From Bacteroidota bacterium (GTDB lineage Bacteria > Bacteroidota > Bacteroidia > Chitinophagales > Saprospiraceae): a DNA stretch of 64,000 nucleotides. Under the pieces are notes generated by a model that saw only the letters and a program-made list of their open reading frames with translations, was not told where the DNA came from and searched no databases. Made by a program: the position numbers and the translations under genes. Below are positions 1 to 64,000 of this stretch, piece after piece (position 1 is the stretch's first letter; each line of letters starts with the position of its first letter). The stretch lies in NCBI GenBank assembly GCA_020160935.1, contig JAIUPL010000011.1, positions 1 to 64,000 of the forward strand, in the 5' to 3' direction.

Positions 1-235
1 GATATTGTTTCCCAGCGACTGATGTGGCTGTGCGGAACTGACGAGACTGAGGTAGGGGTCGAGCAGCACGTCGACCCAGGCGCTGTCGGCCGGTTCGGAC
101 CCCGCATTGCAATAGGACACGTACACCGTGTTGTCGAAACAGCGGCGGAGTTGGGGCATCCCCACATCGACGCTCATGAGCGGGCATTCGGAGAGGGCGG
201 AGACGGCGAAGTCGAGGGTGTCGATGGTTTGGGCG
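1..235. repeat. Direct repeat, copy 1 (matches 3607-3841)
   Basis: This segment matches 3607-3841 with about six mismatches, and similarity drops abruptly at 236. It lies within the coding region of the first propeller gene and continues past the left edge of the window. Confidence 0.9.
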
Positions 236-2343
236 CTTCCAATTTGTACACTTTTTGTACTGTCACATGCCGACCACCACAGATTTTGCGGAAGTTTTAC
301 CTGTACATCGTATACTCCAGGGGGAACATAGGTTGTGTATGTTCCTGAATATGAAGTATTAATAAAAAAATCATGCTGGCCAGTGGCCACTACAATCCAT
401 TCTTTCAGAGGCTCTTGTTCATCTTGTGTATTACAGTCTGCATCACTATCACGAAGTACTTGGCCACCAATATAACCACCTTCTTCGCTACTCTGCCGCG
501 ATCTAAGAATAGAACCTGATTTAATAAGGACGAACAGTTGCCCGGACGGTGATATTATCAGGTCATTCAAAAGCGAAACATTGGTAGGACAAGAAGGTAA
601 CGTGTACCATGAAAGCCCTCCATCAACGGAAGCCCATATTTCCTGATTGCCATTTACAAAAATATGCCCCAGATTATTTAAGGCAATTTGGCTTGCAAGA
701 GGGGCCTCATTAGAGATGTTCGAAATTGTCCAGTTCAAACCAAGGTTGGATGAATAGGCCATTTGATGTTGGTAAATGGCATAAATAATCCCTGTATTAC
801 TAATGGTAATATCTGAAATTTCAGGAAGGGTTGGTACAGATAATTCCTCCCATGTATCGCCGTTATCCGTACTTTTTCTGAATCGGTGGGTACCATTTGA
901 AAAAGGTACAATTGTAAATGTTCTGGCAAAAAGCGCACCGTTAGGGTGTTGTATCAATTGAAGCAAAGTCTCTCCTGGAAGTGATGACTGCCATGAATGC
1001 CCAAAATCGTTTGAACGCAAGATACCCGAAGAATCACTTGTAAATAGGTACCCGTTTTGTGTTTTAAAAACGCCTTGATTCAAAAGGTGCGCAGGGGTGA
1101 TATTTTCAAAAGTTTGTCCTGCATCTGTTGTGCGAAGCATGTTTTGATTTATTATTACAACAAAACTGTCTGGATTAATTGCTGCAATAGGCTGAATAGC
1201 AGGATTATTTGTGCTGGTATCTGCTAACAAATGTGACCAGGTGATGCCTCCATCTACAGTACGCCAAAGGCCGGTGAAAGTTTGAGCCAGTTGTAATGAA
1301 TCGCCCAAAAAGAGCAATTGTTGGGTCGATCCTAAGCCTATTCCATATGCTGAAAAATTCCAGTTATTCCCTCCATCTGAAGATCGAAAAAAGGTGCCTT
1401 TGTATCGCCCAAGCACATTACCATTCAATAATTGAGGGTCCCCAAAAAGGTAATCCGGGTTATCCTGTGCAGTTGATAATATCGCCCATGTAATTCCATC
1501 ATCATCTGAATAAAATATATGGCGATTGGTTGTCATCAATAGACGTCCACTTGGTAGGGATACAACGGAATTTGGAGTTTCAGTTAGTTCCATTTCAATC
1601 CCACATGCGATCCAGGTAAACCCCCAATCATCAGAACGGTAAAACTTGGATTGGTCGCCGTCCATATGCATTTTGAACAAAGTACCGGATGGCATTATCC
1701 GAGGACGGACAAACAGATTATATATTTCATAACCCGCTAAAGCCCAGGTTTGGCCATCATCCAACGAGTAGTACATTGGCCCCTGGTAAGTAACGAATAC
1801 CATTTTCCCATCATTGGCAAAGAGAAAGTTCATCGTTGAAGGAGGGGATAGCATAAATTCATTGAAGCAAAGTTGCCAGGTAGTGCCTGTATCCGAAGAC
1901 CTGTACATTTTGCCTGCTATGTCAAATCCTAACAATGCCCCGCTTGGTGTTTCTCTAACAGAAAGAACGTTTACCTGAGGGTTTTTCAGTTGCCAGGAAA
2001 TCCCTTCATCCATTGAGCAATATAGTTTCCGTACTGCAGTATCTCCTGAACCTTCTGTTGTGACGGAATAAAAAATTCCTGATACCCCAATTTCAACTTC
2101 TTCACCATCTGAACCTAGTTGGGCAGACGGTATTTGGAAATAAGCCCAATTAACGCCATAATCAGTGGAACGGTAAGTAGATCCATCCCAATTTATGGCA
2201 TAAGTTAAACTGCTATATGTTGAATGAAGATAGGATATGAGACCGCCATAAGGCCCTGGCGCATTTTCCCAGTATGCTTCCTGTGAAACTGCCAAACTCC
2301 ATACTGAACACTGAATAATACAGATCAATAAAAACTTCTTCAT
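1..2343 (-). CDS. Secreted beta-propeller (BNR/VPS10-like) protein, 3' end outside window
   Basis: I checked the minus frame from the ATG at 2343 codon by codon. It is open for 781 codons and runs off the left edge, so the C-terminus is missing. It begins with a signal peptide (MKKFLLICIIQC...). About 600 residues of repeated YRSxDxGxxW and YSxDDGxTW motifs follow, typical of BNR/sortilin-like propeller blades. A short SdrD-B-like segment with the motif RDSDADC lies near residue 630, and then a region almost identical to the next gene. By analogy with that paralog the missing end should carry a DUF7619-type domain and a T9SS sorting tail. The first 2 kb is clearly more AT-rich than the paralog, while the last 235 bp is nearly identical to it, which suggests recombination between the copies. 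Function beyond a secreted or surface protein is unknown. Confidence 0.85.
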   Translation of the reverse strand, partial: MKKFLLICIIQCSVWSLAVSQEAYWENAPGPYGGLISYLHSTYSSLTYAINWDGSTYRSTDYGVNWAYFQIPSAQLGSDGEEVEIGVSGIFYSVTTEGSGDTAVRKLYCSMDEGISWQLKNPQVNVLSVRETPSGALLGFDIAGKMYRSSDTGTTWQLCFNEFMLSPPSTMNFLFANDGKMVFVTYQGPMYYSLDDGQTWALAGYEIYNLFVRPRIMPSGTLFKMHMDGDQSKFYRSDDWGFTWIACGIEMELTETPNSVVSLPSGRLLMTTNRHIFYSDDDGITWAILSTAQDNPDYLFGDPQLLNGNVLGRYKGTFFRSSDGGNNWNFSAYGIGLGSTQQLLFLGDSLQLAQTFTGLWRTVDGGITWSHLLADTSTNNPAIQPIAAINPDSFVVIINQNMLRTTDAGQTFENITPAHLLNQGVFKTQNGYLFTSDSSGILRSNDFGHSWQSSLPGETLLQLIQHPNGALFARTFTIVPFSNGTHRFRKSTDNGDTWEELSVPTLPEISDITISNTGIIYAIYQHQMAYSSNLGLNWTISNISNEAPLASQIALNNLGHIFVNGNQEIWASVDGGLSWYTLPSCPTNVSLLNDLIISPSGQLFVLIKSGSILRSRQSSEEGGYIGGQVLRDSDADCNTQDEQEPLKEWIVVATGQHDFFINTSYSGTYTTYVPPGVYDVQVKLPQNLWWSACDSTKSVQIGSAQTIDTLDFAVSALSECPLMSVDVGMPQLRRCFDNTVYVSYCNAGSEPADSAWVDVLLDPYLSLVSSAQPHQSLGNNI

Positions 2344-2397
2344 GATATGGACTGATTAATATTTAGGCAAAAGAATTGCATTGTTTCGAATAAGAAT

Positions 2398-5300
2398 TTA
2401 CCGCCACACCAATTTCCCCACACCCTTCACCTTCCCTTTCCCATCCTCTGCCCGTACGGCATACACACCTGCAGGCAATCCCGATCGTTCCATTCTGAAT
2501 GTCGGGCCGCTCACCCGCCAGGTACGCAGGGGCTGGCCCAGCGTGCTGAACAGGGTCAATCGTTCGGTACCTTCCGGTAGTGAAAGCAGGGTTTCGAGCA
2601 GGGCAGGATTAGGCTGTACGCCGATCTGAAGCGGATTGAATGGCCCGGCGTCATGAACGTCGGTGATGTAATCGACCCCGACCGTGTGAAGCGTCTGATT
2701 CGTGATCACCGGCGCATTAAAATCGAAGTAAATCGCTGCCGAGTTCAGAATCTGCGTTTCCAGCGGCACTTCCGGCTGCTGATCAATCCGGAAACTGACA
2801 AAGCCCTGCGAACCGGCAAGGTTCACGTTGCTGTCGGGCAGCATGATGTTGTCAAACCGGAAGGTCAGCACGCCCGCGCCGCTCAGATTCCAGGTATAGG
2901 CATGCGAAGAAGCGCCGGGCCGAACGCTAGCCGGATCGAGCCACTGCGAGAGCGTATCCCTGATTTGCACGGTAAAGGCTGTATCCGTGCCGGTATTCTG
3001 AAAACGGATCATATATTCGAGGGCCTGTCCGGGGCGGATGCGGTGTTCGTCGCCATAGCCGAGCGGGAAGCCTTGCTTGTCGTTGGGGTCGAAGGAACCG
3101 GTGTTTTCCAGGCATTCCCGCTCGATGCTGGGTTCCCAGCCGTCGACACTGAAACGATTGATGAATCCGAGTGTCTGGAAACCACCGCAGCCTTCCAAAA
3201 ACGCGAGGGCGAGGTTGGAGAAAGGGTGGCCGGGTTCCTGTTGCGATTCGATGCGCCAGGTGTGGCCGTTGGCAGGGTAGTCGAGGTGCAGGATTTCGCC
3301 GCCGTCGTATTGTTTCTGATCTTGCAACAACACCACATCGTCTTCGATGATGATGTAATTCAAGAGGGAAGATTGCTCCGGCGCCGTGTTGCGCAATTCG
3401 AGCCGCACAAGGGTGTCCTGGCAGGTGGCATTGGCCACGATGTTGGCGCCCGACCATTCGGGAACGGGGTTACACAGGGTGTCGGGGAAGGCGTGGGCAG
3501 TAATACAGTGGGTTTGGCCCAAAACGGTGGAATCACAATCGAGATGCACCAGGAGGGAGAATTGCCCGCAGTCGCCCCAGTCAACATCGCCGAGTTGGAA
3601 ACGCCAGATATTGTTTCCCAGCGACTGATGTGGCTGTGCGGAACTGACGAGACTGAGGTAGGGGTCGAGCAGCACGTCGACCCAGGCGCTGTCGGCCGGT
3701 TCGGAACCCGCATTGCAATAGGACACGTACACCGTGTTGTCGAAGCAGCGACGCATTTGCGGCATCCCCACATCGACGCTCATGAGCGGGCATTCGGAGA
3801 GGGCGGAGACGGCGAAGTCGAGGGTGTCGATGGTTTGGGCGCTGTCCAGTTGCACCATTTCAAGGCTATCGCACAGCGTCCACCACAGTTTTTGCGGTAC
3901 GCGTGGTTCGAGTGTGTACGTGCCGGGGTTTCCATAAAAAGAATACCTGCCTTCCGGGGAGGTACTGACCGCATACGAATCTTCGCCGGTAATATCCACG
4001 ACCCAGTTTGGCAGGGGCACTTGTGCGTCCGGTGTGCTGCAATCGGCATCTGCATCGCGCTGAAAACGGCCTTTCAGGTAGCCGCCGTTCTGTGTACTAA
4101 GTGTGCTGCGGTAAACGGGGTGGTTATTCGGCAGGACATATAAAAATCCGGAAGGCGAAACTTTCAGGTCGTTCAACAGGGCGCCACTTTCATTGTAATT
4201 GGGCAGAAAATACCAGGAATTGCCCTCATCTACCGAGCAAAATACTTGCGAATAGTTGCCTGCAGGTGTGAAAACGTGCCCCAAAGTGTTCAGCCCTAAA
4301 GGCCCCAGGGCATAAATATCCGGAATGGGGGTGTATGTCCAGGTAGCGCCCTGATCGGCAGAATGGGCCAGTTTCATGTACTGTCCAAAACCGATGGCAT
4401 ACAGGTCGCCTTGCGGGCCCATTTGCAAATCAGACAAGTTGAAAGACGGGGCAAACCCTGAAATCAACAACTCATTCCAGTGGAGTCCCCCGTCTGCACT
4501 GGTGTACAACCTCGTATCGTTGGTATTGTTTGCAGGCGCGGCCGCCATAAACAAGGCGCCTTCTGGGTGCTGGAACAGGCTGATGACCGTTTTTCCGGAA
4601 AAAATATTTTGCCACGAGGTACCGAAATCATTCGAAAGGGCAATACCCGTGGTGGTGCTGGCGAAAAGTTGGCGGCTTGTATTGACAAACACATAACTGC
4701 GCTGCAGCCCGCTTGACGGCGTAATATTGGTAAATTGTGTGCCGCCATCCACTGTTCGCCACAGTTCCGCGCCTTTGGAAATGACAAAACTGTCTGCATT
4801 CACCACGGCCAGGGGGTGGCTGCCAAACAAATAGCGCGACACATCCGGGTAGGAGAAAATACGTGCCCAGGTACTGCCTGCGTCTTCCGTGCGCCAGAGT
4901 CCATTGTCCGTAACGGCGAGTTGCAGCGAGTCGCTCAGCAATTCCAGTTGTTTGGTGTCGGCCAGTTGCATGCCTGTGGCCGAGAAAGTCCAGTTTTCAC
5001 CCTGATCGTTGGATCTGAAAATCGAATTTTTGTAGGTCCCGAGCAAATCGCCGTTGGGCAATGGCGTACTCGAAAAAAAATACTGGGCGGCTTCTTCTCC
5101 TGTGTTCATGGTCGACCACAGGATGCCGTCGTCATCGGAGAAATACAGGTGTTTGTTGGTGGAAAGCAACAGCCTGCCTGAGGGCAATTGCAATATGGAA
5201 TTGGGATATTCCTGGTTTTCAAAAGGAATGTCGATGCCCTGCCAGTTGTTGCCCCAGTCGGTAGATCGGTACAGATAAAAATCCGTACCCGAAATAGCAT

Positions 5301-5970
5301 TGTGCATACGAAACAACGTACCGGTTGGCATCAGTTGGTACCGATTGTCCAGGGTAAATTCCCAGGTGCCGCCGGGTTGCCAGGTAGCGCCATGGTCGAG
5401 GGAATACCGCACGCTGGAGACATCGAAAATAGCGATCCTTCCATCTGCCCCTGCCAGAAAAGTGTTGTCGTATGCAAAAAAATTGGAGAATTCGCCGAGC
5501 GTTTGCCAGTTGAGGCCACCATCCAGAGAGCGATACAGGGTGGAACCCGCGCTATAACCCAGCAAAACGCCAGACGGAGATTCCCAAACCCCGAGTAGAT
5601 ACAGCGACTCATTTCTGAGTTCCCAGGTAGCGCCTTCATTTTGGGAGCGATACAAGCGCCGTACCCATTCGGAACCCACCTGTTTGAGCACTATGGCATA
5701 AAAATTTCCAGAATAACCGATCGTAACTTCCACGCTGTAGGCTTCCGGATCGGCGCTGGGTAAGTCAAATTCAGCCCAGTGTTCCCCATAATCTGTGGAG
5801 CGCAGGTAAATGCCTGTGTAGAAACGGGCGTACACCTTGTTGTTGAAAGTAGGCGTCACAGCCACATTGCCGCCGTATGGGCCAACTGCTGTTTGCCAGT
5901 ACGGTGTTTGTGCCAGCAGCAAAAAAGGCACGAGCCATTGAAAAATGCCGATGAGTAAAGTTCTTTTCAT
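2398..5970 (-). CDS. Secreted beta-propeller protein with DUF7619-like domain and T9SS type A sorting tail
   Basis: 1190 aa from the ATG at 5970. An upstream in-frame ATG at 6012 adds 14 residues before the signal peptide MKRTLLIGIFQW and was rejected. Residues about 20-640 are repeated YRSxDxGxxW blades like BNR/sortilin propellers. An SdrD-B-like segment (RDADADCSTPD) lies near 645-720. A domain starting SFDPNDKQGFP near 955-1100 matches the DUF7619 type seen in Bacteroidota secreted proteins. The last ~75 residues (VQPNPALLETLLSL ... GLPAGVYAVRAEDGKGKVKG) form a type A T9SS C-terminal sorting domain, so the protein should cross the outer membrane through the T9SS. It is paralogous to the gene immediately downstream on the same strand. 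Ligand or substrate is unknown. Confidence 0.92.
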   Translation of the reverse strand: MKRTLLIGIFQWLVPFLLLAQTPYWQTAVGPYGGNVAVTPTFNNKVYARFYTGIYLRSTDYGEHWAEFDLPSADPEAYSVEVTIGYSGNFYAIVLKQVGSEWVRRLYRSQNEGATWELRNESLYLLGVWESPSGVLLGYSAGSTLYRSLDGGLNWQTLGEFSNFFAYDNTFLAGADGRIAIFDVSSVRYSLDHGATWQPGGTWEFTLDNRYQLMPTGTLFRMHNAISGTDFYLYRSTDWGNNWQGIDIPFENQEYPNSILQLPSGRLLLSTNKHLYFSDDDGILWSTMNTGEEAAQYFFSSTPLPNGDLLGTYKNSIFRSNDQGENWTFSATGMQLADTKQLELLSDSLQLAVTDNGLWRTEDAGSTWARIFSYPDVSRYLFGSHPLAVVNADSFVISKGAELWRTVDGGTQFTNITPSSGLQRSYVFVNTSRQLFASTTTGIALSNDFGTSWQNIFSGKTVISLFQHPEGALFMAAAPANNTNDTRLYTSADGGLHWNELLISGFAPSFNLSDLQMGPQGDLYAIGFGQYMKLAHSADQGATWTYTPIPDIYALGPLGLNTLGHVFTPAGNYSQVFCSVDEGNSWYFLPNYNESGALLNDLKVSPSGFLYVLPNNHPVYRSTLSTQNGGYLKGRFQRDADADCSTPDAQVPLPNWVVDITGEDSYAVSTSPEGRYSFYGNPGTYTLEPRVPQKLWWTLCDSLEMVQLDSAQTIDTLDFAVSALSECPLMSVDVGMPQMRRCFDNTVYVSYCNAGSEPADSAWVDVLLDPYLSLVSSAQPHQSLGNNIWRFQLGDVDWGDCGQFSLLVHLDCDSTVLGQTHCITAHAFPDTLCNPVPEWSGANIVANATCQDTLVRLELRNTAPEQSSLLNYIIIEDDVVLLQDQKQYDGGEILHLDYPANGHTWRIESQQEPGHPFSNLALAFLEGCGGFQTLGFINRFSVDGWEPSIERECLENTGSFDPNDKQGFPLGYGDEHRIRPGQALEYMIRFQNTGTDTAFTVQIRDTLSQWLDPASVRPGASSHAYTWNLSGAGVLTFRFDNIMLPDSNVNLAGSQGFVSFRIDQQPEVPLETQILNSAAIYFDFNAPVITNQTLHTVGVDYITDVHDAGPFNPLQIGVQPNPALLETLLSLPEGTERLTLFSTLGQPLRTWRVSGPTFRMERSGLPAGVYAVRAEDGKGKVKGVGKLVWR
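3607..3841. repeat. Direct repeat, copy 2 (matches 1-235)
   Basis: Partner of the near-identical block at 1-235, lying inside the second propeller gene. The offset between copies is 3606 bp. Confidence 0.9.
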
Positions 5971-6113
5971 AAAGCCGGTAGTTTGATCACCATTCAAAGG
6001 TCGTGCGGTCATTTGGTGTGGAGAAATACAAAAATCAGAATTTGTCGGAAGAAAATTTTTGTAATAATTTAATTTACAATGAATTATACAAAAATTTATC
6101 GAATTTTGCCCAC

Positions 6114-7517
6114 ATGGATGCGCGCCTGATCAAATTATTTCGCAAACTTTCTTCTGCCGAACAGCGCCGTTTGTGTGAGTGGACGCAATGTACGCTCATC
6201 AACAAGCGCCCGGAAGTATCGGCTCTATGCGCCTACATGGCGGCCCATGCTGCCCGGCCGGACGCACTCCGCGCCGAACGGCTGCACGAAGCCGCCTTCC
6301 CGGGTCGGCCCTACCAGGCTGCCCGGCTGCGGCACACCATCTCGTATTTGTTGCAGGCTGCGCGCGGATACCTCGCCTGGTCGGAATGGAGCGCCCGCGA
6401 ATCGGATACTGCCCCCTGGCTGTTGCAGTCGCTGCGCAAACGCGGGATGGATTTTATGTTTGCCTATGAAGAGGAGCGTGCTTTCAAGGCACAGGAAGCC
6501 GACCCTCTGCGCGACGCCACGTTTCATCACCGACGTTACCGACTGTTGCAGGAAAAACTCGAAATGGCCAGCCGCAGCGAGCGCTCGGCCCGTATCAGCC
6601 TGCAACCGCTGCCGGAAGCACTCACCACTTTTTACCTGGCCGATATGCTTCGATGGGCTTGTGTGGCTTATACCCACCAGGCCGTTGCCGGACAAACGTA
6701 TCATTTTGCACTGCTGGATACCTTGCTGGACAGGCCCGAAACCGAGCATTTATTGAAGGAACCGGCTGTCGGAGTCTATTTTCACGTCTATCAAACCCTG
6801 AAAAACAAGGATGATAACGGGGCTGCCCATTTTCAGCGACTAAAAGACCTGCTTTCTGAACACGCCGATATTTTTCCTTCTACAGAAATGCGCGGACTCT
6901 ACCTGCTGGCCATCAATGGCTGCATCCGGCGCATGAACGCCGGGCAGCGCGCTTACGTGCGGGAAGCCTTCGAACTGTATCGCGCGGCCCTGACGCGTGG
7001 TTTTGTGCTGGAAGACGGCTGGATGTCGGGTTTTACCTACAAAAATATTATTCGCATCGGCGCAGTGCTGGGCGAGGAAACCTGGACGCAGCATTTTCTG
7101 GAACAATACCGGCAGGCCTTGCACCCACGCGACCGCGACAACCTGTACAAATACAACCTGGCTTATTTGTATTTGCAAAAACAGGATTATGCGCAAGCCA
7201 TGCCCCTGCTTCAACAAATTAATTTCGACGACGCCCTGCACCAACTGGAGGCCCGCCGCATGCTGCTGCGCAGTTATTTCGAACTCGGCGAATGGGAAGC
7301 CCTGGATTCCTTACTGACCAGTTTCAGCGCCTACCTGCGCCGACAAAAAGGCCTGGGTTATCACCGTACCACCAATGAAAAACTGCTCTATTTCGTGCGA
7401 AAACTAATCGAATTGCAGGGCAGCAGCCGGGCCGCACGTAACAAACTGCGCGAGGAAGTAGAAAAAACGGTGGATGTGGCCGAGCGGCAGTGGTTGTTGG
7501 AGAGAAGTGAGAAGTGA
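6114..7517 (+). CDS. Conserved helical-repeat (TPR-like) protein of unknown function
   Basis: 467 aa from the ATG at 6114 (MDARLIKLFRKLSS). A possible start at 6003 adds a low-complexity Asn-rich stretch that overlaps the divergent gene's 5' region, so I prefer 6114. There is no signal peptide. The sequence is almost entirely alpha-helical, with an N-terminal pattern (LIKLFRKLSSAEQRRL) resembling a cytoplasmic Bacteroidota family of ~500-residue proteins, and TPR-like helices at 370-440 (YNLAYLYLQKQDYAQAMPLL). I do not recognise a specific function. The last codons (ERSEK-stop) are supplied by the adjacent GAGA-rich palindrome arm. Confidence 0.8.
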   Translation: MDARLIKLFRKLSSAEQRRLCEWTQCTLINKRPEVSALCAYMAAHAARPDALRAERLHEAAFPGRPYQAARLRHTISYLLQAARGYLAWSEWSARESDTAPWLLQSLRKRGMDFMFAYEEERAFKAQEADPLRDATFHHRRYRLLQEKLEMASRSERSARISLQPLPEALTTFYLADMLRWACVAYTHQAVAGQTYHFALLDTLLDRPETEHLLKEPAVGVYFHVYQTLKNKDDNGAAHFQRLKDLLSEHADIFPSTEMRGLYLLAINGCIRRMNAGQRAYVREAFELYRAALTRGFVLEDGWMSGFTYKNIIRIGAVLGEETWTQHFLEQYRQALHPRDRDNLYKYNLAYLYLQKQDYAQAMPLLQQINFDDALHQLEARRMLLRSYFELGEWEALDSLLTSFSAYLRRQKGLGYHRTTNEKLLYFVRKLIELQGSSRAARNKLREEVEKTVDVAERQWLLERSEK

Positions 7518-7725
7518 GAAAAGTGAGAGGGTGAGAGATGTGAGAGAGTGAGAGATGTGAGAGGGTGAGAGTTCGTAGAGTAGACCGCTTCGCTCATTGG
7601 ACTTGTATTAAAGTAAAGTGGTACACTCTACGTACTCTCACTCTCTCACTCTCTCACTCTCTCACATCTCTCACCCTCTCACATCTCTCACATCTCTCAC
7701 GCTCTCACATCTCTCACGCTCTCTT
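7501..7725. repeat. Long palindrome, GAGAG family (P1)
   Basis: The left arm (7501-7581) is iterated GAGAG(T/G)GAGA units and the right arm (7634-7725) is the complementary CTCTCAC units. The centre contains the core GTTCGTAGAGTAGACCGC and a mirrored GTACACTCTAC. It lies between two plus-strand genes, overlaps the stop of the upstream one, and could fold into a very long hairpin. Confidence 0.9.
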
Positions 7726-7734
7726 TTCTTTTCC

Positions 7735-7774
7735 TGGGTACATTTTTCCCGCTCCCGACACATGATGACAAACG
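7735..7774 (+). promoter_or_regulatory. Shared bipartite upstream motif, copy 1
   Basis: TGGGTACATT, exactly 14 bases, CACAT, 5 bases, CAAACG. The same arrangement with the same 14-base spacing occurs upstream of the genes at 8947 and 11772. The ATG lies 61 bases downstream of the first base. Confidence 0.6.
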
Positions 7775-7795
7775 ATTCAAAAACAATCTGTCATC

Positions 7796-8764
7796 ATGAA
7801 AAATATCCTTGCCCTTGTTTGCTTCCTGCTGCTCGGTTTGAGCGCCTTTGCCCAGCCCAATAAAAAAGTAGCGCCTGCCCTGTACAAATTCCTCAACACG
7901 GAATTTATGGTGAAATACCGCGACCTGCGCATACAGGCCGAAAGCGATGCTATTCGGGTACAATCGGGCCAGGCCGAGCTCAAACCGGCCGATCAGTATC
8001 GCCTGCGTACCGCTTACGATCAGACGGCTTCCCGCGCCAACCAGTTGCTGGAATCCATCAAACAGGATTTTCAAAACCCGAAAAAACTCAAGTCCATCGC
8101 TGAATTTCCCGATATGTACAGCGACGGCCTGCGCTTCAAACTCCAGGAACTGGCCGATTTCTATGCCGCCAATTTCCAGCAGGCACTGGCCGATGCGCAG
8201 GTGAAAAAGGAAGAAGTAGACGGCAGCGTGGCGCTCGTGCTGATCGTCGAACTGATTGGTCTCACCAAAGGCCTCACCAATTATTTCGCCGACATCAAAC
8301 GCGAAGCGAAACAATATACAGAAAAATACCTGCACGAAAACCTTGTACAGCCATACCGCTGGCGCTACTGGGAAGAGTTGTCGGGCAGCGCTTCTCCCTA
8401 TGAAAAGTATGAAAAAAGTTCGGAAGCCGATCTGAACAACACACAATCGGACGATGCCTTCGACCGCCAGTTGCAAAAAGTGAACGCCACGATCCAGATG
8501 ATACCCGCCAAAACCGACAACCCCTACGGTTCCGACCAGTTCAACCTGCCCCCCGACGGACCGGCCTCCGCCGATTCTTCTTTCCAGTACGAAGACTGGT
8601 CACCCACGGCGCCCACCGTACCGACGGCTGCCCCCGACAGTACCAGCCACAGAAATCTCATTTCCAAACCCGCGCCTGCATCGGCGCCGCAACAGCAAAA
8701 GCCAGCCGCTGCCCCGAAAAAAACTGTTCCGGCCAAACCAATCCCTTCCAAATCGGGGCAGTAA
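7796..8764 (+). CDS. Secreted protein of unknown function
   Basis: 322 aa starting MKNILALVCFLLLGLSAFAQ, a clear signal peptide cleaved after FAQ. The mature part to about residue 210 is predicted helical (YDQTASRANQLLESIKQDF). The C-terminal ~60 residues are rich in Pro, Ala, Ser and Lys (PAPASAPQQQKPAAAP) and probably disordered. There is no sorting domain or lipobox, so a periplasmic location is most likely. I do not recognise the family. It shares the TGGGYACATT...CACAT upstream motif with the next secreted gene and with the C1A peptidase gene, so the three may be co-regulated. Confidence 0.8.
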   Translation: MKNILALVCFLLLGLSAFAQPNKKVAPALYKFLNTEFMVKYRDLRIQAESDAIRVQSGQAELKPADQYRLRTAYDQTASRANQLLESIKQDFQNPKKLKSIAEFPDMYSDGLRFKLQELADFYAANFQQALADAQVKKEEVDGSVALVLIVELIGLTKGLTNYFADIKREAKQYTEKYLHENLVQPYRWRYWEELSGSASPYEKYEKSSEADLNNTQSDDAFDRQLQKVNATIQMIPAKTDNPYGSDQFNLPPDGPASADSSFQYEDWSPTAPTVPTAAPDSTSHRNLISKPAPASAPQQQKPAAAPKKTVPAKPIPSKSGQ

Positions 8765-8847
8765 TGGCTTGAGGTACTTCAGGTTTGTGGTGACAATCAA
8801 TGTTTTGTGGTGAAAAAGGGCCGCGCTCAAAAAAAACGTGCAAGTCA

Positions 8848-8887
8848 TGGGTACATTCCTTCGCCTGAAAACACATTTCCTCAAACC
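8848..8887 (+). promoter_or_regulatory. Shared bipartite upstream motif, copy 2
   Basis: TGGGTACATT, 14 bases, CACAT, 5 bases, CAAACCG. It matches copies 1 and 3 in sequence and spacing and lies 99 bases before the ATG at 8947. Confidence 0.6.
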
Positions 8888-8946
8888 GCCTCGAACATCC
8901 ATCGACACTCAATCAAAAAAATCATTCCCTACACTCCTTTACGAAC

Positions 8947-10842
8947 ATGAAAAAGTCAATTTTTGCTCTGCCATTTTTTCTGCTGTTACTTGTTAGCAGC
9001 GCATTGTTTTCCCAAAACTGGGTAGCCCGCCACAACCTGAGCAGCGCCCAGTATCAGACCGAAGTGAACAAATGGGTCAACCTCGGCTACCGCCTTACCC
9101 AGGTGAGCGGTTACAGCGACAACGGCCAGGATCGTTACGCGGCTATTTTCGAACAGGAAAGCGGACCGCAATGGGCGGCTCGCCACGGACTAACCGGCGC
9201 ACAGTATCAAACCGAATTCAACACACTTACAGGTCAGGGGTACCGGCCGATTCAGGTCAGCGGCTTCGCTTCCGGCAACCAGGCCAAATTTGCCGCCATT
9301 TTTGTCAAGGAAAACAATCCTCCGCAATGGCATGCCCGCCACAACATGACCTCCGCACAGTATCAGGATGAATTTACCGACAACAGCAACCAGGGATATC
9401 GCCTCGTAGATGTGAGCGCCTACACCGTTGGCGGAACCGACTACTACGCCGCCATCTGGGAGAAAAAAGCCAATGCGCCGCAGGTGTACGCCCGCCACCG
9501 CATGACCAACAGCGAATACCAGAGCGAAGTGAATGAAAAAGCCTCCCAGGGTTACCGTCTCGTCAAGGTTTCGGGTTATTCGCTCAGCAATTCGCCTCGC
9601 TTTGCCGCTATCTGGGAAAAAACCGGCGGCCCGGTATGGGCAGCACGCCACGCCCTCAATGGCGCTCAAAACTACCAGGACGAATTCGAACGCCTCTACT
9701 ACCAGGGTTACCGCCCGGTGTGGGTAAATGGCTACACAGTGAATAATCAGGATGTGTACGCGGCCATTTTTACCTGTGCCGATCCGTTTAAAGCCAATGA
9801 AATGGAAGCCGTCGACAACCTGGTGGAAGCCTATATGCAGCAAAACGACGTACCAGGCATTTCCATTGCCATCGCCCGGAACGGCAAACTGGTACTGGCC
9901 AAAACATACGGCTATGCCGACCAGGAAGCAGGCGAAAAAGTGGCCCCGCGACACAAATTCCGCATCGCCAGTGTGTCAAAACCTTTTACCGCCGCTGCTA
10001 TCATGCGCCTGGAACAGGAGAACAAACTTGAACTGGGCGACAAAATCTTCGGCCCCGGCAGTATCCTGGGTACCACCTACGGCAACCAGCAGGCTTACAC
10101 CAACAACCTCAAAAACATTACCGTAGATCACCTTCTCACGCACCACGCTGGCGGTTGGGATCAACAGGGTGACCCGATCGGTCAGGATCAGTCGTGGGGC
10201 ATGTCGACCTACATCAACAACACCCTCAACAACTACCCGCTCGACAACGCACCCGGCGTTGCCTACGATTATTCCAATTTTGGTTTTGCCCTCCTGGGCC
10301 GTGTCATCGAGAAAAAAACAGGCCAAACGTATGAAGATTATGTGCAGGATAAAATCCTGACCCCCTGCGGCATCACCGGCATGCAAATCGGTGGCAGCAC
10401 CCTGGCGCAACGCAAACCCAACGAAGTGAAATACTACGGCAACAGTGCCTATTTCTACAATATTCCGCGCATGGACTCGCACGGCGGATGGATTGCAACA
10501 CCCATTGATCTGGTGCGCTTCCTCGTACACGTCGACCAGTCGAATACCGTTCCCGACATCCTCAGCGGTGGTACATTGACTAAAATGTTTACACCCAGCG
10601 CTACCAACAACTCTTACTGCAAAGGATGGCAGCGGGTGCCAAGTTCCGGCTCCCTGTGGCACAACGGCGCTTTGCCCAGCACCCTTTCAGAAATGAAGCG
10701 CACTTCCGACGGTTTCTGCTTCGCTATTCTCATGAACACTCGCCCAGGCACCGGCAAAGACACCAACGGCGTGGCAATGGGCCAGTTGCTCGGCGATATC
10801 AAGAATACGATCACGAAGTGGCCGACGCATGATCTTTTTTAG
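8947..10842 (+). CDS. BTRD1-repeat serine hydrolase (class C beta-lactamase fold)
   Basis: 631 aa with signal peptide MKKSIFALPFFLLLLVSSA. Residues ~24-275 are five tandem ~50-residue repeats with the pattern WxARHxLsxAQYQxE...QGYRxxxVsGY...AAIWEK, which I recognise as bacterial tandem repeat domain 1, also seen in polyglycine hydrolases. Residues ~290-625 are a serine beta-lactamase-like domain: the SxxK motif S342-V-S-K345, YSN at ~442-444, and HNG near 572 in place of KTG. The catalytic set is intact, so a secreted serine peptidase or esterase is likely. Substrate is unknown, though cell-wall or peptide substrates fit the repeat domain. A terminator follows at 10918-10952. Confidence 0.9.
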   Translation: MKKSIFALPFFLLLLVSSALFSQNWVARHNLSSAQYQTEVNKWVNLGYRLTQVSGYSDNGQDRYAAIFEQESGPQWAARHGLTGAQYQTEFNTLTGQGYRPIQVSGFASGNQAKFAAIFVKENNPPQWHARHNMTSAQYQDEFTDNSNQGYRLVDVSAYTVGGTDYYAAIWEKKANAPQVYARHRMTNSEYQSEVNEKASQGYRLVKVSGYSLSNSPRFAAIWEKTGGPVWAARHALNGAQNYQDEFERLYYQGYRPVWVNGYTVNNQDVYAAIFTCADPFKANEMEAVDNLVEAYMQQNDVPGISIAIARNGKLVLAKTYGYADQEAGEKVAPRHKFRIASVSKPFTAAAIMRLEQENKLELGDKIFGPGSILGTTYGNQQAYTNNLKNITVDHLLTHHAGGWDQQGDPIGQDQSWGMSTYINNTLNNYPLDNAPGVAYDYSNFGFALLGRVIEKKTGQTYEDYVQDKILTPCGITGMQIGGSTLAQRKPNEVKYYGNSAYFYNIPRMDSHGGWIATPIDLVRFLVHVDQSNTVPDILSGGTLTKMFTPSATNNSYCKGWQRVPSSGSLWHNGALPSTLSEMKRTSDGFCFAILMNTRPGTGKDTNGVAMGQLLGDIKNTITKWPTHDLF

Positions 10843-10872
10843 AGGTGAGAGGTGAGAAGCGAGCGGTGAGAT
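10841..10872. repeat. GAGAG-family half arm
   Basis: A run of GAGGTGAGAGGTGAGAAGCGAG directly after the hydrolase stop, resembling one arm of the palindromes at 7501 and 16229 but with no partner arm. It looks like a decayed or solo half element. Confidence 0.6.
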
Positions 10873-10917
10873 GTAGGTTAGTGCCTCAGCCGGAACATAT
10901 GTGTGTCAGGCTTGTTT

Positions 10918-10952
10918 AGGGGTTTGAATCAGGATTATGATTCAAACCCTTT
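10918..10952 (+). terminator. Rho-independent terminator after the BTRD1 hydrolase
   Basis: GGGTTTGAATCA and TGATTCAAACCC form a perfect 12-bp stem with a 6-base loop, followed by a run of six T. An in-frame ATG at 10937 lies inside this hairpin, which argues against it as the start of the next gene. Confidence 0.85.
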
Positions 10953-10975
10953 TTTCACGCACACTACCCAACATC

Positions 10976-11638
10976 ATGAAAGTAGAAATCTGGAGCGACA
11001 TCATGTGTCCCTTCTGCTACATAGGCAAGCGCCACTTCGAAGCGGCGCTGCGCGAATTTCCCGGTCGGGAACACATCGAAATCGTCTGGAAAAGTTTTCA
11101 GTTGGATCCCTCCATTCCACAGGAAATGCCCGAAGCGCAAAATGTATACCGCTACCTGGCCGAGCGAAAAGGCATTTCTTACGAACAATCGGCACAAATG
11201 CATGAAAACGTGGTGCTGATGGCCAAAAATGCCGGCCTCGATTACCATTTTGATAAAGCCGTAGTCGCCAATTCTTTCCGCGCGCACCGCATGATTCAAT
11301 TAGCCAAAACCAAGGGCCTCGGCGACCAGGCGGAAGAACGGCTTTTTTCGGCCTATTTCACCGAAGGAAAAAACTTTGGAAGTCCGGCTGTATTGGCTGA
11401 ACTCGGCCGCGACATCGGCCTCAGCGAGGCGGATGTGCAGGAGGCTCTTTCCAATGAAAAATATGCCGATCTGGTGCGCGCCGACCTGGAAGAAGCCCGG
11501 GAAATTGGTATCAATGGTGTGCCTTTTTTTGTGTTCGACCGCAAATACGCGATTTCCGGCGCTCAGCCGGTAGCGGTGTTTTTACAGGCGCTGGAACGTT
11601 CGTTTGGGGAATGGCGAAGTGGTGGCATGGGAAATTAA
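10976..11638 (+). CDS. DsbA-family (FrnE-like) thiol oxidoreductase
   Basis: 220 aa from the ATG at 10976 (MKVEIWSDIMCPFCYIGK). The CPFC motif at C11 and C14 sits right after the first beta strand, as in FrnE/2-hydroxychromene-carboxylate-isomerase-like DsbA proteins. The C-terminal 'INGVPFFVFDRKYAISGAQP' block carries the cis-Pro loop typical of the family. There is no signal peptide, so it is cytoplasmic. An earlier ATG at 10937 falls within a terminator and was rejected. The last codons (SGGMGN-stop) lie inside a perfect 43-bp palindrome. Confidence 0.93.
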   Translation: MKVEIWSDIMCPFCYIGKRHFEAALREFPGREHIEIVWKSFQLDPSIPQEMPEAQNVYRYLAERKGISYEQSAQMHENVVLMAKNAGLDYHFDKAVVANSFRAHRMIQLAKTKGLGDQAEERLFSAYFTEGKNFGSPAVLAELGRDIGLSEADVQEALSNEKYADLVRADLEEAREIGINGVPFFVFDRKYAISGAQPVAVFLQALERSFGEWRSGGMGN

Positions 11639-11707
11639 AAAACACAGGCGGTTATTTTTCGTATGAAAAATAACCGCCTGTGTTTTTTAATTTCCCATGC
11701 CACCACT
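11618..11707. repeat. Perfect 43-bp palindrome spanning a stop codon (P16)
   Basis: Arms 11618-11660 and 11665-11707 are exact reverse complements separated by GTAT. The left arm includes the last six codons and stop of the DsbA-like gene. The centre (ACACAGGCGGTTATTTTTC and its complement, followed by TTTTTT) can act as a bidirectional terminator, but the symmetry extends well beyond what termination needs. Confidence 0.95.
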
Positions 11708-11725
11708 AAGAAAAACGCTCACCCC

Positions 11726-11764
11726 TGGGCACATTTTCCTCCCCCGGAACACATTCCCCAAAAA
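11726..11764 (+). promoter_or_regulatory. Shared bipartite upstream motif, copy 3
   Basis: TGGGCACATT, 14 bases, CACAT, 5 bases, AAAAACG. It is the third copy of the motif at 7735 and 8848, placed 46 bases before the ATG at 11772. Confidence 0.6.
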
Positions 11765-11771
11765 CGATCCG

Positions 11772-13238
11772 ATGAAAGTGCTCCTTCCCTTTGCGCTGAT
11801 GTTTTTCAGCGTTGTCACATATGCCCAGGAATTTGCGGCAGGGCTGGTGTTCGAAGACGACACCTACGAGATGCTGCCGCGCCAAAGCCCCGAAGACGGC
11901 AGCAAAGCCGAGCTGCCCGCTGCCATCGACCTCACACCGTATTGCCCCGAAGTGCGCCACCAGGGCTACATATTTTCTTGTGTGGGCTGGGCAACGGGCT
12001 ACGGCGCCCTGTCGATACAACGCGCCGTGATGAACGGTTGCACCGATCGGGCTGTCATTACACGCAATGCCCATTCCGCGCTGTTTTTGTACAACCAGAT
12101 CAAAAAAGAAGATTGCAACAAAGGTTCGCGTATCTCCGATGCGCTCACCTTTCTCACCCAAAAAGGCGACTGCCTGGCCCGCCAATTTGATTTCGATGTC
12201 AATAATTGCGCGCAAATGCCTGACAGCCAGGTGGTTCGGCAGGCTGGCCGATATGCTATTCAGGATTTTATTACCCTGTTTGGCATCAACGACCCATCGG
12301 ATATCAAGGTGCTGCGTGTAAAACGCGTGCTGGCGCGCAACAAACCGGTGGTAATCGGCATGAATGTGCTGCGCAATTTTTACGATCTGAAAAACGCCGT
12401 GTACTGGCACCCCGAACTCGGCAATACGACCCCTGCTGGCGGCCATGCCATGGTGGTAGTGGGCTATGACGACCACAAGGAAGCCTTCCGGATCATGAAT
12501 TCCTGGGGCAAAAACTGGGGCGATCAGGGCTTTATCTGGGTGAAATACAAGGACTTCGCACAGTTTTGCAAATATGCCTACGCCCTGTATTTCGTAGCGC
12601 CGGCCCGGCTGGAAACGGCCACGGTCGATACGGCGGCTGTTTCGGAAAAACCGCTGCTCCAACTTTCCGGGCAGTTCCGTTTCCGGGCTTTTGCAGGCTG
12701 GCAGCAAACCCAAGCGCTTTTCGACGAGGCGCAAGCGACGTACCAATACCCCGTTTACCAATTGCAAAAAAAAGACTGGCCCGTGGGCCAGCAATTCCAG
12801 TTGCTCGCTTCCACACTGCGGGAAGACGAGTACCTGTATGTGTTCAGCGTAGACGCCAGGCGCGAAATCCATTTCCACTGGCCGCGGCAGGTAGGGCTGA
12901 ATGAAAAATTCGAAGGCTCCCATGAAAGCGGTCTTTTGCTGGCCGGCGGAGCGGAAATTGCCATTCCGGGCGTGAATAAAGTGTTGAAACTCGCCACACC
13001 TGGAATCGACCACCTCGTGCTGCTTTTTTCCAAACGCAAGATTGAAACCATCCAAAAACTGGCTATTATTGCAACGAAAAAGGAAGGTGACTTTGCCCAA
13101 AATCTGCTTCAAACACTGGGTAAATACGCCGTGCCGCCTGCGGACATCACCTACGCCCCTGATAAAATCGCGTTCAGCGCCGCCACCCGGGCGGAAGGGT
13201 ACATCGTTCCGCTCATCCTTCAGGTACAATCCCGGTAA
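11772..13238 (+). CDS. Papain-like (C1A) cysteine peptidase with DUF4384-like C-terminus
   Basis: 488 aa from the ATG at 11772 (MKVLLPFALMFFSVVTYAQ, signal peptide). An upstream ATG at 11697 lies in the palindrome arm and was rejected. A C1A peptidase fold spans ~50-280: oxyanion Gln in RHQGYIF, nucleophile C70 in FSCVGWATGY, catalytic His near 225 in GGHAMVVVGYDD, Asn near 243 in IMNSWGKNWGDQGF. The catalytic set is complete. Residues ~300-430 (YLYVFSVDARREIHFHWP ... LLFSKRK) resemble DUF4384, often found with bacterial caspase-like proteins. The next gene, 32 bases on, encodes a caspase domain, so the two probably form an operon. Export beyond the inner membrane is predicted. Confidence 0.9.
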   Translation: MKVLLPFALMFFSVVTYAQEFAAGLVFEDDTYEMLPRQSPEDGSKAELPAAIDLTPYCPEVRHQGYIFSCVGWATGYGALSIQRAVMNGCTDRAVITRNAHSALFLYNQIKKEDCNKGSRISDALTFLTQKGDCLARQFDFDVNNCAQMPDSQVVRQAGRYAIQDFITLFGINDPSDIKVLRVKRVLARNKPVVIGMNVLRNFYDLKNAVYWHPELGNTTPAGGHAMVVVGYDDHKEAFRIMNSWGKNWGDQGFIWVKYKDFAQFCKYAYALYFVAPARLETATVDTAAVSEKPLLQLSGQFRFRAFAGWQQTQALFDEAQATYQYPVYQLQKKDWPVGQQFQLLASTLREDEYLYVFSVDARREIHFHWPRQVGLNEKFEGSHESGLLLAGGAEIAIPGVNKVLKLATPGIDHLVLLFSKRKIETIQKLAIIATKKEGDFAQNLLQTLGKYAVPPADITYAPDKIAFSAATRAEGYIVPLILQVQSR

Positions 13239-13270
13239 AACGCTCTTCTAACCTTTTGAAATTCAATACC

Positions 13271-16243
13271 ATGCGTTTCCTGCTTTTTATATGGATATTT
13301 CCGGCTTTCTGTTTTGCCCAAAACATGCAGACAGACTGGCAAAAAATGCCCGGCCACGCGGGTGATCAAGTCATTCACCAGGTGATCGAAGCCACCAACG
13401 GATATCTGGTGGCAGTGGGCCAAACAAACGCTTCTACCGTCGGCGGCTCCGATGGCTGGCTACTCGTTTCAGACCACAGTACCGGACAGGTGCTTTTTGA
13501 AAAACGGTTCGGCGGCAAAAAAGACGACGTGCTGTACAGTGTGACTCAAACCTTTGAGGGAAATTTCCTGCTGGCCGGTGCTACCGCCTCGCAGGGCAAG
13601 GGCAAAACCGATGGCTGGCTTCTGCTCGTCAACGACCGGGGCGATATCCTGCGTGAAACCGTGCAAGGCACGCCTGGTCGCGACGAATACCGGTTTGTGT
13701 TGCTGCAACCCGATGGCTCGGTGTTGCTGGCCGGACAAAGCAACGACGGCGACACCGGCGATGTCTGGCTTTCCAAAATGCAAAACGACAGCCTGCTTTG
13801 GGAGAAAAATCTCGGCAGCGCTGAATTCAGTACCCTGAGCGGACTGGTGGGCACACCCGATGGAGGACTCGTATTTTGCGGAAATACGGGCAAAAAAGCC
13901 GAAAACGGCGATGGCAACATCTACCTCGCCAAGGCCGATGCAAAAGGCAAACTGGCCTGGAAAAAGTTTTTCGGGGAAAAAGGCTGGGAAGAGGCGCTGG
14001 CACTCATTACCACGCGCGACGGAGGTTTTGCCATGGCGGGACTCAACAATCCCAAAGGCGCCGGCGACCCCGACGGCTGGCTGCTGAAAGCCAATCGCGA
14101 TGGCACCCGGCAATGGGACAAGTCGTTCGGTGGAAAAAATCCCGACCTGTTCCAGTCGCTCCTGCAAACCCCCGACGGCGGTTTTCTGCTCGCCGGCGCC
14201 ACACAGTCGCAACGCAGTGGCGCCCGCTTTTCCGATGCCTGGCTCGTGCAAACCACACCGGGCGGCGACCTGGAATGGGAACAACCGCAAGGCTCCGACA
14301 AAGACGATGTTTTTACCGCCATTCTTCCCCTCCACAATGGCAGCGTAGCCCTGGCGGGTAAATACGACGGCAACAACACCTGGCTGTTGCGCTGCTCGGA
14401 TGTGTACCACGCCGCCAATGCGTTGGCAGGCATTCGTGATGCCGTATCCGTAAAAGTTTCCGATGCGGCGCTGCACACTGCCGATGGTACTTTGACCCCC
14501 GGCCAGCAGTCGTATGTGTCGTTTGTCATTACCAATACTGCCGACCTCGACTTGCCCGATCTGCGTGTGAGCGTGGATAATAAATCGGGAAGCAGCGATA
14601 TAATCGCCTGGAATACAAACTATTATGGCGGCGTTGCAAAGGCTGGTACGCTGGAAGCGCGTATTCCTGTGAAAGGCAGTGCTGAACTGGAAGATGGGCA
14701 ACAAACCATGTCGTTTACCATCACTGCCGGTACCAAAACACTGCAATCGTTCGATAAAACCTTTACCCTGCGCAAACCCCGACCGGCTACCCTGATCATT
14801 GCCGACCACCAGTTTTCGGGCAGCGGTAGTTCCGATCAGGTGACGCTCAAAGTGAGTATTGAAAACACCGGCGACTCTACTTCCCGGGCCGCAGAAGTCG
14901 TGTTCGGGTGTCCTGCCGGGTACACAGCCAAAAGTGCTTCCACCTCGCCCATGGGGCTGGTGCCAGCCCACAGCCGCCGGGATGTGCGTTTTGTTTTTGA
15001 AAAAAATGCAGGCAATACTTCCAACAGTGCGGCCATTTCATGCAAAGTGAAAGAAGCGAATCGCGACAAAGCAACTAAAACCCTGACCTGGCAGGAAGGC
15101 AACAGTTCCATGATTTCCAAAGGGCCCATTCTGGTGTGGACTGACCCGGCGCCGCATGAAACCGGTTCGAACAAAGTGCGTAAAACTGACGACCATATCG
15201 AAGTAAAAATGACCGTTGTGTCGCCCAAACCGGTCAACACCAAAAACATCAAGGTGAAAGTGAACGGCGTAGAAATGGACGGCTCTAAATTCAATGAGGA
15301 AGATCTCTCGCCGCCACGCCAGGAAGAGAGCCGCTTTATTTATACCTACAAAAACAAGATTCCGCTTCAGCAAGGCAACAACCACGTGGAAGTGGTGGTC
15401 GACGATGTGGTGTCCGATGCGCTGGAAGTGGAATTTGCCCCCGAACGTGCCAATTTGTATGTGTTGAGCATCGGCCCGACCCACGAAGACCTGCAATATA
15501 CCACACGCGATGCCATCGATTTTGCGAAGGCTTTCCAGGAGCAGGGTGGGGCGGGCAAATTGTTCAACGAGGTATTTATTACGGAACTCACTACTCCCGA
15601 AAAAACCGACCTGACAGGTATCAAACAGGCCATGTACGACCTGGCGTATCAGTGGGACGACCATCAGATCAAGCAGAGCGACATGCTGATCGTGTTTATT
15701 TCCTCCCACGGAAAAATTGCCGATAACCGCTTTAAAATCCTGCAAACGGGCTATAATCCGAAGTACGAACGCCTCGCTGTCGATTACAAAACGGACATTC
15801 TGGAGGTGCTGAACAATATCAATTGCAAAAAACTCATCTTTCTGGATGCCTGCCACAGCGGCGGCGCCAAGGAAGGCTTCGGCGGTGTGAGTAAGGCGGT
15901 GGTGGACCTGGCCAAAACACAACCCGGATTCAGCACCCTCACGTCCTGCGGCAGTACGGAAAAGTCGTATGAAGACAAGGCCTGGGGCAACGGCGCTTTC
16001 ACGGAAGCCCTGCTCGATGCTTTTTCTGGAAAATCCTGCACCGACGCCAACGGCTCTTTTTCGGCTGATACTGACGGCGATCATATTCTACGGCTCGGCG
16101 AATTGTACGATTTCCTGCTCCGCCGCGTGCCGGACATGGTAAAATCGGCGATTCCCAATGCCCCGACCGGCCAAACGCCTTTTATGCCGGAAAGCCAGTT
16201 GGATAAGAATCTACCTGTATATCTTGTTAGAGGTGAGAAGTGA
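13271..16243 (+). CDS. Secreted caspase-domain (C14) protein with repeat N-terminus
   Basis: 990 aa from the ATG at 13271 (MRFLLFIWIFPAFCFAQ). The frame extends upstream to a TTG, but that would precede the signal peptide. Residues ~25-380 are ~55-residue repeats (GYLVAVGQT..., GNFLLAGAT..., DGWLL) like beta-propeller repeats of Bacteroidota secreted proteins. Residues ~400-520 and ~520-620 look like CARDB/Ig-type modules. Residues ~720-985 are a caspase domain: LYVLSIGPTHEDLQYTTRDA, the catalytic His near 814 in FISSHGK, and Cys near 860 in DACHSGG, both present. It follows the C1A peptidase gene by 32 bases. It may be a secreted peptidase or an orthocaspase-like processing enzyme. Its last codons (RGEK-stop) come from the next palindrome arm. 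Confidence 0.9.
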   Translation: MRFLLFIWIFPAFCFAQNMQTDWQKMPGHAGDQVIHQVIEATNGYLVAVGQTNASTVGGSDGWLLVSDHSTGQVLFEKRFGGKKDDVLYSVTQTFEGNFLLAGATASQGKGKTDGWLLLVNDRGDILRETVQGTPGRDEYRFVLLQPDGSVLLAGQSNDGDTGDVWLSKMQNDSLLWEKNLGSAEFSTLSGLVGTPDGGLVFCGNTGKKAENGDGNIYLAKADAKGKLAWKKFFGEKGWEEALALITTRDGGFAMAGLNNPKGAGDPDGWLLKANRDGTRQWDKSFGGKNPDLFQSLLQTPDGGFLLAGATQSQRSGARFSDAWLVQTTPGGDLEWEQPQGSDKDDVFTAILPLHNGSVALAGKYDGNNTWLLRCSDVYHAANALAGIRDAVSVKVSDAALHTADGTLTPGQQSYVSFVITNTADLDLPDLRVSVDNKSGSSDIIAWNTNYYGGVAKAGTLEARIPVKGSAELEDGQQTMSFTITAGTKTLQSFDKTFTLRKPRPATLIIADHQFSGSGSSDQVTLKVSIENTGDSTSRAAEVVFGCPAGYTAKSASTSPMGLVPAHSRRDVRFVFEKNAGNTSNSAAISCKVKEANRDKATKTLTWQEGNSSMISKGPILVWTDPAPHETGSNKVRKTDDHIEVKMTVVSPKPVNTKNIKVKVNGVEMDGSKFNEEDLSPPRQEESRFIYTYKNKIPLQQGNNHVEVVVDDVVSDALEVEFAPERANLYVLSIGPTHEDLQYTTRDAIDFAKAFQEQGGAGKLFNEVFITELTTPEKTDLTGIKQAMYDLAYQWDDHQIKQSDMLIVFISSHGKIADNRFKILQTGYNPKYERLAVDYKTDILEVLNNINCKKLIFLDACHSGGAKEGFGGVSKAVVDLAKTQPGFSTLTSCGSTEKSYEDKAWGNGAFTEALLDAFSGKSCTDANGSFSADTDGDHILRLGELYDFLLRRVPDMVKSAIPNAPTGQTPFMPESQLDKNLPVYLVRGEK

Positions 16244-16472
16244 GAGCGTGAGAGGTGAGAGAGTGAGAAGGTGAGAGCGTGAGAGATGTGAGAGTTCGTA
16301 GAGTGTACCGCTTTGCTCCAAAGACTGTTACTCTATGATCTCTCACACTCTCACATCTCTCACGCTCTCATCTCTCTCACGCTCTCACATCTCTCACACT
16401 CTCACATCTCTCACGCTCTCACATCTCTCACGCTCTCTCACCCTCTCACTTCTCTCACGCTCTCTCACCTCT
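16229..16472. repeat. Long palindrome, GAGAG family (P2)
   Basis: Left arm 16229-16295 (GAGAG units), right arm 16338-16472 (CTCTCAC units, longer than the left). The centre GTTCGTAGAGTGTACCGC closely matches the centre of the element at 7501, though the arms differ in register and length. It ends a few bases before the next start codon. Confidence 0.9.
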
Positions 16473-16476
16473 GACC

Positions 16477-19107
16477 ATGAGAAACATCCTCTTTCCCCTC
16501 CTGCTGCTTTTCCCTTTCTTCCTTGCAGCGCAATGTCCGACAGGTGTGACCACTTACACCGTTACCAGTAGCGCGGGCAACAATGCGGTGGGCACTTTCG
16601 CCCGGGCCTGCCAGTGTGTGAATATGGCGGGTTCGACGATAAAAACCATACAATTCAACATCAGCGGCGCAACGGTGATACAACCAACGGCGGTAGCGCC
16701 ACTCACCATTACTGCCGATAATGTGCTGGTAGACGGTACATCACAAAGCGGCATTATCGTCGATGGCGGCTCTGCAGCAGGCCCTTCGAGTCAGGGAATT
16801 ATCGTGACAGGTACCGGAACCACTATTCAGGGGCTGACCATTCGGAATTTTACCGCTTCTGCCGGCGGGAATGCCATTTGGCTCGGCCCTTCCGCCGATG
16901 CCGTAACGATTATCAGTAACACATTGCACAACAACCGCAATGGTGTTTTTTTGACAGACGGCGGGTTGACCAATGCGTCTATTACCGCCAACAGTATGTA
17001 TTGCAACGCTGTAAAAGGTATCAACCGGGGTGTCGATCCTTCCATTCCGTCCATTACCGTTTCGAATACCCAAAGGATAAAAGGTACCGGAGCCTCCCCC
17101 AATGCGACAATAGAAGTGTACCGCGATGATAAAACGGGTTGTGCTGCAGCGCCTTGTCAGGGGAAAAATTTTATTGGAAGCACCACTGCCACGGCTACTG
17201 GTGCCTGGGACCTTCTACTGGGGGGCAATGCCTTGCAGGCATCCGACGAAGTGGTGGCTACTTCTACCATCAATGGCAACAACACCTCCGAATTTACTAC
17301 CTGCGCTACGGTTGCCGATTGCTCTTCACTGGGTGTAACGGTTGCAGCCACAGATGTCACCTGTTCCGGCCTGAACAACGGGATGGCGACTGCAACGCCC
17401 ATTTCAGCCGCCTCGCCGACTTTTTCCTGGAGCAACGGGGCTTCCACGGCCACTATCTCCAGCCTGGTGCCAGGCACTTACACTGTCACGGTGACGGACG
17501 CGGCCGGATGCACGGCAACTGAAACTGCAACGATCGCACAGCCTGCTTTGCTTACAACCACTTTTAATACCATGCCCGTGGCGTGTTTTGGTGGAAATAA
17601 CGGAACTGCCACAGCGATTCCCGCTGGAGGCACCCCCAACTATACTTACCTGTGGAATACAGGATCTGCCGCCGCTACGATCAACAGCCTGATGGCCAAT
17701 ATTTACACGGTCACGGTGACGGATGCGAAAGGCTGCACCATTGTGAGAAACACCCAGGTGACACAACCGACACAATTGACGGTCAATACCAATGCAACAA
17801 ACGAATCGGCCGCAGGCGCCAACGACGGCGCTGCCACTGCCACAGCAGGTGGTGGTACACCCGTTCATACATTTCTTTGGAGCAATACGGCCACCACGGC
17901 CACTATCAATAACCTGAGCCCGGGCACGTACACGGTTACGGTGACCGACATGAACGGCTGTACCCAAACCGCCACTGCTATGATCAACGCCGGGCAAAGC
18001 GCAGGTCCTTGTACTGCTTTGCCCGTATATGCCGTGCTTGGCCCTTCGGAAGTGTGCGGGAACAGCACCCTTTCGCTGGAGGTGGACGATTTGTTTCCCG
18101 GCCCGGATATTCGATACTGGTGGTATTCCCCCAATGGCGATTCTGCGCAAACCCTGGTTCCGATGCTCGATATTCTTGCAACGTCCAGCGATTTTTCAGG
18201 CGAATACTTTGTCGTTCGCGATTCGGCGGGCTGCCGCTCCATTCCAGTCGGCGGAGCGCCTGTTTCGGTGCTCAGCCTCGATCCAGCGCAGGTTTTTGCC
18301 GGAAATGATACCCTGATATGCGCTGCCGGGGTGGTGGTGCTGAAAGCAGTGCAGCCTCCCCAGGGCACAGGCATGTGGGTGTCACTGGGCAATGCCACCA
18401 TCGACGACCCTGGCGATTTTCTGACCGCTGCCCGAAACCTGCAAACAGGCGCCAATACATTCGTGTGGCAGGTAAGTCTGGGCGCCTGCACAGCTGCCGC
18501 TTCGGATACAGTTGTGTATTTTCTGGAAAAAAAGGCTGTTCTGGGCGACGACCGCTATGTGTTGCAGTATGCGCAGGACATTGCCGTGATGGAAGTACTG
18601 CTCAATGACAATTTATCAGGAATACCGGATACGGTGATCACCCAACTCGGCGTACCTGCTTCCGGCACCCTGGAATACCTGGAAAATGGCAAACGCTTCC
18701 GATATATGGCGGAAGATGGCTACCGCGGCACAGTACAGTTTCAATATGTGGTGTGCAGCCCGGCTTCTGCCTGCAACCTGCCCTGCGACACTGCCCTGGT
18801 TACCATCGATATTCAAAACCTGCCCTCGGTACCCGAAGGGATTGTGGTGGACGACCCCGGCCCGAACGGGCGCCTGACCATCAAGGGCATCAGCGGGTTC
18901 AGCAGGGTGGAAATTTCCATTTTCGACCGCTGGGGCGATCTGGTGTTTCAGGAAAACAACTACCGGAACGACGACCCCTGGCTGGGTTATTTCAGTGGAA
19001 AACCCTTGCCACAGGCAGCCTATTACTATTACCTCAAAGCCTGGGATGGCAATGCCCAGATCGGGAGCACTCAAACCGGCATCGTGCATCTTTTTATTCA
19101 GGAATAA
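16477..19107 (+). CDS. Surface adhesin: beta-helix, SprB repeats, T9SS type B sorting domain
   Basis: 876 aa with signal peptide MRNILFPLLLLFPFF. Residues ~30-230 have the Asn/Gly-rich short-strand pattern of a right-handed beta-helix (TITADNVLVDGTSQSGIIVDGG). Three SprB-type repeats follow at ~290-500, each ending TYTVTVTDxxGC. The C-terminal ~90 residues (ISIFDRWGDLVFQENNY ... AYYYYLKAWDG) are a type B (gliding-motility-associated, CHU_C-like) T9SS sorting domain. The PorP/SprF gene 48 bases downstream fits the known pairing of type B substrates with a dedicated PorP. It is likely a cell-surface or released adhesin. Confidence 0.92.
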   Translation: MRNILFPLLLLFPFFLAAQCPTGVTTYTVTSSAGNNAVGTFARACQCVNMAGSTIKTIQFNISGATVIQPTAVAPLTITADNVLVDGTSQSGIIVDGGSAAGPSSQGIIVTGTGTTIQGLTIRNFTASAGGNAIWLGPSADAVTIISNTLHNNRNGVFLTDGGLTNASITANSMYCNAVKGINRGVDPSIPSITVSNTQRIKGTGASPNATIEVYRDDKTGCAAAPCQGKNFIGSTTATATGAWDLLLGGNALQASDEVVATSTINGNNTSEFTTCATVADCSSLGVTVAATDVTCSGLNNGMATATPISAASPTFSWSNGASTATISSLVPGTYTVTVTDAAGCTATETATIAQPALLTTTFNTMPVACFGGNNGTATAIPAGGTPNYTYLWNTGSAAATINSLMANIYTVTVTDAKGCTIVRNTQVTQPTQLTVNTNATNESAAGANDGAATATAGGGTPVHTFLWSNTATTATINNLSPGTYTVTVTDMNGCTQTATAMINAGQSAGPCTALPVYAVLGPSEVCGNSTLSLEVDDLFPGPDIRYWWYSPNGDSAQTLVPMLDILATSSDFSGEYFVVRDSAGCRSIPVGGAPVSVLSLDPAQVFAGNDTLICAAGVVVLKAVQPPQGTGMWVSLGNATIDDPGDFLTAARNLQTGANTFVWQVSLGACTAAASDTVVYFLEKKAVLGDDRYVLQYAQDIAVMEVLLNDNLSGIPDTVITQLGVPASGTLEYLENGKRFRYMAEDGYRGTVQFQYVVCSPASACNLPCDTALVTIDIQNLPSVPEGIVVDDPGPNGRLTIKGISGFSRVEISIFDRWGDLVFQENNYRNDDPWLGYFSGKPLPQAAYYYYLKAWDGNAQIGSTQTGIVHLFIQE

Positions 19108-19155
19108 GCAGCCAATAACCGACCAAGCAATTCAACCCGCTCAACACCCGACCGC

Positions 19156-20106
19156 ATGAAAAAAATACTTTTTGCCCTTTGTTTTTTTACTACTTCCTGG
19201 CTCCAGGCGCAGCAAACGCCCCTGTTTTCTGTGTATCGCGACCAGTGGAGCATCCTCAACCCGGCGGCTATTTCCAATAATTTCATCCTCAACAACCGCA
19301 GCATGACGCTCAGCGGCACCTGGCACACGCAATGGTGGGGGCTACCGGAATCGCCGCGCACACAACTGCTCAACTGGGAATTTGTGGCCGATGAAAAAAA
19401 CAGTGTATTCGGCGCGCACCTGTTGAACGACCAAACCGGAAAAATTGGCCAGACCGGCGTGTATGGCCGTTATGCCTACCGCATCAAATCGGGTAAACGC
19501 GTGGTGCAATCGCTCACCATCGGACTCACCGCTGGGGCCGTTCAGTACCGGGCGCGCCTGAGCGATATCCGATTCCCGGATCCGAGTACCCAACCGGTGG
19601 ATGACGACCGCCAGATTCGACCTGATTTCGGCCTGGGCCTGTATTATCAGTATTCTAATAAGTATTATGCGGGCCTTTCGGTTCCACAAACCTTTGGCCT
19701 GAGTACTACTTTCGAATCTGGCAAGGAAACATTTACTATCCGCCGCATTCCCCATGTATTTGCCGTGCTCGGAGGCTACTGGAGCGCTCCCTGGCTCGGC
19801 AACGAAACATCCTACATTGAGCCGTCCGTCTGGGTAAAATACGCACCGAACGGCCCGCTGAACATCGATGCCAATGTACGTTGCCAGATCAACGAACTGA
19901 TCTGGGCTGGTACGGGGCTGAATGCGGGCCTGGGCAAACAATTCAGCGCGGCCCTGCACATGGAAGCGGGTTTGTTCTTTGGCGAACAAGTGCAGTTGCT
20001 GAACAGCCAGTTCAAGGTGGGTTTTGGTTTTGATCTGCCGGTTACGCAGTCGCTGACTTCTATTTTCGGGGCAGGAGGCGAGGTGAATGTGGTGTATTCG
20101 TGGTAG
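19156..20106 (+). CDS. PorP/SprF-family outer-membrane protein
   Basis: 316 aa, signal peptide MKKILFALCFFTTSWLQAQ. The first mature residues QQTPLFSVYRDQWSILNPAAISNN match the PorP/SprF opening (xFSxYxxNxxxxNPAxAG). The rest is amphipathic beta-strand, with DQTGKIGQTGVYGRYAYR in the usual barrel position, ending in an aromatic residue (VVYSW). PorP/SprF proteins hold T9SS type B substrates at the outer membrane. The gene sits 48 bases after the type B adhesin, which is its likely client. A GATGAAT palindrome starts at its stop codon. Confidence 0.92.
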   Translation: MKKILFALCFFTTSWLQAQQTPLFSVYRDQWSILNPAAISNNFILNNRSMTLSGTWHTQWWGLPESPRTQLLNWEFVADEKNSVFGAHLLNDQTGKIGQTGVYGRYAYRIKSGKRVVQSLTIGLTAGAVQYRARLSDIRFPDPSTQPVDDDRQIRPDFGLGLYYQYSNKYYAGLSVPQTFGLSTTFESGKETFTIRRIPHVFAVLGGYWSAPWLGNETSYIEPSVWVKYAPNGPLNIDANVRCQINELIWAGTGLNAGLGKQFSAALHMEAGLFFGEQVQLLNSQFKVGFGFDLPVTQSLTSIFGAGGEVNVVYSW

Positions 20107-20311
<205 letters not shown>

Positions 20312-20316
20312 CCTCT

Positions 20317-20354
20317 AAAAAAAACCGCCGACGGGATAACCCGCCGGCGGTTTT
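20317..20354 (-). terminator. Terminator of the cold-shock gene
   Basis: On the minus strand AAAACCGCCGGCGGG pairs with CCCGTCGGCGGTTTT around a 4-base loop (one mismatch) and is followed by a T run. It is placed just after the stop of the cold-shock gene. Confidence 0.85.
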
Positions 20355-20383
20355 GCACAATATGGAACGTATGTCAGAACCGC

Positions 20384-20575
20384 TTAGGCGATTTTGACAT
20401 CTACTGCATTCATGCCTTTTTTACCACGTGCAGTGGAGAAAGTTACAACATCTCCTTCGCGGATGTTGTCGATCAATCCCGTTGCGTGTACGAAGATTTC
20501 TTCTTTGGTGGTGTTGTCAATGATGAAACCGAATCCTTTGGATTCGTTGAAAAATTTTACTGTGCCAGTAGACAT
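20384..20575 (-). CDS. Cold-shock protein (CspA family)
   Basis: 63 aa from the ATG at 20575 (MSTGTVKFFNESKGFGFI). A longer frame to 20734 exists, but its extra residues have no family similarity and cross the promoter. The RNA-binding motifs RNP1 (KGFGFI) and RNP2 (IFVHAT) are intact and the length is normal for a single cold-shock domain. It binds single-stranded RNA/DNA and acts as an RNA chaperone. A perfect -7 box (TACCTTTG) lies at 20618-20625, giving a leader of about 35 bases, and a strong terminator follows the stop. Confidence 0.97.
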   Translation of the reverse strand: MSTGTVKFFNESKGFGFIIDNTTKEEIFVHATGLIDNIREGDVVTFSTARGKKGMNAVDVKIA

Positions 20576-20617
20576 TGGAAAAAAAGAAAAAAAATGTGAT
20601 GTGGCAATTTGCCGCCG

Positions 20618-20625
20618 CAAAGGTA
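20618..20625 (-). promoter_or_regulatory. Bacteroidota -7 promoter box for the cold-shock gene
   Basis: TACCTTTG on the minus strand, a perfect TAnnTTTG, 43 bases before the start codon. I do not see a clean -33 TTTG; an ATTT lies near the expected place. Confidence 0.65.
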
Positions 20626-20764
20626 AGTGCTTTTCTTGTAAGAAATTGAATTTCAATTGTTTTAATAAAAATTTTATTGAATCCAACTCTTTTGGTACTC
20701 CAAAATTTGCGTAGTGGAGGCCTAAAGGGTGCAATTTGAGGTATATTCAGGGCATCACCTCCGC

Positions 20765-21787
20765 TCATGTAAAACGCCGGATATCTACTGCTGCATCCAG
20801 CGCAGTGCCTTTCAGCAAGTGATCGGCAAGGTGTTCGGCCCAGAAAGGCGCCAGTAAAGCGCCTTTGGTTCCTAATCCATTGAAAATGAATAGATTAGAA
20901 AATGTTTGATTGGCGCCCAGCAATGGCCTGCGGTCTTTCACGGTAGGTCGCACACCGGCCACATGCCCGGTCACTTCAAACGGCACGATGATCATTTCTT
21001 CCAGCCTGCGAAGGATATAATCGCGTTCGCCGGCGCTGGGCAACAAATCCGGATAATGCCATTGGTAAGAGCCACCCACCCAGAACCTATCTCCTCCAAG
21101 AGGCACCAGTGTCGTATTCTTTTTGAGCATATGCTCGATACCTGCTGCGCCGGGAATACGGATATGCAGCGCTTCCCCTTTGGCAAGTTGCCAGCCCAGG
21201 TTGGGAAAATATGGATTTTCCGTAGCCCGAAACCCTTCACAAAATACCACTGCATCGTAATCGCGTGCCAGCACCTCCACGTCCTCGTAGCGGATTTTCC
21301 TTTGCTGAAAAATGCCTTCTGCCAATGCTTTTTTCCGGAAATGTCCCAGCAAATGGGGGAAATGTACCCGCGCTGCCCGACGAATGACGCCATAAGATAT
21401 GCCTGGTTTGATGAAAGGCTGCCACGCGCCACCATCCCTGCTTTCGCCTACATAATCGGCGTAATCGGGCAGGGCACAGCGCGCAGCCCAGTCGTTGCTT
21501 TCTTCCGGCGAACCAAGGATGCGCAGGATAGGGTAGGGGAGCCAGACCGGGATGCCCAGTTCACGTTCGAGCAATTGATAGCATTCTTCAGCAACGGGAA
21601 AAAAATCATCGAGTCGCCAGGTTTTTACAAATCGTTTTCCGGTGACCGGATTGATGATGCCCGCCGCCGGCAAAGTGGAACCGCCAGGAAGGTCGCCATC
21701 CATGATGTGTACCTGAGCACCCCGCTGAAGCAAGGAATGGGCGAGCATCGTGCCGGCAATGCCCTGACCGAGGAGGAGGAGTTTCAT
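20765..21787 (-). CDS. FAD-dependent oxidoreductase (DAO family)
   Basis: 340 aa, MKLLLLGQGIAGTMLAHSLLQRG: an N-terminal Rossmann dinucleotide motif GxGxxG, then DGDLPGGSTLPAAGIINPVTGKR, a DAO-type FAD-binding continuation. The C-terminal block HVAGVRPTVKDRRPLLG ... FNGLGTKGALLAPFWAEHLA matches the DAO glycine/D-amino-acid oxidase signature. It is cytosolic. The substrate cannot be told from sequence; a glycine/sarcosine-oxidase-like or MnmC-C-like role is possible. A 60-bp-arm palindrome begins 9 bases upstream of the start codon. Confidence 0.85.
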   Translation of the reverse strand: MKLLLLGQGIAGTMLAHSLLQRGAQVHIMDGDLPGGSTLPAAGIINPVTGKRFVKTWRLDDFFPVAEECYQLLERELGIPVWLPYPILRILGSPEESNDWAARCALPDYADYVGESRDGGAWQPFIKPGISYGVIRRAARVHFPHLLGHFRKKALAEGIFQQRKIRYEDVEVLARDYDAVVFCEGFRATENPYFPNLGWQLAKGEALHIRIPGAAGIEHMLKKNTTLVPLGGDRFWVGGSYQWHYPDLLPSAGERDYILRRLEEMIIVPFEVTGHVAGVRPTVKDRRPLLGANQTFSNLFIFNGLGTKGALLAPFWAEHLADHLLKGTALDAAVDIRRFT

Positions 21788-21795
21788 GCGGTGAA

Positions 21796-21936
21796 GTTAT
21801 TGGTTATTAGTTATTGGTTATTAGGGATGGTAAGGGTTTATCTGTACCATCCATGGGCATTCCTTATTGTGTAGCCCATAGATGGTACAGATAAACCCTT
21901 ACCATCCCTAATAACCAATAACTAATAACCAATAAC
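21796..21936. repeat. Palindrome with TTATTGGTTATTAG arms (P4)
   Basis: Arms of about 60 bases (21796-21858 and 21873-21936) are reverse complements with one mismatch. They run from iterated TTATTGG units into a unique segment (GGGATGGTAAGGGTTTATC). It sits between the 5' ends of divergent genes, so it cannot be only a terminator. Confidence 0.9.
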
Positions 21937-22180
21937 CAACACATAAAAATCCGGTCAAAGTTTTTTAACGCGAAGGAAAACACTACCTTTACACCAGTTT
22001 CTTTATCTCAGAAAAGTTTACGCCGCCTTTTGCCCCAAAGCCTTCATTGCTGGTGGCGCCTTCATCTTCCCGCCGATCCCCGTCCGGTTTATTGTCTTTT
22101 ACACGCTGATTCGAAACTATGGTACATTATTTGCCGTATGTACGACAATCCTTTGATTGTCAGGTACTGATCATGGTATT

Positions 22181-22188
22181 TATCTTTG
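22181..22188 (+). promoter_or_regulatory. -7 promoter box before the second PorP gene
   Basis: TATCTTTG is a perfect TAnnTTTG, with TTTG at 22152-22155 upstream (25-base spacing, longer than usual). It places the transcript start near 22195, favouring the GTG start at 22225 over the TTG at 22186. A weaker box TACCTTTA lies at 21984. Confidence 0.5.
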
Positions 22189-22224
22189 TTTAATCTCATT
22201 TTTCCAAAAATTAAAGCAGCACTT

Positions 22225-23283
22225 GTGAAGGAATTATTGACATCTCTGCGTTTTTTTCTGATCGTTTTCGCCCTCTTGCCATCTACACTGACACAGGGGC
22301 AGGACATACACTTTTCGCAGTTTGGAAACTCGCCACTCAACCTGAACCCCGGCCTTGCTGGCGTTTTTGGCGGCGATCTGCGTTTCGTGGGCAATTACCG
22401 CAGCCAGTGGCGCAGTGTGCCAGTGCCATACACTACCTTTTCGGGTAGCGTGGAAAACAAAGTTTACCTGACCAAAGGACGATACGATCGTTTTCTGACA
22501 GGGTCGCTTTTAGTTAACTACGACCGTCAGGGCAGCCTGCACCTTACCTCGCTCCAGATTGGCATCCCGCTGGCACTTACCCTGCCTATTGCCAAAACCA
22601 ATTTCCTTACCCTCGGCGCTACGCCGGCCTTCGGCCAGCGCGCTTTCGATCAGTCGAAAATCAATTTCGGCAACCAGTGGGACGGTTGTGCCTTCGATGG
22701 CAGCATCAACCCCAACGAAGACCTGCTGCTGCAAAATACCAGCCTTAAATATTTCGACTTGAGCGCCGGAGCAAATTTCCGGATGCAAGGCCTCACAAAG
22801 CGCAACCGACTCGATGTCGGCGCTGCCATGCACCATATCAACCGCCCGTACCACGACTTCTGGTCGTCGACACTCAGCGACCCGGGCAATGTGCGCCTGT
22901 ACAACAAACTGAGCGTGTACGGCCTCGGCCTCATTCAGATACGCTCCAATTTTGACCTGATGCTGCAGGCCAGTTATCAAAAACAAGGCGGTTACCGCGA
23001 AATCGTGTACGGCGGCGGCCTTCGTTTTCACCTCAACCAGCGCCCCTACCGCGAACTATCGCTTCAGGTGGGCGCCGACTACCGCAGCCGCTACCAGGAT
23101 GCACTCATTCCACACGTGGAAGTGCTGTACAGAACCTGGATGCTGGGCGTAACTTATGATGTTAATTTCTGGTCGGACGTAAATCTGGTGACCAACCGCC
23201 GCGGCGGCCCCGAGATTTCACTGACCTACCGACTCTATAAAATCAAACCGCTTCCTGTATTCAAATCCTGCCCCATAATTTGA
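22225..23283 (+). CDS. PorP/SprF-family outer-membrane protein
   Basis: 352 aa if translation starts at GTG 22225 (VKELLTSLRFFLIVFALLPS, signal peptide). The frame extends to a TTG at 22186, which would lie in the predicted promoter. After the cleavage site, QDIHFSQFGNSPLNLNPGLAGVFGGDLRFVGNYRSQW is the standard PorP/SprF opening. The remainder is beta-barrel, and YGLGLIQIRSNFDLMLQASYQ and LGVTYDVN match the family's C-terminal strands. It is followed without a gap by a PorE-like OmpA gene and then a type B adhesin, so it probably anchors or exports that adhesin. Confidence 0.92.
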   Translation: MKELLTSLRFFLIVFALLPSTLTQGQDIHFSQFGNSPLNLNPGLAGVFGGDLRFVGNYRSQWRSVPVPYTTFSGSVENKVYLTKGRYDRFLTGSLLVNYDRQGSLHLTSLQIGIPLALTLPIAKTNFLTLGATPAFGQRAFDQSKINFGNQWDGCAFDGSINPNEDLLLQNTSLKYFDLSAGANFRMQGLTKRNRLDVGAAMHHINRPYHDFWSSTLSDPGNVRLYNKLSVYGLGLIQIRSNFDLMLQASYQKQGGYREIVYGGGLRFHLNQRPYRELSLQVGADYRSRYQDALIPHVEVLYRTWMLGVTYDVNFWSDVNLVTNRRGGPEISLTYRLYKIKPLPVFKSCPII

Positions 23284-23284
23284 G

Positions 23285-26125
23285 ATGATACAAAGAAATC
23301 CATTCAGCATGAGGCACGCCAATTGCATTTTCGTATTCCTGTTGTGTACGCTGTCCGCAGGCGCCCTGCGTGCCCAGAACGGTGTATCTGATCGTATCAA
23401 CGAGGAACTGGATCGTGCGCCCTCCATCGCAAAACTGGAGCAGGCAGCCGCCAAAGCCTACAACCACGGCGACTATTACACCGCTCTGAAATATTATGAC
23501 CGTGTCATACAGGCAGACAGCAGTATGGCGAACGCCTGGAAAGGCAAAGCCGAATCGGCCGTACAGATCAATGCCTTGCCGATTGCGCAGGCATCTTACC
23601 AGTATATGCTGGACCACAATATGAGTCCCGATGGCTCGATACTGCTGGCACAGGGCGAAGTGCAGTTCCTGCAAGGCAATTACCAGGCGGCCAAAGACCT
23701 GTATCGCCAGTTCTTGCACGATGAGCCTGCTTCTGCCACGGCGCAAATGATCGAAACCGCCCAAACGGGTCTCGAAAACAGCGACTGGGCGCTTTCCATC
23801 GAACACAATACCGATCTGGAAACGCCGGTAACACCGCTGGACACACTTTCCGTCAATACCACGCGCTTTTCGGAATATTCTCCGCTGATGGTTGGCGATA
23901 CCCTGTGGTTTTCGTCGTATCGTTTTCCTTTCAAAAAGGATCGCCACAATCCGGAGCGTTATCTGGTAAAAGTGCTTACTGCTACGGTTCAAAACGATAT
24001 TCTGGCAGCAGAACCAGTCGGTTTTAACGAAGATACCCGACACACGGCACACGTCACGTTTAATCAGGACGGCGACCTGATGTTCTATTCGCTCTGCGAT
24101 TTCATCAACGATGCCGATATCCGTTGCGAATTGTACATGCGCAAACGACAGTCCGACAACTCCTGGGGGCCCGCTGTGAAATTGCCTTCCAGTATTAATA
24201 TGGAAGGTTATACATCTACCGGCGCCAGCGTGGGCAGAATTCCCGGCGAAGAAAAGGAAGTGCTGTATTTCGTAAGCGACCGCCCGGGCGGTAAAGGCAA
24301 ACGCGATATCTGGTACAGCACCATCGAGCAGGACGCCTTTGGCGAACCGCAAAACCTCCCGATCAATACTGCTGGCAACGACGTTACACCATTTTACCAT
24401 TCCAACACGGGAACCTTGTATTTCAGCACCGACGGCCGGCAGTCGCTGGGCGGTTTTGATATTTACAAAACACAGGGATTCGGAACGCAATGGACAGAGC
24501 CGATGAACATGGGCGCGCCGCTGAACACCAGTTACAACGACGCTTATTTCAGCCTCACACCTAACAGCCATACGGCTTTCCTGGCCTCCAACCGCAGAGG
24601 TGACCACAACAGTTCTGAAGAGGCATGCTGCTACGATATTTTCCGTGCCGACCTTGTGAAGCCGCAGATGATGGCCATTACTTTCAACAAGGAAACCGGA
24701 GATTCGCTTTCGGGCACCACCATGCGCCTCATCGAACTCACCGCAGAAGGTCCTGGCAACGAAATCAAGGTGAAAGTGACCGGCCCGAGTTTTTCTTTCC
24801 CGCTTCAGCCGGGCAAGAAGTACATGCTGATAGCCGACAAGCCGCATTTTACATCGGATACGCTCGTATTTGAAGCGCCTAAGAATATCTGGAAAGATGT
24901 TTTGATCAAAAAACTGTACCTCCCGCCACACAAAGTCAATCTGGTGGCTACCGTATACGACAGCGAAACGAAAGAACCCATACCGGGTGTTACGGCCCGA
25001 TTTGCTGATATTGGTGTGTTGCTGCCCAGCGGTACTTTTGCTACCGGAAAAGGCGGCGGCCCGCTGGCTTCGAATACAAAAACAAATCAGGATAACAACC
25101 GATTCGACTATCCGCTCCAGTTCGACCACCGCTATAAGGTGGAAGTGTCGAAACCGGGCTACACGATCGACTCTACAGGTATCATTTCTACTGAAGGCCT
25201 GGATGGAAATACGGTCATTGAGAAAAAACTGTACATCACCCGTGGTATCGCATTTGAGGCATTTACCATCAATATGCAAAACCGCGATACCCTGTATGGG
25301 GTGCATTACGAATTGGTGGAAATCGGTGGCAACAACCGCCATGATGAATACCTCAGTCCGCTGGGTAAAAACTACGAAACCACGGTCAACTACGAGCGCC
25401 GTTATATGATCAAGGCAACGAAAGACGGCTTCTCGCGCGACTCAGTGGAATTCTCGACAGTGGATTTGCCAAAGGTGGATTTCCAGAAAATTGTACGTGA
25501 ACTGCGCCTGAAACCACTGATTCTGGAGGCTTATCTGCCGATCAAACTTTATTTCGACAACGACTACCCCGATCCTCGTACGATGGCGACTACTACGGCC
25601 CGCGACTACCGCCCGACGTATGTGGACTACTATCGCCGCAAAGAGGAATTTATTGAAAAATACACCGCCGGCCTCAGCGGCAGGGATTTGCAAATCGCCA
25701 ACGATACGCTCGATTATTTCTTTGAAAAAGAAGTGCGCGCGGGCTGGGAAGGCCTGATGGCATTCTCCGAGGTGCTGTACGATATGATGTCGCGCGGCGA
25801 TACCATTGTATTGACGCTCAAAGGTTTTGCTTCTCCGCGTGCGGCTACGAACTATAACCTCAACCTGACCGCGCGACGCGTTTCTTCCGTATTGAATCAC
25901 TTTATGATTTTCGACGGTGGTATTTACAAGAAATTCGTGGAGAATGGACAAATTACTATTGTGCAGGAGCCTAATGGCGAATCCAAAGCGCCACGCGGTA
26001 TCAGCGATGTAATTTCCAAAGAACGTGAATCGATATATAGTGTACCCGCCTCCCGCGAACGAAGGCTGGAGATCATCGGCGTACAGGTAAATAGAGATGA
26101 GAAACTGGATGCGCTGAGGAAATAA
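23285..26125 (+). CDS. PorE-like protein: TPR, PD40 propeller, CRD and OmpA domains
   Basis: 946 aa. The ATG is one base after the previous stop; an internal ATG at 23309 (MRHANCIFVFLLC) is an equally plausible start for the signal peptide. TPR-like helices span ~45-150 (YYTALKYYDRVIQADSSMANAW). PD40 beta-propeller blades span ~165-450 (YSPLMVGDTLWFSSYR, DVTPFYHSNTGTLYFSTDG). Carboxypeptidase-regulatory-like beta-sandwiches span ~450-745. A C-terminal OmpA-like peptidoglycan-binding region spans ~755-935 (LPIKLYFDNDYPDPRT, NLNLTARRVSSVLNHF) with an insertion. The family links the T9SS outer-membrane ring or its clients to peptidoglycan. It forms an operon with the PorP gene upstream. Confidence 0.9.
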   Translation: MIQRNPFSMRHANCIFVFLLCTLSAGALRAQNGVSDRINEELDRAPSIAKLEQAAAKAYNHGDYYTALKYYDRVIQADSSMANAWKGKAESAVQINALPIAQASYQYMLDHNMSPDGSILLAQGEVQFLQGNYQAAKDLYRQFLHDEPASATAQMIETAQTGLENSDWALSIEHNTDLETPVTPLDTLSVNTTRFSEYSPLMVGDTLWFSSYRFPFKKDRHNPERYLVKVLTATVQNDILAAEPVGFNEDTRHTAHVTFNQDGDLMFYSLCDFINDADIRCELYMRKRQSDNSWGPAVKLPSSINMEGYTSTGASVGRIPGEEKEVLYFVSDRPGGKGKRDIWYSTIEQDAFGEPQNLPINTAGNDVTPFYHSNTGTLYFSTDGRQSLGGFDIYKTQGFGTQWTEPMNMGAPLNTSYNDAYFSLTPNSHTAFLASNRRGDHNSSEEACCYDIFRADLVKPQMMAITFNKETGDSLSGTTMRLIELTAEGPGNEIKVKVTGPSFSFPLQPGKKYMLIADKPHFTSDTLVFEAPKNIWKDVLIKKLYLPPHKVNLVATVYDSETKEPIPGVTARFADIGVLLPSGTFATGKGGGPLASNTKTNQDNNRFDYPLQFDHRYKVEVSKPGYTIDSTGIISTEGLDGNTVIEKKLYITRGIAFEAFTINMQNRDTLYGVHYELVEIGGNNRHDEYLSPLGKNYETTVNYERRYMIKATKDGFSRDSVEFSTVDLPKVDFQKIVRELRLKPLILEAYLPIKLYFDNDYPDPRTMATTTARDYRPTYVDYYRRKEEFIEKYTAGLSGRDLQIANDTLDYFFEKEVRAGWEGLMAFSEVLYDMMSRGDTIVLTLKGFASPRAATNYNLNLTARRVSSVLNHFMIFDGGIYKKFVENGQITIVQEPNGESKAPRGISDVISKERESIYSVPASRERRLEIIGVQVNRDEKLDALRK

Positions 26126-26352
26126 GGTTGATAAGAGTTGATAAAGGTTGATGAGGGTTGATATTCAACCACTCGATGAATGAAAATTCAGGAGTTGAGA
26201 TGGTTGAGGAGTTGAGATGGTTGAGGAGTTGAGATTCAACCGCTCTATGAATGCAAAATACAACCCTTACCCCGAGTCGCCATTTATCAACCCTCATCAA
26301 CCTTTATCAACCCTCATCAACCCTTTATCAACCCTATCAACCCCATCAACCC
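26126..26352. repeat. Palindrome, GGTTGATGA family, inverted core (P5)
   Basis: Left arm of GGTTGATRAG units and right arm of ATCAACCCTC units. The centre holds ATATTCAACCACTCGATGAA and CCCCGAGTCGCCATTTATC, the reverse complement of the core shared by the elements at 45889 and 47519. An internal segment (TTCAACC...CTCKATGAATG) is duplicated around GGAGTTGAGATGGTTGA iterations. Confidence 0.9.
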
Positions 26353-26383
26353 ACAATTATCAGCCAGCAAAACGCATAACTGC

Positions 26384-29300
26384 ATGAAATACAGCCTCTT
26401 TTCGGCCTTCTTACTTTTGATGTCGAACATTGCGTTCGGACAGTTGCAACTGTCGTTTTCGACATCGGCACCGACTTGCGACGGATTTACCAATGGCACT
26501 GCAACGGCATTGCCAAGTGGCGGACAGGAACCTTATGCCTACAACTGGAGCAATGGCCAGAGCGGCCAGACAACGCTCGGGATTGGCGCAGGCACCTATA
26601 CTGTGACCGTAACGGATGCTGCCAACCAGACCATCACAGGCGAAGTCGCTGTGACGGCCCCAGCACCTGTGCTGGTGAGCATCACGCCGGAAGGACTCGG
26701 ATGTACCGATGTCGACGGCACTCTGGTGGCTGCTGCGACAGGTGGCGTGGGCCCATACTCGTATGCCTGGGAAAATGGCACTACGGGCGCTACACTGCCT
26801 GTTACTCAGCAAGGTTTGTATTACGTGACCGCTACAGACGCGAATGGTTGTTCGGCGCTGGCCAATTATTATGTAAAACCGGCCGCTGAAATTGTCATTC
26901 AATTCCTGACGCTCCAAGCGCCCAAATGTGCCAATGGTTCTGATGGCTCTGTTACCGTAAATATTTTTGGAAATGCCGCGCCCTACACATGGGTCTGGCA
27001 AGACGGCAGCACTGGCGCATCCCTGACGAATATTCCGGCTGGTGTTTACAGTATTACCGCTACGGATGCAAACGGCTGCACCAAAGTGGCGACTGCTACA
27101 CTGAACGCTCCACCAGCCTTGGTAGTAGAAGTGTTCCCGACAAATATTCCCTGTGCTACTTTGCCCAATGGCGGAGCGGTGAATGCCGGCGTTGCCGGCG
27201 GCGTCAATCCGTATACTTTTTTGTGGAATACCGGCAGCGTAGCATCGGGCTTGCAAAACATACCGCAAGGCACCTACACGGTTACCGTAACCGACTCTAA
27301 AGGTTGTACGGCTACGGATGACGCTGTGGTTACGCAGCCACCGGCGCTGGAAGCATCGGTGGTAAGCATTACACCTGCCTGCGGTGGCAACAATGGCAGT
27401 GCCACTATCACTGCCACCGGCGGCACACCACCTTACATGCATACCTGGAGCAACGGACAGACCGGCACCACGGCAACCAACCTGGCGCCCGGCCAATATT
27501 ACGTTTGTACTTTCGATGCCAATCACTGCCAGTTCGACCTCTGGGTGGTGATCCCGCAGGCGCCGGGTCTCGATGTAACGCTTACCCTGACCAAGGCAGA
27601 ATGCCCGGGCGTAGACAACGGCACGGCAACGGCTATCGTTAACCCGCCCGGTGGCAATTACACCTATCAATGGAATATTCAGGGTAGCCCGCAAACGTCT
27701 CAATTGAACGGTATTCCTGCCAATACGGCCGTTTCAGTTACCGTGACGGATATGGCTACCGGCTGCCAGGGCACCGCTACCGGCGTCGTGGGTATCCACA
27801 ATCAGGTGGAAGTAGATGTAATTCATACCGATGCTGCCTGTGGCGGCGCACCCACCGGCACTGCGATTGCAACCGCATCGCTGGGTCAGGCGCCCTACAA
27901 TTATGTATGGACTTTCCCGAACAGTACTCAGGTAACGAACGACAGTATCGGGGGCCTTGCACCCGGGCTGTATTCTGTTACTGCCACCGACACACGCGGT
28001 TGTACGGCTGTAGGAGTGGCCGATGTCATGCCGGGCGGAGACCCGGTCGCAGCATTTACCTATGCCAGTACGGAATGTTCGCCTGAAAATGTGGCAACGC
28101 AGTTTACCGATCAATCTACGGATGCTACCGGTACCATCACCGGCTGGAACTGGGTATTTACCTGGGGAACGAATACGACGACCTCGACTACCCAAAACCC
28201 GGTCATGAATTTCCCGAACAGCACTTCGGGTACGGCACAACTTACAATTACCACTTCAGGCGGCTGCACGGCTACCACTTCTGCGCCATTCCAGGTGGGT
28301 ACGCCGGTTGGAATTGGTATTCAGCAGGATACTGATCCCGGTGAAAATTGTGATTACCTGCCCAGTACCATTCACCTGCTGGCTAATAGCGATCATTACA
28401 CTTACCAGTGGATTCCAGATTCGAACATCACCTTTATTACACCAAACGGCCAAAATGTACTGGCGGATCCGGAAGTAACTACTACATATCAGGTAATTGT
28501 CAGCAATGGCGCATGCCAGGATACTATTCCTGTGCTCGTATACCGCGCGCAATTGCCTGTGATTACTGTTCAAACGAGTGTTATCACCACCTGCGATAGT
28601 GTAGCCGTCCTGTCGGCCACGGCTACAGGCAGTGCTGCTCCTATCAAATGGTTTAACGGAACCACTCAAATAGGTTCCGGTGCAACCATAACAGTACCCG
28701 CAACAGCCCAGACGGTTGTTTACACCGCAGTTGCCACCAATGAAATTGGTTGTACGAGTTCTGCTACGGTTTCCGTTTCTGGCAACAGCGTTCAGGTAGA
28801 TGCCTCCATCAGCCAGCCTGTGAGTGGCTGTGAAAATACCCCGATCACGCTGCAAGTGACCAACCTTGACCCGCAGGATACCTTGTCATATCAGTGGTCG
28901 TCCAGCAGCCCGGCGCTTGTGGTTACGCCGCAGAATACCGCTCAGGTAACTGTGAATGGCCCTGCAGGCGAGTACACGGTAACTGTTACAGTGAGCAATC
29001 AGTTTGATTGCACCAGAACATTCACTATTCCTGTCACACTGACACCGGGTGAAATGCTCACAGGCGCTATCTCTGCCGACCTGTGCAACGGGTTGCAGGT
29101 GGCTTTTGAAAATACCAGCACGGTGCAAGGCACCTGGACTTTTGGCGACAATTCAGTGCCCAGCACCGAAAACGACCCGACACACACGTATGCGCAAGCC
29201 GGCACGTACATGGTAGCATTTGTATCGAACCAGGCATGCGTGGCGCCGTTCCAGACCGAAATTCAGGTGCTGAGTGAAAGCGTGCAGGCTACGGCCAGCA

Positions 29301-30760
29301 GCACGCTTGCTTCCTGTGTCGACAGTGCCAATGTACAGTTTACAGCACAGGTGAGCGCTGGGGCCAGCCTGCAATGGACATTCTCCAATGGCTCTACTTC
29401 CACTGAAATATCGCCAACGCTGACGGTAACGCAGGCGGGCCCTGTTACAGGCACACTGATTGCCACTGCTGCAAATGGCTGTGCGGATACCACGTCCGTA
29501 CAGGCACAGGTGGATATTATCAATGAAAGTGTATCTGAAGCCTTTAACTTCTGCGCACCCAGTGCCGTAGCGTTGAACCCCGAATTTAACCAGAACTACA
29601 CCTACACCTGGACGGCTACACCGGCCGACCCCAACCTGCAGCCCAACAACCCGAACCCCTCGGTATCGCCAGCGTCGCCTACCATGTATTCGGTCAATAT
29701 TGTAAACGGCGCCTGCACAGTGTCGTACAACGCGCTGGTGACGCCCCGCGAAGCGGCTGTGCTCGAACTACCCGCCGATCGGGTAGTGTGCTCGGACAAT
29801 CCGGTGACGATTACCGTACAAAATACCAATGCTGCAACGGTTCAATGGTCGACTTCACCCACCTTGTTCCCAGTGCTTGCTACAGGCACTACTATCGAGG
29901 TTATTCCGGTTGCAAACGGAATGTATTATGCTGAAGGTACCAATGTGGCGGGTTGTAAAGCGCTTGATTCCATTCTCGTCAACAATGCACAAATTGACGT
30001 ACTGGCCAAATCGCTCGATCGCGACCTTTGCAAAGGCTTTGCTACCGAACTCACGGTTGTAAATACCGTGCCTACGCAGCAACTGACCTATCAGTGGACG
30101 CCCAACCTCGACCCCATCCCCAACCCGATGGTGATCCCGCAAAGCGATGCCAGTTACGAAGTGCGCATCAGCAACCAGTTCGGATGTAAAGACACCCTCA
30201 CATTCAATGTAAATGTGGTGGATGTAGCCGTTACGGCGGAAGTAGTGGGCCCTGATACGATTTGTGTGGGCCAGACAACCCGCTTGCTGGCAACAGCCTC
30301 GGGCAATGCTACTGCGTATACCTATTCCTGGACGCCGGCCGCCTCTCTGAACGACAGCCATGTAGCCGATCCGGTGGCAGAGCCAACCGAAACGACCGAC
30401 TATATCGTAACAGTACTGGGCGATGGTCTGTGCCCTGCATCGGCTTCCGTTACCGTGTACTTCATGGAAACAGAATGCGCAGAACCCTATATTTTTGTTC
30501 CAAAAGCATTTACACCCAATAACGACGACAACAATGACCGTTTCATCGTGCGCGGCGCCAACATCAAGGAACTGCACTTCATTGTGTGGGACCGCTGGGG
30601 CGAAAAAGTGTACGAAACCAACGATATTGCTGCCCTCGGCTGGGATGGTACCTACAATGGCAAGGAATCGACACCCGACTCCTACGCCTGGTACATCGAA
30701 GTGACTTGTGGCAACGGCGCTACGTATGTGAAAAAAGGCAACGTGACGCTCCTGAAATAG
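26384..30760 (+). CDS. Giant SprB/PKD-repeat adhesin with T9SS type B sorting domain
   Basis: 1458 aa, signal peptide MKYSLFSAFLLLMSNIAFGQ. Seven SprB-type repeats occupy ~20-550, each with a PYxYxWxxG core and ending in a TVTVTDxxGC-type motif. PKD-like domains lie at ~555-640 (FTDQSTDATGTITGWNWVF) and ~900-970 (WTFGDNSVPSTENDPTHTY), with several Ig-like modules between and after. The last ~90 residues (FVPKAFTPNNDDNNDRFIV ... WDRWGEKVYETN ... AWYIEVTCGNGATYVKKG) are a canonical type B T9SS sorting domain. It is likely a long surface adhesin secreted by the T9SS and handled by the PorP and PorE-like proteins encoded just upstream. Confidence 0.95.
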   Translation: MKYSLFSAFLLLMSNIAFGQLQLSFSTSAPTCDGFTNGTATALPSGGQEPYAYNWSNGQSGQTTLGIGAGTYTVTVTDAANQTITGEVAVTAPAPVLVSITPEGLGCTDVDGTLVAAATGGVGPYSYAWENGTTGATLPVTQQGLYYVTATDANGCSALANYYVKPAAEIVIQFLTLQAPKCANGSDGSVTVNIFGNAAPYTWVWQDGSTGASLTNIPAGVYSITATDANGCTKVATATLNAPPALVVEVFPTNIPCATLPNGGAVNAGVAGGVNPYTFLWNTGSVASGLQNIPQGTYTVTVTDSKGCTATDDAVVTQPPALEASVVSITPACGGNNGSATITATGGTPPYMHTWSNGQTGTTATNLAPGQYYVCTFDANHCQFDLWVVIPQAPGLDVTLTLTKAECPGVDNGTATAIVNPPGGNYTYQWNIQGSPQTSQLNGIPANTAVSVTVTDMATGCQGTATGVVGIHNQVEVDVIHTDAACGGAPTGTAIATASLGQAPYNYVWTFPNSTQVTNDSIGGLAPGLYSVTATDTRGCTAVGVADVMPGGDPVAAFTYASTECSPENVATQFTDQSTDATGTITGWNWVFTWGTNTTTSTTQNPVMNFPNSTSGTAQLTITTSGGCTATTSAPFQVGTPVGIGIQQDTDPGENCDYLPSTIHLLANSDHYTYQWIPDSNITFITPNGQNVLADPEVTTTYQVIVSNGACQDTIPVLVYRAQLPVITVQTSVITTCDSVAVLSATATGSAAPIKWFNGTTQIGSGATITVPATAQTVVYTAVATNEIGCTSSATVSVSGNSVQVDASISQPVSGCENTPITLQVTNLDPQDTLSYQWSSSSPALVVTPQNTAQVTVNGPAGEYTVTVTVSNQFDCTRTFTIPVTLTPGEMLTGAISADLCNGLQVAFENTSTVQGTWTFGDNSVPSTENDPTHTYAQAGTYMVAFVSNQACVAPFQTEIQVLSESVQATASSTLASCVDSANVQFTAQVSAGASLQWTFSNGSTSTEISPTLTVTQAGPVTGTLIATAANGCADTTSVQAQVDIINESVSEAFNFCAPSAVALNPEFNQNYTYTWTATPADPNLQPNNPNPSVSPASPTMYSVNIVNGACTVSYNALVTPREAAVLELPADRVVCSDNPVTITVQNTNAATVQWSTSPTLFPVLATGTTIEVIPVANGMYYAEGTNVAGCKALDSILVNNAQIDVLAKSLDRDLCKGFATELTVVNTVPTQQLTYQWTPNLDPIPNPMVIPQSDASYEVRISNQFGCKDTLTFNVNVVDVAVTAEVVGPDTICVGQTTRLLATASGNATAYTYSWTPAASLNDSHVADPVAEPTETTDYIVTVLGDGLCPASASVTVYFMETECAEPYIFVPKAFTPNNDDNNDRFIVRGANIKELHFIVWDRWGEKVYETNDIAALGWDGTYNGKESTPDSYAWYIEVTCGNGATYVKKGNVTLLK

Positions 30761-30763
30761 GGT

Positions 30764-30795
30764 TATCGGTTATTGGTTATCAGTTATCAGGGGGC
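30764..30795. repeat. TTATTGG-family half arm
   Basis: GGTTATCGGTTATTGGTTATC repeats right after the adhesin stop. They resemble one arm of the palindrome at 21796 with no partner arm. Confidence 0.6.
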
Positions 30796-30822
30796 TAATT
30801 CCTGGTATTGGAAATAAAAAAA

Positions 30823-30862
30823 CATGAGCCTTCCCGAGTAGGGAATGGCTCATGCCTTTTTT
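30823..30862 (+). terminator. Bidirectional terminator after the giant adhesin
   Basis: CATGAGCC-TTCCC and GGGAA-TGGCTCATG form a long stem, with an A run before it and CCTTTTTT after it. It should end transcription of the adhesin operon. Confidence 0.85.
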
Positions 30863-30934
30863 GGGGGCATGACAAAGCACCCACACCATAAATCTTCTCT
30901 TACTTATTCAAAATCAAACGATTACATCTTGCGT

Positions 30935-31345
30935 ATGAAAAAAATTACCCGTCGCTCTTTCCTCGCCAATACCTCATTGGCGGCAGCCGCCGTGACACTT
31001 CCGGCCCTTCCGGACATGGAAAAAACCAAAAAGACCATTTTTATCCACCATGTATATTTCTGGTTGAAAAACCCGGGCAATGAAGCCGACCGCGCCAAAC
31101 TGATGGAAGGTCTGGAGGGCCTGAGTGCCGTGCCGACCATAAAAATGTGCCATATCGGCACCCCTGCAGATACGAACCGGGGGGTGATCGACCGCAGTTA
31201 CGCCATCTCCTGGCTGTGTTTTTTCAAAAACAAAGAGGAAGAAGAAATTTATCAAAAGCACCCGATTCACCTCAAGTTTGTGGAGAATTACGCCCATTTG
31301 TGGGAGAAGGTGATTGTGTATGATTCGGAAGGGCCGAAGCGGTGA
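30935..31345 (+). CDS. Tat-exported Dabb (stress-responsive A/B barrel) protein
   Basis: 136 aa from the ATG at 30935. An ATG at 30845 lies inside the upstream terminator and was rejected. The N-terminus MKKITRRSFLANTSLAAAAV carries a twin-arginine signal (RRSFL). The mature part is one ferredoxin-like Dabb domain: IHHVYFWLKNPGNEADRAKL, then TPADTNRGVIDRSYAISWLCFF, and HPIHLKFVENYAHLWEKVIVYD. Dabb proteins are dimeric alpha/beta barrels, often of unknown substrate. It is probably monocistronic. A palindrome begins right after the stop. Confidence 0.9.
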   Translation: MKKITRRSFLANTSLAAAAVTLPALPDMEKTKKTIFIHHVYFWLKNPGNEADRAKLMEGLEGLSAVPTIKMCHIGTPADTNRGVIDRSYAISWLCFFKNKEEEEIYQKHPIHLKFVENYAHLWEKVIVYDSEGPKR

Positions 31346-31347
31346 GA

Positions 31348-31486
31348 GATTTACGATATACGATTACATGATTTCAGATTTCCGATTGGATTTGTGATTT
31401 TCGATTGAGCACATAGCCTCCATCTGAAATCATAAATCTTAAATCCAATCGGAAATCTGAAATCATGTAATCGTATATCGTAAATC
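31348..31486. repeat. Palindrome with ATTTACGATATACG arms (P6)
   Basis: 46-base perfect arms at each end (GATTTACGATATACGATTAC and complement). The units GATTGGATTT and CGATTACATGA are shared with the palindrome at 33064, and the two elements flank the haloperoxidase gene on both sides. Confidence 0.92.
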
Positions 31487-31630
31487 AAAAAGAAATGGCG
31501 GCTACAGTAAGATTTTCGTTCATCATTTCAAAGGGAACGGCATATTTTAATCATGAATTAAGGTGGAAACATAATATTTTTGTACGATATTTGCCCCGTT
31601 TTTAATCTACTCACCAAAATTTTTAATTTC

Positions 31631-33064
31631 ATGAAAGTACTTCAACATTCTAAAGCCGTCTTGTTGCTAGCGGCGCTGGTAGTGCTCTTCGTTCAATCCT
31701 GTAAAGAGGTAGAAGTCCCACAACCGCGTGCAACCGTCGATCAGTTCGACAATTCCACCGTCCTTCGCTGGAACGAAGTATTCCTCAAAATCGACCGTTA
31801 TGCTGTAGGTTATCGCCCGGGCCCCGTGCCGCACGCACTGGGTTACATGGGTTTTTCAGCCTATGAAGCAGTAGTACCGGGAATGCCGGGCTACAACTCG
31901 CTGGCTAACCAATACCCCGATCTTGACATACCGACATATGATGAAAGTGTCGAGTATTACTGGCCCGCGGTTATCAATGAATCATACGCCTATCTGATGC
32001 GCCGCTTCTTCTTCCATATGGAAGCCACGCACAGCAATTTATACGACCAGATCGAGCAGACCCGTATTCAATTGCACGATCAGTTTGCCAATGAAACGAC
32101 ACCTGAAATTCTGGATCGTTCGGAAAAACGCGGCCGCGAAGTAGCACAGGCCGTATATGAATGGGAAGAAAAAGACCTGGCTGCGCACAATGCATTCCTG
32201 AATCCGCAACCACCTTATAATGCACCGCATGGCCCGGGCCTGTGGGAACCTACTTTCCCGGATTTTGTGAGCGCTATGTTCCCGTTCTGGGGTCAGGTGC
32301 GCACGTTCGCCCTGCCTGAAACCGACCAACTGGCGCGCAAACCCATTCCTTATAGCGAAAACCCGCAATCCTTGTTCTATTCGCAGGCGATGGAAGTGTA
32401 TTCGCGTGTGAAAGCCATCAAACAAAATGGCGCCAATGCTTTCCATGAGCGCTGGCTGGCAGAATTCTGGAGTGATGATATCCTGGGCCTGACGTTTTCG
32501 CCACCGGCACGCCTCGTAGCCGTAGCCGATCAATTGGTGGCTAAAGAAGGGCTGAACCTGACAGAAACCGTAGAACTGTACGCTAAACTGGGCATGACGC
32601 TCAATGACATCAGTGTAGGTATCTGGCAATCCAAATACGTGTACAACATCGAACGTCCGGTATCCTACATCCGCCGTGTGGTGTCACAGAATATTCCGGA
32701 GGCTGCTAATTTCAGCACCTGCCTGAACAATCCGATCACCGGTGATCAGGGCATCACACCGGCTTTCCCGGCCTATCCATCCGGCCACTCCGGCTTTGGC
32801 GGTGCCGGTGGCAAAATCCTGTCTTCTTTCTTTGAATTCAATGCCAAGCACCCCGGCACGTATTCTTTTGTAGATAACTGCCACCACGATCGCTCCGAAT
32901 TCATCGGTATTCCTCGTACGCTGTCGTCGTTGCGCGCTATGGCTGAAGAAGATGCCTACTCGCGTATTCCGCTGGGTGTTCACTTCCGCATGGACTGCGA
33001 TGAAGGTATTCGGATGGGCGAGGTAGCAGCCCAGAAGGTGCTGGAACTGCCCTGGAAACAATAG
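31631..33064 (+). CDS. Vanadium-haloperoxidase/PAP2-type lipoprotein
   Basis: 477 aa from the ATG at 31631. The frame opens at 31580 but the extra residues precede a lipoprotein signal (VLLLAALVVLFVQSC). The PAP2/vanadium-haloperoxidase signature is complete: KX6RP (KYVYNIERP, K~335), PSGHS near 383-387, and SRX5HX3D (SRIPLGVHFRMD) near 443. The overall length and the N-terminal helical half match vanadium-dependent haloperoxidase-like proteins of Bacteroidota rather than short lipid phosphatases. It is probably anchored by lipid to the outer membrane or periplasmic face. The substrate is uncertain: halide peroxidation or phosphate-ester hydrolysis. Confidence 0.9.
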   Translation: MKVLQHSKAVLLLAALVVLFVQSCKEVEVPQPRATVDQFDNSTVLRWNEVFLKIDRYAVGYRPGPVPHALGYMGFSAYEAVVPGMPGYNSLANQYPDLDIPTYDESVEYYWPAVINESYAYLMRRFFFHMEATHSNLYDQIEQTRIQLHDQFANETTPEILDRSEKRGREVAQAVYEWEEKDLAAHNAFLNPQPPYNAPHGPGLWEPTFPDFVSAMFPFWGQVRTFALPETDQLARKPIPYSENPQSLFYSQAMEVYSRVKAIKQNGANAFHERWLAEFWSDDILGLTFSPPARLVAVADQLVAKEGLNLTETVELYAKLGMTLNDISVGIWQSKYVYNIERPVSYIRRVVSQNIPEAANFSTCLNNPITGDQGITPAFPAYPSGHSGFGGAGGKILSSFFEFNAKHPGTYSFVDNCHHDRSEFIGIPRTLSSLRAMAEEDAYSRIPLGVHFRMDCDEGIRMGEVAAQKVLELPWKQ

Positions 33065-33206
33065 ATTTAAGATTTACGACTACATGACATGATGTAAGAT
33101 TTCTGATTGGATTTACGATTTTTGATTGAACGAACTGCACACATGCAATCAAAAATCGTAAATCCAATCAGAAATCTTACATCATGTAATCGTAAATATT
33201 AAATCC
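33064..33206. repeat. Palindrome with ATTTACGATTACATG arms (P7)
   Basis: The arms are long reverse complements with one small indel in the left arm (an extra CATGA). It is related in unit sequence to P6 at 31348. It lies between convergent genes. Confidence 0.9.
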
Positions 33207-33207
33207 T

Positions 33208-33735
33208 TCAGTTCGCCGCATTATAAGCATCCCAGGTCGTCTTCGTGTACTGCTCTTCTGCCGCGAATTTGAGTTCTTTCAGCATAGCAGGCACCTCTTT
33301 GTATCCCGGGGAAATCATAATGCGCTCAAATTTTTCATTGAGGTATACCATTGCCGGGTATCCCATTTTGCCATCCAGCAGCGAATAGGCAAGAGTATGT
33401 ACGCCGCCCCGGCCGCCTTCATTTTCCATGTATTTGAAGGTTTCACCCGCAAATTGGATATCGGCTTTCTGTTCAGCATTCAGTTTTACAGGATAAAAAT
33501 TCTCTGCCAGGTATGCCGCTACGGCAGGATCGGCAAAGGTGGATTTATCCATTTTCTTGCACCAGCCGCACCAGTCGGTGTACACATCCACAAACATTTT
33601 TTTCGGTTTGGTTTTATTGAGTTCAACGGCCTCTTCCCAGGTGTACCATTTGAGGGTAGCAGGCGGAGCGGGGCGGAATGCCATCATCCATGCTGCAGTA
33701 ACGAGCAGGAGGCCGGCGATAAGTGTTTTTTTCAT
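33208..33735 (-). CDS. Periplasmic thioredoxin-like protein
   Basis: 175 aa from the ATG at 33735 (MKKTLIAGLLLVTAAWMMAF, signal peptide or N-anchor). A longer frame to 33768 would start within the promoter. The motif DVYTDWCGWCKKMDKSTF places the redox pair at C56 and C59, and GYPAMVYLNEKFE supplies the cis-Pro. It matches the thioredoxin_7/DUF255-like periplasmic thioredoxins of Bacteroidota. It probably reduces or oxidises extracytoplasmic disulfides. A -7 box lies at 33766-33773. Confidence 0.92.
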   Translation of the reverse strand: MKKTLIAGLLLVTAAWMMAFRPAPPATLKWYTWEEAVELNKTKPKKMFVDVYTDWCGWCKKMDKSTFADPAVAAYLAENFYPVKLNAEQKADIQFAGETFKYMENEGGRGGVHTLAYSLLDGKMGYPAMVYLNEKFERIMISPGYKEVPAMLKELKFAAEEQYTKTTWDAYNAAN

Positions 33736-33765
33736 GTTCTGAAAATATCGGTGAAAAAATTGACA

Positions 33766-33773
33766 CAAAAATA
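33766..33773 (-). promoter_or_regulatory. -7 promoter box for the thioredoxin-like gene
   Basis: TATTTTTG on the minus strand, a perfect TAnnTTTG, about 31 bases before the ATG at 33735. Confidence 0.55.
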
Positions 33774-33798
33774 ATCGGAATCAAAGCGCGCCGTTCCT

Positions 33799-33961
33799 AG
33801 AGCGTGTTTTAATTTCAGTCGCCGGGCTGCAAGCAAGCAAAATTTGTTTCAGGTCGCGTTAAAATTTTCGCCATAGGCTCCCGGCTATGGCTGCAAATTT
33901 TGCCTTACCTAAAACAAATTTTGCTCACTTTCGCCTCGGCACTGAAACTAAAACACGCTCT
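33799..33961. repeat. MITE-like inverted repeat with AGAGCGTGTTTTA ends
   Basis: Terminal inverted repeats AGAGCGTGTTTTAATTTCAG and its near complement (ACTGAAACTAAAACACGCTC), with a second inner pair (AGCAAAATTTGTTT / AAACAAATTTTGCT). It has no ORF. A single end-like copy (TTAAAACACGCTCTA) is at 58849. Confidence 0.75.
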
Positions 33962-33990
33962 TAATATTTCGCAAACGCAGACAGCACCTG

Positions 33991-34320
33991 ATGGCATTTT
34001 TGATTTTTTACGTCACGCATCCCGATGAAGCCACTGCGCACCGTATTTCCGAACATCTGGTACAGGAACGCTGGGTAGCCTGTGCCAACTTGTTTCCCAT
34101 TCAAAGTGCATACTGGTGGGAGGGTAAGGTGCAACACGATGCCGAGTGGGTCAGTGTCGTAAAGACCAGCCTTGCTCTGGAAAAGTTGCTCGAAACGGAA
34201 ATTATCCGCCTGCACCCCTATGATACGCCCTGTATCATGCGTTTCGAAGCGCGGGCCAATGCCGCCTATGAAAAATGGATCGAAGAAAGTGTACGGCTAA
34301 CCCCCAATGCACCTGGATAA
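33991..34320 (+). CDS. cutA: CutA1 divalent-cation tolerance protein
   Basis: 109 aa, MAFLIFYVTHPDEATAHRISEHLVQERWVACANLFPIQSAYWWEGKVQHD. This is the standard CutA opening, with the conserved VACANL and YWWEGK blocks. The second half (EWVSVVKTSLALEKLLETEI, HPYDTPCI) also matches over full length. CutA is a small trimeric PII-like cytosolic protein of debated function in metal tolerance. It is monocistronic between a MITE-like repeat and the convergent histidine kinase gene. A short ATCCGCGCAATCCGT repeat follows the stop. Confidence 0.96.
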   Translation: MAFLIFYVTHPDEATAHRISEHLVQERWVACANLFPIQSAYWWEGKVQHDAEWVSVVKTSLALEKLLETEIIRLHPYDTPCIMRFEARANAAYEKWIEESVRLTPNAPG

Positions 34321-34325
34321 AATCC

Positions 34326-34369
34326 GCGCAATCCGTCCCCATCCGCGCAATCCGTGTTCCCAATCCGTG
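34326..34369. repeat. Short ATCCGCGCAATCCGT direct repeats
   Basis: Two to three imperfect copies of CCGCGCAATCCGT in the gap between convergent genes. They have the iterated-unit style of the palindrome arms but no mirrored arm. Confidence 0.5.
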
Positions 34370-35419
34370 TTACGCTTTTTCCAGTGTAAACCCGAACGTC
34401 GAACCCTGATTCTGGGTGCTGCGCACGTTAACGGTCTGCTTGTGTGCTTCCACGATATGTTTCACGATAGAAAGGCCAAGCCCGGTACCACCTGCATCGC
34501 GTGAGCGGCTTTTATCGGCGCGGTAAAAACGGTCGAACAGGTGGTCGAGGTGTTCGGGGTCGATCCCGATGCCGTTGTCGCTGATTTCCACCAACACGAA
34601 AGTTTCCATATCGTAAAAACTGACCTTGGTGACGCCACCTTCCTTGCCGTATTTGATCGAATTGTGGATGAGGTTCATCAACACCTGGCGGATGTTTTCC
34701 TTGTCGGCCCGCACACGGAAGTGCTGGTTGGCGCCTTCCTTAAAAATTAGCCGCACTTTGCGGCTTTCGGCGCGCATTTCCAGGTCGGCAAACACCTCTT
34801 CGGTCAGGTCGTGGATGTCAAACTCGCGCAGGTCGAGCACCATTTGCCCGGCTTCGAGTTTGTTGATCGTTTCGAGGTCTTCAACGATGGCTTGCAGCCG
34901 ATCGGCATTTTTAGCGGCGCGTTGCAGAAACTGCATATTCACTTTGGGGTCGTTGACGGCGCCGTCGAGCAGGGTATGGATAAAGCCCTGGATATTGAAA
35001 ATGGGCGTTTTGAGTTCGTGCGACACATCGCCGATAAACCGGCGGCGGTAGGAAGCCAGGCGTTCGAGTTCTTCAAAATCCTGGTTGTGTTTTTCAGCCC
35101 ATTCGTCCACTTCACGTTCCACTTCATCGAGGATGTTCCGGCTCATAGCAATCTTGTCGGCCTTGAAGTCGGAAGGGAGTTTGTGGCGATGTATAATCTT
35201 GTAAATCAGTTTGATACGCCGAAAGATATAGTAGCGAATCAGGTAGAAATTAGCAATAAATGCGACAGTGAAAACGAGGACAAAAACGGCTACAATCTGT
35301 GCAAAGGATATCCGAAACAGCCCGGTAATTTCCAGCAGAAATAATAATGCGACCACGATAGTGGCCGAAACTGCCGCGATATAAAAGGAGAGTTGACGAG
35401 GTGTCTGGTTCTTAAACAT
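34370..35419 (-). CDS. Sensor histidine kinase (PhoR-like)
   Basis: 349 aa. Two N-terminal membrane helices (~12-32 and ~41-61) with almost no periplasmic loop, then a HAMP-sized linker. The DHp motif GDVSHELKTP has the phospho-accepting His at 134. The HATPase has N (MNLIHNSIKYG), G1 (EISDNGIGID), F (LFDRFYRADKSRSR) and G2 (GGTGLGLSIVKHI) boxes, all intact. It overlaps the response regulator stop by one base (TAATG), so the pair is co-translated. The lack of a sensory domain suggests it senses through the membrane segments or a partner. Confidence 0.96.
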   Translation of the reverse strand: MFKNQTPRQLSFYIAAVSATIVVALLFLLEITGLFRISFAQIVAVFVLVFTVAFIANFYLIRYYIFRRIKLIYKIIHRHKLPSDFKADKIAMSRNILDEVEREVDEWAEKHNQDFEELERLASYRRRFIGDVSHELKTPIFNIQGFIHTLLDGAVNDPKVNMQFLQRAAKNADRLQAIVEDLETINKLEAGQMVLDLREFDIHDLTEEVFADLEMRAESRKVRLIFKEGANQHFRVRADKENIRQVLMNLIHNSIKYGKEGGVTKVSFYDMETFVLVEISDNGIGIDPEHLDHLFDRFYRADKSRSRDAGGTGLGLSIVKHIVEAHKQTVNVRSTQNQGSTFGFTLEKA

Positions 35420-36120
35420 TAAAATTCAAACTTGTAGCCGATGCCTTTCATCGTCTTGATATATTCTTCTCCGAGTCGTTCGCGGAGTTTGCGGATATGA
35501 ACATCGATGGTGCGGTTGCCAACGATGACATCGGCGCCCCATATTTTGTCAAAAATTTCCTCGCGGGTAAACACACGACCGGGTTTGGAGGCCAGCAGCC
35601 ACAGTATTTCAAATTCCTTGCGAGGCAGTTCGATAGCCTGTTCGCCCCTGAAAACCAGCACTTTCTGTTTGTCGATCACCAGGTCGTGCACATGAATCGG
35701 TTCCTGGTCGTTGTCGCTGCTTCGATTAGCGCGGCGCAGCAGGGCCTGAATACGGCTGATGAGCACCCGTGGTTTGATGGGTTTGGTGATATAGTCGTCG
35801 CCGCCCACATCCAGGGCCGTAATTTGAGAAAAATCCTCGTCGCGGGCGGTGAGAAAAGCCACCGGTGTATCTGCAAACTCCTTGCGGCTGCGCAAGATCC
35901 GGCAGGTTTCCACGCCGTCGAGTTCGGGCATCATGATATCGAGGATGATCAGATGCGGTTTGGTTTTTTCTGCTACTTCGATGGCCTGTTTGCCGTCATT
36001 GGCGGTGAGCACGTCGAAGCCTTCCTTGCGCAGGTTGTACTGGAGGAATTCAAGGATATCCGGCTCGTCGTCGACGATGAGAATTTTCTTGGCAGCGGAT
36101 TCTCTCATATTGTTCTTCAT
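35419..36120 (-). CDS. Response regulator, OmpR/PhoB family
   Basis: 233 aa. The receiver domain (KKILIVDDEPDILEFL) has its phospho-acceptor Asp at 61 (LIILDIMMPE) and the conserved Lys in DDYITKPIKP. The winged-helix output domain covers ~135-232 (LPRKEFEILWLLASKPG, NRTIDVHIRKLRERLG, IKTMKGIGYKFE). It is the cognate regulator of the kinase that follows it. The predicted transcript start lies almost at the first ATG, so the second ATG at 36108 (MRESAAKKIL) may be the true start. Confidence 0.96.
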   Translation of the reverse strand: MKNNMRESAAKKILIVDDEPDILEFLQYNLRKEGFDVLTANDGKQAIEVAEKTKPHLIILDIMMPELDGVETCRILRSRKEFADTPVAFLTARDEDFSQITALDVGGDDYITKPIKPRVLISRIQALLRRANRSSDNDQEPIHVHDLVIDKQKVLVFRGEQAIELPRKEFEILWLLASKPGRVFTREEIFDKIWGADVIVGNRTIDVHIRKLRERLGEEYIKTMKGIGYKFEF

Positions 36121-36127
36121 ATTGCCG

Positions 36128-36135
36128 CAAAGGTA
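36128..36135 (-). promoter_or_regulatory. -7 promoter box of the two-component operon
   Basis: TACCTTTG on the minus strand, in the common context ACCTTTGCGGCAA. It is only about 8 bases from the annotated start, which suggests a leaderless message or initiation at 36108. Confidence 0.6.
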
Positions 36136-36209
36136 GAGTCCCTTCGAGGCAGCATGATTTTATGCATGGATTAAGTAATTGTAAAGTTTTTTTAATTAGG
36201 TCTTGGCAC

Positions 36210-37313
36210 TTACCAGCCGCAGAAAAGACGCCGCAAGGGTTCAAACCATGTGCTTCCCATACGCTCCTTGATGCGGTTAAAATCCTGACAGGCTTCCTCT
36301 TTTTTGTTCTGGTTCAAATAGGCATTGCCGCGGTAGTACAGAATTTCTGTGTTGTCGGGGTGCAGTTTGAGTGCTTCCGTCCATTTTGCAATGGCTGCAT
36401 CTTCCTGGTCTTTTTCCAGCAAGGCAGCGCCTTCGTCGGCCAATAGCATGGCCTGATCGAAGCGCTGGTTGGCGGCGGCACAACCGCGTTTGTCCGATTT
36501 GAAAAGTACACGCAGCGGCTGGGTCGTTGCCACAGGCCGGCTTTTGTACTGGCCTGGTGTCCACAGCCCGCTCGTCTGGTTGGCCAGTCGGATAGCCTGC
36601 CATTGAAAATCGTAACCTAACCCGCTGAAATCCAGTTGATTATCTACATGAGTAGAACCATCAGGGCGGATCAACAAACTCATTTCAATGATTCCGGTTT
36701 TGCAACTGTCGAGGTAGCGCTGCGGATAAGCCAGTTTATTGATCGTAAAATTTGTCAGCGAATCGATGCCATAACGAAATGCAGGGGCCACATCAAGCAC
36801 AGTATAGACGGTGTCGTTGTTTTCACTGATATAATAAGGCAGCGCTTCTTTCAGCCGGAATCGCAAGGGCAGCGACTGGCGCATCCGCACTGGTTTGCCC
36901 GCCATTTGGGCAGGTTGCCAGCGCAGGCCCGCTTCGTCGAATGCTTTGAGCACGCGAACGGCTTCGGCGCCGCAGCCACCTCCAATGTCTTTCAGCAAAA
37001 CGTAGTTGCTCATCCTTCCGCTGGGTTCCACTACAAATGAGGTGACCACCGTTCCCTGGATATTGCCGTCGGCGGCTTCAGCCGGATAGCGAATATTATT
37101 GGAAAGAATGCTCAACAATTGTGCTTCGGCGCAGCGACGAATGCTGTCGAGTGGCCAGGAAGTATGGCGTGCCGGATCGCAACTGGCCATGAGGGGATAT
37201 GCTGGCACATCCGTTATTTCATAAATAGTGGTGTCGGCAGGAGAGGCGGCGTTCTGAGCAGTAGCAATTGAACAGAAGCAGCATAGCAAGACAAAACAAA
37301 CGACCGGTTTCAT
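36210..37313 (-). CDS. Secreted protein with two TonB-C-like domains and a TPR tail
   Basis: 367 aa, signal peptide MKPVVCFVLLCCFCSIATAQ. Residues ~70-160 (NIRYPAEAADGNIQGTVVTSFVVEPSGRMSNYVLLKDIGGGCGAEAVRVLKAF) match a TonB C-terminal domain. A second, more divergent copy spans ~180-275 (GIIEMSLLIRPDGSTHV). Residues ~285-350 form TPR helices (AIAKWTEALKLHPDNTEILYYRGNAYLNQNKKEEACQDF). There is no N-terminal membrane anchor or Pro-rich linker as in true TonB, so it is probably a periplasmic TonB-C-domain protein rather than an energy transducer. Confidence 0.88.
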   Translation of the reverse strand: MKPVVCFVLLCCFCSIATAQNAASPADTTIYEITDVPAYPLMASCDPARHTSWPLDSIRRCAEAQLLSILSNNIRYPAEAADGNIQGTVVTSFVVEPSGRMSNYVLLKDIGGGCGAEAVRVLKAFDEAGLRWQPAQMAGKPVRMRQSLPLRFRLKEALPYYISENNDTVYTVLDVAPAFRYGIDSLTNFTINKLAYPQRYLDSCKTGIIEMSLLIRPDGSTHVDNQLDFSGLGYDFQWQAIRLANQTSGLWTPGQYKSRPVATTQPLRVLFKSDKRGCAAANQRFDQAMLLADEGAALLEKDQEDAAIAKWTEALKLHPDNTEILYYRGNAYLNQNKKEEACQDFNRIKERMGSTWFEPLRRLFCGW

Positions 37314-37411
37314 GTTTTAAAAAGCCCCAGGGGCAAAAGCAGTTCAGTGCAAACAAAAAAGAGGTTACAGATTTCATAGCATCTTTGGGCCATGCGCCCG
37401 CAGAATTGCTG

Positions 37412-37419
37412 CAAAGATA
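37412..37419 (-). promoter_or_regulatory. -7 promoter box for the TonB-C/TPR gene
   Basis: TATCTTTG on the minus strand, perfect TAnnTTTG followed by C, about 100 bases before the ATG at 37313. Confidence 0.55.
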
Positions 37420-37455
37420 TACACTTGCACCGGAGGTAGGTAATGGATAAAAACG

Positions 37456-37489
37456 CGGAAAGTCCTGCCGCTTCAGACAGGACTTTCCG
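37456..37489 (-). terminator. Terminator reading on the minus strand
   Basis: CGGAAAGTCCTG and CAGGACTTTCCG pair perfectly around a 10-base loop. On the minus strand the stem is followed by GCGTTTTTATCC. No recognised gene ends here, so it implies a minus-strand transcript coming from about 37500-37650. Confidence 0.75.
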
Positions 37490-37564
37490 TCATATAATCC
37501 TAGATGGATGTAATCGAATTAATGGTTTTCCAAGTGGCCTGTTCCATGGAGCCCGGCAATATTG

Positions 37565-37621
37565 TTAGCGTGTAACGCGTACGGTGCCGTTTTTGATTTT
37601 AATTGTAACAGGTTTTGGCAT
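37565..37621 (-). CDS. Candidate 18-residue peptide
   Basis: ATG at 37621 encodes MPKPVTIKIKNGTVRVTR, then stop. The alternating pattern VTIKI-KNGT-VRVTR would suit a beta-hairpin. A second tiny ORF (MEQATWKTINSITSI) follows at 37547-37500, and then the minus-strand terminator. No family is recognised. It could equally be part of a non-coding RNA. Confidence 0.25.
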   Translation of the reverse strand: MPKPVTIKIKNGTVRVTR

Positions 37622-38146
37622 AAGCAAAAAAAGAGGATGTGTGAAAGTATGATTAAGAATTGCTGAAACCGGGGCGCAATATCGGGTGTGTTTTTAAATA
37701 TCCGATCATTTTCAGGATGATTTTTTCAAACCCCCGAAAGAACACACCATTATGGTTCACTCTTTATTTGTCTGTTGCAAGCATGGGAAAAGGTGGATGA
37801 AGAAATGTGGCAATAGATGCCTCGAAACATCTTGGCGCGGCGGGGAACTATTCTCTTGAACAATTCCCCGCCGAAAATGCGCCTCGAAGTTGAAATCCCA
37901 TGAACATATCCAAAACACTAACCCGCTTCACTTTTGAAACGGTATTCCGTGTCTTTTATATGATACAAAAGTGCATCAGATTTGGCTTGTAAAAAATTAC
38001 ATTTTTGGTAGATTGTGAAATGTTTTTGGAAGGAAAATTTGAGGTTAAGTGAAAGTGTCTGGAGATATAAGTGTGAAAAATAGAAAGGAGAAGGTATAGT
38101 CTTTCTGCTTTGGCGGCAGGGCTGAAACACACCTTTTGTATTTTTA

Positions 38147-38301
38147 ATCAACCACGAAGGACACGAAGGGCACAAAGCGTAGCGTACACCTTCCTTATTC
38201 AAAGCGATTAAATATTCGTTGTTTTTGTCCATTTTTGAGAGGTGTGACCCGTAAAATGGTGTACGCTACGCTTTGTGTCCTTCGTGCTCTTCGTGGTTGA
38301 T
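38147..38301. repeat. Palindrome with ACCACGAAGGACACGAAG arms (P9)
   Basis: Arms 38147-38190 and 38258-38301 are 44-base reverse complements with about one mismatch. They combine the CACGAAGGACACGAAGG unit with GCGTAGCGTACACC. It sits in the large gene-poor gap between divergent genes. Confidence 0.92.
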
Positions 38302-38557
38302 AAAAAATAAAAGTTGTGTTTTCTGGAACTTGACAGCCTTGCCTTTGGACGTAACGGCAGAAGCCCTGGAAATGAACCGGTATATAGAAGTAAAAAGATC
38401 AATCAGGTAGATTTGTGAAATTTGTTCTCTGAAAAAAATCTCCTCCACTACATGAATTGAAAAAATATGACAAAGCGCTGGCTAGAGCAGTGTTCCTCTC
38501 CGCACGAACAATCCGCATTCTTTCCTATCTTCACCGCTGAAAATTGATACTTCAAAA

Positions 38558-39889
38558 ATGCAAAACCTTCTCATTATCGGCGCCGGGCGTTCGGCGACAG
38601 TATTGATCAATTACATTCTGGAGCAAGCCAGACAGCATAATTTCTTTGTTACTGTTGCGGATGCTGACCTGAGCCTGGCACAGCAAAAAGTACAAGGCCA
38701 TACCAACGGCCGCGCCATCTGGCTCGACGCATCCAAACCGACCGACCGAAAGGACATCATCAATCGCCACGACGTCATTGTGTCGTTGCTGCCACCCCAA
38801 ATGCACCTCGACGTAGCGCAGGATTGTATCGTACTGGGCAAACACATGGTGACGGCTTCCTACGTGAGCAAACAGGTGTTCCGACTCGGCGACGAAGCGC
38901 GCCAACGCGCCCTCGTATTCATGAACGAACTGGGCCTCGATCCCGGTATCGACCACATGAGCGCCATGCAACGCATCCACCAGATCAAGGCAAAAGGCGG
39001 CAAAATCACCGCATTTTATTCCTATACCGGCGGCCTGGTGGCTCCGGAAAGCGACAACAACCCCTGGCACTACAAATTCAGTTGGAACCCCCGGAATGTG
39101 GTGCTGGCCGGACAAGGTACCGCGCAGTTTCTGGAAGACAACAAACTGAAATACATCCCGTATCGCCGTTTGTTTCGCCAGTATCGCTTGGTGGATATTC
39201 CGAACATGGGCCAGTTTGAAGTGTATGCCAACCGCGACTCATTGTTGTACCGCGACGCTTATGGTTTGCAGGACATCAAAACCCTGTTCCGCGGCACTAT
39301 TCGCCACCGTGGTTTCTGTGATGCCTGGAATGCACTGGTGCGCATCGGCCTCACGGATGCAACTTTCCCCATCGTCGATTCGGACCAACTGACCTACCAC
39401 GACCTGATGGAGGCTTTCCTCGGTATCAGCCAACACACCGGCTCTGTGAAAGACCGCGTAGCGAAGATGATCGAAACGGAGCCCGACAGCGAGATCATGA
39501 AAAAACTGGAGTGGCTCGGACTGTTCAGCAAACGCCGTATCAAACTGAAAAATGCCACGCCTTCCCTTATCCTTGAAAACCTGCTGCTCGAAAAATGGGC
39601 ACTCGGCCCTCAGGAAAAGGACATGGTCATCATGCAGCACGTGTTCGAATATGAACTGAACCGCAAAAAGAAAAAACTCACCTCGACCCTTATCATGAAA
39701 GGGCATGATGGCTCGGATACTGCTATGTCGCGTCTGGTCGGCCTGCCCCTGGGTATTTTTGTGAAACTGCTTCTACTCGGGAAAATCAGCACCACGGGCG
39801 TCAATATCCCGACCATGCCGGAAGTGTACGAGCCAGTGATGCAGGAGTTGGAAGAGCATGGGGTACGGTTTATTGAGGAGGAAGAATGA
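38558..39889 (+). CDS. Saccharopine dehydrogenase family protein (LYS9-like)
   Basis: 443 aa, MQNLLIIGAGRSATVLINYIL: an N-terminal Rossmann fold with GxGxxxxxLI, then SLLPPQMHLDVAQDCIVLGKHMVTASYVS and NELGLDPGIDHMSAM, the hallmark of glutamate-forming saccharopine dehydrogenase. SYTGGLVAPESDNNPWHYKFSW is the substrate-domain signature. The family interconverts saccharopine with glutamate and aminoadipate semialdehyde in lysine metabolism, with NAD(P) as cofactor. It is cytosolic and monocistronic. A palindrome begins two bases after the stop codon. Confidence 0.92.
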   Translation: MQNLLIIGAGRSATVLINYILEQARQHNFFVTVADADLSLAQQKVQGHTNGRAIWLDASKPTDRKDIINRHDVIVSLLPPQMHLDVAQDCIVLGKHMVTASYVSKQVFRLGDEARQRALVFMNELGLDPGIDHMSAMQRIHQIKAKGGKITAFYSYTGGLVAPESDNNPWHYKFSWNPRNVVLAGQGTAQFLEDNKLKYIPYRRLFRQYRLVDIPNMGQFEVYANRDSLLYRDAYGLQDIKTLFRGTIRHRGFCDAWNALVRIGLTDATFPIVDSDQLTYHDLMEAFLGISQHTGSVKDRVAKMIETEPDSEIMKKLEWLGLFSKRRIKLKNATPSLILENLLLEKWALGPQEKDMVIMQHVFEYELNRKKKKLTSTLIMKGHDGSDTAMSRLVGLPLGIFVKLLLLGKISTTGVNIPTMPEVYEPVMQELEEHGVRFIEEEE

Positions 39890-39890
39890 A

Positions 39891-40035
39891 GTTGGTAGTC
39901 CTGAGTCGTAAGTCCTGAGTCCTGAGTCTGTAGAGTACACTTACTTATGTTTGGCATTCATTTTATTGATGCCAAACATAAGTAAGTGTACTCTACAGAC
40001 TCAGGACTCAGGACTTACGACTCAAGACTACCAAC
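39891..40035. repeat. Palindrome with CCTGAGTC arms and GTAGAGTACAC core (P10)
   Basis: Arms of about 66 bases (39891-39957 and 39970-40035), nearly perfect, from GTTGGTAGTCCTGAGTC units to TGTAGAGTACACTTAC and ATGTTTGGCAT. It shares GTAGAGT...ACTCTAC with the GAGAG-family elements. The right arm supplies the last eight codons and stop of the next minus-strand gene. Confidence 0.92.
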
Positions 40036-40559
40036 ATCAGTTCATCCAAAAACCCGTCCGCCCGCTTATCCACCGCAGCCTTGTCGGTTGGATTGCCTGC
40101 TTCATCGTACGAATCTTTCACTTTGGGTGTCGGGAACATGGCCGGCACCAGCAGCGCACGAATTTTAAACATTGTAAAACTCAGGGAAGTAATCACCTGT
40201 GTGCCGCCGAACACACCATCGGATACCGTTGCAATGGCTACCGGCTTGCGATGCCATTCTTCGTACAATACATCGATGGCATTTTTCAGGGCAGCCGGAT
40301 AGCCGCCGTTGTATTCGGGCGTAACAATAATGACGCCGTCGGCAGATTTGATTCGACTGGCGTATTCCAGCAAAGCCGCAGATGGTTCGGGCAAAAAACG
40401 CAGGCGCTCTTCAAATACCGGAAACTGATATTCTTTCAGATCGATCAGATCGACCGAGGCCAATTGGCGCTCTTCCATGCGTTTTTGCAGGTATAAAGCG
40501 ACGCGGTGGCTGGCACGGCCGGTGCGAACACTGGCGGATAGGATGGCGATGGTGGGCAT
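40008..40559 (-). CDS. NADPH-dependent FMN reductase
   Basis: 183 aa, MPTIAILSASVRTGRASHRVALYL, the flavodoxin-like phosphate-binding start (SxRxGR) of NAD(P)H-dependent FMN/quinone reductases. ADGVIIVTPEYNGGYPAALKNAIDVL is the family's flavin-binding TPEYNGG signature. It is cytosolic and probably dimeric. The final residues LVVLSRKS and the stop are encoded by the palindrome arm, so the C-terminus was likely set by insertion or growth of that element. Confidence 0.93.
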   Translation of the reverse strand: MPTIAILSASVRTGRASHRVALYLQKRMEERQLASVDLIDLKEYQFPVFEERLRFLPEPSAALLEYASRIKSADGVIIVTPEYNGGYPAALKNAIDVLYEEWHRKPVAIATVSDGVFGGTQVITSLSFTMFKIRALLVPAMFPTPKVKDSYDEAGNPTDKAAVDKRADGFLDELMLVVLSRKS

Positions 40560-40580
40560 GGGCTAATGTAGTGCTGAAAT

Positions 40581-41060
40581 TCAATGAGGAGCAATTGGAT
40601 CAGGGGAGAGGACATATTCTTTTGATTTCACCAAAAAACTCATGCCATAATTTTTTACGAATCTCTCCTTGATTTTTTGCAGTTCTACCGTTGTAAGTGG
40701 CACTTTATTACAAACAACAATCCCATGAATTGCTGACTGCTGCAATGGGATGCCTTTTTCTCGAACCTGGGCAATTGTATCCACGATTTGATTAAATCCA
40801 TCTTGAATATCCTGGCCTTTGAATTCAACGAAATAATTCTGTATTTTTTCCTGGTTACATTGTCTAAACCAATAATCACATTTTTGTCTTGTTTTATTGG
40901 TAATGAGACATCCATCTACATGTATCCGACAAAAAACATCCGAAGAACCTTGTTTAGGCAGGATTTTAAATTTTTTGTGGTCTTCTTCAACCTGAAGCGC
41001 ATTGTTTTGGATGCACTTATCAGCAGCATTAAATGCAACCCGAATTTCTTCACAGCACAT
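40581..41060 (-). CDS. PD-(D/E)XK nuclease-like partner of the AAA/ABC ATPase
   Basis: 159 aa from the ATG at 41060, four bases after the ATPase stop. An alternative ATG at 41105 would overlap the ATPase by 41 bases. The centre reads KCDYWFRQC...QNYFVEFKGQDIQDGFNQIVDTI: D62, then E79-x-K81 at the end of a strand, then Q91. That order and spacing match a PD-(D/E)XK catalytic core (D, ExK, Q). No recognised binding domain is attached. The base composition is visibly AT-rich against its neighbours, as is the ATPase gene. I infer a nuclease effector controlled by the ATPase. No named family is recognised. Confidence 0.6.
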   Translation of the reverse strand: MCCEEIRVAFNAADKCIQNNALQVEEDHKKFKILPKQGSSDVFCRIHVDGCLITNKTRQKCDYWFRQCNQEKIQNYFVEFKGQDIQDGFNQIVDTIAQVREKGIPLQQSAIHGIVVCNKVPLTTVELQKIKERFVKNYGMSFLVKSKEYVLSPDPIAPH

Positions 41061-41064
41061 ACCC

Positions 41065-42240
41065 TTAGTCCTGATTTTGGTACTTGAGAGTGAGTAATTT
41101 ATCAAAAACGGAACCTAATTCATTGGAAACATCATCCAAGGCATTGGCATCAATCACCTGAAACTCATCATCCATAATGGGTTTGGCCGTACCTCCTGCT
41201 ACATGATATGCCTTTACATCTTCGTACTTGATATGATATTGAGGAGGGATAATTCTGTTTACTTCTTCCGCTGATTCAGGATGCAGGTCTATTACGTTTT
41301 GTGCCTGAATGCAGTTATTGAGTGCAGTGAGAATGTATGGGCTATGGGTAGTGATAATCAATCTGTTATTTCCCTTCGTACATTTTTCAATGAGGTATTC
41401 GACCAATGCCTTTTGCGTGGTGGGGTAGAGGTTGAGTTCGGGTTCTTCGACGATGAAGAGATGATTAACATTTTCATTCACGGCTTCAACGATAATAGAT
41501 AATGGAACGATAGATTGAACTCCACTGGATGACTCAGTCAGATCAAGAAGTTTGCCATTTTCAAGCCTTATTTTGTCATCATGGCCGCCAAATATGTATT
41601 GCAAATTCATACCAGGAAGGTCAACCTGCCTTGCAATGTTCCGGCTTGATTGATATCTATCACCTAAGTCTTTGATGAAATTTGGTAGAGAAACTTCATG
41701 TTTAATAAGGTTAAAAAGAGATTGAACAAGAACTGAGACCAAATGTCTTTCTGTAGGAATATAAACAGGTTCTAAGAAAAAACTTTTGTTAAGCCTGCTT
41801 TTTACGGCTTCCAATCCTAGTGAAAACCGCTCTTGATTTGAACGGTATGATTCTTTTAAAAGATTGTCCCGTTCATTATTGCGAATATCTACCTCAATGT
41901 TGTGCAGTATAGAAAGGAGTTTATCCAAGTCTTTGTCTTTTACTTCTCTAAATCCTTCTTCTTTCTCAAAGCCAAAAATAAACTGATCGGTATAAAACAG
42001 GCCAATTGAATTTTTATTTAAGAAATTACTAATATTTAAATCTTGAAATCCCAAGGTTATCCAATTATAAATATGTCTTTTGTTCTGTGAAGCACGTGGG
42101 TTGCGAAGTAACAAAGCCAACTTCGCCAGCACACTTTTCCCGCTCGCCTGCTCACCGATGAACACCGTTATTTTGCCCAGTTCAACATCCGCTTCCCGGA
42201 TCGGGCCGAAATTTTTCACAATAAGCCTGTCCTTTCCCAT
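41065..42240 (-). CDS. AAA/ABC-type ATPase (OLD/AAA15-like), candidate defence ATPase
   Basis: 391 aa, MGKDRLIVKNFGPIREADVELGKITVFIGEQASGKSVLAKL: the SMC/OLD-like opening with Walker A (GEQASGKS, ~29-36). The ABC signature region is TESSSGVQSIVPL, Walker B is HLFIVEEPELNLYP, and the switch is TTHSPYIL. There is no coiled coil of SMC length, and no TOPRIM region is evident after the ATPase core, unlike OLD or GajA. The small downstream partner suggests a two-gene system of the AAA15-plus-effector kind. The promoter TATCTTTG is at 42258-42265. Confidence 0.88.
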   Translation of the reverse strand: MGKDRLIVKNFGPIREADVELGKITVFIGEQASGKSVLAKLALLLRNPRASQNKRHIYNWITLGFQDLNISNFLNKNSIGLFYTDQFIFGFEKEEGFREVKDKDLDKLLSILHNIEVDIRNNERDNLLKESYRSNQERFSLGLEAVKSRLNKSFFLEPVYIPTERHLVSVLVQSLFNLIKHEVSLPNFIKDLGDRYQSSRNIARQVDLPGMNLQYIFGGHDDKIRLENGKLLDLTESSSGVQSIVPLSIIVEAVNENVNHLFIVEEPELNLYPTTQKALVEYLIEKCTKGNNRLIITTHSPYILTALNNCIQAQNVIDLHPESAEEVNRIIPPQYHIKYEDVKAYHVAGGTAKPIMDDEFQVIDANALDDVSNELGSVFDKLLTLKYQNQD

Positions 42241-42257
42241 TGAAAATCAATTTTTTA

Positions 42258-42265
42258 CAAAGATA
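42258..42265 (-). promoter_or_regulatory. -7 promoter box of the ATPase/nuclease-like operon
   Basis: TATCTTTG on the minus strand, with a TTGTG about 19 bases upstream as a weak -33. It gives a leader of roughly 10 bases before the ATG at 42240. Confidence 0.6.
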
Positions 42266-42302
42266 AAGACTAAATGTGATTTTACACAAGGACTAGCGCC
42301 CC

Positions 42303-45300
42303 TTACCCCGCTTCAAACACCAGCGCCTCATGCCCCAGTTTCCGGAAATCCACCGGTGTCACGGCCGACACGCCTTGCTCTGGCATATACACGCCATAAA
42401 TAGTGTCTACTGCTGCCATCGTGGCTTTGTTGTGTGTGACGACGATAAACTGCGAATCAGCGGAAAACTGGCGAATGATGCGGTTGAATTTCTCAATGTT
42501 GGCGTCGTCGAGCGGTGCATCCACCTCGTCGAAGATACAGAACGGCGCGGGTTTGAGCAGGTACAAGGCAAATAACAGTGCAGTGGCCGTTAAGGTTTTT
42601 TCGCCGCCTGACAATTGTGCGATCGTCTGCGGGCGTTTGCCTTTGGGCTTGGCGATGATGTTGATGTCCGAATCGAGCGGGCTGTCCGGATTCGTGAGCA
42701 GCAAGTCGGCCGAGTCGTCTTCCGTGAAAAGGGTGCGGAACACGTTGATGAAATTTTCGCGCACCTGTGCGAAAGACTCCAGGAAACGCGCCGTGGCCGT
42801 TTCCTCGATTTCTTTCATGGTCTGCACCAGGTTTTCCTTGGCAGCCAGAATGTCGTTGCGCTGGCCGGCGATGGTATCGTAGCGCTCCTTGATTTCATTG
42901 TACGCTTCGATGGCCATGGGGTTGATTTCGCCGTAGGTATCGAGGCGGCGTTTCATAGCATTGACGTCTTTTTCGAGGGCATCGCGCTGGAACAGCGGGT
43001 TGGGTTCCTGGTTGATAACGTCGTTGACCGACAGGCCGAATTCGGCACGCAGGCGTTCGCCGATGGAGGTGATTTCAAATTTCACATCGGAAAATTTTTC
43101 CTTGAGTCGGTTGACCAGCACCTGCACGTCCTGTTGTTTGCGGAAATTTTCGCGCTGTTTGTTTTCCAGTTCGTGGATTTCATTGCGGGCTTTGAAGTAG
43201 GCCTGTTCCACGCCGCTCAGGGAGGCTTCCTTGGCTTTTTTATCGGCATAGGCGAGGGTCAGTTCCTCGTCGATGCGCTGCATATCGGCCTGGATGAGGC
43301 TAATTTCATCACTGTTGCGGGCCAGCCCGGTTTGCGCCGAAGCCAGCGACTGGCGGAGTTCTTCGCGGCGTTTTTCGCGGAAAGTAAGTTCCTGCCGGAA
43401 GGTAGTCACCTTGTTTTGCTGGCGAATAAACTCGATGTTTTTCTGGTTGTAATCAGCGCTGGCCTGGCTGAGTTGGTCGGCCACGTCGCGGAACGAACCA
43501 TCGGCATTGGAAAGGCGTTCGCGTACGGCGTCGGCGGCTTTTTGTTTGGCGCCGAGTTCGGCGTCGATGGTTTGGTTGCTGGCAATAAGCGAGGCAATGC
43601 GCTGGTTGGCGTCGCCTGCCTGCGCGTCGAAATTGGCGACAAAAGCGGCAATGTTATCGAGTTTGGCTTGCATGCCGGCCTTTTCCTGGCTCAGGCGGTT
43701 GAGCACATCGCGTTCGCGCTGGAGCAGGGCAGATTGATCGGCATTGCGGAGGCTTTGCAGGTGCGTGCGCAGGGTAGCCAGTTGTGTATTGAGTTGGTTT
43801 TCAGTAGTTTCCAGTTTTTTAATATCCGTATCCAGGATTTCCAGGTTCTTTTTCCGGCCAATTTTTTTGCCTTCAAACAAACCAACCGAGCCACCCGACA
43901 GGCTGAATTTCCGGCGTACGAAGGTGCCAGATTTCGATAAAATGGTCAGGTCTGAACTGGACACAGGCGCCTGCGGCAGGCTTTCATCGGAAATGATGAC
44001 ATTTTCCAGCAAGTATTCCACCAGCGGGCGGTACTGCGGCTCAACTTCTACCAGGTCGACAGCGCGCATGCCGCCTGGAAGCAGGGTGAGCGGCGGCTGG
44101 TAGTCGTTGAAGGCGTCGAGCAAAAAGAAATTGGCGCGGCCTTTCTGGCTTTGACCGAGCAGAGCGATGGCGCGCACGGCCTCGTCAGCATTGGGCACCA
44201 CGTAGTAGTTGAGGTAGGGTTCGAGGTAGTTTTCAATGACGATGCGGTACTCCTCGCGCACATAAAGCATGTCGGACAGGAGCGGACAGCGTTTGGCCCA
44301 TTCCTTGTCCTGGCTCAGGAATTTGATGCTTTCCGGAAAACCTTCCAGCGACTCCACCATGCTTTTGGTGAGTTTGTATTCATTGCGGCGGGCGTCGAGT
44401 TGGCGGTTGTGGGCGGCCAGTTTTTTTACCAGTTCGTCCTGTTGCTGCTCGGCTGTGGCGATGTCGTTTCGGCGCTTGGTTTCAGCGGCGTCGAGGTCGG
44501 CGATTTTACGCGACTGTTCGGTTTCTGCGGCCGTTTGCTGGGCGAGGTTTTTTTCCAGCACTTTCATTTCCTCGCGGCGGGTGGCGATGTCGCCCATGGT
44601 GCGTTCCACATCGCGGCGCAGGTTTTCGATCTGGTTGGTCTGGATGGCTTTGGTTTTTTCCAGTTCTACCACTTCGCGTTCAAGTGCTTGTTGTTCCTTG
44701 ACGAATTCGTCGAGGTTGCCTTTGAGCAGGTTGTGGTCGGCGCGCACTTTTTCCAGCAGTTTTTGTGCGGTAGAAAGTGCGTCTTCCAGTTCGGCCTCCA
44801 CGTTGCGTTCGTAGTTGAGGTCGGTCTGGTAGCCCTCGATTTCACTTTCCACGGTGCGCAACTGCTGGGTGTTGTTGTGCATCTGGTCTTCGAGTCGGCG
44901 CAGGTCGTTGGTGACGAACGAGTGTTTTTGCGCCAGCATATTTTTCTCGTTTTCCTTACCCCGAATGCGTCCGGTGAGGCGGTTCACTTCCTGTTGCTGC
45001 TCGCTGAGGCTCGTTTCCTTGTCGATATGGCTTTTGCGTTTCGCTTCGGTATCGGCCTCCAGCAGTCGGCTCATGGCTTCTGTACTGCGGTAATTGTCTT
45101 CTTCGCGGGCAATTTGCTCTTCGAGTTCCTTATATGTTTTTTTGTGGCGGGCGAGGTTGTGCACGGCCAGTTCGACGCTGAGTTTTTTGTATTCGTCTTT
45201 CAGTTCGTAAAACTTGCGGGCGCGTTCGGCCTGTTTTTCCAGTTTTTTCAACTGGTCTTCAATTTCAAACAACAGGTCTTCCACGCGGTCGAGGTCGGCG

Positions 45301-45854
45301 GCTGTGGCTTCTAGTTTTTGCTGGGTTTCGTGTTTGCGGGCCTTGTATTTGCTCACCCCAGCGGCCTGTTCGAACATCCTGCGGCGTGCCTGCTCGCGGT
45401 CGCTCAGCATGTCTTCCACCATATTCAGGGCAATGATGGCATAACTATCGGGACCAATACCAGTATCGAGAAACAACGAAGTGATGTCTTTGAGGCGGCA
45501 GGTAACGCCGTTCAGTCGGTATTCGCTTTCTCCGCTGCGGTACAGGATACGGCTGATGCTGACGGTGCTGTAATCCGTCGGCAGCACGTTTTTGGTGTTG
45601 TCGAAGGTGAGTGTCACCTGGGCCATCTGGCCTTCCTTGCGCTTTTTGGTGCCGTTGAAAATGACCGACGCCATTTTATCGAGGCGCAACTGGCTGCTTT
45701 TTTGCTCACCCAGCACCCAGCGAATGGCATCCACCACATTCGACTTGCCCGAGCCGTTGGGGCCCACCACGCCCGTCACGTCTGCGTTGAAATGCAGCAC
45801 GGTTTCGTTGGCGAAGGACTTAAAACCTTTAATTTCCAGGGATCTTAACCGCAT
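42303..45854 (-). CDS. smc: Chromosome segregation protein SMC
   Basis: 1183 aa, full length. Walker A GPNGSGKS at ~31-38 in MRLRSLEIKGFKSFANETVL; long heptad coiled coils on both sides of a hinge at ~520-660 (FPESIKFLSQDKEWAKRCP, RANFFLLDAFNDY); ABC signature AQLSGGEKTLTATALLFALYLLKP and Walker B FCIFDEVDAPLDDANIEKF near the C-terminus; and the D-loop/switch FIVVTHNKATM. It organises and compacts the chromosome with ScpA/ScpB. Its promoter box lies at the edge of a palindrome. Confidence 0.98.
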   Translation of the reverse strand: MRLRSLEIKGFKSFANETVLHFNADVTGVVGPNGSGKSNVVDAIRWVLGEQKSSQLRLDKMASVIFNGTKKRKEGQMAQVTLTFDNTKNVLPTDYSTVSISRILYRSGESEYRLNGVTCRLKDITSLFLDTGIGPDSYAIIALNMVEDMLSDREQARRRMFEQAAGVSKYKARKHETQQKLEATAADLDRVEDLLFEIEDQLKKLEKQAERARKFYELKDEYKKLSVELAVHNLARHKKTYKELEEQIAREEDNYRSTEAMSRLLEADTEAKRKSHIDKETSLSEQQQEVNRLTGRIRGKENEKNMLAQKHSFVTNDLRRLEDQMHNNTQQLRTVESEIEGYQTDLNYERNVEAELEDALSTAQKLLEKVRADHNLLKGNLDEFVKEQQALEREVVELEKTKAIQTNQIENLRRDVERTMGDIATRREEMKVLEKNLAQQTAAETEQSRKIADLDAAETKRRNDIATAEQQQDELVKKLAAHNRQLDARRNEYKLTKSMVESLEGFPESIKFLSQDKEWAKRCPLLSDMLYVREEYRIVIENYLEPYLNYYVVPNADEAVRAIALLGQSQKGRANFFLLDAFNDYQPPLTLLPGGMRAVDLVEVEPQYRPLVEYLLENVIISDESLPQAPVSSSDLTILSKSGTFVRRKFSLSGGSVGLFEGKKIGRKKNLEILDTDIKKLETTENQLNTQLATLRTHLQSLRNADQSALLQRERDVLNRLSQEKAGMQAKLDNIAAFVANFDAQAGDANQRIASLIASNQTIDAELGAKQKAADAVRERLSNADGSFRDVADQLSQASADYNQKNIEFIRQQNKVTTFRQELTFREKRREELRQSLASAQTGLARNSDEISLIQADMQRIDEELTLAYADKKAKEASLSGVEQAYFKARNEIHELENKQRENFRKQQDVQVLVNRLKEKFSDVKFEITSIGERLRAEFGLSVNDVINQEPNPLFQRDALEKDVNAMKRRLDTYGEINPMAIEAYNEIKERYDTIAGQRNDILAAKENLVQTMKEIEETATARFLESFAQVRENFINVFRTLFTEDDSADLLLTNPDSPLDSDINIIAKPKGKRPQTIAQLSGGEKTLTATALLFALYLLKPAPFCIFDEVDAPLDDANIEKFNRIIRQFSADSQFIVVTHNKATMAAVDTIYGVYMPEQGVSAVTPVDFRKLGHEALVFEAG

Positions 45855-45880
45855 CGTTTCTTTTTCTGTTGAAAAGCGGG

Positions 45881-45888
45881 CAAATATA
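45881..45888 (-). promoter_or_regulatory. -7 promoter box of smc
   Basis: TATATTTG on the minus strand, 27 bases before the smc start. It directly abuts the first repeat unit of the palindrome at 45889, so the -33 region is inside the palindrome arm. Confidence 0.6.
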
Positions 45889-46084
45889 GGGGTTGATGGG
45901 GTTGATGAGGTTGATGAGGGTTGATAAATGTTGATGGGGGTTGATGAGGTTGATGAGGGTTGATAAGAGTTGATGAGGGTTGATAAATGGCGGCTCGAGG
46001 TAAGGTTTGTTCTTTTCTTTCATCGAGTGGCTGAATATCAACCCTCATCAACTCTTATCAACCCTCATCAACCTCATCAACCCT
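45889..46084. repeat. Palindrome, GGTTGATGA family (P11)
   Basis: GGTTGATGAG-type units on the left, ATCAACCCTC units on the right, and a conserved centre from 45980 (AAATGGCGGCTCGAGGTAAG ... TTTCATCGAGTGGCTGAATA). About 90 bases from 45980 match 47553 onward with two mismatches. Confidence 0.92.
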
Positions 46085-47094
46085 CACACCTGCACCACCA
46101 CTTTCCCCACCGTCTTCCCGCTTTGAAACAGCCGGACGGCATCGGGCAATTGTGCAAAAGGATACAAATGCCCCACATGCGGCGGGGCCAATTCGAGCGC
46201 CGACAAATCCTGCAGCAACTGATTCATCAATTCGGCCCGTTCGTAGAGCCAGATCAGGTTGAAACCCAGCACGCCCCGGTTGTTTTCGGGCATTTGTTGC
46301 GGGTCGATTTTAGGCCGGCTGATCCAATGCTTGAGCATGTGCCACTTGTTGGGTTTGTCGCCCGGGCTGGCATAACGCGCCGAACCGAACACAATAATAC
46401 GCCCCATGGGCGCCAACATGTGGTATGGAATGCTGAAAAACGGCCCGCCCACGCTGTCCATCACCAGTTCGAGGGCTCGGCCGTCGAGCGCTTTGCGAAG
46501 TTGTGCTTCAAAATCCTTACCGCGTACGATGACGCGGTCATAACCTTCCCGTTCAGCAAAGGCTACTTTTTCTGCCGATCCAACGGTTCCAATGGTAAAA
46601 CAACCATAAGCCCGCGCAATTTTTAGTGCCTGCAGACCTACACCACCGACGGCGCTGTGAATTAAAACAACAATGCCTTTACGCAAATTACCCAGATGAA
46701 CCATACCGTAGTAGGCCGTCAGGGTTTGCACCAGGTAGGCAGCGCCAGTAGCAAAATCCCAGCCCTGCGGCAATGGGATCGCATAACGCGCGTCGATGTT
46801 CAGGTGGGTGGTGTAGGCGCCAAAACGCGTCACGCCCATCACACGGTCACCGGGCTTCAGGTGTGTAACGGCAGAACCGGTTTTGACAACCTCCCCGGCG
46901 TATTCGAGTCCGGGCGTGAAATTCGTTTTAGGGGCGGCCTTGTACAGGCCCCAGATGGCAAAAACATCGGCGAAATTGAGACCGATGGAACGAACCTCGA
47001 TTTGTACTTCTTCCGGACGTAGTTCGGGCAGTTGAAAATCTTCGCGGTGCAAATCGGCCAGATTGCCGGCATTTAAAACGTATCGAACAGGCAT
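46084..47094 (-). CDS. Quinone-oxidoreductase-like medium-chain dehydrogenase (MDR, VAT1-like)
   Basis: 336 aa, MPVRYVLNAGNLADLHREDF. The GroES-like N-domain has VRSIGLNFADVFAIWGLYKAAP and FTPGLEYAGEVV. The Rossmann domain has HSAVGGVGLQALKIARAYG (GxGxxG-type AxxGGVG). There are no zinc ligands in the catalytic Cys/His positions, so it belongs to the zinc-independent quinone oxidoreductase/VAT1 branch. It is NADPH-dependent and cytosolic. The stop codon is at the edge of the palindrome. Confidence 0.9.
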   Translation of the reverse strand: MPVRYVLNAGNLADLHREDFQLPELRPEEVQIEVRSIGLNFADVFAIWGLYKAAPKTNFTPGLEYAGEVVKTGSAVTHLKPGDRVMGVTRFGAYTTHLNIDARYAIPLPQGWDFATGAAYLVQTLTAYYGMVHLGNLRKGIVVLIHSAVGGVGLQALKIARAYGCFTIGTVGSAEKVAFAEREGYDRVIVRGKDFEAQLRKALDGRALELVMDSVGGPFFSIPYHMLAPMGRIIVFGSARYASPGDKPNKWHMLKHWISRPKIDPQQMPENNRGVLGFNLIWLYERAELMNQLLQDLSALELAPPHVGHLYPFAQLPDAVRLFQSGKTVGKVVVQV

Positions 47095-47110
47095 ATTGAA
47101 AATGTATGTA

Positions 47111-47512
47111 TCAGGTGGGGAAAATACCCAGCAAGCGCCCGATATGGTAACTGGCCCAACAAACAGCAGCGCCTGCCACCATTCCCCAGGCGATATCCAC
47201 CACTACCAGCGCTACTGGCCAGCGGGCAAGCAGGGCTTTGTTGACGAGTTCGTAGGTGGCATAAGCAACCAGTCCGAAAAAGGCGCCGTTGAATGCGGCC
47301 CTTGCGGCTGAATGCGCCGGATAGACGCAGAAATACAGCAGTCCGACGGCAAAAATCAGATAAAATAAACCCGCTGCTGCCCAGTCAGGCTTTTCGGCCA
47401 TCAAAAAACCGACTTGGCGCCGGGTAAAATCCTTTGCCAAAATGCCCAGAAACAGCAGATCCAGGCCGATGTAAACGACCAGGGTAGCGAGGAAATGGAA
47501 GATTGTTTTCAT
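47111..47512 (-). CDS. DUF2177-family membrane protein
   Basis: 133 aa from the ATG at 47512 (MKTIFHFLATLVVYIGLDLLFLGI). The frame runs back to 47614 through the palindrome, but those residues are repeat-encoded and rejected. Four membrane helices are predicted. The pattern DLLFLGILAKDFTRRQVGFLM, YLIFAVGLLYFCVYP and GAFFGLVAYATYELVNKALL matches DUF2177 proteins. The function is unknown, in the inner membrane. It sits 16 bases upstream of the MDR gene start and probably shares its transcript. Confidence 0.9.
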   Translation of the reverse strand: MKTIFHFLATLVVYIGLDLLFLGILAKDFTRRQVGFLMAEKPDWAAAGLFYLIFAVGLLYFCVYPAHSAARAAFNGAFFGLVAYATYELVNKALLARWPVALVVVDIAWGMVAGAAVCWASYHIGRLLGIFPT

Positions 47513-47518
47513 GGTGAA

Positions 47519-47658
47519 AGGGTTGATGAGGGTTGATGAAGGTTGATGAAGGTTGATAAATGGCGGCTCGAGGTAAGGTTTTTTCTTTTCTTTCATCGAG
47601 TGGTTGAATATCAACCCTCATCAACTCTTATCAACCCTCATCAACCCTCATCAACCCC
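47519..47658. repeat. Palindrome, GGTTGATGA family (P12)
   Basis: Arms of GGTTGATGA and ATCAACCCTC units around the same core as P11. It lies 6 bases upstream of the DUF2177 start and just after the FKBP gene's stop, between co-directional genes. Confidence 0.92.
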
Positions 47659-47664
47659 TAAAAA

Positions 47665-48099
47665 TCAGGCTACTCCCAGCAATTCCACCTCAAACACCAG
47701 CGTCGAATTGGGGCCGATTTCAGCGCTCACCTGTTGTTCGCCGTAGGCAAGGTGGGGTGGGAGATACAAACGCCATTTGCTGCCCGTGGGCATCAGTTGA
47801 AGGGCTTCCGTCCAGCCTTTGATAACGCGGTTGAGCGGGAAAGTGGCGGGTTGGCCGCGGCGTACTGAACTATCGAATACAGTGCCATTCGGCAAAGTGC
47901 CGTGGTAATGGCAAGTTACACTGCTGGTCGGGCCGGGCTTCGGGCCGGTGCCTTCCACCAGTATTTCATATTGAAGGCCGCTGTCGAGGCTGACAACACC
48001 TTCGCGTTGGGCATTTTCTGCCAGGAATTTTTTTCCCGCCTCGAGGTTGGCGGCTGCTTTTTCTTCGCGCATGGCTCTGAGTTTGTCGGATATAGACAT
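47665..48099 (-). CDS. FKBP-type peptidyl-prolyl cis-trans isomerase
   Basis: 144 aa. Residues 1-35 are a charged helical N-terminus (MSISDKLRAMREEKAAANLEAGKKFLAENA) typical of FkpA/FklB-type dimerising extensions but short. The FKBP domain follows: GLQYEILVEGTGPKPGPTSSVTCHYHGTLPNGTVFDSS, then PLNRVIKGWTEALQLMPTGSKW and LPPHLAYGEQ, with the conserved substrate-pocket residues Y, F/D, V-I and W in place. There is no signal peptide, so it is cytosolic. It speeds prolyl isomerisation during folding. Confidence 0.95.
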   Translation of the reverse strand: MSISDKLRAMREEKAAANLEAGKKFLAENAQREGVVSLDSGLQYEILVEGTGPKPGPTSSVTCHYHGTLPNGTVFDSSVRRGQPATFPLNRVIKGWTEALQLMPTGSKWRLYLPPHLAYGEQQVSAEIGPNSTLVFEVELLGVA

Positions 48100-48133
48100 G
48101 AGTAAAGTGGGTTGCTTTGAAGGGGTAAAGGTA

Positions 48134-48300
48134 GGGAATGATGAATGTTTTGGTAGAAGTTATGAGTTATGAGTTATGAGTTATGAGTTTTACTCTCGAT
48201 GCTATTGGTATATCAACTAGAGAGGCCAAGAGCAATGTGAGTAAAACTCATAACTCATAACTCATAACTCATAACTTCTACCAAAACATTCATCATTCCC
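48134..48300. repeat. Palindrome with ATGAGTT tandem arms (P13)
   Basis: Arms of about 61 bases (48134-48195 and 48240-48300) that look perfect, from GGGAATGATGAATGTTTTGG to four ATGAGTT units and TTTTACT. The right arm encodes the last ~12 codons and stop of the DUF1653 gene. It lies between two minus-strand genes. Confidence 0.93.
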
Positions 48301-48504
48301 CACCCACTTGAATCGCTGCATTTCCACCCCGTCTTTCTCCACTTTTTCCAAAAACATGGCGAGTGGGCGTACAAACCAGCGTTGCTCACCGTACAGCGGC
48401 TGATACACCACCATTTGCTCGTCGGTTTCGGAATGGATGGCCGTGCCGATAACAAGATAAAATTTACCTTTAAAGTGTTGATAAACACCGCTTTGTATCT
48501 TCAT
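48262..48504 (-). CDS. DUF1653-family protein
   Basis: 80 aa from the ATG at 48504 (MKIQSGVYQHFKGKFYLVIG). A longer in-frame extension to 48951 is antisense to the next gene's N-terminus and rejected. The sequence follows DUF1653: YQHFKGKFYLVIGTAIHSETDEQMVVYQPLYGEQRWFVRPLAMFLEKVEKDGVEMQRF. It is a small cytosolic domain of unknown function. The final residues GNDECFGRSYEL and stop lie within the palindrome arm, beyond the usual end of the domain. Confidence 0.9.
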   Translation of the reverse strand: MKIQSGVYQHFKGKFYLVIGTAIHSETDEQMVVYQPLYGEQRWFVRPLAMFLEKVEKDGVEMQRFKWVGNDECFGRSYEL

Positions 48505-48626
48505 TTTTATGGAAAGTGTCTTTTTTTCGAAAACCCGGTTTCCGGAAACATGCAGGATCAATTTTTCTGCGGCAAGAACGAAATAAATTTCCACACTTTT
48601 CGTCGTTATCAGGCCTGAAAAGCCGT

Positions 48627-48634
48627 TACATTTG
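48627..48634 (+). promoter_or_regulatory. -7 promoter box for the alpha-2-macroglobulin gene
   Basis: TACATTTG, perfect TAnnTTTG, 57 bases upstream of the ATG at 48691. Confidence 0.55.
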
Positions 48635-48690
48635 GGTCGCCCAAGCCCCGGGCAAAATTGTTTTAACCTTTCAAACGCAACCAATTCTCC

Positions 48691-51600
48691 ATGCGAAAGC
48701 CGATCGCCTACGCCCTGTTTGCCGTCACTGGAATCGCCGGCCTTTTTTTCCTGATTCGTTCTCAAAAGATTGTTAAAAACGACGCCTACTACGAGGCCGT
48801 TTCTCAATATGTGTATGCCCACAGCGGCGGCGCTATCGGGCGGGAAGAAACCGTCCGCGTGCGCTTTGTCAACGCGGCCATATCGCAGGAGCAGGTCGGC
48901 CAAGCCGTTCCGGCCAACCTGTTTTCCGTAGAGCCCAAAATAGAAGGTCAAGCCGTTTGGGAAGACGACCGCACCATCAAACTACAGCCCTCGGCGCCCA
49001 TGAAACCCGGTCAGTTGTACACCGCACAAGTGGCCCTTCAAAAAATATATTCCGACGTACCCAAAGTGGCGCGTGTGTTCGAATTCGATTTCCGCATCAA
49101 GGAAACCGCTTTCGATGTCGTCATGGAAGGTCTTTCAGCCGATCCGGATGATGCACGCATGCAACGCGTCGTGGGCCATGTGCGGGTCAACGAACCCTGC
49201 GCCGGCGCCCAAGTGGAAAAAATGCTCGAAGCCCGGCAAGGCAATAAAGCCCTGCTGGTGAGTTGGCAACACAGTTCCGATGGCCTCAGCCACAGTTGGA
49301 CGGTGGCCGGCGTGGAACGCTCCAATGCGGCTTCCAAAGTGAACCTGCGCTGGTCGGGCAATGCCATCGGCGTGGATCGCAACCTCGATACCGAACAGCC
49401 GGTGCCTGCCTGGGATGATTTTACGCTGCTTTCCGCCCGTGCAGTACAGGTGGAAGAACAATACGTGTTGCTGAATTTTTCCGATCCGATTGCTGCATCG
49501 CAAGACCTGAGTGGCCTGATTCGACTGGAAAATTATTCCGGTAAACTACGCTATGTAACCGATGGCAACTTTGTCCGCGTGTACCCCGGCGAACGCCTTT
49601 CGGGTGAGTACAACCTGCAGGTAGAATCGGGTATCCGCAACGCTTCGGGCCAAAACCTGAAAGAACGCGCCGTGTGGCCACTCAATTTTGAAGACCTCAA
49701 ACCGGGTGTCCGACTCGTGGGCCGCGGCGCGGTCATTCCGCAGCAATCCAACGGCGGTATTATTTTTCCATTCGAAGCCGTGGGCCTCAACGCAGTGGAT
49801 GTAGAGGTGTTTAAAATATTCAATTCCAATATTTTACAATTTCTGCAAGTCAACGAAATCGAAGGCTCCGATGAACTGGAACGCGTCGGTAAAATTGTTT
49901 TACAGAAAAAAATCAAACTCTCCGACATCAACCCCAATGCCACGGCCAAAAACTGGCAGCGTTATGCTTTCGACCTGAAAGACATGATCCGGCAAGACCC
50001 GGGCGCCATTTATCAGGTGCGTATTGCATTTCAAATCAATTACACCGACTGTGCTACCGGCGCCGGCCTGACCGCCGATGCTTCGGGTATGGTGTCGTCG
50101 AAGGGCACCCAAACCATCGAACTGAACCAGTACGACGACGATGGCAAACTCGTTTCCATCATGGGTGGATGGCGCGGCCGCTATTTTTCCGACAGTTACT
50201 GGGATGACGACTACAACTGGGACAGCCAGGAAGACCCCTGCTCCCGCGAATACTATAACAGCCAGCACTTTACGCAGCGCAATGTGTTTGTGAGCGACCT
50301 GGGCCTCACCGCCAAACGCGGCCGCGACGGCTCGCTGTTCGTAGCGCTCACCGACCTGCACACCGCACAGCCGGTGAGCGGCGTCGACCTCGAACTGTTC
50401 AGTTATCAATTGCAATCGATCACCAAAGGTAAAACCGGCAGCGATGGCACTACCGTTATCGAAGGGCTGCGTGAAACGCCGTTCCTGCTCGTCGCCAGCG
50501 GCCAGAATCGCCGCGGCTACCTCCGTATGGCCGACGGTAATTCTCTGTCACTCAGCCGCTTCGATGTGGTTGGCGTGGAAGCGCAAAAAGGCCTGAAAGG
50601 TTTTATTTACGGTGAACGAGGCGTATGGCGCCCCGGCGATTCGCTGTACCTCAACTTCGTGCTGGAAGACAGATCGGGCAAACTACCCGCAGGCCACCCG
50701 GTGGCCATGGAACTCACCGACCCGCGCGGCGCGCTTCAATACCGCACGGTGCAAACCAGTGGCGTCAATGGCGTATTCCCGTTCCACTGCGTCACACGTC
50801 CCGATGCGCCTACAGGCAACTGGACGGCCAAAGTGACCGTGGGCGGCGCTATATTTACCAAACAGTTGAAAATTGAAACAGTGAAGCCCAACAGGCTCAA
50901 AATGGACCTGAATTTTGGCAAAAAGAACCTGAGCCCGGCCGACGAAGACCTGAAAGGCACCCTGAAAGTCAACTGGCTACATGGCGCTGTGGCGCAAAAT
51001 CTTAAAGCCAAGGTGGAAATGCAGGTGCGCTCGGTAAAAACAGAATTCCCGAGTTACAAGACGTATGTTTTCGACGACCCCAGCCGCAATTTCTATTCCG
51101 AACCGGAAGTGCTGTTCGATGCCAACCTCGACCAAAACGGCACGGCTGCCGTTCCGCTGAAAGTGGTGGATGTGGAAAATGCGCCGGGCAAACTGATCTC
51201 CAGTTTCAAAGTGCGCGCCTTCGAAGCGGGCGGCGATTTCAGCACCGATAATTTCTCGCTCGATTTCTATCCCTTCGATCGCTACATCGGCATTTTTATG
51301 CCAAAAGGCCGCTGGGGCGATAAAACCATCGATCAACGTGGCGGCACCGTCACCTTCGTTATGGTGGACAAAAACGGCAAGCCGCTGGCCAATCAGTCGT
51401 TCAGCGTGGCGCTGTTCCGTACCGACTGGCGCTGGTGGTGGGACGAAGACGCGGAATCGGGCGTGGCACAATTCAACAACAGCGAGTTCAACAACGCCAT
51501 CGACCAGACCACCCTTACCACCGACAGCCGCGGGCAGGCTACCTGGAAAGTGAAGCCCGACGACTGGGGCCGCTACCTCGTACGTGCCGTCGATAGCAAC

Positions 51601-54333
51601 GGTGGCCACGCTTCCGGCGATTTCTTCTGGTCGGGTTATCCGGAAGACCTCAACGATATCGCCAGCCGCAATGCCGCCGCCATGTTGCCATTTTCTGCTG
51701 AAAAAGAAAAATACAACGTAGGCGACGAGGTGACACTGAAAGTGCCTGCCAGCGAAAACGGTCGCATCCTGCTTACCTTGGAAAATGGTACCCGTGTGGC
51801 CAAACACATGTGGTTCGACGCCAAAGCCGGTGATAATTTCCTGAAATTCAAGGCAGAAGAAAGTATGTCGCCCACGGTGTATGCACACGTGAGCCTCATT
51901 CAGCCGCATGCCCAAACCAAAAACGACCTGCCCATTCGCATGTATGGCGTCACGCCGGTGAACATCGAAAACCCGACGGCGCGTCTGAATGCCCAGATCG
52001 ATATGCCCGATGTGCTCAAGCCCGACGAGTATTTCAATGTATCCCTGCGCGAAACGGGCGGTAAAGCCTGTACCTACACACTCGCCATCGTAGATGAAGG
52101 GCTGCTCGACCTGACACGTTTCCAAACCCCCAATCCTTTCGATGCGTTTTATGCGCGCGAAGCACTGGGCGTAAAAACCTGGGATATTTATGATTACGTG
52201 CTGGGTGCATACGGCGCCGAACTGGAACGCATCCTCGCGATCGGCGGTGACGGCATCAACCAGAAAGCGAAAAATGCTGCTCAAATCAATCGTTTCAAAC
52301 CTTGTGTGATCCACCTCGGACCCTTCAAACTGGAAAAAGGTCAGACGGCCAAACACCGCCTGAAAATTTCCAATTACGTCGGCTCCGTGCGTGTCATGGC
52401 CGTCCTGTCGGCGCCGCCCACCAACGGCAGCGCGGGTGCATACGGCAATGCTGAAAAAACCTGCGCAGTGCGCAAGCCGCTCATGATCCTGCCCACCTTG
52501 CCACGGGTGCTGGGCCCGGGCGAAACGCTGCGCCTGCCGGTAGACGTGTTTGCCATGGAAAAATCCGTACAAAACGCCACCGTCAGCGTGCGGGAGAAAT
52601 CGGGACTTGTAACAGTGGGCGGTGGACAAAACACCCTGGCATTTACAGAACCGGGCGAAAAAATGACCTATTTCGACCTGAAAGTAGGCCAGCGAACCGG
52701 CGTGGCAAAATTTACCATCACCGCACAAAGCGGTAGCGAATCGGCTACACAGGACATTGAACTGTATGTGCGCAACCCCAACCCCGTGACTACCACCGTT
52801 TGGGAAGGCACTATTGAAGCCGGTCAGGACTGGTCGGCCAATTTCGACCCGTCCAAATACACGGATATACGCAATGCGAGCATCGAAGTGAGTGCCCTGC
52901 CACCCATCAACCTGAGCCGTCACCTCGACTACCTGATTCAGTACCCGCACGGCTGTGTGGAACAAACGACTTCCACCATTTTTCCGCAACTGTACGTCGA
53001 TCTGATTACGCCGCTGACGCAAAAGCAGAAAGACGATATTTCCAAATATGTGACCGCTGCTATCGGAAAATTGCGTGGTTTCCAACACTCCAGCGGCGGA
53101 TTTGCCTACTGGCGCGGCAGCAACGACATCAACCCCTGGTGCAGCAGTTATGCCGGACATTTCCTGCTGGAAGCCAAAAACAAGGGTTACGCCATTCCGG
53201 ATGGGCTGATTGATCGCTGGGTGCAGGATCAAACCACCCGCGCCCGCAACTGGAACCCGAATGTTTCCGAAAACAGCGATTATCATGGCTACCTGACCCA
53301 GGCCTATCGCTTGTACACGCTCGCTTTGGCCGGCAAAGCCGACCTGGCCGACATGAATCGCCTGCGGGAAGACCAGAAAATGTGGAAACAATCGGCCAAT
53401 ATGCTTGCTGCTGCTTATGCGCAGGCTGGAAAACCGGAGGCTGCCCGCGATATTCTGGCGAATAAACAATGGAAAGACAACTGGACGTATAGTTACTGTG
53501 GCACCACGTACGGCTCCGATTTGCGCGACCGCGCGCTGATGCTGGAAACCTATTCCCTCGTAGGCGATGTGACGCAGGCGCAAGCCATGGCCAACAATAT
53601 CACCACAGAACTGGGCAAGGAAACCGGCTGGTACTGGAATACACAGAGCATTGCTACGGGGCTGCGGGCTTTGTCGCGCTACGTGTCCAAAAACTTTGGT
53701 AGCGGCCCTTCCTTTGCATATCGCATTGCCTCGGGCAGCCAGAAAACCGGCGATTCTTCCCGCCCGGTTTCATTGGTCGATTTCACGGAAAGCGCCATGG
53801 GCAGCGGACAGGTAAATGTGAAAAACAATGGCGCTGCTCGCCTATATGCCCGTTTGGTGGTGGCGGCCGCGCCTGTTACGCCTGCTACTGCGCCCACTTC
53901 GAGCAATTTGTCGCTGGGGATTCGTTTTACCGACCTGAAAGGCCAGGTGATCGATGCTGCCAAAGTGAAACAGGGTACCGATTTCGTTGCTGAAATTACC
54001 GTCAAACGCAACACCGGTTTTACGTTTGATTTCAACGAATTGGCCCTGACACAAATATTCCCTTCCGGCTGGGAAATCACCAATGCCCGCATGGATGGCA
54101 TTTCCAACGTGACCAATAGTCCGATGGATTACCAGGACGTGCGCGACGACCGGGTGATGACCTACTTCGACCTGCCACGCGCTTCTGGCAACCAGGCCGA
54201 CACCCGCGTCTACCGCGTTCAACTGAATGCTGCCTACGCAGGGCGTTATTTCCTGCCTGCGATGGCTTGCGAGGCCATGTACGACAACCGGATTCAGGCC
54301 AGCGTGCCGGGTAAGTGGGTGGAAGTAATATAG
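48691..54333 (+). CDS. Bacterial alpha-2-macroglobulin
   Basis: 1880 aa with an N-terminal membrane anchor or uncleaved signal (~7-23, IAYALFAVTGIAGLFFLI). The macroglobulin (MG) beta-sandwiches run through to ~1300; GFIYGERGVWRPGDSLYLNFVLED near 640 is the conserved MG3/4 block. The thioester motif CVEQ is intact near residue 1421 (YPHGCVEQTTST), inside the alpha-alpha barrel (~1400-1640) that also shows SGGFAYWRGSNDINPW. Such proteins trap proteases in the periplasm through the thioester and work with penicillin-binding protein 1C in many bacteria; no pbpC is in this window. A strong hairpin separates it from the patatin gene. Confidence 0.95.
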   Translation: MRKPIAYALFAVTGIAGLFFLIRSQKIVKNDAYYEAVSQYVYAHSGGAIGREETVRVRFVNAAISQEQVGQAVPANLFSVEPKIEGQAVWEDDRTIKLQPSAPMKPGQLYTAQVALQKIYSDVPKVARVFEFDFRIKETAFDVVMEGLSADPDDARMQRVVGHVRVNEPCAGAQVEKMLEARQGNKALLVSWQHSSDGLSHSWTVAGVERSNAASKVNLRWSGNAIGVDRNLDTEQPVPAWDDFTLLSARAVQVEEQYVLLNFSDPIAASQDLSGLIRLENYSGKLRYVTDGNFVRVYPGERLSGEYNLQVESGIRNASGQNLKERAVWPLNFEDLKPGVRLVGRGAVIPQQSNGGIIFPFEAVGLNAVDVEVFKIFNSNILQFLQVNEIEGSDELERVGKIVLQKKIKLSDINPNATAKNWQRYAFDLKDMIRQDPGAIYQVRIAFQINYTDCATGAGLTADASGMVSSKGTQTIELNQYDDDGKLVSIMGGWRGRYFSDSYWDDDYNWDSQEDPCSREYYNSQHFTQRNVFVSDLGLTAKRGRDGSLFVALTDLHTAQPVSGVDLELFSYQLQSITKGKTGSDGTTVIEGLRETPFLLVASGQNRRGYLRMADGNSLSLSRFDVVGVEAQKGLKGFIYGERGVWRPGDSLYLNFVLEDRSGKLPAGHPVAMELTDPRGALQYRTVQTSGVNGVFPFHCVTRPDAPTGNWTAKVTVGGAIFTKQLKIETVKPNRLKMDLNFGKKNLSPADEDLKGTLKVNWLHGAVAQNLKAKVEMQVRSVKTEFPSYKTYVFDDPSRNFYSEPEVLFDANLDQNGTAAVPLKVVDVENAPGKLISSFKVRAFEAGGDFSTDNFSLDFYPFDRYIGIFMPKGRWGDKTIDQRGGTVTFVMVDKNGKPLANQSFSVALFRTDWRWWWDEDAESGVAQFNNSEFNNAIDQTTLTTDSRGQATWKVKPDDWGRYLVRAVDSNGGHASGDFFWSGYPEDLNDIASRNAAAMLPFSAEKEKYNVGDEVTLKVPASENGRILLTLENGTRVAKHMWFDAKAGDNFLKFKAEESMSPTVYAHVSLIQPHAQTKNDLPIRMYGVTPVNIENPTARLNAQIDMPDVLKPDEYFNVSLRETGGKACTYTLAIVDEGLLDLTRFQTPNPFDAFYAREALGVKTWDIYDYVLGAYGAELERILAIGGDGINQKAKNAAQINRFKPCVIHLGPFKLEKGQTAKHRLKISNYVGSVRVMAVLSAPPTNGSAGAYGNAEKTCAVRKPLMILPTLPRVLGPGETLRLPVDVFAMEKSVQNATVSVREKSGLVTVGGGQNTLAFTEPGEKMTYFDLKVGQRTGVAKFTITAQSGSESATQDIELYVRNPNPVTTTVWEGTIEAGQDWSANFDPSKYTDIRNASIEVSALPPINLSRHLDYLIQYPHGCVEQTTSTIFPQLYVDLITPLTQKQKDDISKYVTAAIGKLRGFQHSSGGFAYWRGSNDINPWCSSYAGHFLLEAKNKGYAIPDGLIDRWVQDQTTRARNWNPNVSENSDYHGYLTQAYRLYTLALAGKADLADMNRLREDQKMWKQSANMLAAAYAQAGKPEAARDILANKQWKDNWTYSYCGTTYGSDLRDRALMLETYSLVGDVTQAQAMANNITTELGKETGWYWNTQSIATGLRALSRYVSKNFGSGPSFAYRIASGSQKTGDSSRPVSLVDFTESAMGSGQVNVKNNGAARLYARLVVAAAPVTPATAPTSSNLSLGIRFTDLKGQVIDAAKVKQGTDFVAEITVKRNTGFTFDFNELALTQIFPSGWEITNARMDGISNVTNSPMDYQDVRDDRVMTYFDLPRASGNQADTRVYRVQLNAAYAGRYFLPAMACEAMYDNRIQASVPGKWVEVI

Positions 54334-54340
54334 TAGACCT

Positions 54341-54382
54341 TAACCCCTGGCCCTTCTCCGTTGGAGAGAGGGCCAGGGGTTG
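54341..54382. terminator. Hairpin between the macroglobulin and patatin genes
   Basis: AACCCCTGGCCCT...TCTCC-GTT-GGAGA...GAGGGCCAGGGGTT, an almost perfect stem with a 3-base loop and a one-base bulge. It lacks a T run, so it may act as an RNA-stability or attenuation element, or as a short member of the palindrome class. Confidence 0.6.
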
Positions 54383-54414
54383 AGGCCCCAAAAAACATTA
54401 TAAAACTCCATTCT

Positions 54415-56232
54415 ATGTCAAATAATCCACCTCCTACCCTCCATTTGGGCATTACCATGGCCGGCGCTGTTTCTGCCGGCGCCTACACTGCCGGTGTGAT
54501 CGATTTTCTTTTTGAAGCCCTTCAGGACTGGGAGGCAGCGAAGAAGAAAGAAGAAAACCTGCCTGCGGAAGAAAAAAAAGTCCCTCCCCACCGGGTGCAG
54601 ATTGAAGTGCTGGGCGGCGCCTCGGCAGGTGGTATCACGGCAGCGCTGACGGCACTGGCCTGTTTTACCGGAATAAACCCGGTAGATCAACCAGAGGATG
54701 CAAAGGCAAAAAACTTCCGGCCCTCCAACAACATGCTGTTCGACGCATGGGTAAATCTGGGCGCGGCATCCAATGCTCCGGAAGGTATTTTCAGAATGCT
54801 CGATACCGCCGACCTCAAAAAAGCAGGCGGTATCCCTTCGTTGCTCAATTCGCTGCCCATCGACGAAATTTCCGACCGGGCGCTTCAGCACACCAACTCG
54901 ACACCCAAGAAGCCCTGGCCTGCATTCGTGGCAAAGGATGTGGAAGTACTGCTGACGCTTTGCAGTCTTCGAGGTATTCCGGTGGGCATCAATTTCAATT
55001 CCGACAACAGCTCCTGGATTGCGAGCCCATCGCACCAGATGTCGATTCACAAGCAATATGCGCGTTTTACGCCCAAAACTACCATAAATAACCCGCATCG
55101 TGCTATCCCTTTCGACCGCTCGGAACCTGAAACACTCCAGCAACTGATCGATTGTGCCAAGGCCACCGCTGCATTCCCCATTGGTTTTCAGGCCCGGGAG
55201 GTGACGCTGAGCCGCAACCATGTCAAACACCAGTTTGGTACATTTTATCAGTTTAATGAAAAAACACTCGACAGCATTTTCGAATCGGGAACGGTGCCAG
55301 ATCCCTTCGAATTTACTTCCATCGATGGTGGAGCGCTCAACAATGAACCTTTTGGAGAAATTGCGGCTATCATGCACGAACGAAAGATTCGGGATTTTGC
55401 CCTGATCCTCGTCGATCCATTCCCCAATTTTGGAGGCAAACCTGAGAAGTACAAGCCACTGCAGTTTCTGCGCCAACTGCTTTTCCCTATTATGGGCGCC
55501 TTGCGAAACCAGGGCATGTTAAAAGAATCTGATCTGAGAGAGGTAGGCCAGGAGGATGAACTGAAAGCCAATTACAAAAAAAACATGATTTACCCCAGTC
55601 GCTGGACGTACAATGACAAGGCGCAGGATTGGGATAAATGCGGAAATGCATTGGCATGTGGAGGGCTGGGGGGCTTCTCAGGCATCTTGTCGCGTAATTT
55701 CAGGTTGCACGACTATTTTCTAGGCAGGCAAAATTGCCGGAATTTTCTGCGCTCCTATTTTACCATAGAATATAAAACCAAGCCTGACGCCACGAACCAT
55801 GCCATTTTTCAAGACTGGACACCCGAAATGGTAAATACGTACAAGGTAGCATGGCGGGAAAGCCGGGAAGGGGTGGTGCACCTGCCCATCATTCCTGTGC
55901 TCGATTTTGTCAGGGAGGAAAATGAAAAAAAACAGGCTTTCACGGACGATCCGGAAAAGCGGGAGGCGGCTTTGCTGGAACATGCACGGAAATCCGATTT
56001 TGCTTTTCCAACATTACAGCCCTCACAACTCATCGCACTGCGCAAGCCATTGCGACGCCGTATGTTCAAAATGGCGCACAAGGCTACAAACAACTGGAAC
56101 TTATTGATCAGATGGTCTTTCCGGGCCTTGTTGTTTGTTATGATCCCGGTGTTATTTGCCTACCTCGCCCGTAGGGTCATCAATGCGGTACAGAAAGACC
56201 TGGTTGATAATGGGTTGGTGAGGAAGGGTTGA
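54415..56232 (+). CDS. Patatin-like phospholipase with C-terminal membrane anchor
   Basis: 605 aa from the ATG at 54415 (MSNNPPPTLHLGITMAGAVSAGAYTAG). An ATG at 54361 lies inside the upstream hairpin. The patatin fold has the oxyanion loop GITMAGAVSAGAY, nucleophile S70 in GGASAGG (GxSxG), and catalytic D304 in SIDGGALNNEPF. Residues ~570-592 are a single membrane helix (ALLFVMIPVLFAYLA), so it is probably a membrane-bound lipid acyl hydrolase facing the cytoplasm. The length exceeds a simple patatin domain. The last ~10 residues (LVDNGLVRKG) are encoded by the start of the GGTTGAT palindrome. Confidence 0.92.
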   Translation: MSNNPPPTLHLGITMAGAVSAGAYTAGVIDFLFEALQDWEAAKKKEENLPAEEKKVPPHRVQIEVLGGASAGGITAALTALACFTGINPVDQPEDAKAKNFRPSNNMLFDAWVNLGAASNAPEGIFRMLDTADLKKAGGIPSLLNSLPIDEISDRALQHTNSTPKKPWPAFVAKDVEVLLTLCSLRGIPVGINFNSDNSSWIASPSHQMSIHKQYARFTPKTTINNPHRAIPFDRSEPETLQQLIDCAKATAAFPIGFQAREVTLSRNHVKHQFGTFYQFNEKTLDSIFESGTVPDPFEFTSIDGGALNNEPFGEIAAIMHERKIRDFALILVDPFPNFGGKPEKYKPLQFLRQLLFPIMGALRNQGMLKESDLREVGQEDELKANYKKNMIYPSRWTYNDKAQDWDKCGNALACGGLGGFSGILSRNFRLHDYFLGRQNCRNFLRSYFTIEYKTKPDATNHAIFQDWTPEMVNTYKVAWRESREGVVHLPIIPVLDFVREENEKKQAFTDDPEKREAALLEHARKSDFAFPTLQPSQLIALRKPLRRRMFKMAHKATNNWNLLIRWSFRALLFVMIPVLFAYLARRVINAVQKDLVDNGLVRKG

Positions 56233-56562
56233 TGAGGTTGATAAGAGTTGATGAGGGTTGATAAGAGTTGATGAGGTTGATAAAGTTGATGAGTGTTGAT
56301 GAGTGTTGATATTCAGCCACTCGGGGTAAGGCTTTTTCTCGTAGAGTTGGTACACTCTACGAACTCTCACTCTCTCACCCTCTCACATCTCTCACCTTCT
56401 CACATCGAGAAGGTTCAAAAAACTGTGTCAATGGATGCTTTTAGTGTGTTTTTTGCAGCCTGCTGCCGCCATTCCTTTCATCGAGTGGTTGAATATCAAC
56501 CCTCATCAACACTTATCAACCCCCATCAACCCCCATCAACCCTCATCAACTCTTATCAACCC
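56227..56562. repeat. Nested palindrome: GAGAG element inside a GGTTGATGA element (P14)
   Basis: Outer arms are GGTTGATGAG units (56227-56309) and ATCAACCC units (56492-56562), with the halves of the GGTTGAT core (ATATTCAGCCACTCGGGGTA and TTTCATCGAGTGGTTGAATA). Between these halves lie 56339-56405, CTCGTAGAGTTGG-TACACTCTACG plus CTCTCAC units, as in the GAGAG family, and about 75 bases of unique DNA. Confidence 0.9.
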
Positions 56563-56570
56563 TTTCCCCA

Positions 56571-57521
56571 TCACCCTTTCCCCACCACCACACTCTGCGC
56601 ATTTTCCCACTCATACAATCCTTCGATGGAGAGATAGCGCTCGCCGGTATCGTAGTTGAAACCCAGAATACGCGCGCCTTCCGGAATATCCGGCAGTTTT
56701 TGCGCAATAGCAGCCAGGGTAGCGCCCGAAGAAATACCACCGAAAATACCCTCTTTCAAAGCTGCCTTTTTGGCAAATTCAAACGCCTCGTCTTTCGACA
56801 CCTGAATCACGCCGTCGAGCGCGTCTGTGTGCAGGTTTTTGGGAATAAATCCGGCGCCGATGCCCTGGATGGGGTGCGGCCCCGGCGCTCCGCCTGAAAT
56901 CACCGGGCTGAGCGCGGGTTCTACGGCAAACACCTGAAGTTTGGGAAAGTGTTCTTTCAGCGCTTCCGCGACGGCTGTTATGTGCCCGCCCGTGCCTACG
57001 CCAGTGATAAGGTAGTCGAGGCCATCCGGGAAATCGGCCAGGATTTCTTTGGCCGTAGTGGCTTTGTGGATAGCGATATTCGCTTCATTTTCAAATTGTT
57101 GTGGCATCCACGCATTCGGGATTTCCTGCAACAGTTGGCCGGCGCGCTCGATAGCGCCTTTCATGCCTTTTTCACGCGGTGTGAGGTCGAACTGAGCGCC
57201 ATAGGCAGCCATCAGGCGGCGGCGCTCTACGCTCATGCTTTCGGGCATGACGAGGATGAGCGGATAACCCTTAACCGCGGCCACCATGGCCAGTCCGATG
57301 CCGGTGTTACCACTGGTAGGCTCGACGATGACGCTTCCGGGGCGGAGTTCGCCCTTACGCTCGGCATCTTCGATCATCGCCAGCGCGATGCGGTCTTTAA
57401 TGCTGCCGCCCGGATTGGCGCGTTCGAGTTTGATCCATACTTCATGCCGGTCGCCAAAAAGATGGTGGATGCGGACGTGAGGCGTGTTGCCGATGGTATC
57501 GAGGATATTATTCGCTTTCAT
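56571..57521 (-). CDS. cysK: Cysteine synthase A (O-acetylserine sulfhydrylase)
   Basis: 316 aa, [25 protein letters not shown] Lys at K42 in NPGGSIKDR, substrate loop [31 protein letters not shown] for the PLP phosphate, and [15 protein letters not shown] all match CysK. It makes cysteine from O-acetylserine and sulfide. It lies downstream of cysE on the same strand, separated by a short GAGGTGAGA half arm, so the two form a cysteine-biosynthesis operon. Confidence 0.97.
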
Positions 57522-57525
57522 AAAC

Positions 57526-57559
57526 AGAGGTGAGAGGTGAGAGGTGAGAAGTGAGAGAG
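57526..57559. repeat. GAGAG-family half arm between cysE and cysK
   Basis: Iterated GAGGTGAGA units between the co-directional cysteine genes, with no mirrored arm. Confidence 0.6.
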
Positions 57560-57560
57560 T

Positions 57561-58391
57561 TTAGATGACGAAGTTGACGGGTTCTTCAAAGGGTTTGGTG
57601 CGCACTTTTACCTGCGACTGGTGCAGCACAATAGAGTAGGGGGGCACACTTTCCGTGATCCAACTGTTGCCTCCGATCACGGAGTCGTGGCCGATAACCG
57701 TTCTGCCTCCCAGGATCGTGCTGTTGGCATATAAAATACAGTTGTCTTCAATGGTAGGGTGTCGTTTTACGCTGGCCAGCGATTTGTCTACCTGTAAAGC
57801 ACCTAATGTGACGCCCTGGTATATTTTTACGTTGTTGCCGATCACTGCCGTGGCGCCAATAACAACACCCGTGCCGTGGTCGATAAAAAAAGATCGCCCG
57901 ATGGTGGCCGCCGGGTGGATATCGATACCCGTTTTGCCATGCACATATTCGGAAAAAACACGTGGTAGTAAGGGTGCCCCGAGTTGATGCAGCAAATGTG
58001 CAATACGGTACAATGCAATAGCATAAAACCCTGGATAAGTAGCAATGACCTCTTCCATGCAGGTAGCCGCAGGGTCGAATTGCATGATGGCCTCAGAATC
58101 TTCGAGCAGGTGCTCATAAATGTCGGGCAAGCCGTCAAAAAAAGCATCGACAATGGGTGTCATCGAGGTGTCCTGATCGCGCAGTAAGGGCTCCAGCAAT
58201 TGTGTCAGTTCATGCCGCAACAAGGCATATTCCACTCCCGCAGGCCGCGCATCTTCCTTGATCATGGGAAACAGAAACTGGAAAAGTTCGTCGGCGAGGC
58301 GCTGAGATTCCAGTTTGGGCGGAATGCGGTTGTTCGACAGACGGTGCTGCGCATCCAGTTTTTTAAAAAATGTGTCGAGGTCGTTTTGCAT
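57561..58391 (-). CDS. cysE: Serine O-acetyltransferase
   Basis: 276 aa. A helical N-terminal half (~1-130) is followed by a left-handed beta-helix of hexapeptide repeats at ~150-250 (GIDIHPAATIGRSFFIDHGTGVVIGATAVIGNNVKIYQGVTLGA), with catalytic DHGTGVVIG and HPTIEDNCILYA. It acetylates serine for CysK, encoded immediately downstream. The gene is preceded by a ~365-base leader with its own promoter, peptide ORF and hairpin, which suggests attenuation. Confidence 0.96.
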   Translation of the reverse strand: MQNDLDTFFKKLDAQHRLSNNRIPPKLESQRLADELFQFLFPMIKEDARPAGVEYALLRHELTQLLEPLLRDQDTSMTPIVDAFFDGLPDIYEHLLEDSEAIMQFDPAATCMEEVIATYPGFYAIALYRIAHLLHQLGAPLLPRVFSEYVHGKTGIDIHPAATIGRSFFIDHGTGVVIGATAVIGNNVKIYQGVTLGALQVDKSLASVKRHPTIEDNCILYANSTILGGRTVIGHDSVIGGNSWITESVPPYSIVLHQSQVKVRTKPFEEPVNFVI

Positions 58392-58429
58392 ATTAAATAG
58401 CGTTTTAAGCGTGTTTGGTTTTGGGAGGG

Positions 58430-58587
58430 CGGTGTTTTAGTGTTTTGGTGTTTTGGTGTTTTGGTGTTTTGGTGTTTTTGTGTGCTTTACTCTAGGGATT
58501 TAAGAATATGGGTTGGGAGTCCAAGCATATAGCCCGAAGCCCTCCAAAACACAAAAACACAAAAACACCAAAACCCCAAAACACAAC
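58430..58587. repeat. Palindrome with GTTTTGGT tandem arms (P15)
   Basis: Left arm of GTGTTTTGGT units (58430-58485) and right arm of ACCAAAACAC-type units (58541-58587), with a unique centre. It lies inside the predicted cysE leader transcript, between the hairpin and the gene. Confidence 0.88.
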
Positions 58588-58593
58588 AAATGC

Positions 58594-58631
58594 AAACGCC
58601 CTTTCACGGACAAAACCGGGAAAGGGCGTTT
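58594..58631 (-). terminator. Terminator-like hairpin in the cysE leader
   Basis: AAACGCCCTTTC and GAAAGGGCGTTT make a perfect 12-bp stem with a 14-base loop, followed on the minus strand by GCATTTGTTGTGTTTT. It is downstream of the promoter and upstream of cysE, so it could be a conditional terminator. Confidence 0.65.
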
Positions 58632-58724
58632 ATATGGGCAACAGAATGTGTTCGTTTCACATGCCCCATCCAGCGGCCAGCCTTTCCCTTTCGGTAAGAC
58701 AACAGCAACAGCAACAGGTAGCAT
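58632..58724 (-). promoter_or_regulatory. Candidate cysE leader peptide / attenuator region
   Basis: ATG at 58724 opens a reading frame starting MLPVAVAVVLPKGKGW and then GACETNTFCCPYK. The paired Cys codons (TTC TGT TGC) fall immediately before the hairpin at 58594-58631. The RNA also contains GGGC-ATGTG-AAACGAA-CACAT-...-GCCC, a possible alternative stem. No known riboswitch class was recognised. Attenuation by translation of Cys codons is inferred from position only. Confidence 0.4.
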
Positions 58725-58762
58725 AAATGTGAGTCATCGACACCATATCTGATTTTGTCAGG

Positions 58763-58794
58763 CAAACTTATTCCCAAAAACAACAACTATCAAG
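58763..58794 (-). promoter_or_regulatory. Promoter of the cysE-cysK leader transcript
   Basis: -33 CTTG, 20 bases, -7 TAAGTTTG on the minus strand. This is the best two-part Bacteroidota promoter in the window. It would start a transcript near 58756, about 365 bases upstream of cysE. Confidence 0.6.
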
Positions 58795-58848
58795 TACAGT
58801 TTTCATTTTTATCGTTTTCTTTTAAAAAAACATGCTCAAAGAGTGTAA

Positions 58849-58863
58849 TTAAAACACGCTCTA
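58849..58863. repeat. Solo end of the AGAGCGTGTTTTA element
   Basis: TTAAAACACGCTCTA matches the terminal inverted repeat of the element at 33799-33961. No second end is seen here. Confidence 0.45.
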
Positions 58864-58907
58864 AACATTTGAAAGGGCGGCGTTCGCAACATATCTCGGG
58901 CTGCGCC

Positions 58908-58915
58908 TACTTTTG
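58908..58915 (+). promoter_or_regulatory. -7 promoter box for the thiolase gene
   Basis: TACTTTTG, perfect TAnnTTTG, followed by C, 66 bases before the ATG at 58981. Confidence 0.55.
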
Positions 58916-58980
58916 CTGCCGAATAAAATCCATTCCAGAGCGTTTAATGCACCGCGAACCTGCAGTTCGTTTTTCAAACT

Positions 58981-60186
58981 ATGCAACAGGCATTTATTAC
59001 AGACGGCATCCGTACGCCCATCGGCAATTTTGGCGGAACCCTTTCCAGCGTCAGGGCTGATGATTTAGCCGCACATGTTCTTCAAAAATTGCTGGAACGG
59101 CACCCGCACCTCGATGCGGCGGCCATCTCAGATGTTTTTATGGGTTGCGCCAATCAGGCCGGCGAAGACAACCGCAATGTAGCCCGGATGGCACTGCTAT
59201 TGGCCGGATTGCCGCATACCGTGCCCGGCGAAACCGTCAATCGCCTCTGCGCCAGCGGAATGGCCGCGGCCGTACACGCCAAACGCGCCGTCAATGTCGG
59301 CGACGGTGATTTGTTTATGGCAGGTGGCGTGGAGCAAATGACTCGCGCACCTTATGTCATCAGCAAATCGGCCAAACCCTTTGGCACCGACGCGCAGATG
59401 TACGACAGCAGTTTTGGCTGGCGTTTTATCAACCCCAAAATGCAAACGATGTATGGCACAGATGCCATGGGCATGACCGCTGAAAATCTGGCAGAGATGT
59501 ACGACATCAGCCGGGAAGATCAGGACGCATTTGCCCTGTGGAGCCAGCAAAAAGCCACACAAGCCCGCAACGAGGGCCGACTGGCAGAAGAAATTGCGCC
59601 CCTGCTGATCGAAAAAGGCAAAGGCGACAGCATCGCTTTTCAGCACGACGAGTTTATAAAACCCGATACCAGCCTGGAAGTGCTGTCAAAATTGCGCACG
59701 GCTTTCAAAAAAGATGGCACCGTGACGGCCGGTAATGCCTCGGGACTCAACGACGGCGCTGTAGCACTGCTCATTGCCTCCGAAAAAGGCATGCGCGACA
59801 ACGGACTTCAGCCGCTGGCCCGCATGGTGAGCAGCGCCGTTTCGGGCGTCGAACCACGCATTATGGGCATTGGCCCGGTGAGTGCGTCGCAGCAAGCCTT
59901 GCAAAAAGCAGGACTGACGATCGCCGATATGGACGTCATAGAACTCAACGAAGCCTTTGCCGCACAGGTGCTGGCCTGCACACGCTTGCTTGGACTGCCC
60001 GATCACGATGAACGCCTGAATCCCAACGGCGGCGCCATTGCGCTGGGCCACCCGCTGGGTATGTCGGGCGGCCGAATCCTGCTGTCGGCAGCCCGCACCC
60101 TTCAGCGCACGGGCGGCCGTTATGCGCTTTGTACCATGTGCATCGGGGTGGGGCAGGGCTTTGCCGTAGTGCTGGAACGCGTTTGA
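58981..60186 (+). CDS. Thiolase (acetyl-CoA/3-oxoadipyl-CoA acyltransferase)
   Basis: 401 aa, full thiolase: MQQAFITDGIRTPIGNFGGTLSSVRADDLA, nucleophile C90 in NRLCASGM, then NASGLNDGAVALL, VIELNEAFAAQV, and the His and second Cys in GGAIALGHPLG and CTMCIGVGQG. The N-terminal RTPIGxFGGxLSSVRADDL pattern is most like 3-oxoadipyl-CoA thiolase (PcaF/PaaJ), but substrate class is not certain. It is cytosolic. The gene is transcribed divergently from the cysteine operon and has its own promoter box. Confidence 0.93.
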   Translation: MQQAFITDGIRTPIGNFGGTLSSVRADDLAAHVLQKLLERHPHLDAAAISDVFMGCANQAGEDNRNVARMALLLAGLPHTVPGETVNRLCASGMAAAVHAKRAVNVGDGDLFMAGGVEQMTRAPYVISKSAKPFGTDAQMYDSSFGWRFINPKMQTMYGTDAMGMTAENLAEMYDISREDQDAFALWSQQKATQARNEGRLAEEIAPLLIEKGKGDSIAFQHDEFIKPDTSLEVLSKLRTAFKKDGTVTAGNASGLNDGAVALLIASEKGMRDNGLQPLARMVSSAVSGVEPRIMGIGPVSASQQALQKAGLTIADMDVIELNEAFAAQVLACTRLLGLPDHDERLNPNGGAIALGHPLGMSGGRILLSAARTLQRTGGRYALCTMCIGVGQGFAVVLERV

Positions 60187-60234
60187 CAAAAATATTTCCG
60201 TTACCAAAACAATCCATTTTACCTGTAATCGCAC

Positions 60235-61044
60235 ATGAAAAAAAATATCCTTTTTACCGTTTTGCTGTGTTGTACGATGCGAGGTTTGGCACAAATTCCT
60301 GCCAATCCGCCGATTGATCTGGGCGATCACCCGGGGCTGTTGAGCCTGCTGTTCGACTCCAAATTGTTTGCTCCGAATGGAGAAGTGATGTGGAAACCGC
60401 TGAATTATTCGGACGGTGTGTCCGCCAATTTTTCCGATGACGGGTACCTGCACACCCAACTCGATACCATTCTTTATTTCACCACCTATGGCATTAGCCA
60501 GGCCGTGGCTGTTTTTTCCACCGTACACTATGAAAAAGGGGTACTGAGCGACTGCCATGCCTGTGGTGTGCAGATCAGCGTGGCTGTATTTGACGAAGCG
60601 CTGGGTGGCAAATGGAATATGCAGCGTTTCTCCAAACATTTCACCACGCTTGGCAGCGGCGGCGAAAACGGCGAAATTGCCCTCACACAATTCGGCGCCA
60701 ACCAGTGGTGCCTCAACCTGTCGATGTCGTGGATCGGGCAAGGCGTTTTTAGCGAATACACCACGTTCTACAACCTCGACGATATGGAAAAGGTGTTCAA
60801 TTTTGTAGTGCACGAAGACAATAGCGGCACCCTGAGCGCTGATAGCGAAGAGTCCTATTCTTTCGACAAATCCATCCACTTTATTACCCACGAGGACACG
60901 GACTCTGGTTGGTGGGATTTTGAAATCGTTACGCGCGGCACCAGGGCTGCCGAAGGCGACGTGAAAAAATCGGTGCCAGCGAATACCGTTGAACGCTACC
61001 ACCTCGACTGGGATACGGAAACGTATATGAAAGTGTGTGAGTAG
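60235..61044 (+). CDS. Secreted protein of unknown function
   Basis: 269 aa, signal peptide MKKNILFTVLLCCTMRGLAQ. The mature part is mostly beta-strand with many aromatic residues, and contains a Cys pair (SDCHACGVQ) and QFGANQWCLNLSMSWIGQGVF. There is no T9SS tail or lipobox. I do not recognise the family. It is 48 bases after the thiolase gene, and whether they share a transcript is unclear. Confidence 0.75.
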   Translation: MKKNILFTVLLCCTMRGLAQIPANPPIDLGDHPGLLSLLFDSKLFAPNGEVMWKPLNYSDGVSANFSDDGYLHTQLDTILYFTTYGISQAVAVFSTVHYEKGVLSDCHACGVQISVAVFDEALGGKWNMQRFSKHFTTLGSGGENGEIALTQFGANQWCLNLSMSWIGQGVFSEYTTFYNLDDMEKVFNFVVHEDNSGTLSADSEESYSFDKSIHFITHEDTDSGWWDFEIVTRGTRAAEGDVKKSVPANTVERYHLDWDTETYMKVCE

Positions 61045-61050
61045 ACCCGC

Positions 61051-61530
61051 TCAGCGTTTTTTCAGCAAGCCTGCTACCATCACCCCTACGGCCAATAGCA
61101 ACATAGCGAACTTTATGGCTGCCAGGGAAGACATGCTTGCGGGAAACCACCCGCGTGCGCCGTTCAGAATTTGAAGGATACAGGCGTTTTCCACGGCATC
61201 TGCCAGCCCGGCGATTAGCAGCAGTCGGGCGATAGCGGGCATAAAGCGATGTGTGTCGCCCAGCATCACCCGTGCCAGGAAAAACAGGACACCTGTGTAT
61301 GCAACGATAAAAAGAAAATCCCAATACGTATTTTGGCGAAGCCGGTCGGAAAGGCCATCCGAGGCGCCCGTTTGCCATTCCGGCGCACTCAAAAGCGACT
61401 GAGCAGCCGCTTCGGTTTTTAAAAATTCAAAGGCGACGACCTGTTTGCTTTCCATCCAGTGTTGCATCCTGGAACGGACAAAAAGCAGCAGTGCAAGAAA
61501 AGACAGAAGGAGAAGGAAATTTCTGAGCAT
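61051..61530 (-). CDS. Small integral membrane protein
   Basis: 159 aa with about four hydrophobic helices: ~2-19 (LRNFLLLLSFLALLLFV), ~72-90 (FLFIVAYTGVLFFLARVML), ~100-118 (ARLLLIAGLADAVENACIL) and ~136-155 (AAIKFAMLLLAVGVMVAGLL). The motif ADAVENACIL in the third helix may be functional. It is convergent with the secreted protein gene. I recognise no named family. Confidence 0.75.
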   Translation of the reverse strand: MLRNFLLLLSFLALLLFVRSRMQHWMESKQVVAFEFLKTEAAAQSLLSAPEWQTGASDGLSDRLRQNTYWDFLFIVAYTGVLFFLARVMLGDTHRFMPAIARLLLIAGLADAVENACILQILNGARGWFPASMSSLAAIKFAMLLLAVGVMVAGLLKKR

Positions 61531-61563
61531 ACCTGCTATGTTACAGAGGCATAAAATGAATAT

Positions 61564-61992
61564 TTACCGGGCGGTGTCAATGGGAGGAGTGCTCAGGGTA
61601 TCTACCGGTTTGGGTGCCTCGGCCTTGCGCAAGTGCATCTCAAAGGTCATGCCCCGCATTTCCATTTTCAGCACCATCGTGGAATCTTCCAGTACAGCGG
61701 CTTCATACCGAATAGGTTGGGGGCTTTTCTGGATAATGGTCTTTTTGTCCACTTCGTAAGATACCGGCGCTTCGGGCCCGACTGGCAGATTGGTTTGCAT
61801 CTGACCATCGGCGCCAAAATCAAAATATACGCCCTGGAGCGTGCCGGTTTCATGGTCGTTGCGAAGTGCCTTGACAAGTTCCCAATGCCCGATAATAGAG
61901 GACTGGGTTTTTTCGCTGGTATCTTCACAGGAATACAGGGCCAGGCATGCTGACGAACAAAGGGCGGCCAAAAAAACGCGGGGCAACAACAT
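61564..61992 (-). CDS. Lipocalin-like lipoprotein
   Basis: 142 aa from the ATG at 61992. The longer frame to 62052 is mostly the downstream inverted repeat. The signal ends in a lipobox-like LALYSC. The mature part IIGHWELVKALRNDHETGTLQGVYFDFGADGQMQTNL ... YEVDKKTIIQKS matches the lipocalin-like/DUF4923-type small barrels of Bacteroidota lipoproteins. It is probably lipid-anchored. It is probably transcribed with the membrane protein gene 33 bases downstream. Confidence 0.78.
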   Translation of the reverse strand: MLLPRVFLAALCSSACLALYSCEDTSEKTQSSIIGHWELVKALRNDHETGTLQGVYFDFGADGQMQTNLPVGPEAPVSYEVDKKTIIQKSPQPIRYEAAVLEDSTMVLKMEMRGMTFEMHLRKAEAPKPVDTLSTPPIDTAR

Positions 61993-62012
61993 ATGAAGTC
62001 TTGCTGGATGTG

Positions 62013-62059
62013 TTTGGAATGCCGGTTGCATCATTGGCCGGCAAACCGGCATTCCAACA
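62013..62059. terminator. Inverted repeat between the cas6 and lipoprotein genes
   Basis: TGTTTGGAATGCCGGTTGC and GCAAACCGGCATTCCAACA, a near-perfect 19-bp stem just after the cas6 stop codon. It lacks a clear T run. Likely a transcription-ending or RNA-stability hairpin. Confidence 0.6.
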
Positions 62060-62061
62060 CG

Positions 62062-62853
62062 TTATTTAATGTCGACGTATCCGAAACCAAGGTGCGGGTA
62101 TTCGCCAAATCCGGCAAAATAGGAAAACTCCATGGCGCCCAGCGGCATGCTGACTTCAAATTCGTACGTGAAGCCACGCAATTGCTGAATATCGTCCGGA
62201 TTGGGTTTTAGGTGAATCAGCCGCGATTTAGCCTGGCCCATCAACCTGTAATGCATAGGAAACGCCGGATCGAGCAATTTCATATTTGCCAGCGACTTAT
62301 ATTGCATGGCCGACTTGAAACGGCGTACAATGTGGTGGAAAAAACTCACATCGTAGGCTTCGTTGTCGGGCAACAAATATGGATTGGGCGTTTTGACCTC
62401 TTCTACCGTTGTCACGGAAATGGGCGAGACAGCCTTGAACTGCATGGTTTCCTTAAAAACCGGGCGGCTCATTACCTGCCAGTGCTTCACTTCGAAATAG
62501 GCAGGCTTCCCTTCATTGGTTCCGAGCGACAGGGGCATCTGACGGAAAAGGTGCACCACCTGCTGCTCGAAAACGGGCGGCAGATAGATAGAAAAACTCA
62601 GTTTGACCTGATTGCCCAACAATTTAAACTCTTGTTTCACCTGGTCCATTTCATAGGGGTAAATGGCCAAAGGACTAAAAGTAAATAACTTGTAATTCCG
62701 GGAAGTCAAATCGAAACCTTGCTGCTGTACCCAGGTGGAGAGTTCAGTGCCTGCTTTTGAAAGTACAGAGAAGATCCACTGCGAAATTTCAGATTGGTAG
62801 TTAATTGGAATAATGGTGCCTTTCTGACAGGAAAGGCTGAACTGTATGCGCAT
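62062..62853 (-). CDS. cas6: CRISPR endoribonuclease Cas6-like protein, orphan
   Basis: 263 aa: MRIQFSLSCQKGTIIPINYQSEISQWIFSVL, then YKLFTFSPLAI, and the C-terminal Gly-rich GFGEYPHLGFGYVDIK typical of Cas6. In active Cas6 the block before the KLFTFS strand reads about FLHEQGY with a catalytic His; here it is WVQQQGF, placing Gln at the His position (Q43). The Gly-rich loop is intact, so RNA binding may remain without cleavage. No other cas gene and no CRISPR array are in this window. Confidence 0.8.
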   Translation of the reverse strand: MRIQFSLSCQKGTIIPINYQSEISQWIFSVLSKAGTELSTWVQQQGFDLTSRNYKLFTFSPLAIYPYEMDQVKQEFKLLGNQVKLSFSIYLPPVFEQQVVHLFRQMPLSLGTNEGKPAYFEVKHWQVMSRPVFKETMQFKAVSPISVTTVEEVKTPNPYLLPDNEAYDVSFFHHIVRRFKSAMQYKSLANMKLLDPAFPMHYRLMGQAKSRLIHLKPNPDDIQQLRGFTYEFEVSMPLGAMEFSYFAGFGEYPHLGFGYVDIK

Positions 62854-62997
62854 AAATTACCTGTTGAGATTAAAGACAGATTAAAAGAAATCCATATACA
62901 CTTTTGTATTGGAGTTCTTTTTTCGGGCGAAAAGTACAAATTAGTTCATTGTGGCAAACTAAATTTTTAACAATGTACTGCCCAAACTATCAAAAGT

Positions 62998-64000
62998 TCA
63001 TCGAATCAGGCTGACATCACCCTCCAATAGCAACATTTCACCATTGGAAAACTCTACGAGCGCAAACCAGGCATACACCCCGGCAGCCGCTTCCTTGCCC
63101 CGCCAGCGGCCATCCCAGCCATCCCAGTCGTACACGGGAATAAAATTGTCGCGACGAAAACACAGATCGCCCCAGCGGTCGGCAATTTGAAATGTTCGCA
63201 CCAGCAATTCCGGATCATCGCTGTACACAGGCAGGTAATCGCTGTATCCGTCGCCATTGGGAGAAAAGGCATTGGGTACCCATACGTGGTATTTTTTTGT
63301 GAGGGTAACCTGCACGGCGTCGGTGGACGTGCAGCCGTTTTGGTCGGTCACAGTAACGGCATATACACCTGATTGTGTAACGGTTATAGTAGGCGTGCCG
63401 GCGCCGGTACTCCACAGATAGGTCCAGCCGGCCTGCGCGCCGGGCACACTCAATTGGGTAGCATTGTTCACCTGAATATCGGCGCCCAGGTCGATCACCA
63501 GGGGCGGATGGGTGGCTATTTGCACCGTGTCGGATGCTGCACAGCCACTTTCATTGCAAACCAGCACCGAAAACGAGCCATTCGTACCGGGTGGCGCCTC
63601 AATGGACGCCGTGGTGTCGCCTGTACTCCATTGATAATGACAGCCATTGCAACCTGATACGGTAGCATCGAGCGTCAGCGGTTCATCGGAACAGGGCGGT
63701 TGCGGCCCTTGAACGGTGATTTGTGCGACCGACTGACAACTGCTGCCTACAATCCAAAAATCATTGACACCCAGCGAGTTGGATGTTTTTTCAAAACCCG
63801 CAGGACTGTCCGAATGTCCTCCAAAAAGCAACGAGCCAGCCGGAAATGAAGCCATTTGGGTGAGCGCATCGCCGCCGGTTCCGCCGAGGGTTTGTTCCCA
63901 TCTTTTTTGTCCATCCGGCCCAATAGACACGACCCAGTAATCGTAGCCGCCGCGGTGCTCGGCCGTTTTATTTCCCGAAATATCCGAATCGGACACACCA
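62998..64000 (-). CDS. Secreted T9SS type B protein, 5' end outside window
   Basis: The frame is open through the right edge; a GTG near 63996 is an internal Val in a repeat (VSDSDISGNKTAEHRGGYDYWVV), so the real start lies beyond the window. The visible part is one or two GGYDYWVVxxGPDGxxxWExTLGG-type repeats, then two SprB/Ig-like modules (CHYQWSTGDTTASI, YLWSTGAGTPTITVTQSGVYAVTVTDQNGC), then a type B T9SS sorting domain (FSPNGDGYSDYLPVY ... IADRWGDLCFRRDNF). It is probably a surface adhesin or scaffold. No PorP partner is visible here. Confidence 0.9.
   Translation of the reverse strand, partial: GVSDSDISGNKTAEHRGGYDYWVVSIGPDGQKRWEQTLGGTGGDALTQMASFPAGSLLFGGHSDSPAGFEKTSNSLGVNDFWIVGSSCQSVAQITVQGPQPPCSDEPLTLDATVSGCNGCHYQWSTGDTTASIEAPPGTNGSFSVLVCNESGCAASDTVQIATHPPLVIDLGADIQVNNATQLSVPGAQAGWTYLWSTGAGTPTITVTQSGVYAVTVTDQNGCTSTDAVQVTLTKKYHVWVPNAFSPNGDGYSDYLPVYSDDPELLVRTFQIADRWGDLCFRRDNFIPVYDWDGWDGRWRGKEAAAGVYAWFALVEFSNGEMLLLEGDVSLIR

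Follow-up and report, generated by a model that had tools for sequence, protein, structure and literature searches.

Dispersed long intergenic palindromes with iterated arms in a Saprospiraceae bacterium and their turnover between sister species

Earlier sightings of heptamer repeats and of long palindromes come from several phyla and are piecemeal. The SDRs of Nostoc, ascribed to Elhai and colleagues (2008), are reportedly elements of 21-27 nt that sit within heptamer arrays and also inside each other. Intergenic heptameric repeats of the GGGAATC / GGGGA(C/T)T type are known from Xanthomonas and Nostoc; those of Xanthomonas lie on average 28 nt from the upstream gene and 160 nt from the next gene, and they form 70 inverted pairs in Xcc and 75 in Xac (PMC4692102). 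TAACTGA heptamers occur in Beggiatoaceae, Cyanobacteria and Bacteroidetes, and 170 sets have been recorded, of which all but one inverted set are direct repeats; in the Beggiatoaceae genome most of them precede start codons (PMC4679880). The portions of these two heptamer papers that are devoted to the repeats name no proven way of spread (PMC4692102; PMC4679880). REPs are palindromes that span 20-40 bp and bear an unpaired GTAG/CGTC tag (PMC3116915; PMC3733652), and numerous long perfect inverted repeats are found within one genome in the mitochondrial genes of Nematomorpha (PMC6649704).

The window analyzed here, a stretch of 64,000 nucleotides from a Saprospiraceae genome (contig JAIUPL010000011.1, positions 1 to 64,000), had been described as carrying at least fifteen long inverted repeats between genes, and two independent scripts recovered 15 palindromes where these had been placed (starting at 7509, 11618, 16271, 20134, 21796, 26126, 31348, 33087, 38139, 39887, 45938, 47519, 48130, 56285 and 58440; Table 1). 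Their ungapped arms measure 25-79 bp and are 90-100% complementary; a total length of 90-340 bp had been given, of which our finder returns 90-236 bp, and more where outer arms continue. The search for further copies that the preliminary description had called for gave 150 long intergenic palindromes in 862 kb of the source genome, and 117 of these are related to at least one other in this sample; a 420-kb part contained 61, whereas each of its three local shuffles contained 0. One natural palindrome of this genome (C43:310590) is 208 bp long and has matching arms of 87 bp. With genes called by a home-made hexamer model (41 in the window), the palindrome centre falls within a called gene of at least 100 aa in 6 of 150 cases, and in 0 of 160 in the sister species G043, which shares 85% DNA identity; high copy number and an extragenic location are thereby found together, as they are in REPIN/RAYT systems. 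No Rfam family matched the window at its gathering score. The existence of long intergenic palindromes is thus confirmed.

Table 1. Palindromes and half arms of the window, with the state of the corresponding site in related genomes.
Positions	Strand	Feature	Comparison and remarks
7509..7696	.	GTGAGAG-armed palindrome, GTAGAGT core	first 9 bases overlap end of called gene 6018-7517; no G043 alignment
10841..10880	.	half arm, GTGAGAG family, partner arm absent	no G043 alignment
11618..11707	.	perfect palindrome, 43-bp arms, loop 4 (AGTGGTGGCATGGG...)	similar start at C43:346365; no G043 alignment
16230..16470	.	GTGAGAG palindrome, GTAGAGTGTACCGC core on left	G043 site: same family
20107..20311	.	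GATGAAT-armed palindrome	G043, same site: GGATTAGAAGGATT palindrome
21796..21936	.	TTATTGG-armed palindrome, GGGATGGTAAGGG core	G043: GTTGATGAG palindrome, similar GTTAT stretch on left side only
26126..26350	.	GTTGATGAG palindrome	G043: same family
30762..30800	.	half arm, TTATTGG/TTATCGG type	half arm in G043 also
31348..31486	.	GATTTACG palindrome, paired with 33066-33206	G043: both sites of the pair hold two near-identical GATTTAAG palindromes
33066..33206	.	GATTTACG palindrome, second of local pair	G043: GATTTAAG palindrome
38139..38309	.	CACGAAGG palindrome, GTAGCGTACACC core, between divergent genes	palindrome not found at site in G043, G006, G016
39887..40039	.	CCTGAGTC palindrome, GTAGAGTACAC core	G043: same family; G006, G016: filled, GTAGAG core kept, other arm heptamers
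45890..46086	.	GTTGATGAG palindrome	G043, same site: GTTTTGG palindrome
47519..47657	.	GTTGATGAG palindrome	95% identity over 137 bp to 45938 copy 1.6 kb away; G043: GGATTAGAAGGAT palindrome
48130..48304	.	palindrome, outer GGGAATGATGAATG and inner AGTTATG layers	G043: outer shared on both sides, inner is another multi-layer palindrome
56226..56570	.	GTTGATGAG palindrome, one-sided GTAGAGT/GTGAGAG element in loop	G043: GGATTAGAAGGATT palindrome
57526..57560	.	half arm, GTGAGAG family	half arm in G043 also
58432..58590	.	GTTTTGG palindrome	G043: no palindrome; 40 bp vs 210 bp between aligned flanks

The preliminary description had also drawn a picture of arm units iterated in a locus-specific manner, of shared cores flanked by microsatellite-like arms, and of dispersed families, and in all of this it holds up against the sequence. 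Tandem intergenic arrays have a period of 7 in 44 instances in 400 kb, the other periods between 4 and 15 contributing 0-10 each, and some families use units of 8-10 nt. AGTCCTG, AGTTATG and AGTGCGA had hinted at AGTNNNN as a general rule for the heptamers, but this rule is broken by GATGAAT and ATTGCGG and was abandoned. The AGTTATG array itself is widespread among unrelated phyla, for the most part in non-palindromic form (it is palindromic in 12 of 80 sampled loci). When 395 genomes of the class were surveyed for AGTTATG arrays in palindromic form, with 8-38 bases allowed as the gap, 0 matches resulted; as our own genome was missed too, this pattern was too strict to be informative. The palindromes are also nested, with those of TTGAGGG type lying within AGTTATG and TTATTGG hairpins, and the site at 48130 is the only clear case in which an outer layer was kept on both sides while the inside was replaced. 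The order of modules is fixed, CTGAGTC lying outside GTAGAGT in 39 cases and inside it in 0, and no pair of modules turned up nested both ways round when this was looked for.

Fifteen of the 18 window sites can be compared with G043 (about 103 kb of our genome align with it), and, with family membership at a site judged by eye, 5 hold the same family, 6 another family, 2 no palindrome and 2 conserved half arms. Half arms do exist at 10841, 30764 and 57526, which had been taken for decayed copies, and those at 30762 and 57526 are old, since they are half arms in G043 also. Among 63 gene pairs conserved between the two species, the gap is filled in both in 16 cases, in our genome only in 4, in G043 only in 3 and in neither in 40, a count in which at least two pairs (contig C51, 34-46% protein identity) may be non-orthologous and in which C43:407201 was scored as filled in our genome only though G043 is palindromic there. 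Based on these counts, and with gap type ignored, gaps are filled by different families in both species with P 0.002. Filled and empty sites, the latter a check proposed beforehand, were both found; one pair is clean, with a palindrome of 162 bp facing a gap of 3 bp and no visible target-site duplication, the other pairs being too diverged to read. Sister species therefore differ in the palindrome sequence at a site, although many of the gaps remain filled, a pattern that resembles a process of self-copying more than it does a classical jumping gene.

Neighbouring palindromes resemble each other. Mean similarity in our genome is 0.312 at distances below 2 kb as opposed to 0.043-0.052 beyond 5 kb, a value matched by 0 of 5000 permutations, and in G043 it is 0.251 as opposed to 0.089-0.096 (P 0.0018). 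The two arms of a locus are likewise alike: in the 22 members of the CCTGAGTC family of our genome, left and right arms are identical at 0.908 within a locus versus 0.763 between loci, and 134 deviations from the consensus are common to both arms versus 119 in one arm. For the 36 members in G043 the corresponding identities are 0.871 and 0.813, with 130 both-arm versus 273 one-arm deviations. Such homogenisation of arms within a locus, as expected of quasipalindromes subject to template switching, is seen in the CCTGAGTC family, the one compared in this way; template switching is reported to homogenise the arms of inverted repeats (PMC8604942).

The reading that we prefer, albeit tentatively and with somewhat less than even confidence, is that of dispersed, non-coding palindromes built from short-period arrays (mostly of 7, also of 8-10 nt) around shared cores and seated in short gaps after stop codons, whose spread and symmetry would stem from fork-coupled template switching and which would be tolerated where SbcCD is lacking. 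Repeat arrays would grow by slippage, and intrastrand (hairpin) template switching would keep the arms symmetrical. The copies would arise chiefly at the replication fork, where template switching would carry them into single-stranded DNA close by and into the tips of hairpins already present, and a dedicated transposase would not be needed. Template switching had already been entertained as an origin in the preliminary description, and it appears to be the best fit to arm symmetry and local resemblance. Against this reading it must be held that the arm concordance is weaker in G043, that a fixed module order would be expected from a transposase as well, that the smaller comparisons with G006, G016 and G046 yield no significant conservation of sites (P 0.40, 0.16 and 0.57), that replacement inside a retained outer layer is clear at 48130 only, and that sequence data show no copying in action.

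Accumulation of the palindromes may have been permitted by the lack of the classical hairpin nuclease SbcCD in most of the genus. SbcD scores above the cut-off in 5 of 41 genomes and has no match in our own; because SbcC matched above its cut-off in none of the 41, "SbcCD-bearing" here rests on SbcD. Four carriers (G012, G008, and G051 and G004, sampled with 53 and 36 kb only) have 11 palindromes in 275 kb, 0 of them with a loop of at most 60, whereas such loops occur in 273 of 369 palindromes from eight genomes without SbcD, in a sampling that left out G003 (one strong SbcC-like match) and G014 (a marginal SbcD). However, the palindrome-rich genomes form one clade in a one-gene tree and G008 and G012 belong to its sister clade, so that the link comes close to a single phylogenetic contrast; G024, the sister of G008 in this tree, has no SbcD match. 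Absence of SbcD is also not sufficient, since G009, G007 and G021, in which it does not exceed the cut-off, are palindrome-poor (3 palindromes in 80 kb, 1 in 20 kb and 0 in 20 kb, respectively). A further point against the link is that the rich genomes other than our own carry partial genes of SbcD-like and Rad50-like type, which are neighbours in G043, G016 and G046 and lie on two contigs in G006. The replication-coupled cutting described in PMC3315005 can be set against the survival of the 208-bp palindrome mentioned above. Taken furthest, these considerations lead to a picture of selfish DNA that has no enzyme of its own: copied through the host fork by hairpin-primed template switching, it would reach neighbouring gaps as well as the tips of palindromes that are older, template its own arms, be restrained elsewhere by SbcCD and, in a clade devoid of it, have filled about half of the convergent gaps. 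We regard this picture as possible, though doubtful.

About equally uncertain, and in our view rather unlikely, is an origin as REPIN- or MITE-like miniature transposons that a Y1/HUH or still unknown transposase would move in trans, recognising the hairpins and often inserting into their tips. Families dispersed as palindromes with a constant module order, a core spacing of about 60 bp in most listed places, and filled and empty sites between species all agree with such an origin, as do the Y1_Tnp matches in 33 of 41 genomes, two of them in our own. Yet within the 3.2-3.3 kb around each of the two Y1 genes of our genome, the flanking palindromes are other than those of the window. One locus (L052), RAYT-like by eye, lies between GTTGGCGAGGACGCCAAC palindromes, for which a search of the window gave 0 matches, and the other (L051), IS200-like by eye, adjoins another palindrome, again not of a window family; at neither locus do window elements flank the Y1 gene. 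The size and unpaired tag of REPs, as given above, were not found either, as the palindromes here measure at least 90 bp and any GTAG that they carry takes part in the pairing of the core. The number of Y1 genes does not follow palindrome richness (2 in our genome, G000, and 2 in G043, against 6 and 2 in the palindrome-poor G012 and G009), the one clean filled/empty pair shows no target-site duplication, and each of many unrelated families would require recognition. The earlier REPIN label is hence not supported, and the MITE-like label fits in dispersal and in filled and empty sites but lacks a target-site duplication in that one pair. The statement that no transposase is nearby stands for half of the called genes of the window, no transposase domain having been found in the 20 proteins scanned of the 41 genes. 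Altogether, the interpretation offered in the preliminary description is partly supported.

The palindromes occupy all gene arrangements, from which it had been concluded that they are not ordinary terminators; this argument is weak, given their strong bias to the 3' ends of genes. In our genome, a palindrome is present in 48% of the convergent gaps, as opposed to 19% of the tandem and 12% of the divergent ones, and inverted pairs follow closely behind genes as in Xanthomonas, at a median of 7 bp after the stop codon in tandem and 7.5 bp in convergent gaps. An identity as intrinsic terminators (GC-rich hairpin plus T-run) was not supported; runs of at least 6 T in 9 follow only 15 of 300 palindrome edges. 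It is nevertheless conceivable, if unlikely, that the palindromes are hairpins with a function at gene 3' ends (as terminators, as mRNA stabilisers or as insulators of convergent genes), maintained by selection that conserves the site and leaves the sequence free. Their placement in convergent gaps, which reaches 56% in G043, would be in line with this, as would sites conserved with G043 despite altered sequence, RNA folding energies predicted at -58 to -137 kcal/mol for the 15 palindromes of the window, and arm changes that often preserve pairing. On the other hand, T-runs are rare, canonical terminators are as scarce in convergent gaps that hold a palindrome (6 of 56) as in those that hold none (5 of 58), about half of the convergent gaps are palindrome-free, the filling of a site differs between species, and some congeners are palindrome-poor. 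Convergent gaps measure a median of 24.5 bp when the palindrome is subtracted, and palindrome-free ones 27 bp; under fork-coupled template switching, the 3'-end bias would reflect a harmless landing place, promoter-free and with a native gap of about 25 bp.

Independent growth of microsatellites at each site, each with its own inverted duplication and with no dispersal, is quite improbable overall. The AGTTATG arrays of so many phyla, mostly non-palindromic, speak in its favour, but non-repetitive cores are common to many loci, and these shared cores are enough to refute it wherever a family has a core; arrays without one, for example GATGAAT at 20107, could have arisen in this way. Palindromes can be misassembled and several of the related assemblies are fragmented, but an assembly artefact is hardly credible, as orthologous sites are palindromic, with the same or other families, in G043, G006, G016 and G046.

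Empty, half, full, nested and replaced copy states are found in sister species as close as these, so that the order of events is readable. Should the lack of SbcCD indeed permit palindromes, its role as a guardian against their proliferation would become testable by comparative genomics. With the Nostoc SDRs our palindromes share nesting and heptamer arrays; the SDRs reportedly measure 21-27 nt and are not long palindromes. The Nematomorpha palindromes differ in lying within protein-coding genes of an animal organelle (PMC6649704). REPINs and RAYT-associated REPs are likewise high-copy extragenic palindromes arranged as inverted doublets, and REPs are thought to be mobile (PMC3116915; PMC3733652); unlike them, the palindromes described here are at least 90 bp long, carry GTAG inside a paired core, and share their genome with a RAYT-like gene that another palindrome flanks. 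Closer are the heptamers of Xanthomonas and Nostoc, which also have a period of 7, are mostly intergenic and near the upstream gene, often form inverted pairs and vary between related species (PMC4692102). That study deals with one G-rich unit type, whereas we find long shared cores, nesting and family replacement, none of which is described in its account of the repeats (PMC4692102). With the TAACTGA repeats our elements have heptamer arrays and a patchy distribution across distant phyla in common, and the TAACTGA unit itself, up to rotation and strand (AACTGAT), occurs 2 times among our period-7 arrays; unlike those direct repeats (PMC4679880), which mostly lie before start codons in the Beggiatoaceae genome, the arrays reported here are palindromic and lie downstream of stop codons.

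The long intergenic inverted repeats of the window are members of real, dispersed families. Our finder required ungapped arms of 25 bp or more with 80% or higher complementarity and a loop no longer than 250; its bias toward symmetric cases means that insertions into arms may be undercounted. It recovered 15 palindromes within the window, in agreement with those listed in the preliminary description. Across 861,748 bases read from the 5.84-Mb genome (51 contigs), it detected 150 palindromes, or 17.4 per 100 kb; by extrapolation, about 1000 would be expected in the genome as a whole. A 420-kb stretch contained 61 palindromes, and none was present in any of three local shuffles. For 117 of the 150, a relative (60 bp or more, 75% or more) is present at another place in the sample; the further genomic copies on which the idea of a family had been made to depend do exist.

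The arms consist of tandem arrays combined with non-repetitive cores. Period 7 accounts for 44 intergenic tandem arrays in 400 kb, the other periods between 4 and 15 for 0-10 apiece, and units of 8-10 occur in some families. The modules keep a fixed order: where each arm carries the two modules, the GTAGAGT core is flanked on its outer side by CCTGAGTC arrays in all 39 cases and by GTGAGAG arrays in all 19, our motif list leaving 51 of 150 palindromes here and 37 of 160 in the close sister genome G043 without assignment. In the proposed search for cores in this and sister genomes, the pattern GTCYGTAGAGTNNRCC gave 123/122 forward/reverse matches in the window's own genome, 110/100 in G043, 60/54 in G006, 12/11 each in G016 and G046, 1/1 in G023 and 0/1 in G055, and none in the remaining 34 of 41 genomes searched. 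TTGAGGG arrays are found, two-sided or one-sided, inside the loop of AGTTATG and TTATTGG hairpins; together with sites 48130 and 56226 (see table), the layouts show that palindromes are nested.

Judged from gene calls, the palindromes are placed preferentially at gene 3' ends. In our sample, a palindrome is present in 56 of the 117 convergent gaps, 75 of the 391 tandem ones and 14 of the 117 divergent ones; the G043 counts are 59 of 105, 78 of 465 and 18 of 103. The median distance from the stop codon to the palindrome in tandem gaps is 7 bp (5 bp in G043), and in 58 of 75 cases (65 of 78 in G043) the next start codon is farther from the palindrome than the stop. The convergent gaps measure a median of 24.5 bp after subtraction of the palindrome vs 27 bp in palindrome-free gaps, as would be expected if palindromes had inserted into a compact genome. 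A T-run is present at 15 of 300 palindrome edges, and canonical terminators are equally rare in convergent gaps with (6 of 56) and without (5 of 58) a palindrome. No Rfam match was obtained in the window.

A comparison with G043, which has about 85% DNA identity over the aligned parts, shows that palindromes turn over at fixed sites. Of 18 window sites compared, 3 had no G043 alignment; the 15 alignable ones carried the same family in 5 cases, a different family in 6 and half arms in both genomes in two, and the empty sites that the preliminary description had advised looking for were encountered at the remaining 2. Among 63 conserved gene pairs, the gap was filled in both genomes in 16, only here in 4, only in G043 in 3 and in neither in 40 (P 1e-8); the 15 convergent pairs yielded 8, 0, 1 and 6, respectively (P 0.0014). 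By eye, 11 of the 16 doubly filled gaps hold the same family and 5 different ones. With the more distant G006 (21 pairs, P 0.40), G016 (17, P 0.16) and G046 (10, P 0.57), these small tables gave no significant site association, and arm repeats differed in all 12 comparisons at six gaps filled on both sides. Left-arm identity between orthologous CCTGAGTC-family sites of the two close genomes (0.66-0.80, ungapped, n=3) is about equal to that of random family members (0.777).

Features associated with the palindromes (window coordinates unless a contig or locus is named)
Position	Feature	Observation
~20318-20360	Short GC-rich hairpin with A/T run	Adjoins a palindrome; kept in G043; terminator-like by eye
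33821-33940	Imperfect palindrome	Near AGAGCGTGTTTTAA ends; resembles a AGAGCATGTTT-ended 162-bp palindrome in G043, where the own gap is 3 bp
39887	Palindrome	GTAGAG core retained in G006 and G016 despite different arm repeats
40581-42240	AAA ATPase gene (AAA_15/AAA_21)	Same stretch much shorter in G006, different in G016; possibly a variable island
42303-45854	SMC gene	Adjoins the palindrome at 45890
45890	GTTGATGAG palindrome	
48130	Palindrome	Outer GGGAATGATGAATG layer common to both close genomes; inner content differs
56226	Palindrome	One-sided GTAGAGT/GTGAGAG element within loop
~58590-58640	Short GC-rich hairpin with A/T run	Adjoins a palindrome; kept in G043; terminator-like by eye
C43:107283 (own genome)	Palindrome	Outermost GTGAGAG retained in G006
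L052:1274-2214 (own genome)	RAYT-like gene (by eye)	Between its own REP-like palindromes (GTTGGCGAGGACGCCAAC), distinct from the long palindromes
G043:C67:129905-133413	Adjacent Mre11-like and Rad50-like genes	

Sequence comparison further shows concordance of the two arms and resemblance among neighbours. In the CCTGAGTC family, arm identity is 0.908 within a locus vs 0.763 between loci (n=22), and 0.871 vs 0.813 in G043 (n=36); deviations from the consensus are found in both arms 134 times and in one arm 119 times (G043: 130 and 273). Some of the changes common to both arms alter several bases at once or shift the length by one base, and copying would be an easier explanation for them than stepwise compensation. 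Mean similarity between palindromes is 0.312 below 2 kb, 0.116 at 2-5 kb and 0.043-0.052 beyond 5 kb, a neighbour similarity attained in none of 5000 permutations; the G043 values are 0.251, 0.106 and 0.089-0.096 (P 0.0018). We propose that fork-coupled template switching may be the engine behind these palindromes.

The strongest rival is a hairpin-recognising transposase acting in trans. That no transposase lies nearby, as initially remarked, holds for the 20 scanned of the 41 called window genes, none of which has a transposase domain. Of Y1 transposases (PF01797), the genome has two, whose neighbouring palindromes are others than the window families; matches occur in 33 of 41 genomes, and their counts do not follow palindrome richness.

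The palindromes might be permitted by the absence of SbcCD, for which two reports describe the cutting of hairpins and of a 246-bp interrupted palindrome (PMC6265447, PMC3315005). SbcD (TIGR00619) scores above the cut-off in G004, G008, G012 and G051 and marginally in G014, and has no match in the window's own genome (97.9% complete), where just two weak SbcC matches were seen, one being the window's SMC gene. Most other genomes have a partial, sub-threshold SbcD match, in many next to a compact Rad50-like gene. The four clear carriers have 11 palindromes in 275 kb (G012 7, G008 4, G051 and G004 0), none with a loop of at most 60, vs 273 short-loop cases among 369 in eight genomes without SbcD above the cut-off, 228 of these from the own genome and G043 (P 6e-7, not corrected for kinship). 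Since a one-gene tree (without G046) unites the palindrome-rich genomes in one clade and places G008 and G012 in its sister clade, this comparison is close to a single contrast. Once the rich clade is set aside, the genomes without SbcD above the cut-off yield 14 short-loop palindromes in 240 kb (G005, G009 and G022 together), one in 20 kb of G007 and none in 20 kb of G021. SbcCD absence is not sufficient for palindrome richness.

Named genomes contain at least 111 stretches with the exact array (AGTTATG)4. The 80 matches listed (L193-L272) include Nostoc, Rivularia, Calothrix, Flavobacterium, many Bacteroidota, Elusimicrobia, Marinimicrobia, Syntrophaceae, Colwellia, Ignavibacteria and a Methanosarcinaceae archaeon, with wrong taxon assignment being possible since many sources are metagenome bins and some arrays, that of the Methanosarcinaceae bin included, lie at a contig end. 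Only 12 of these 80 loci are palindromic by our finder, 3 of them in named Saprospiraceae records, and 68 are not; heptamer arrays are hence widespread, the palindromic form less so. In the literature searched, we found no description of this palindromic heptamer form. Its nearest known counterparts are the Xanthomonas heptamers with inverted pairs (PMC4692102) and the TAACTGA repeats (PMC4679880).
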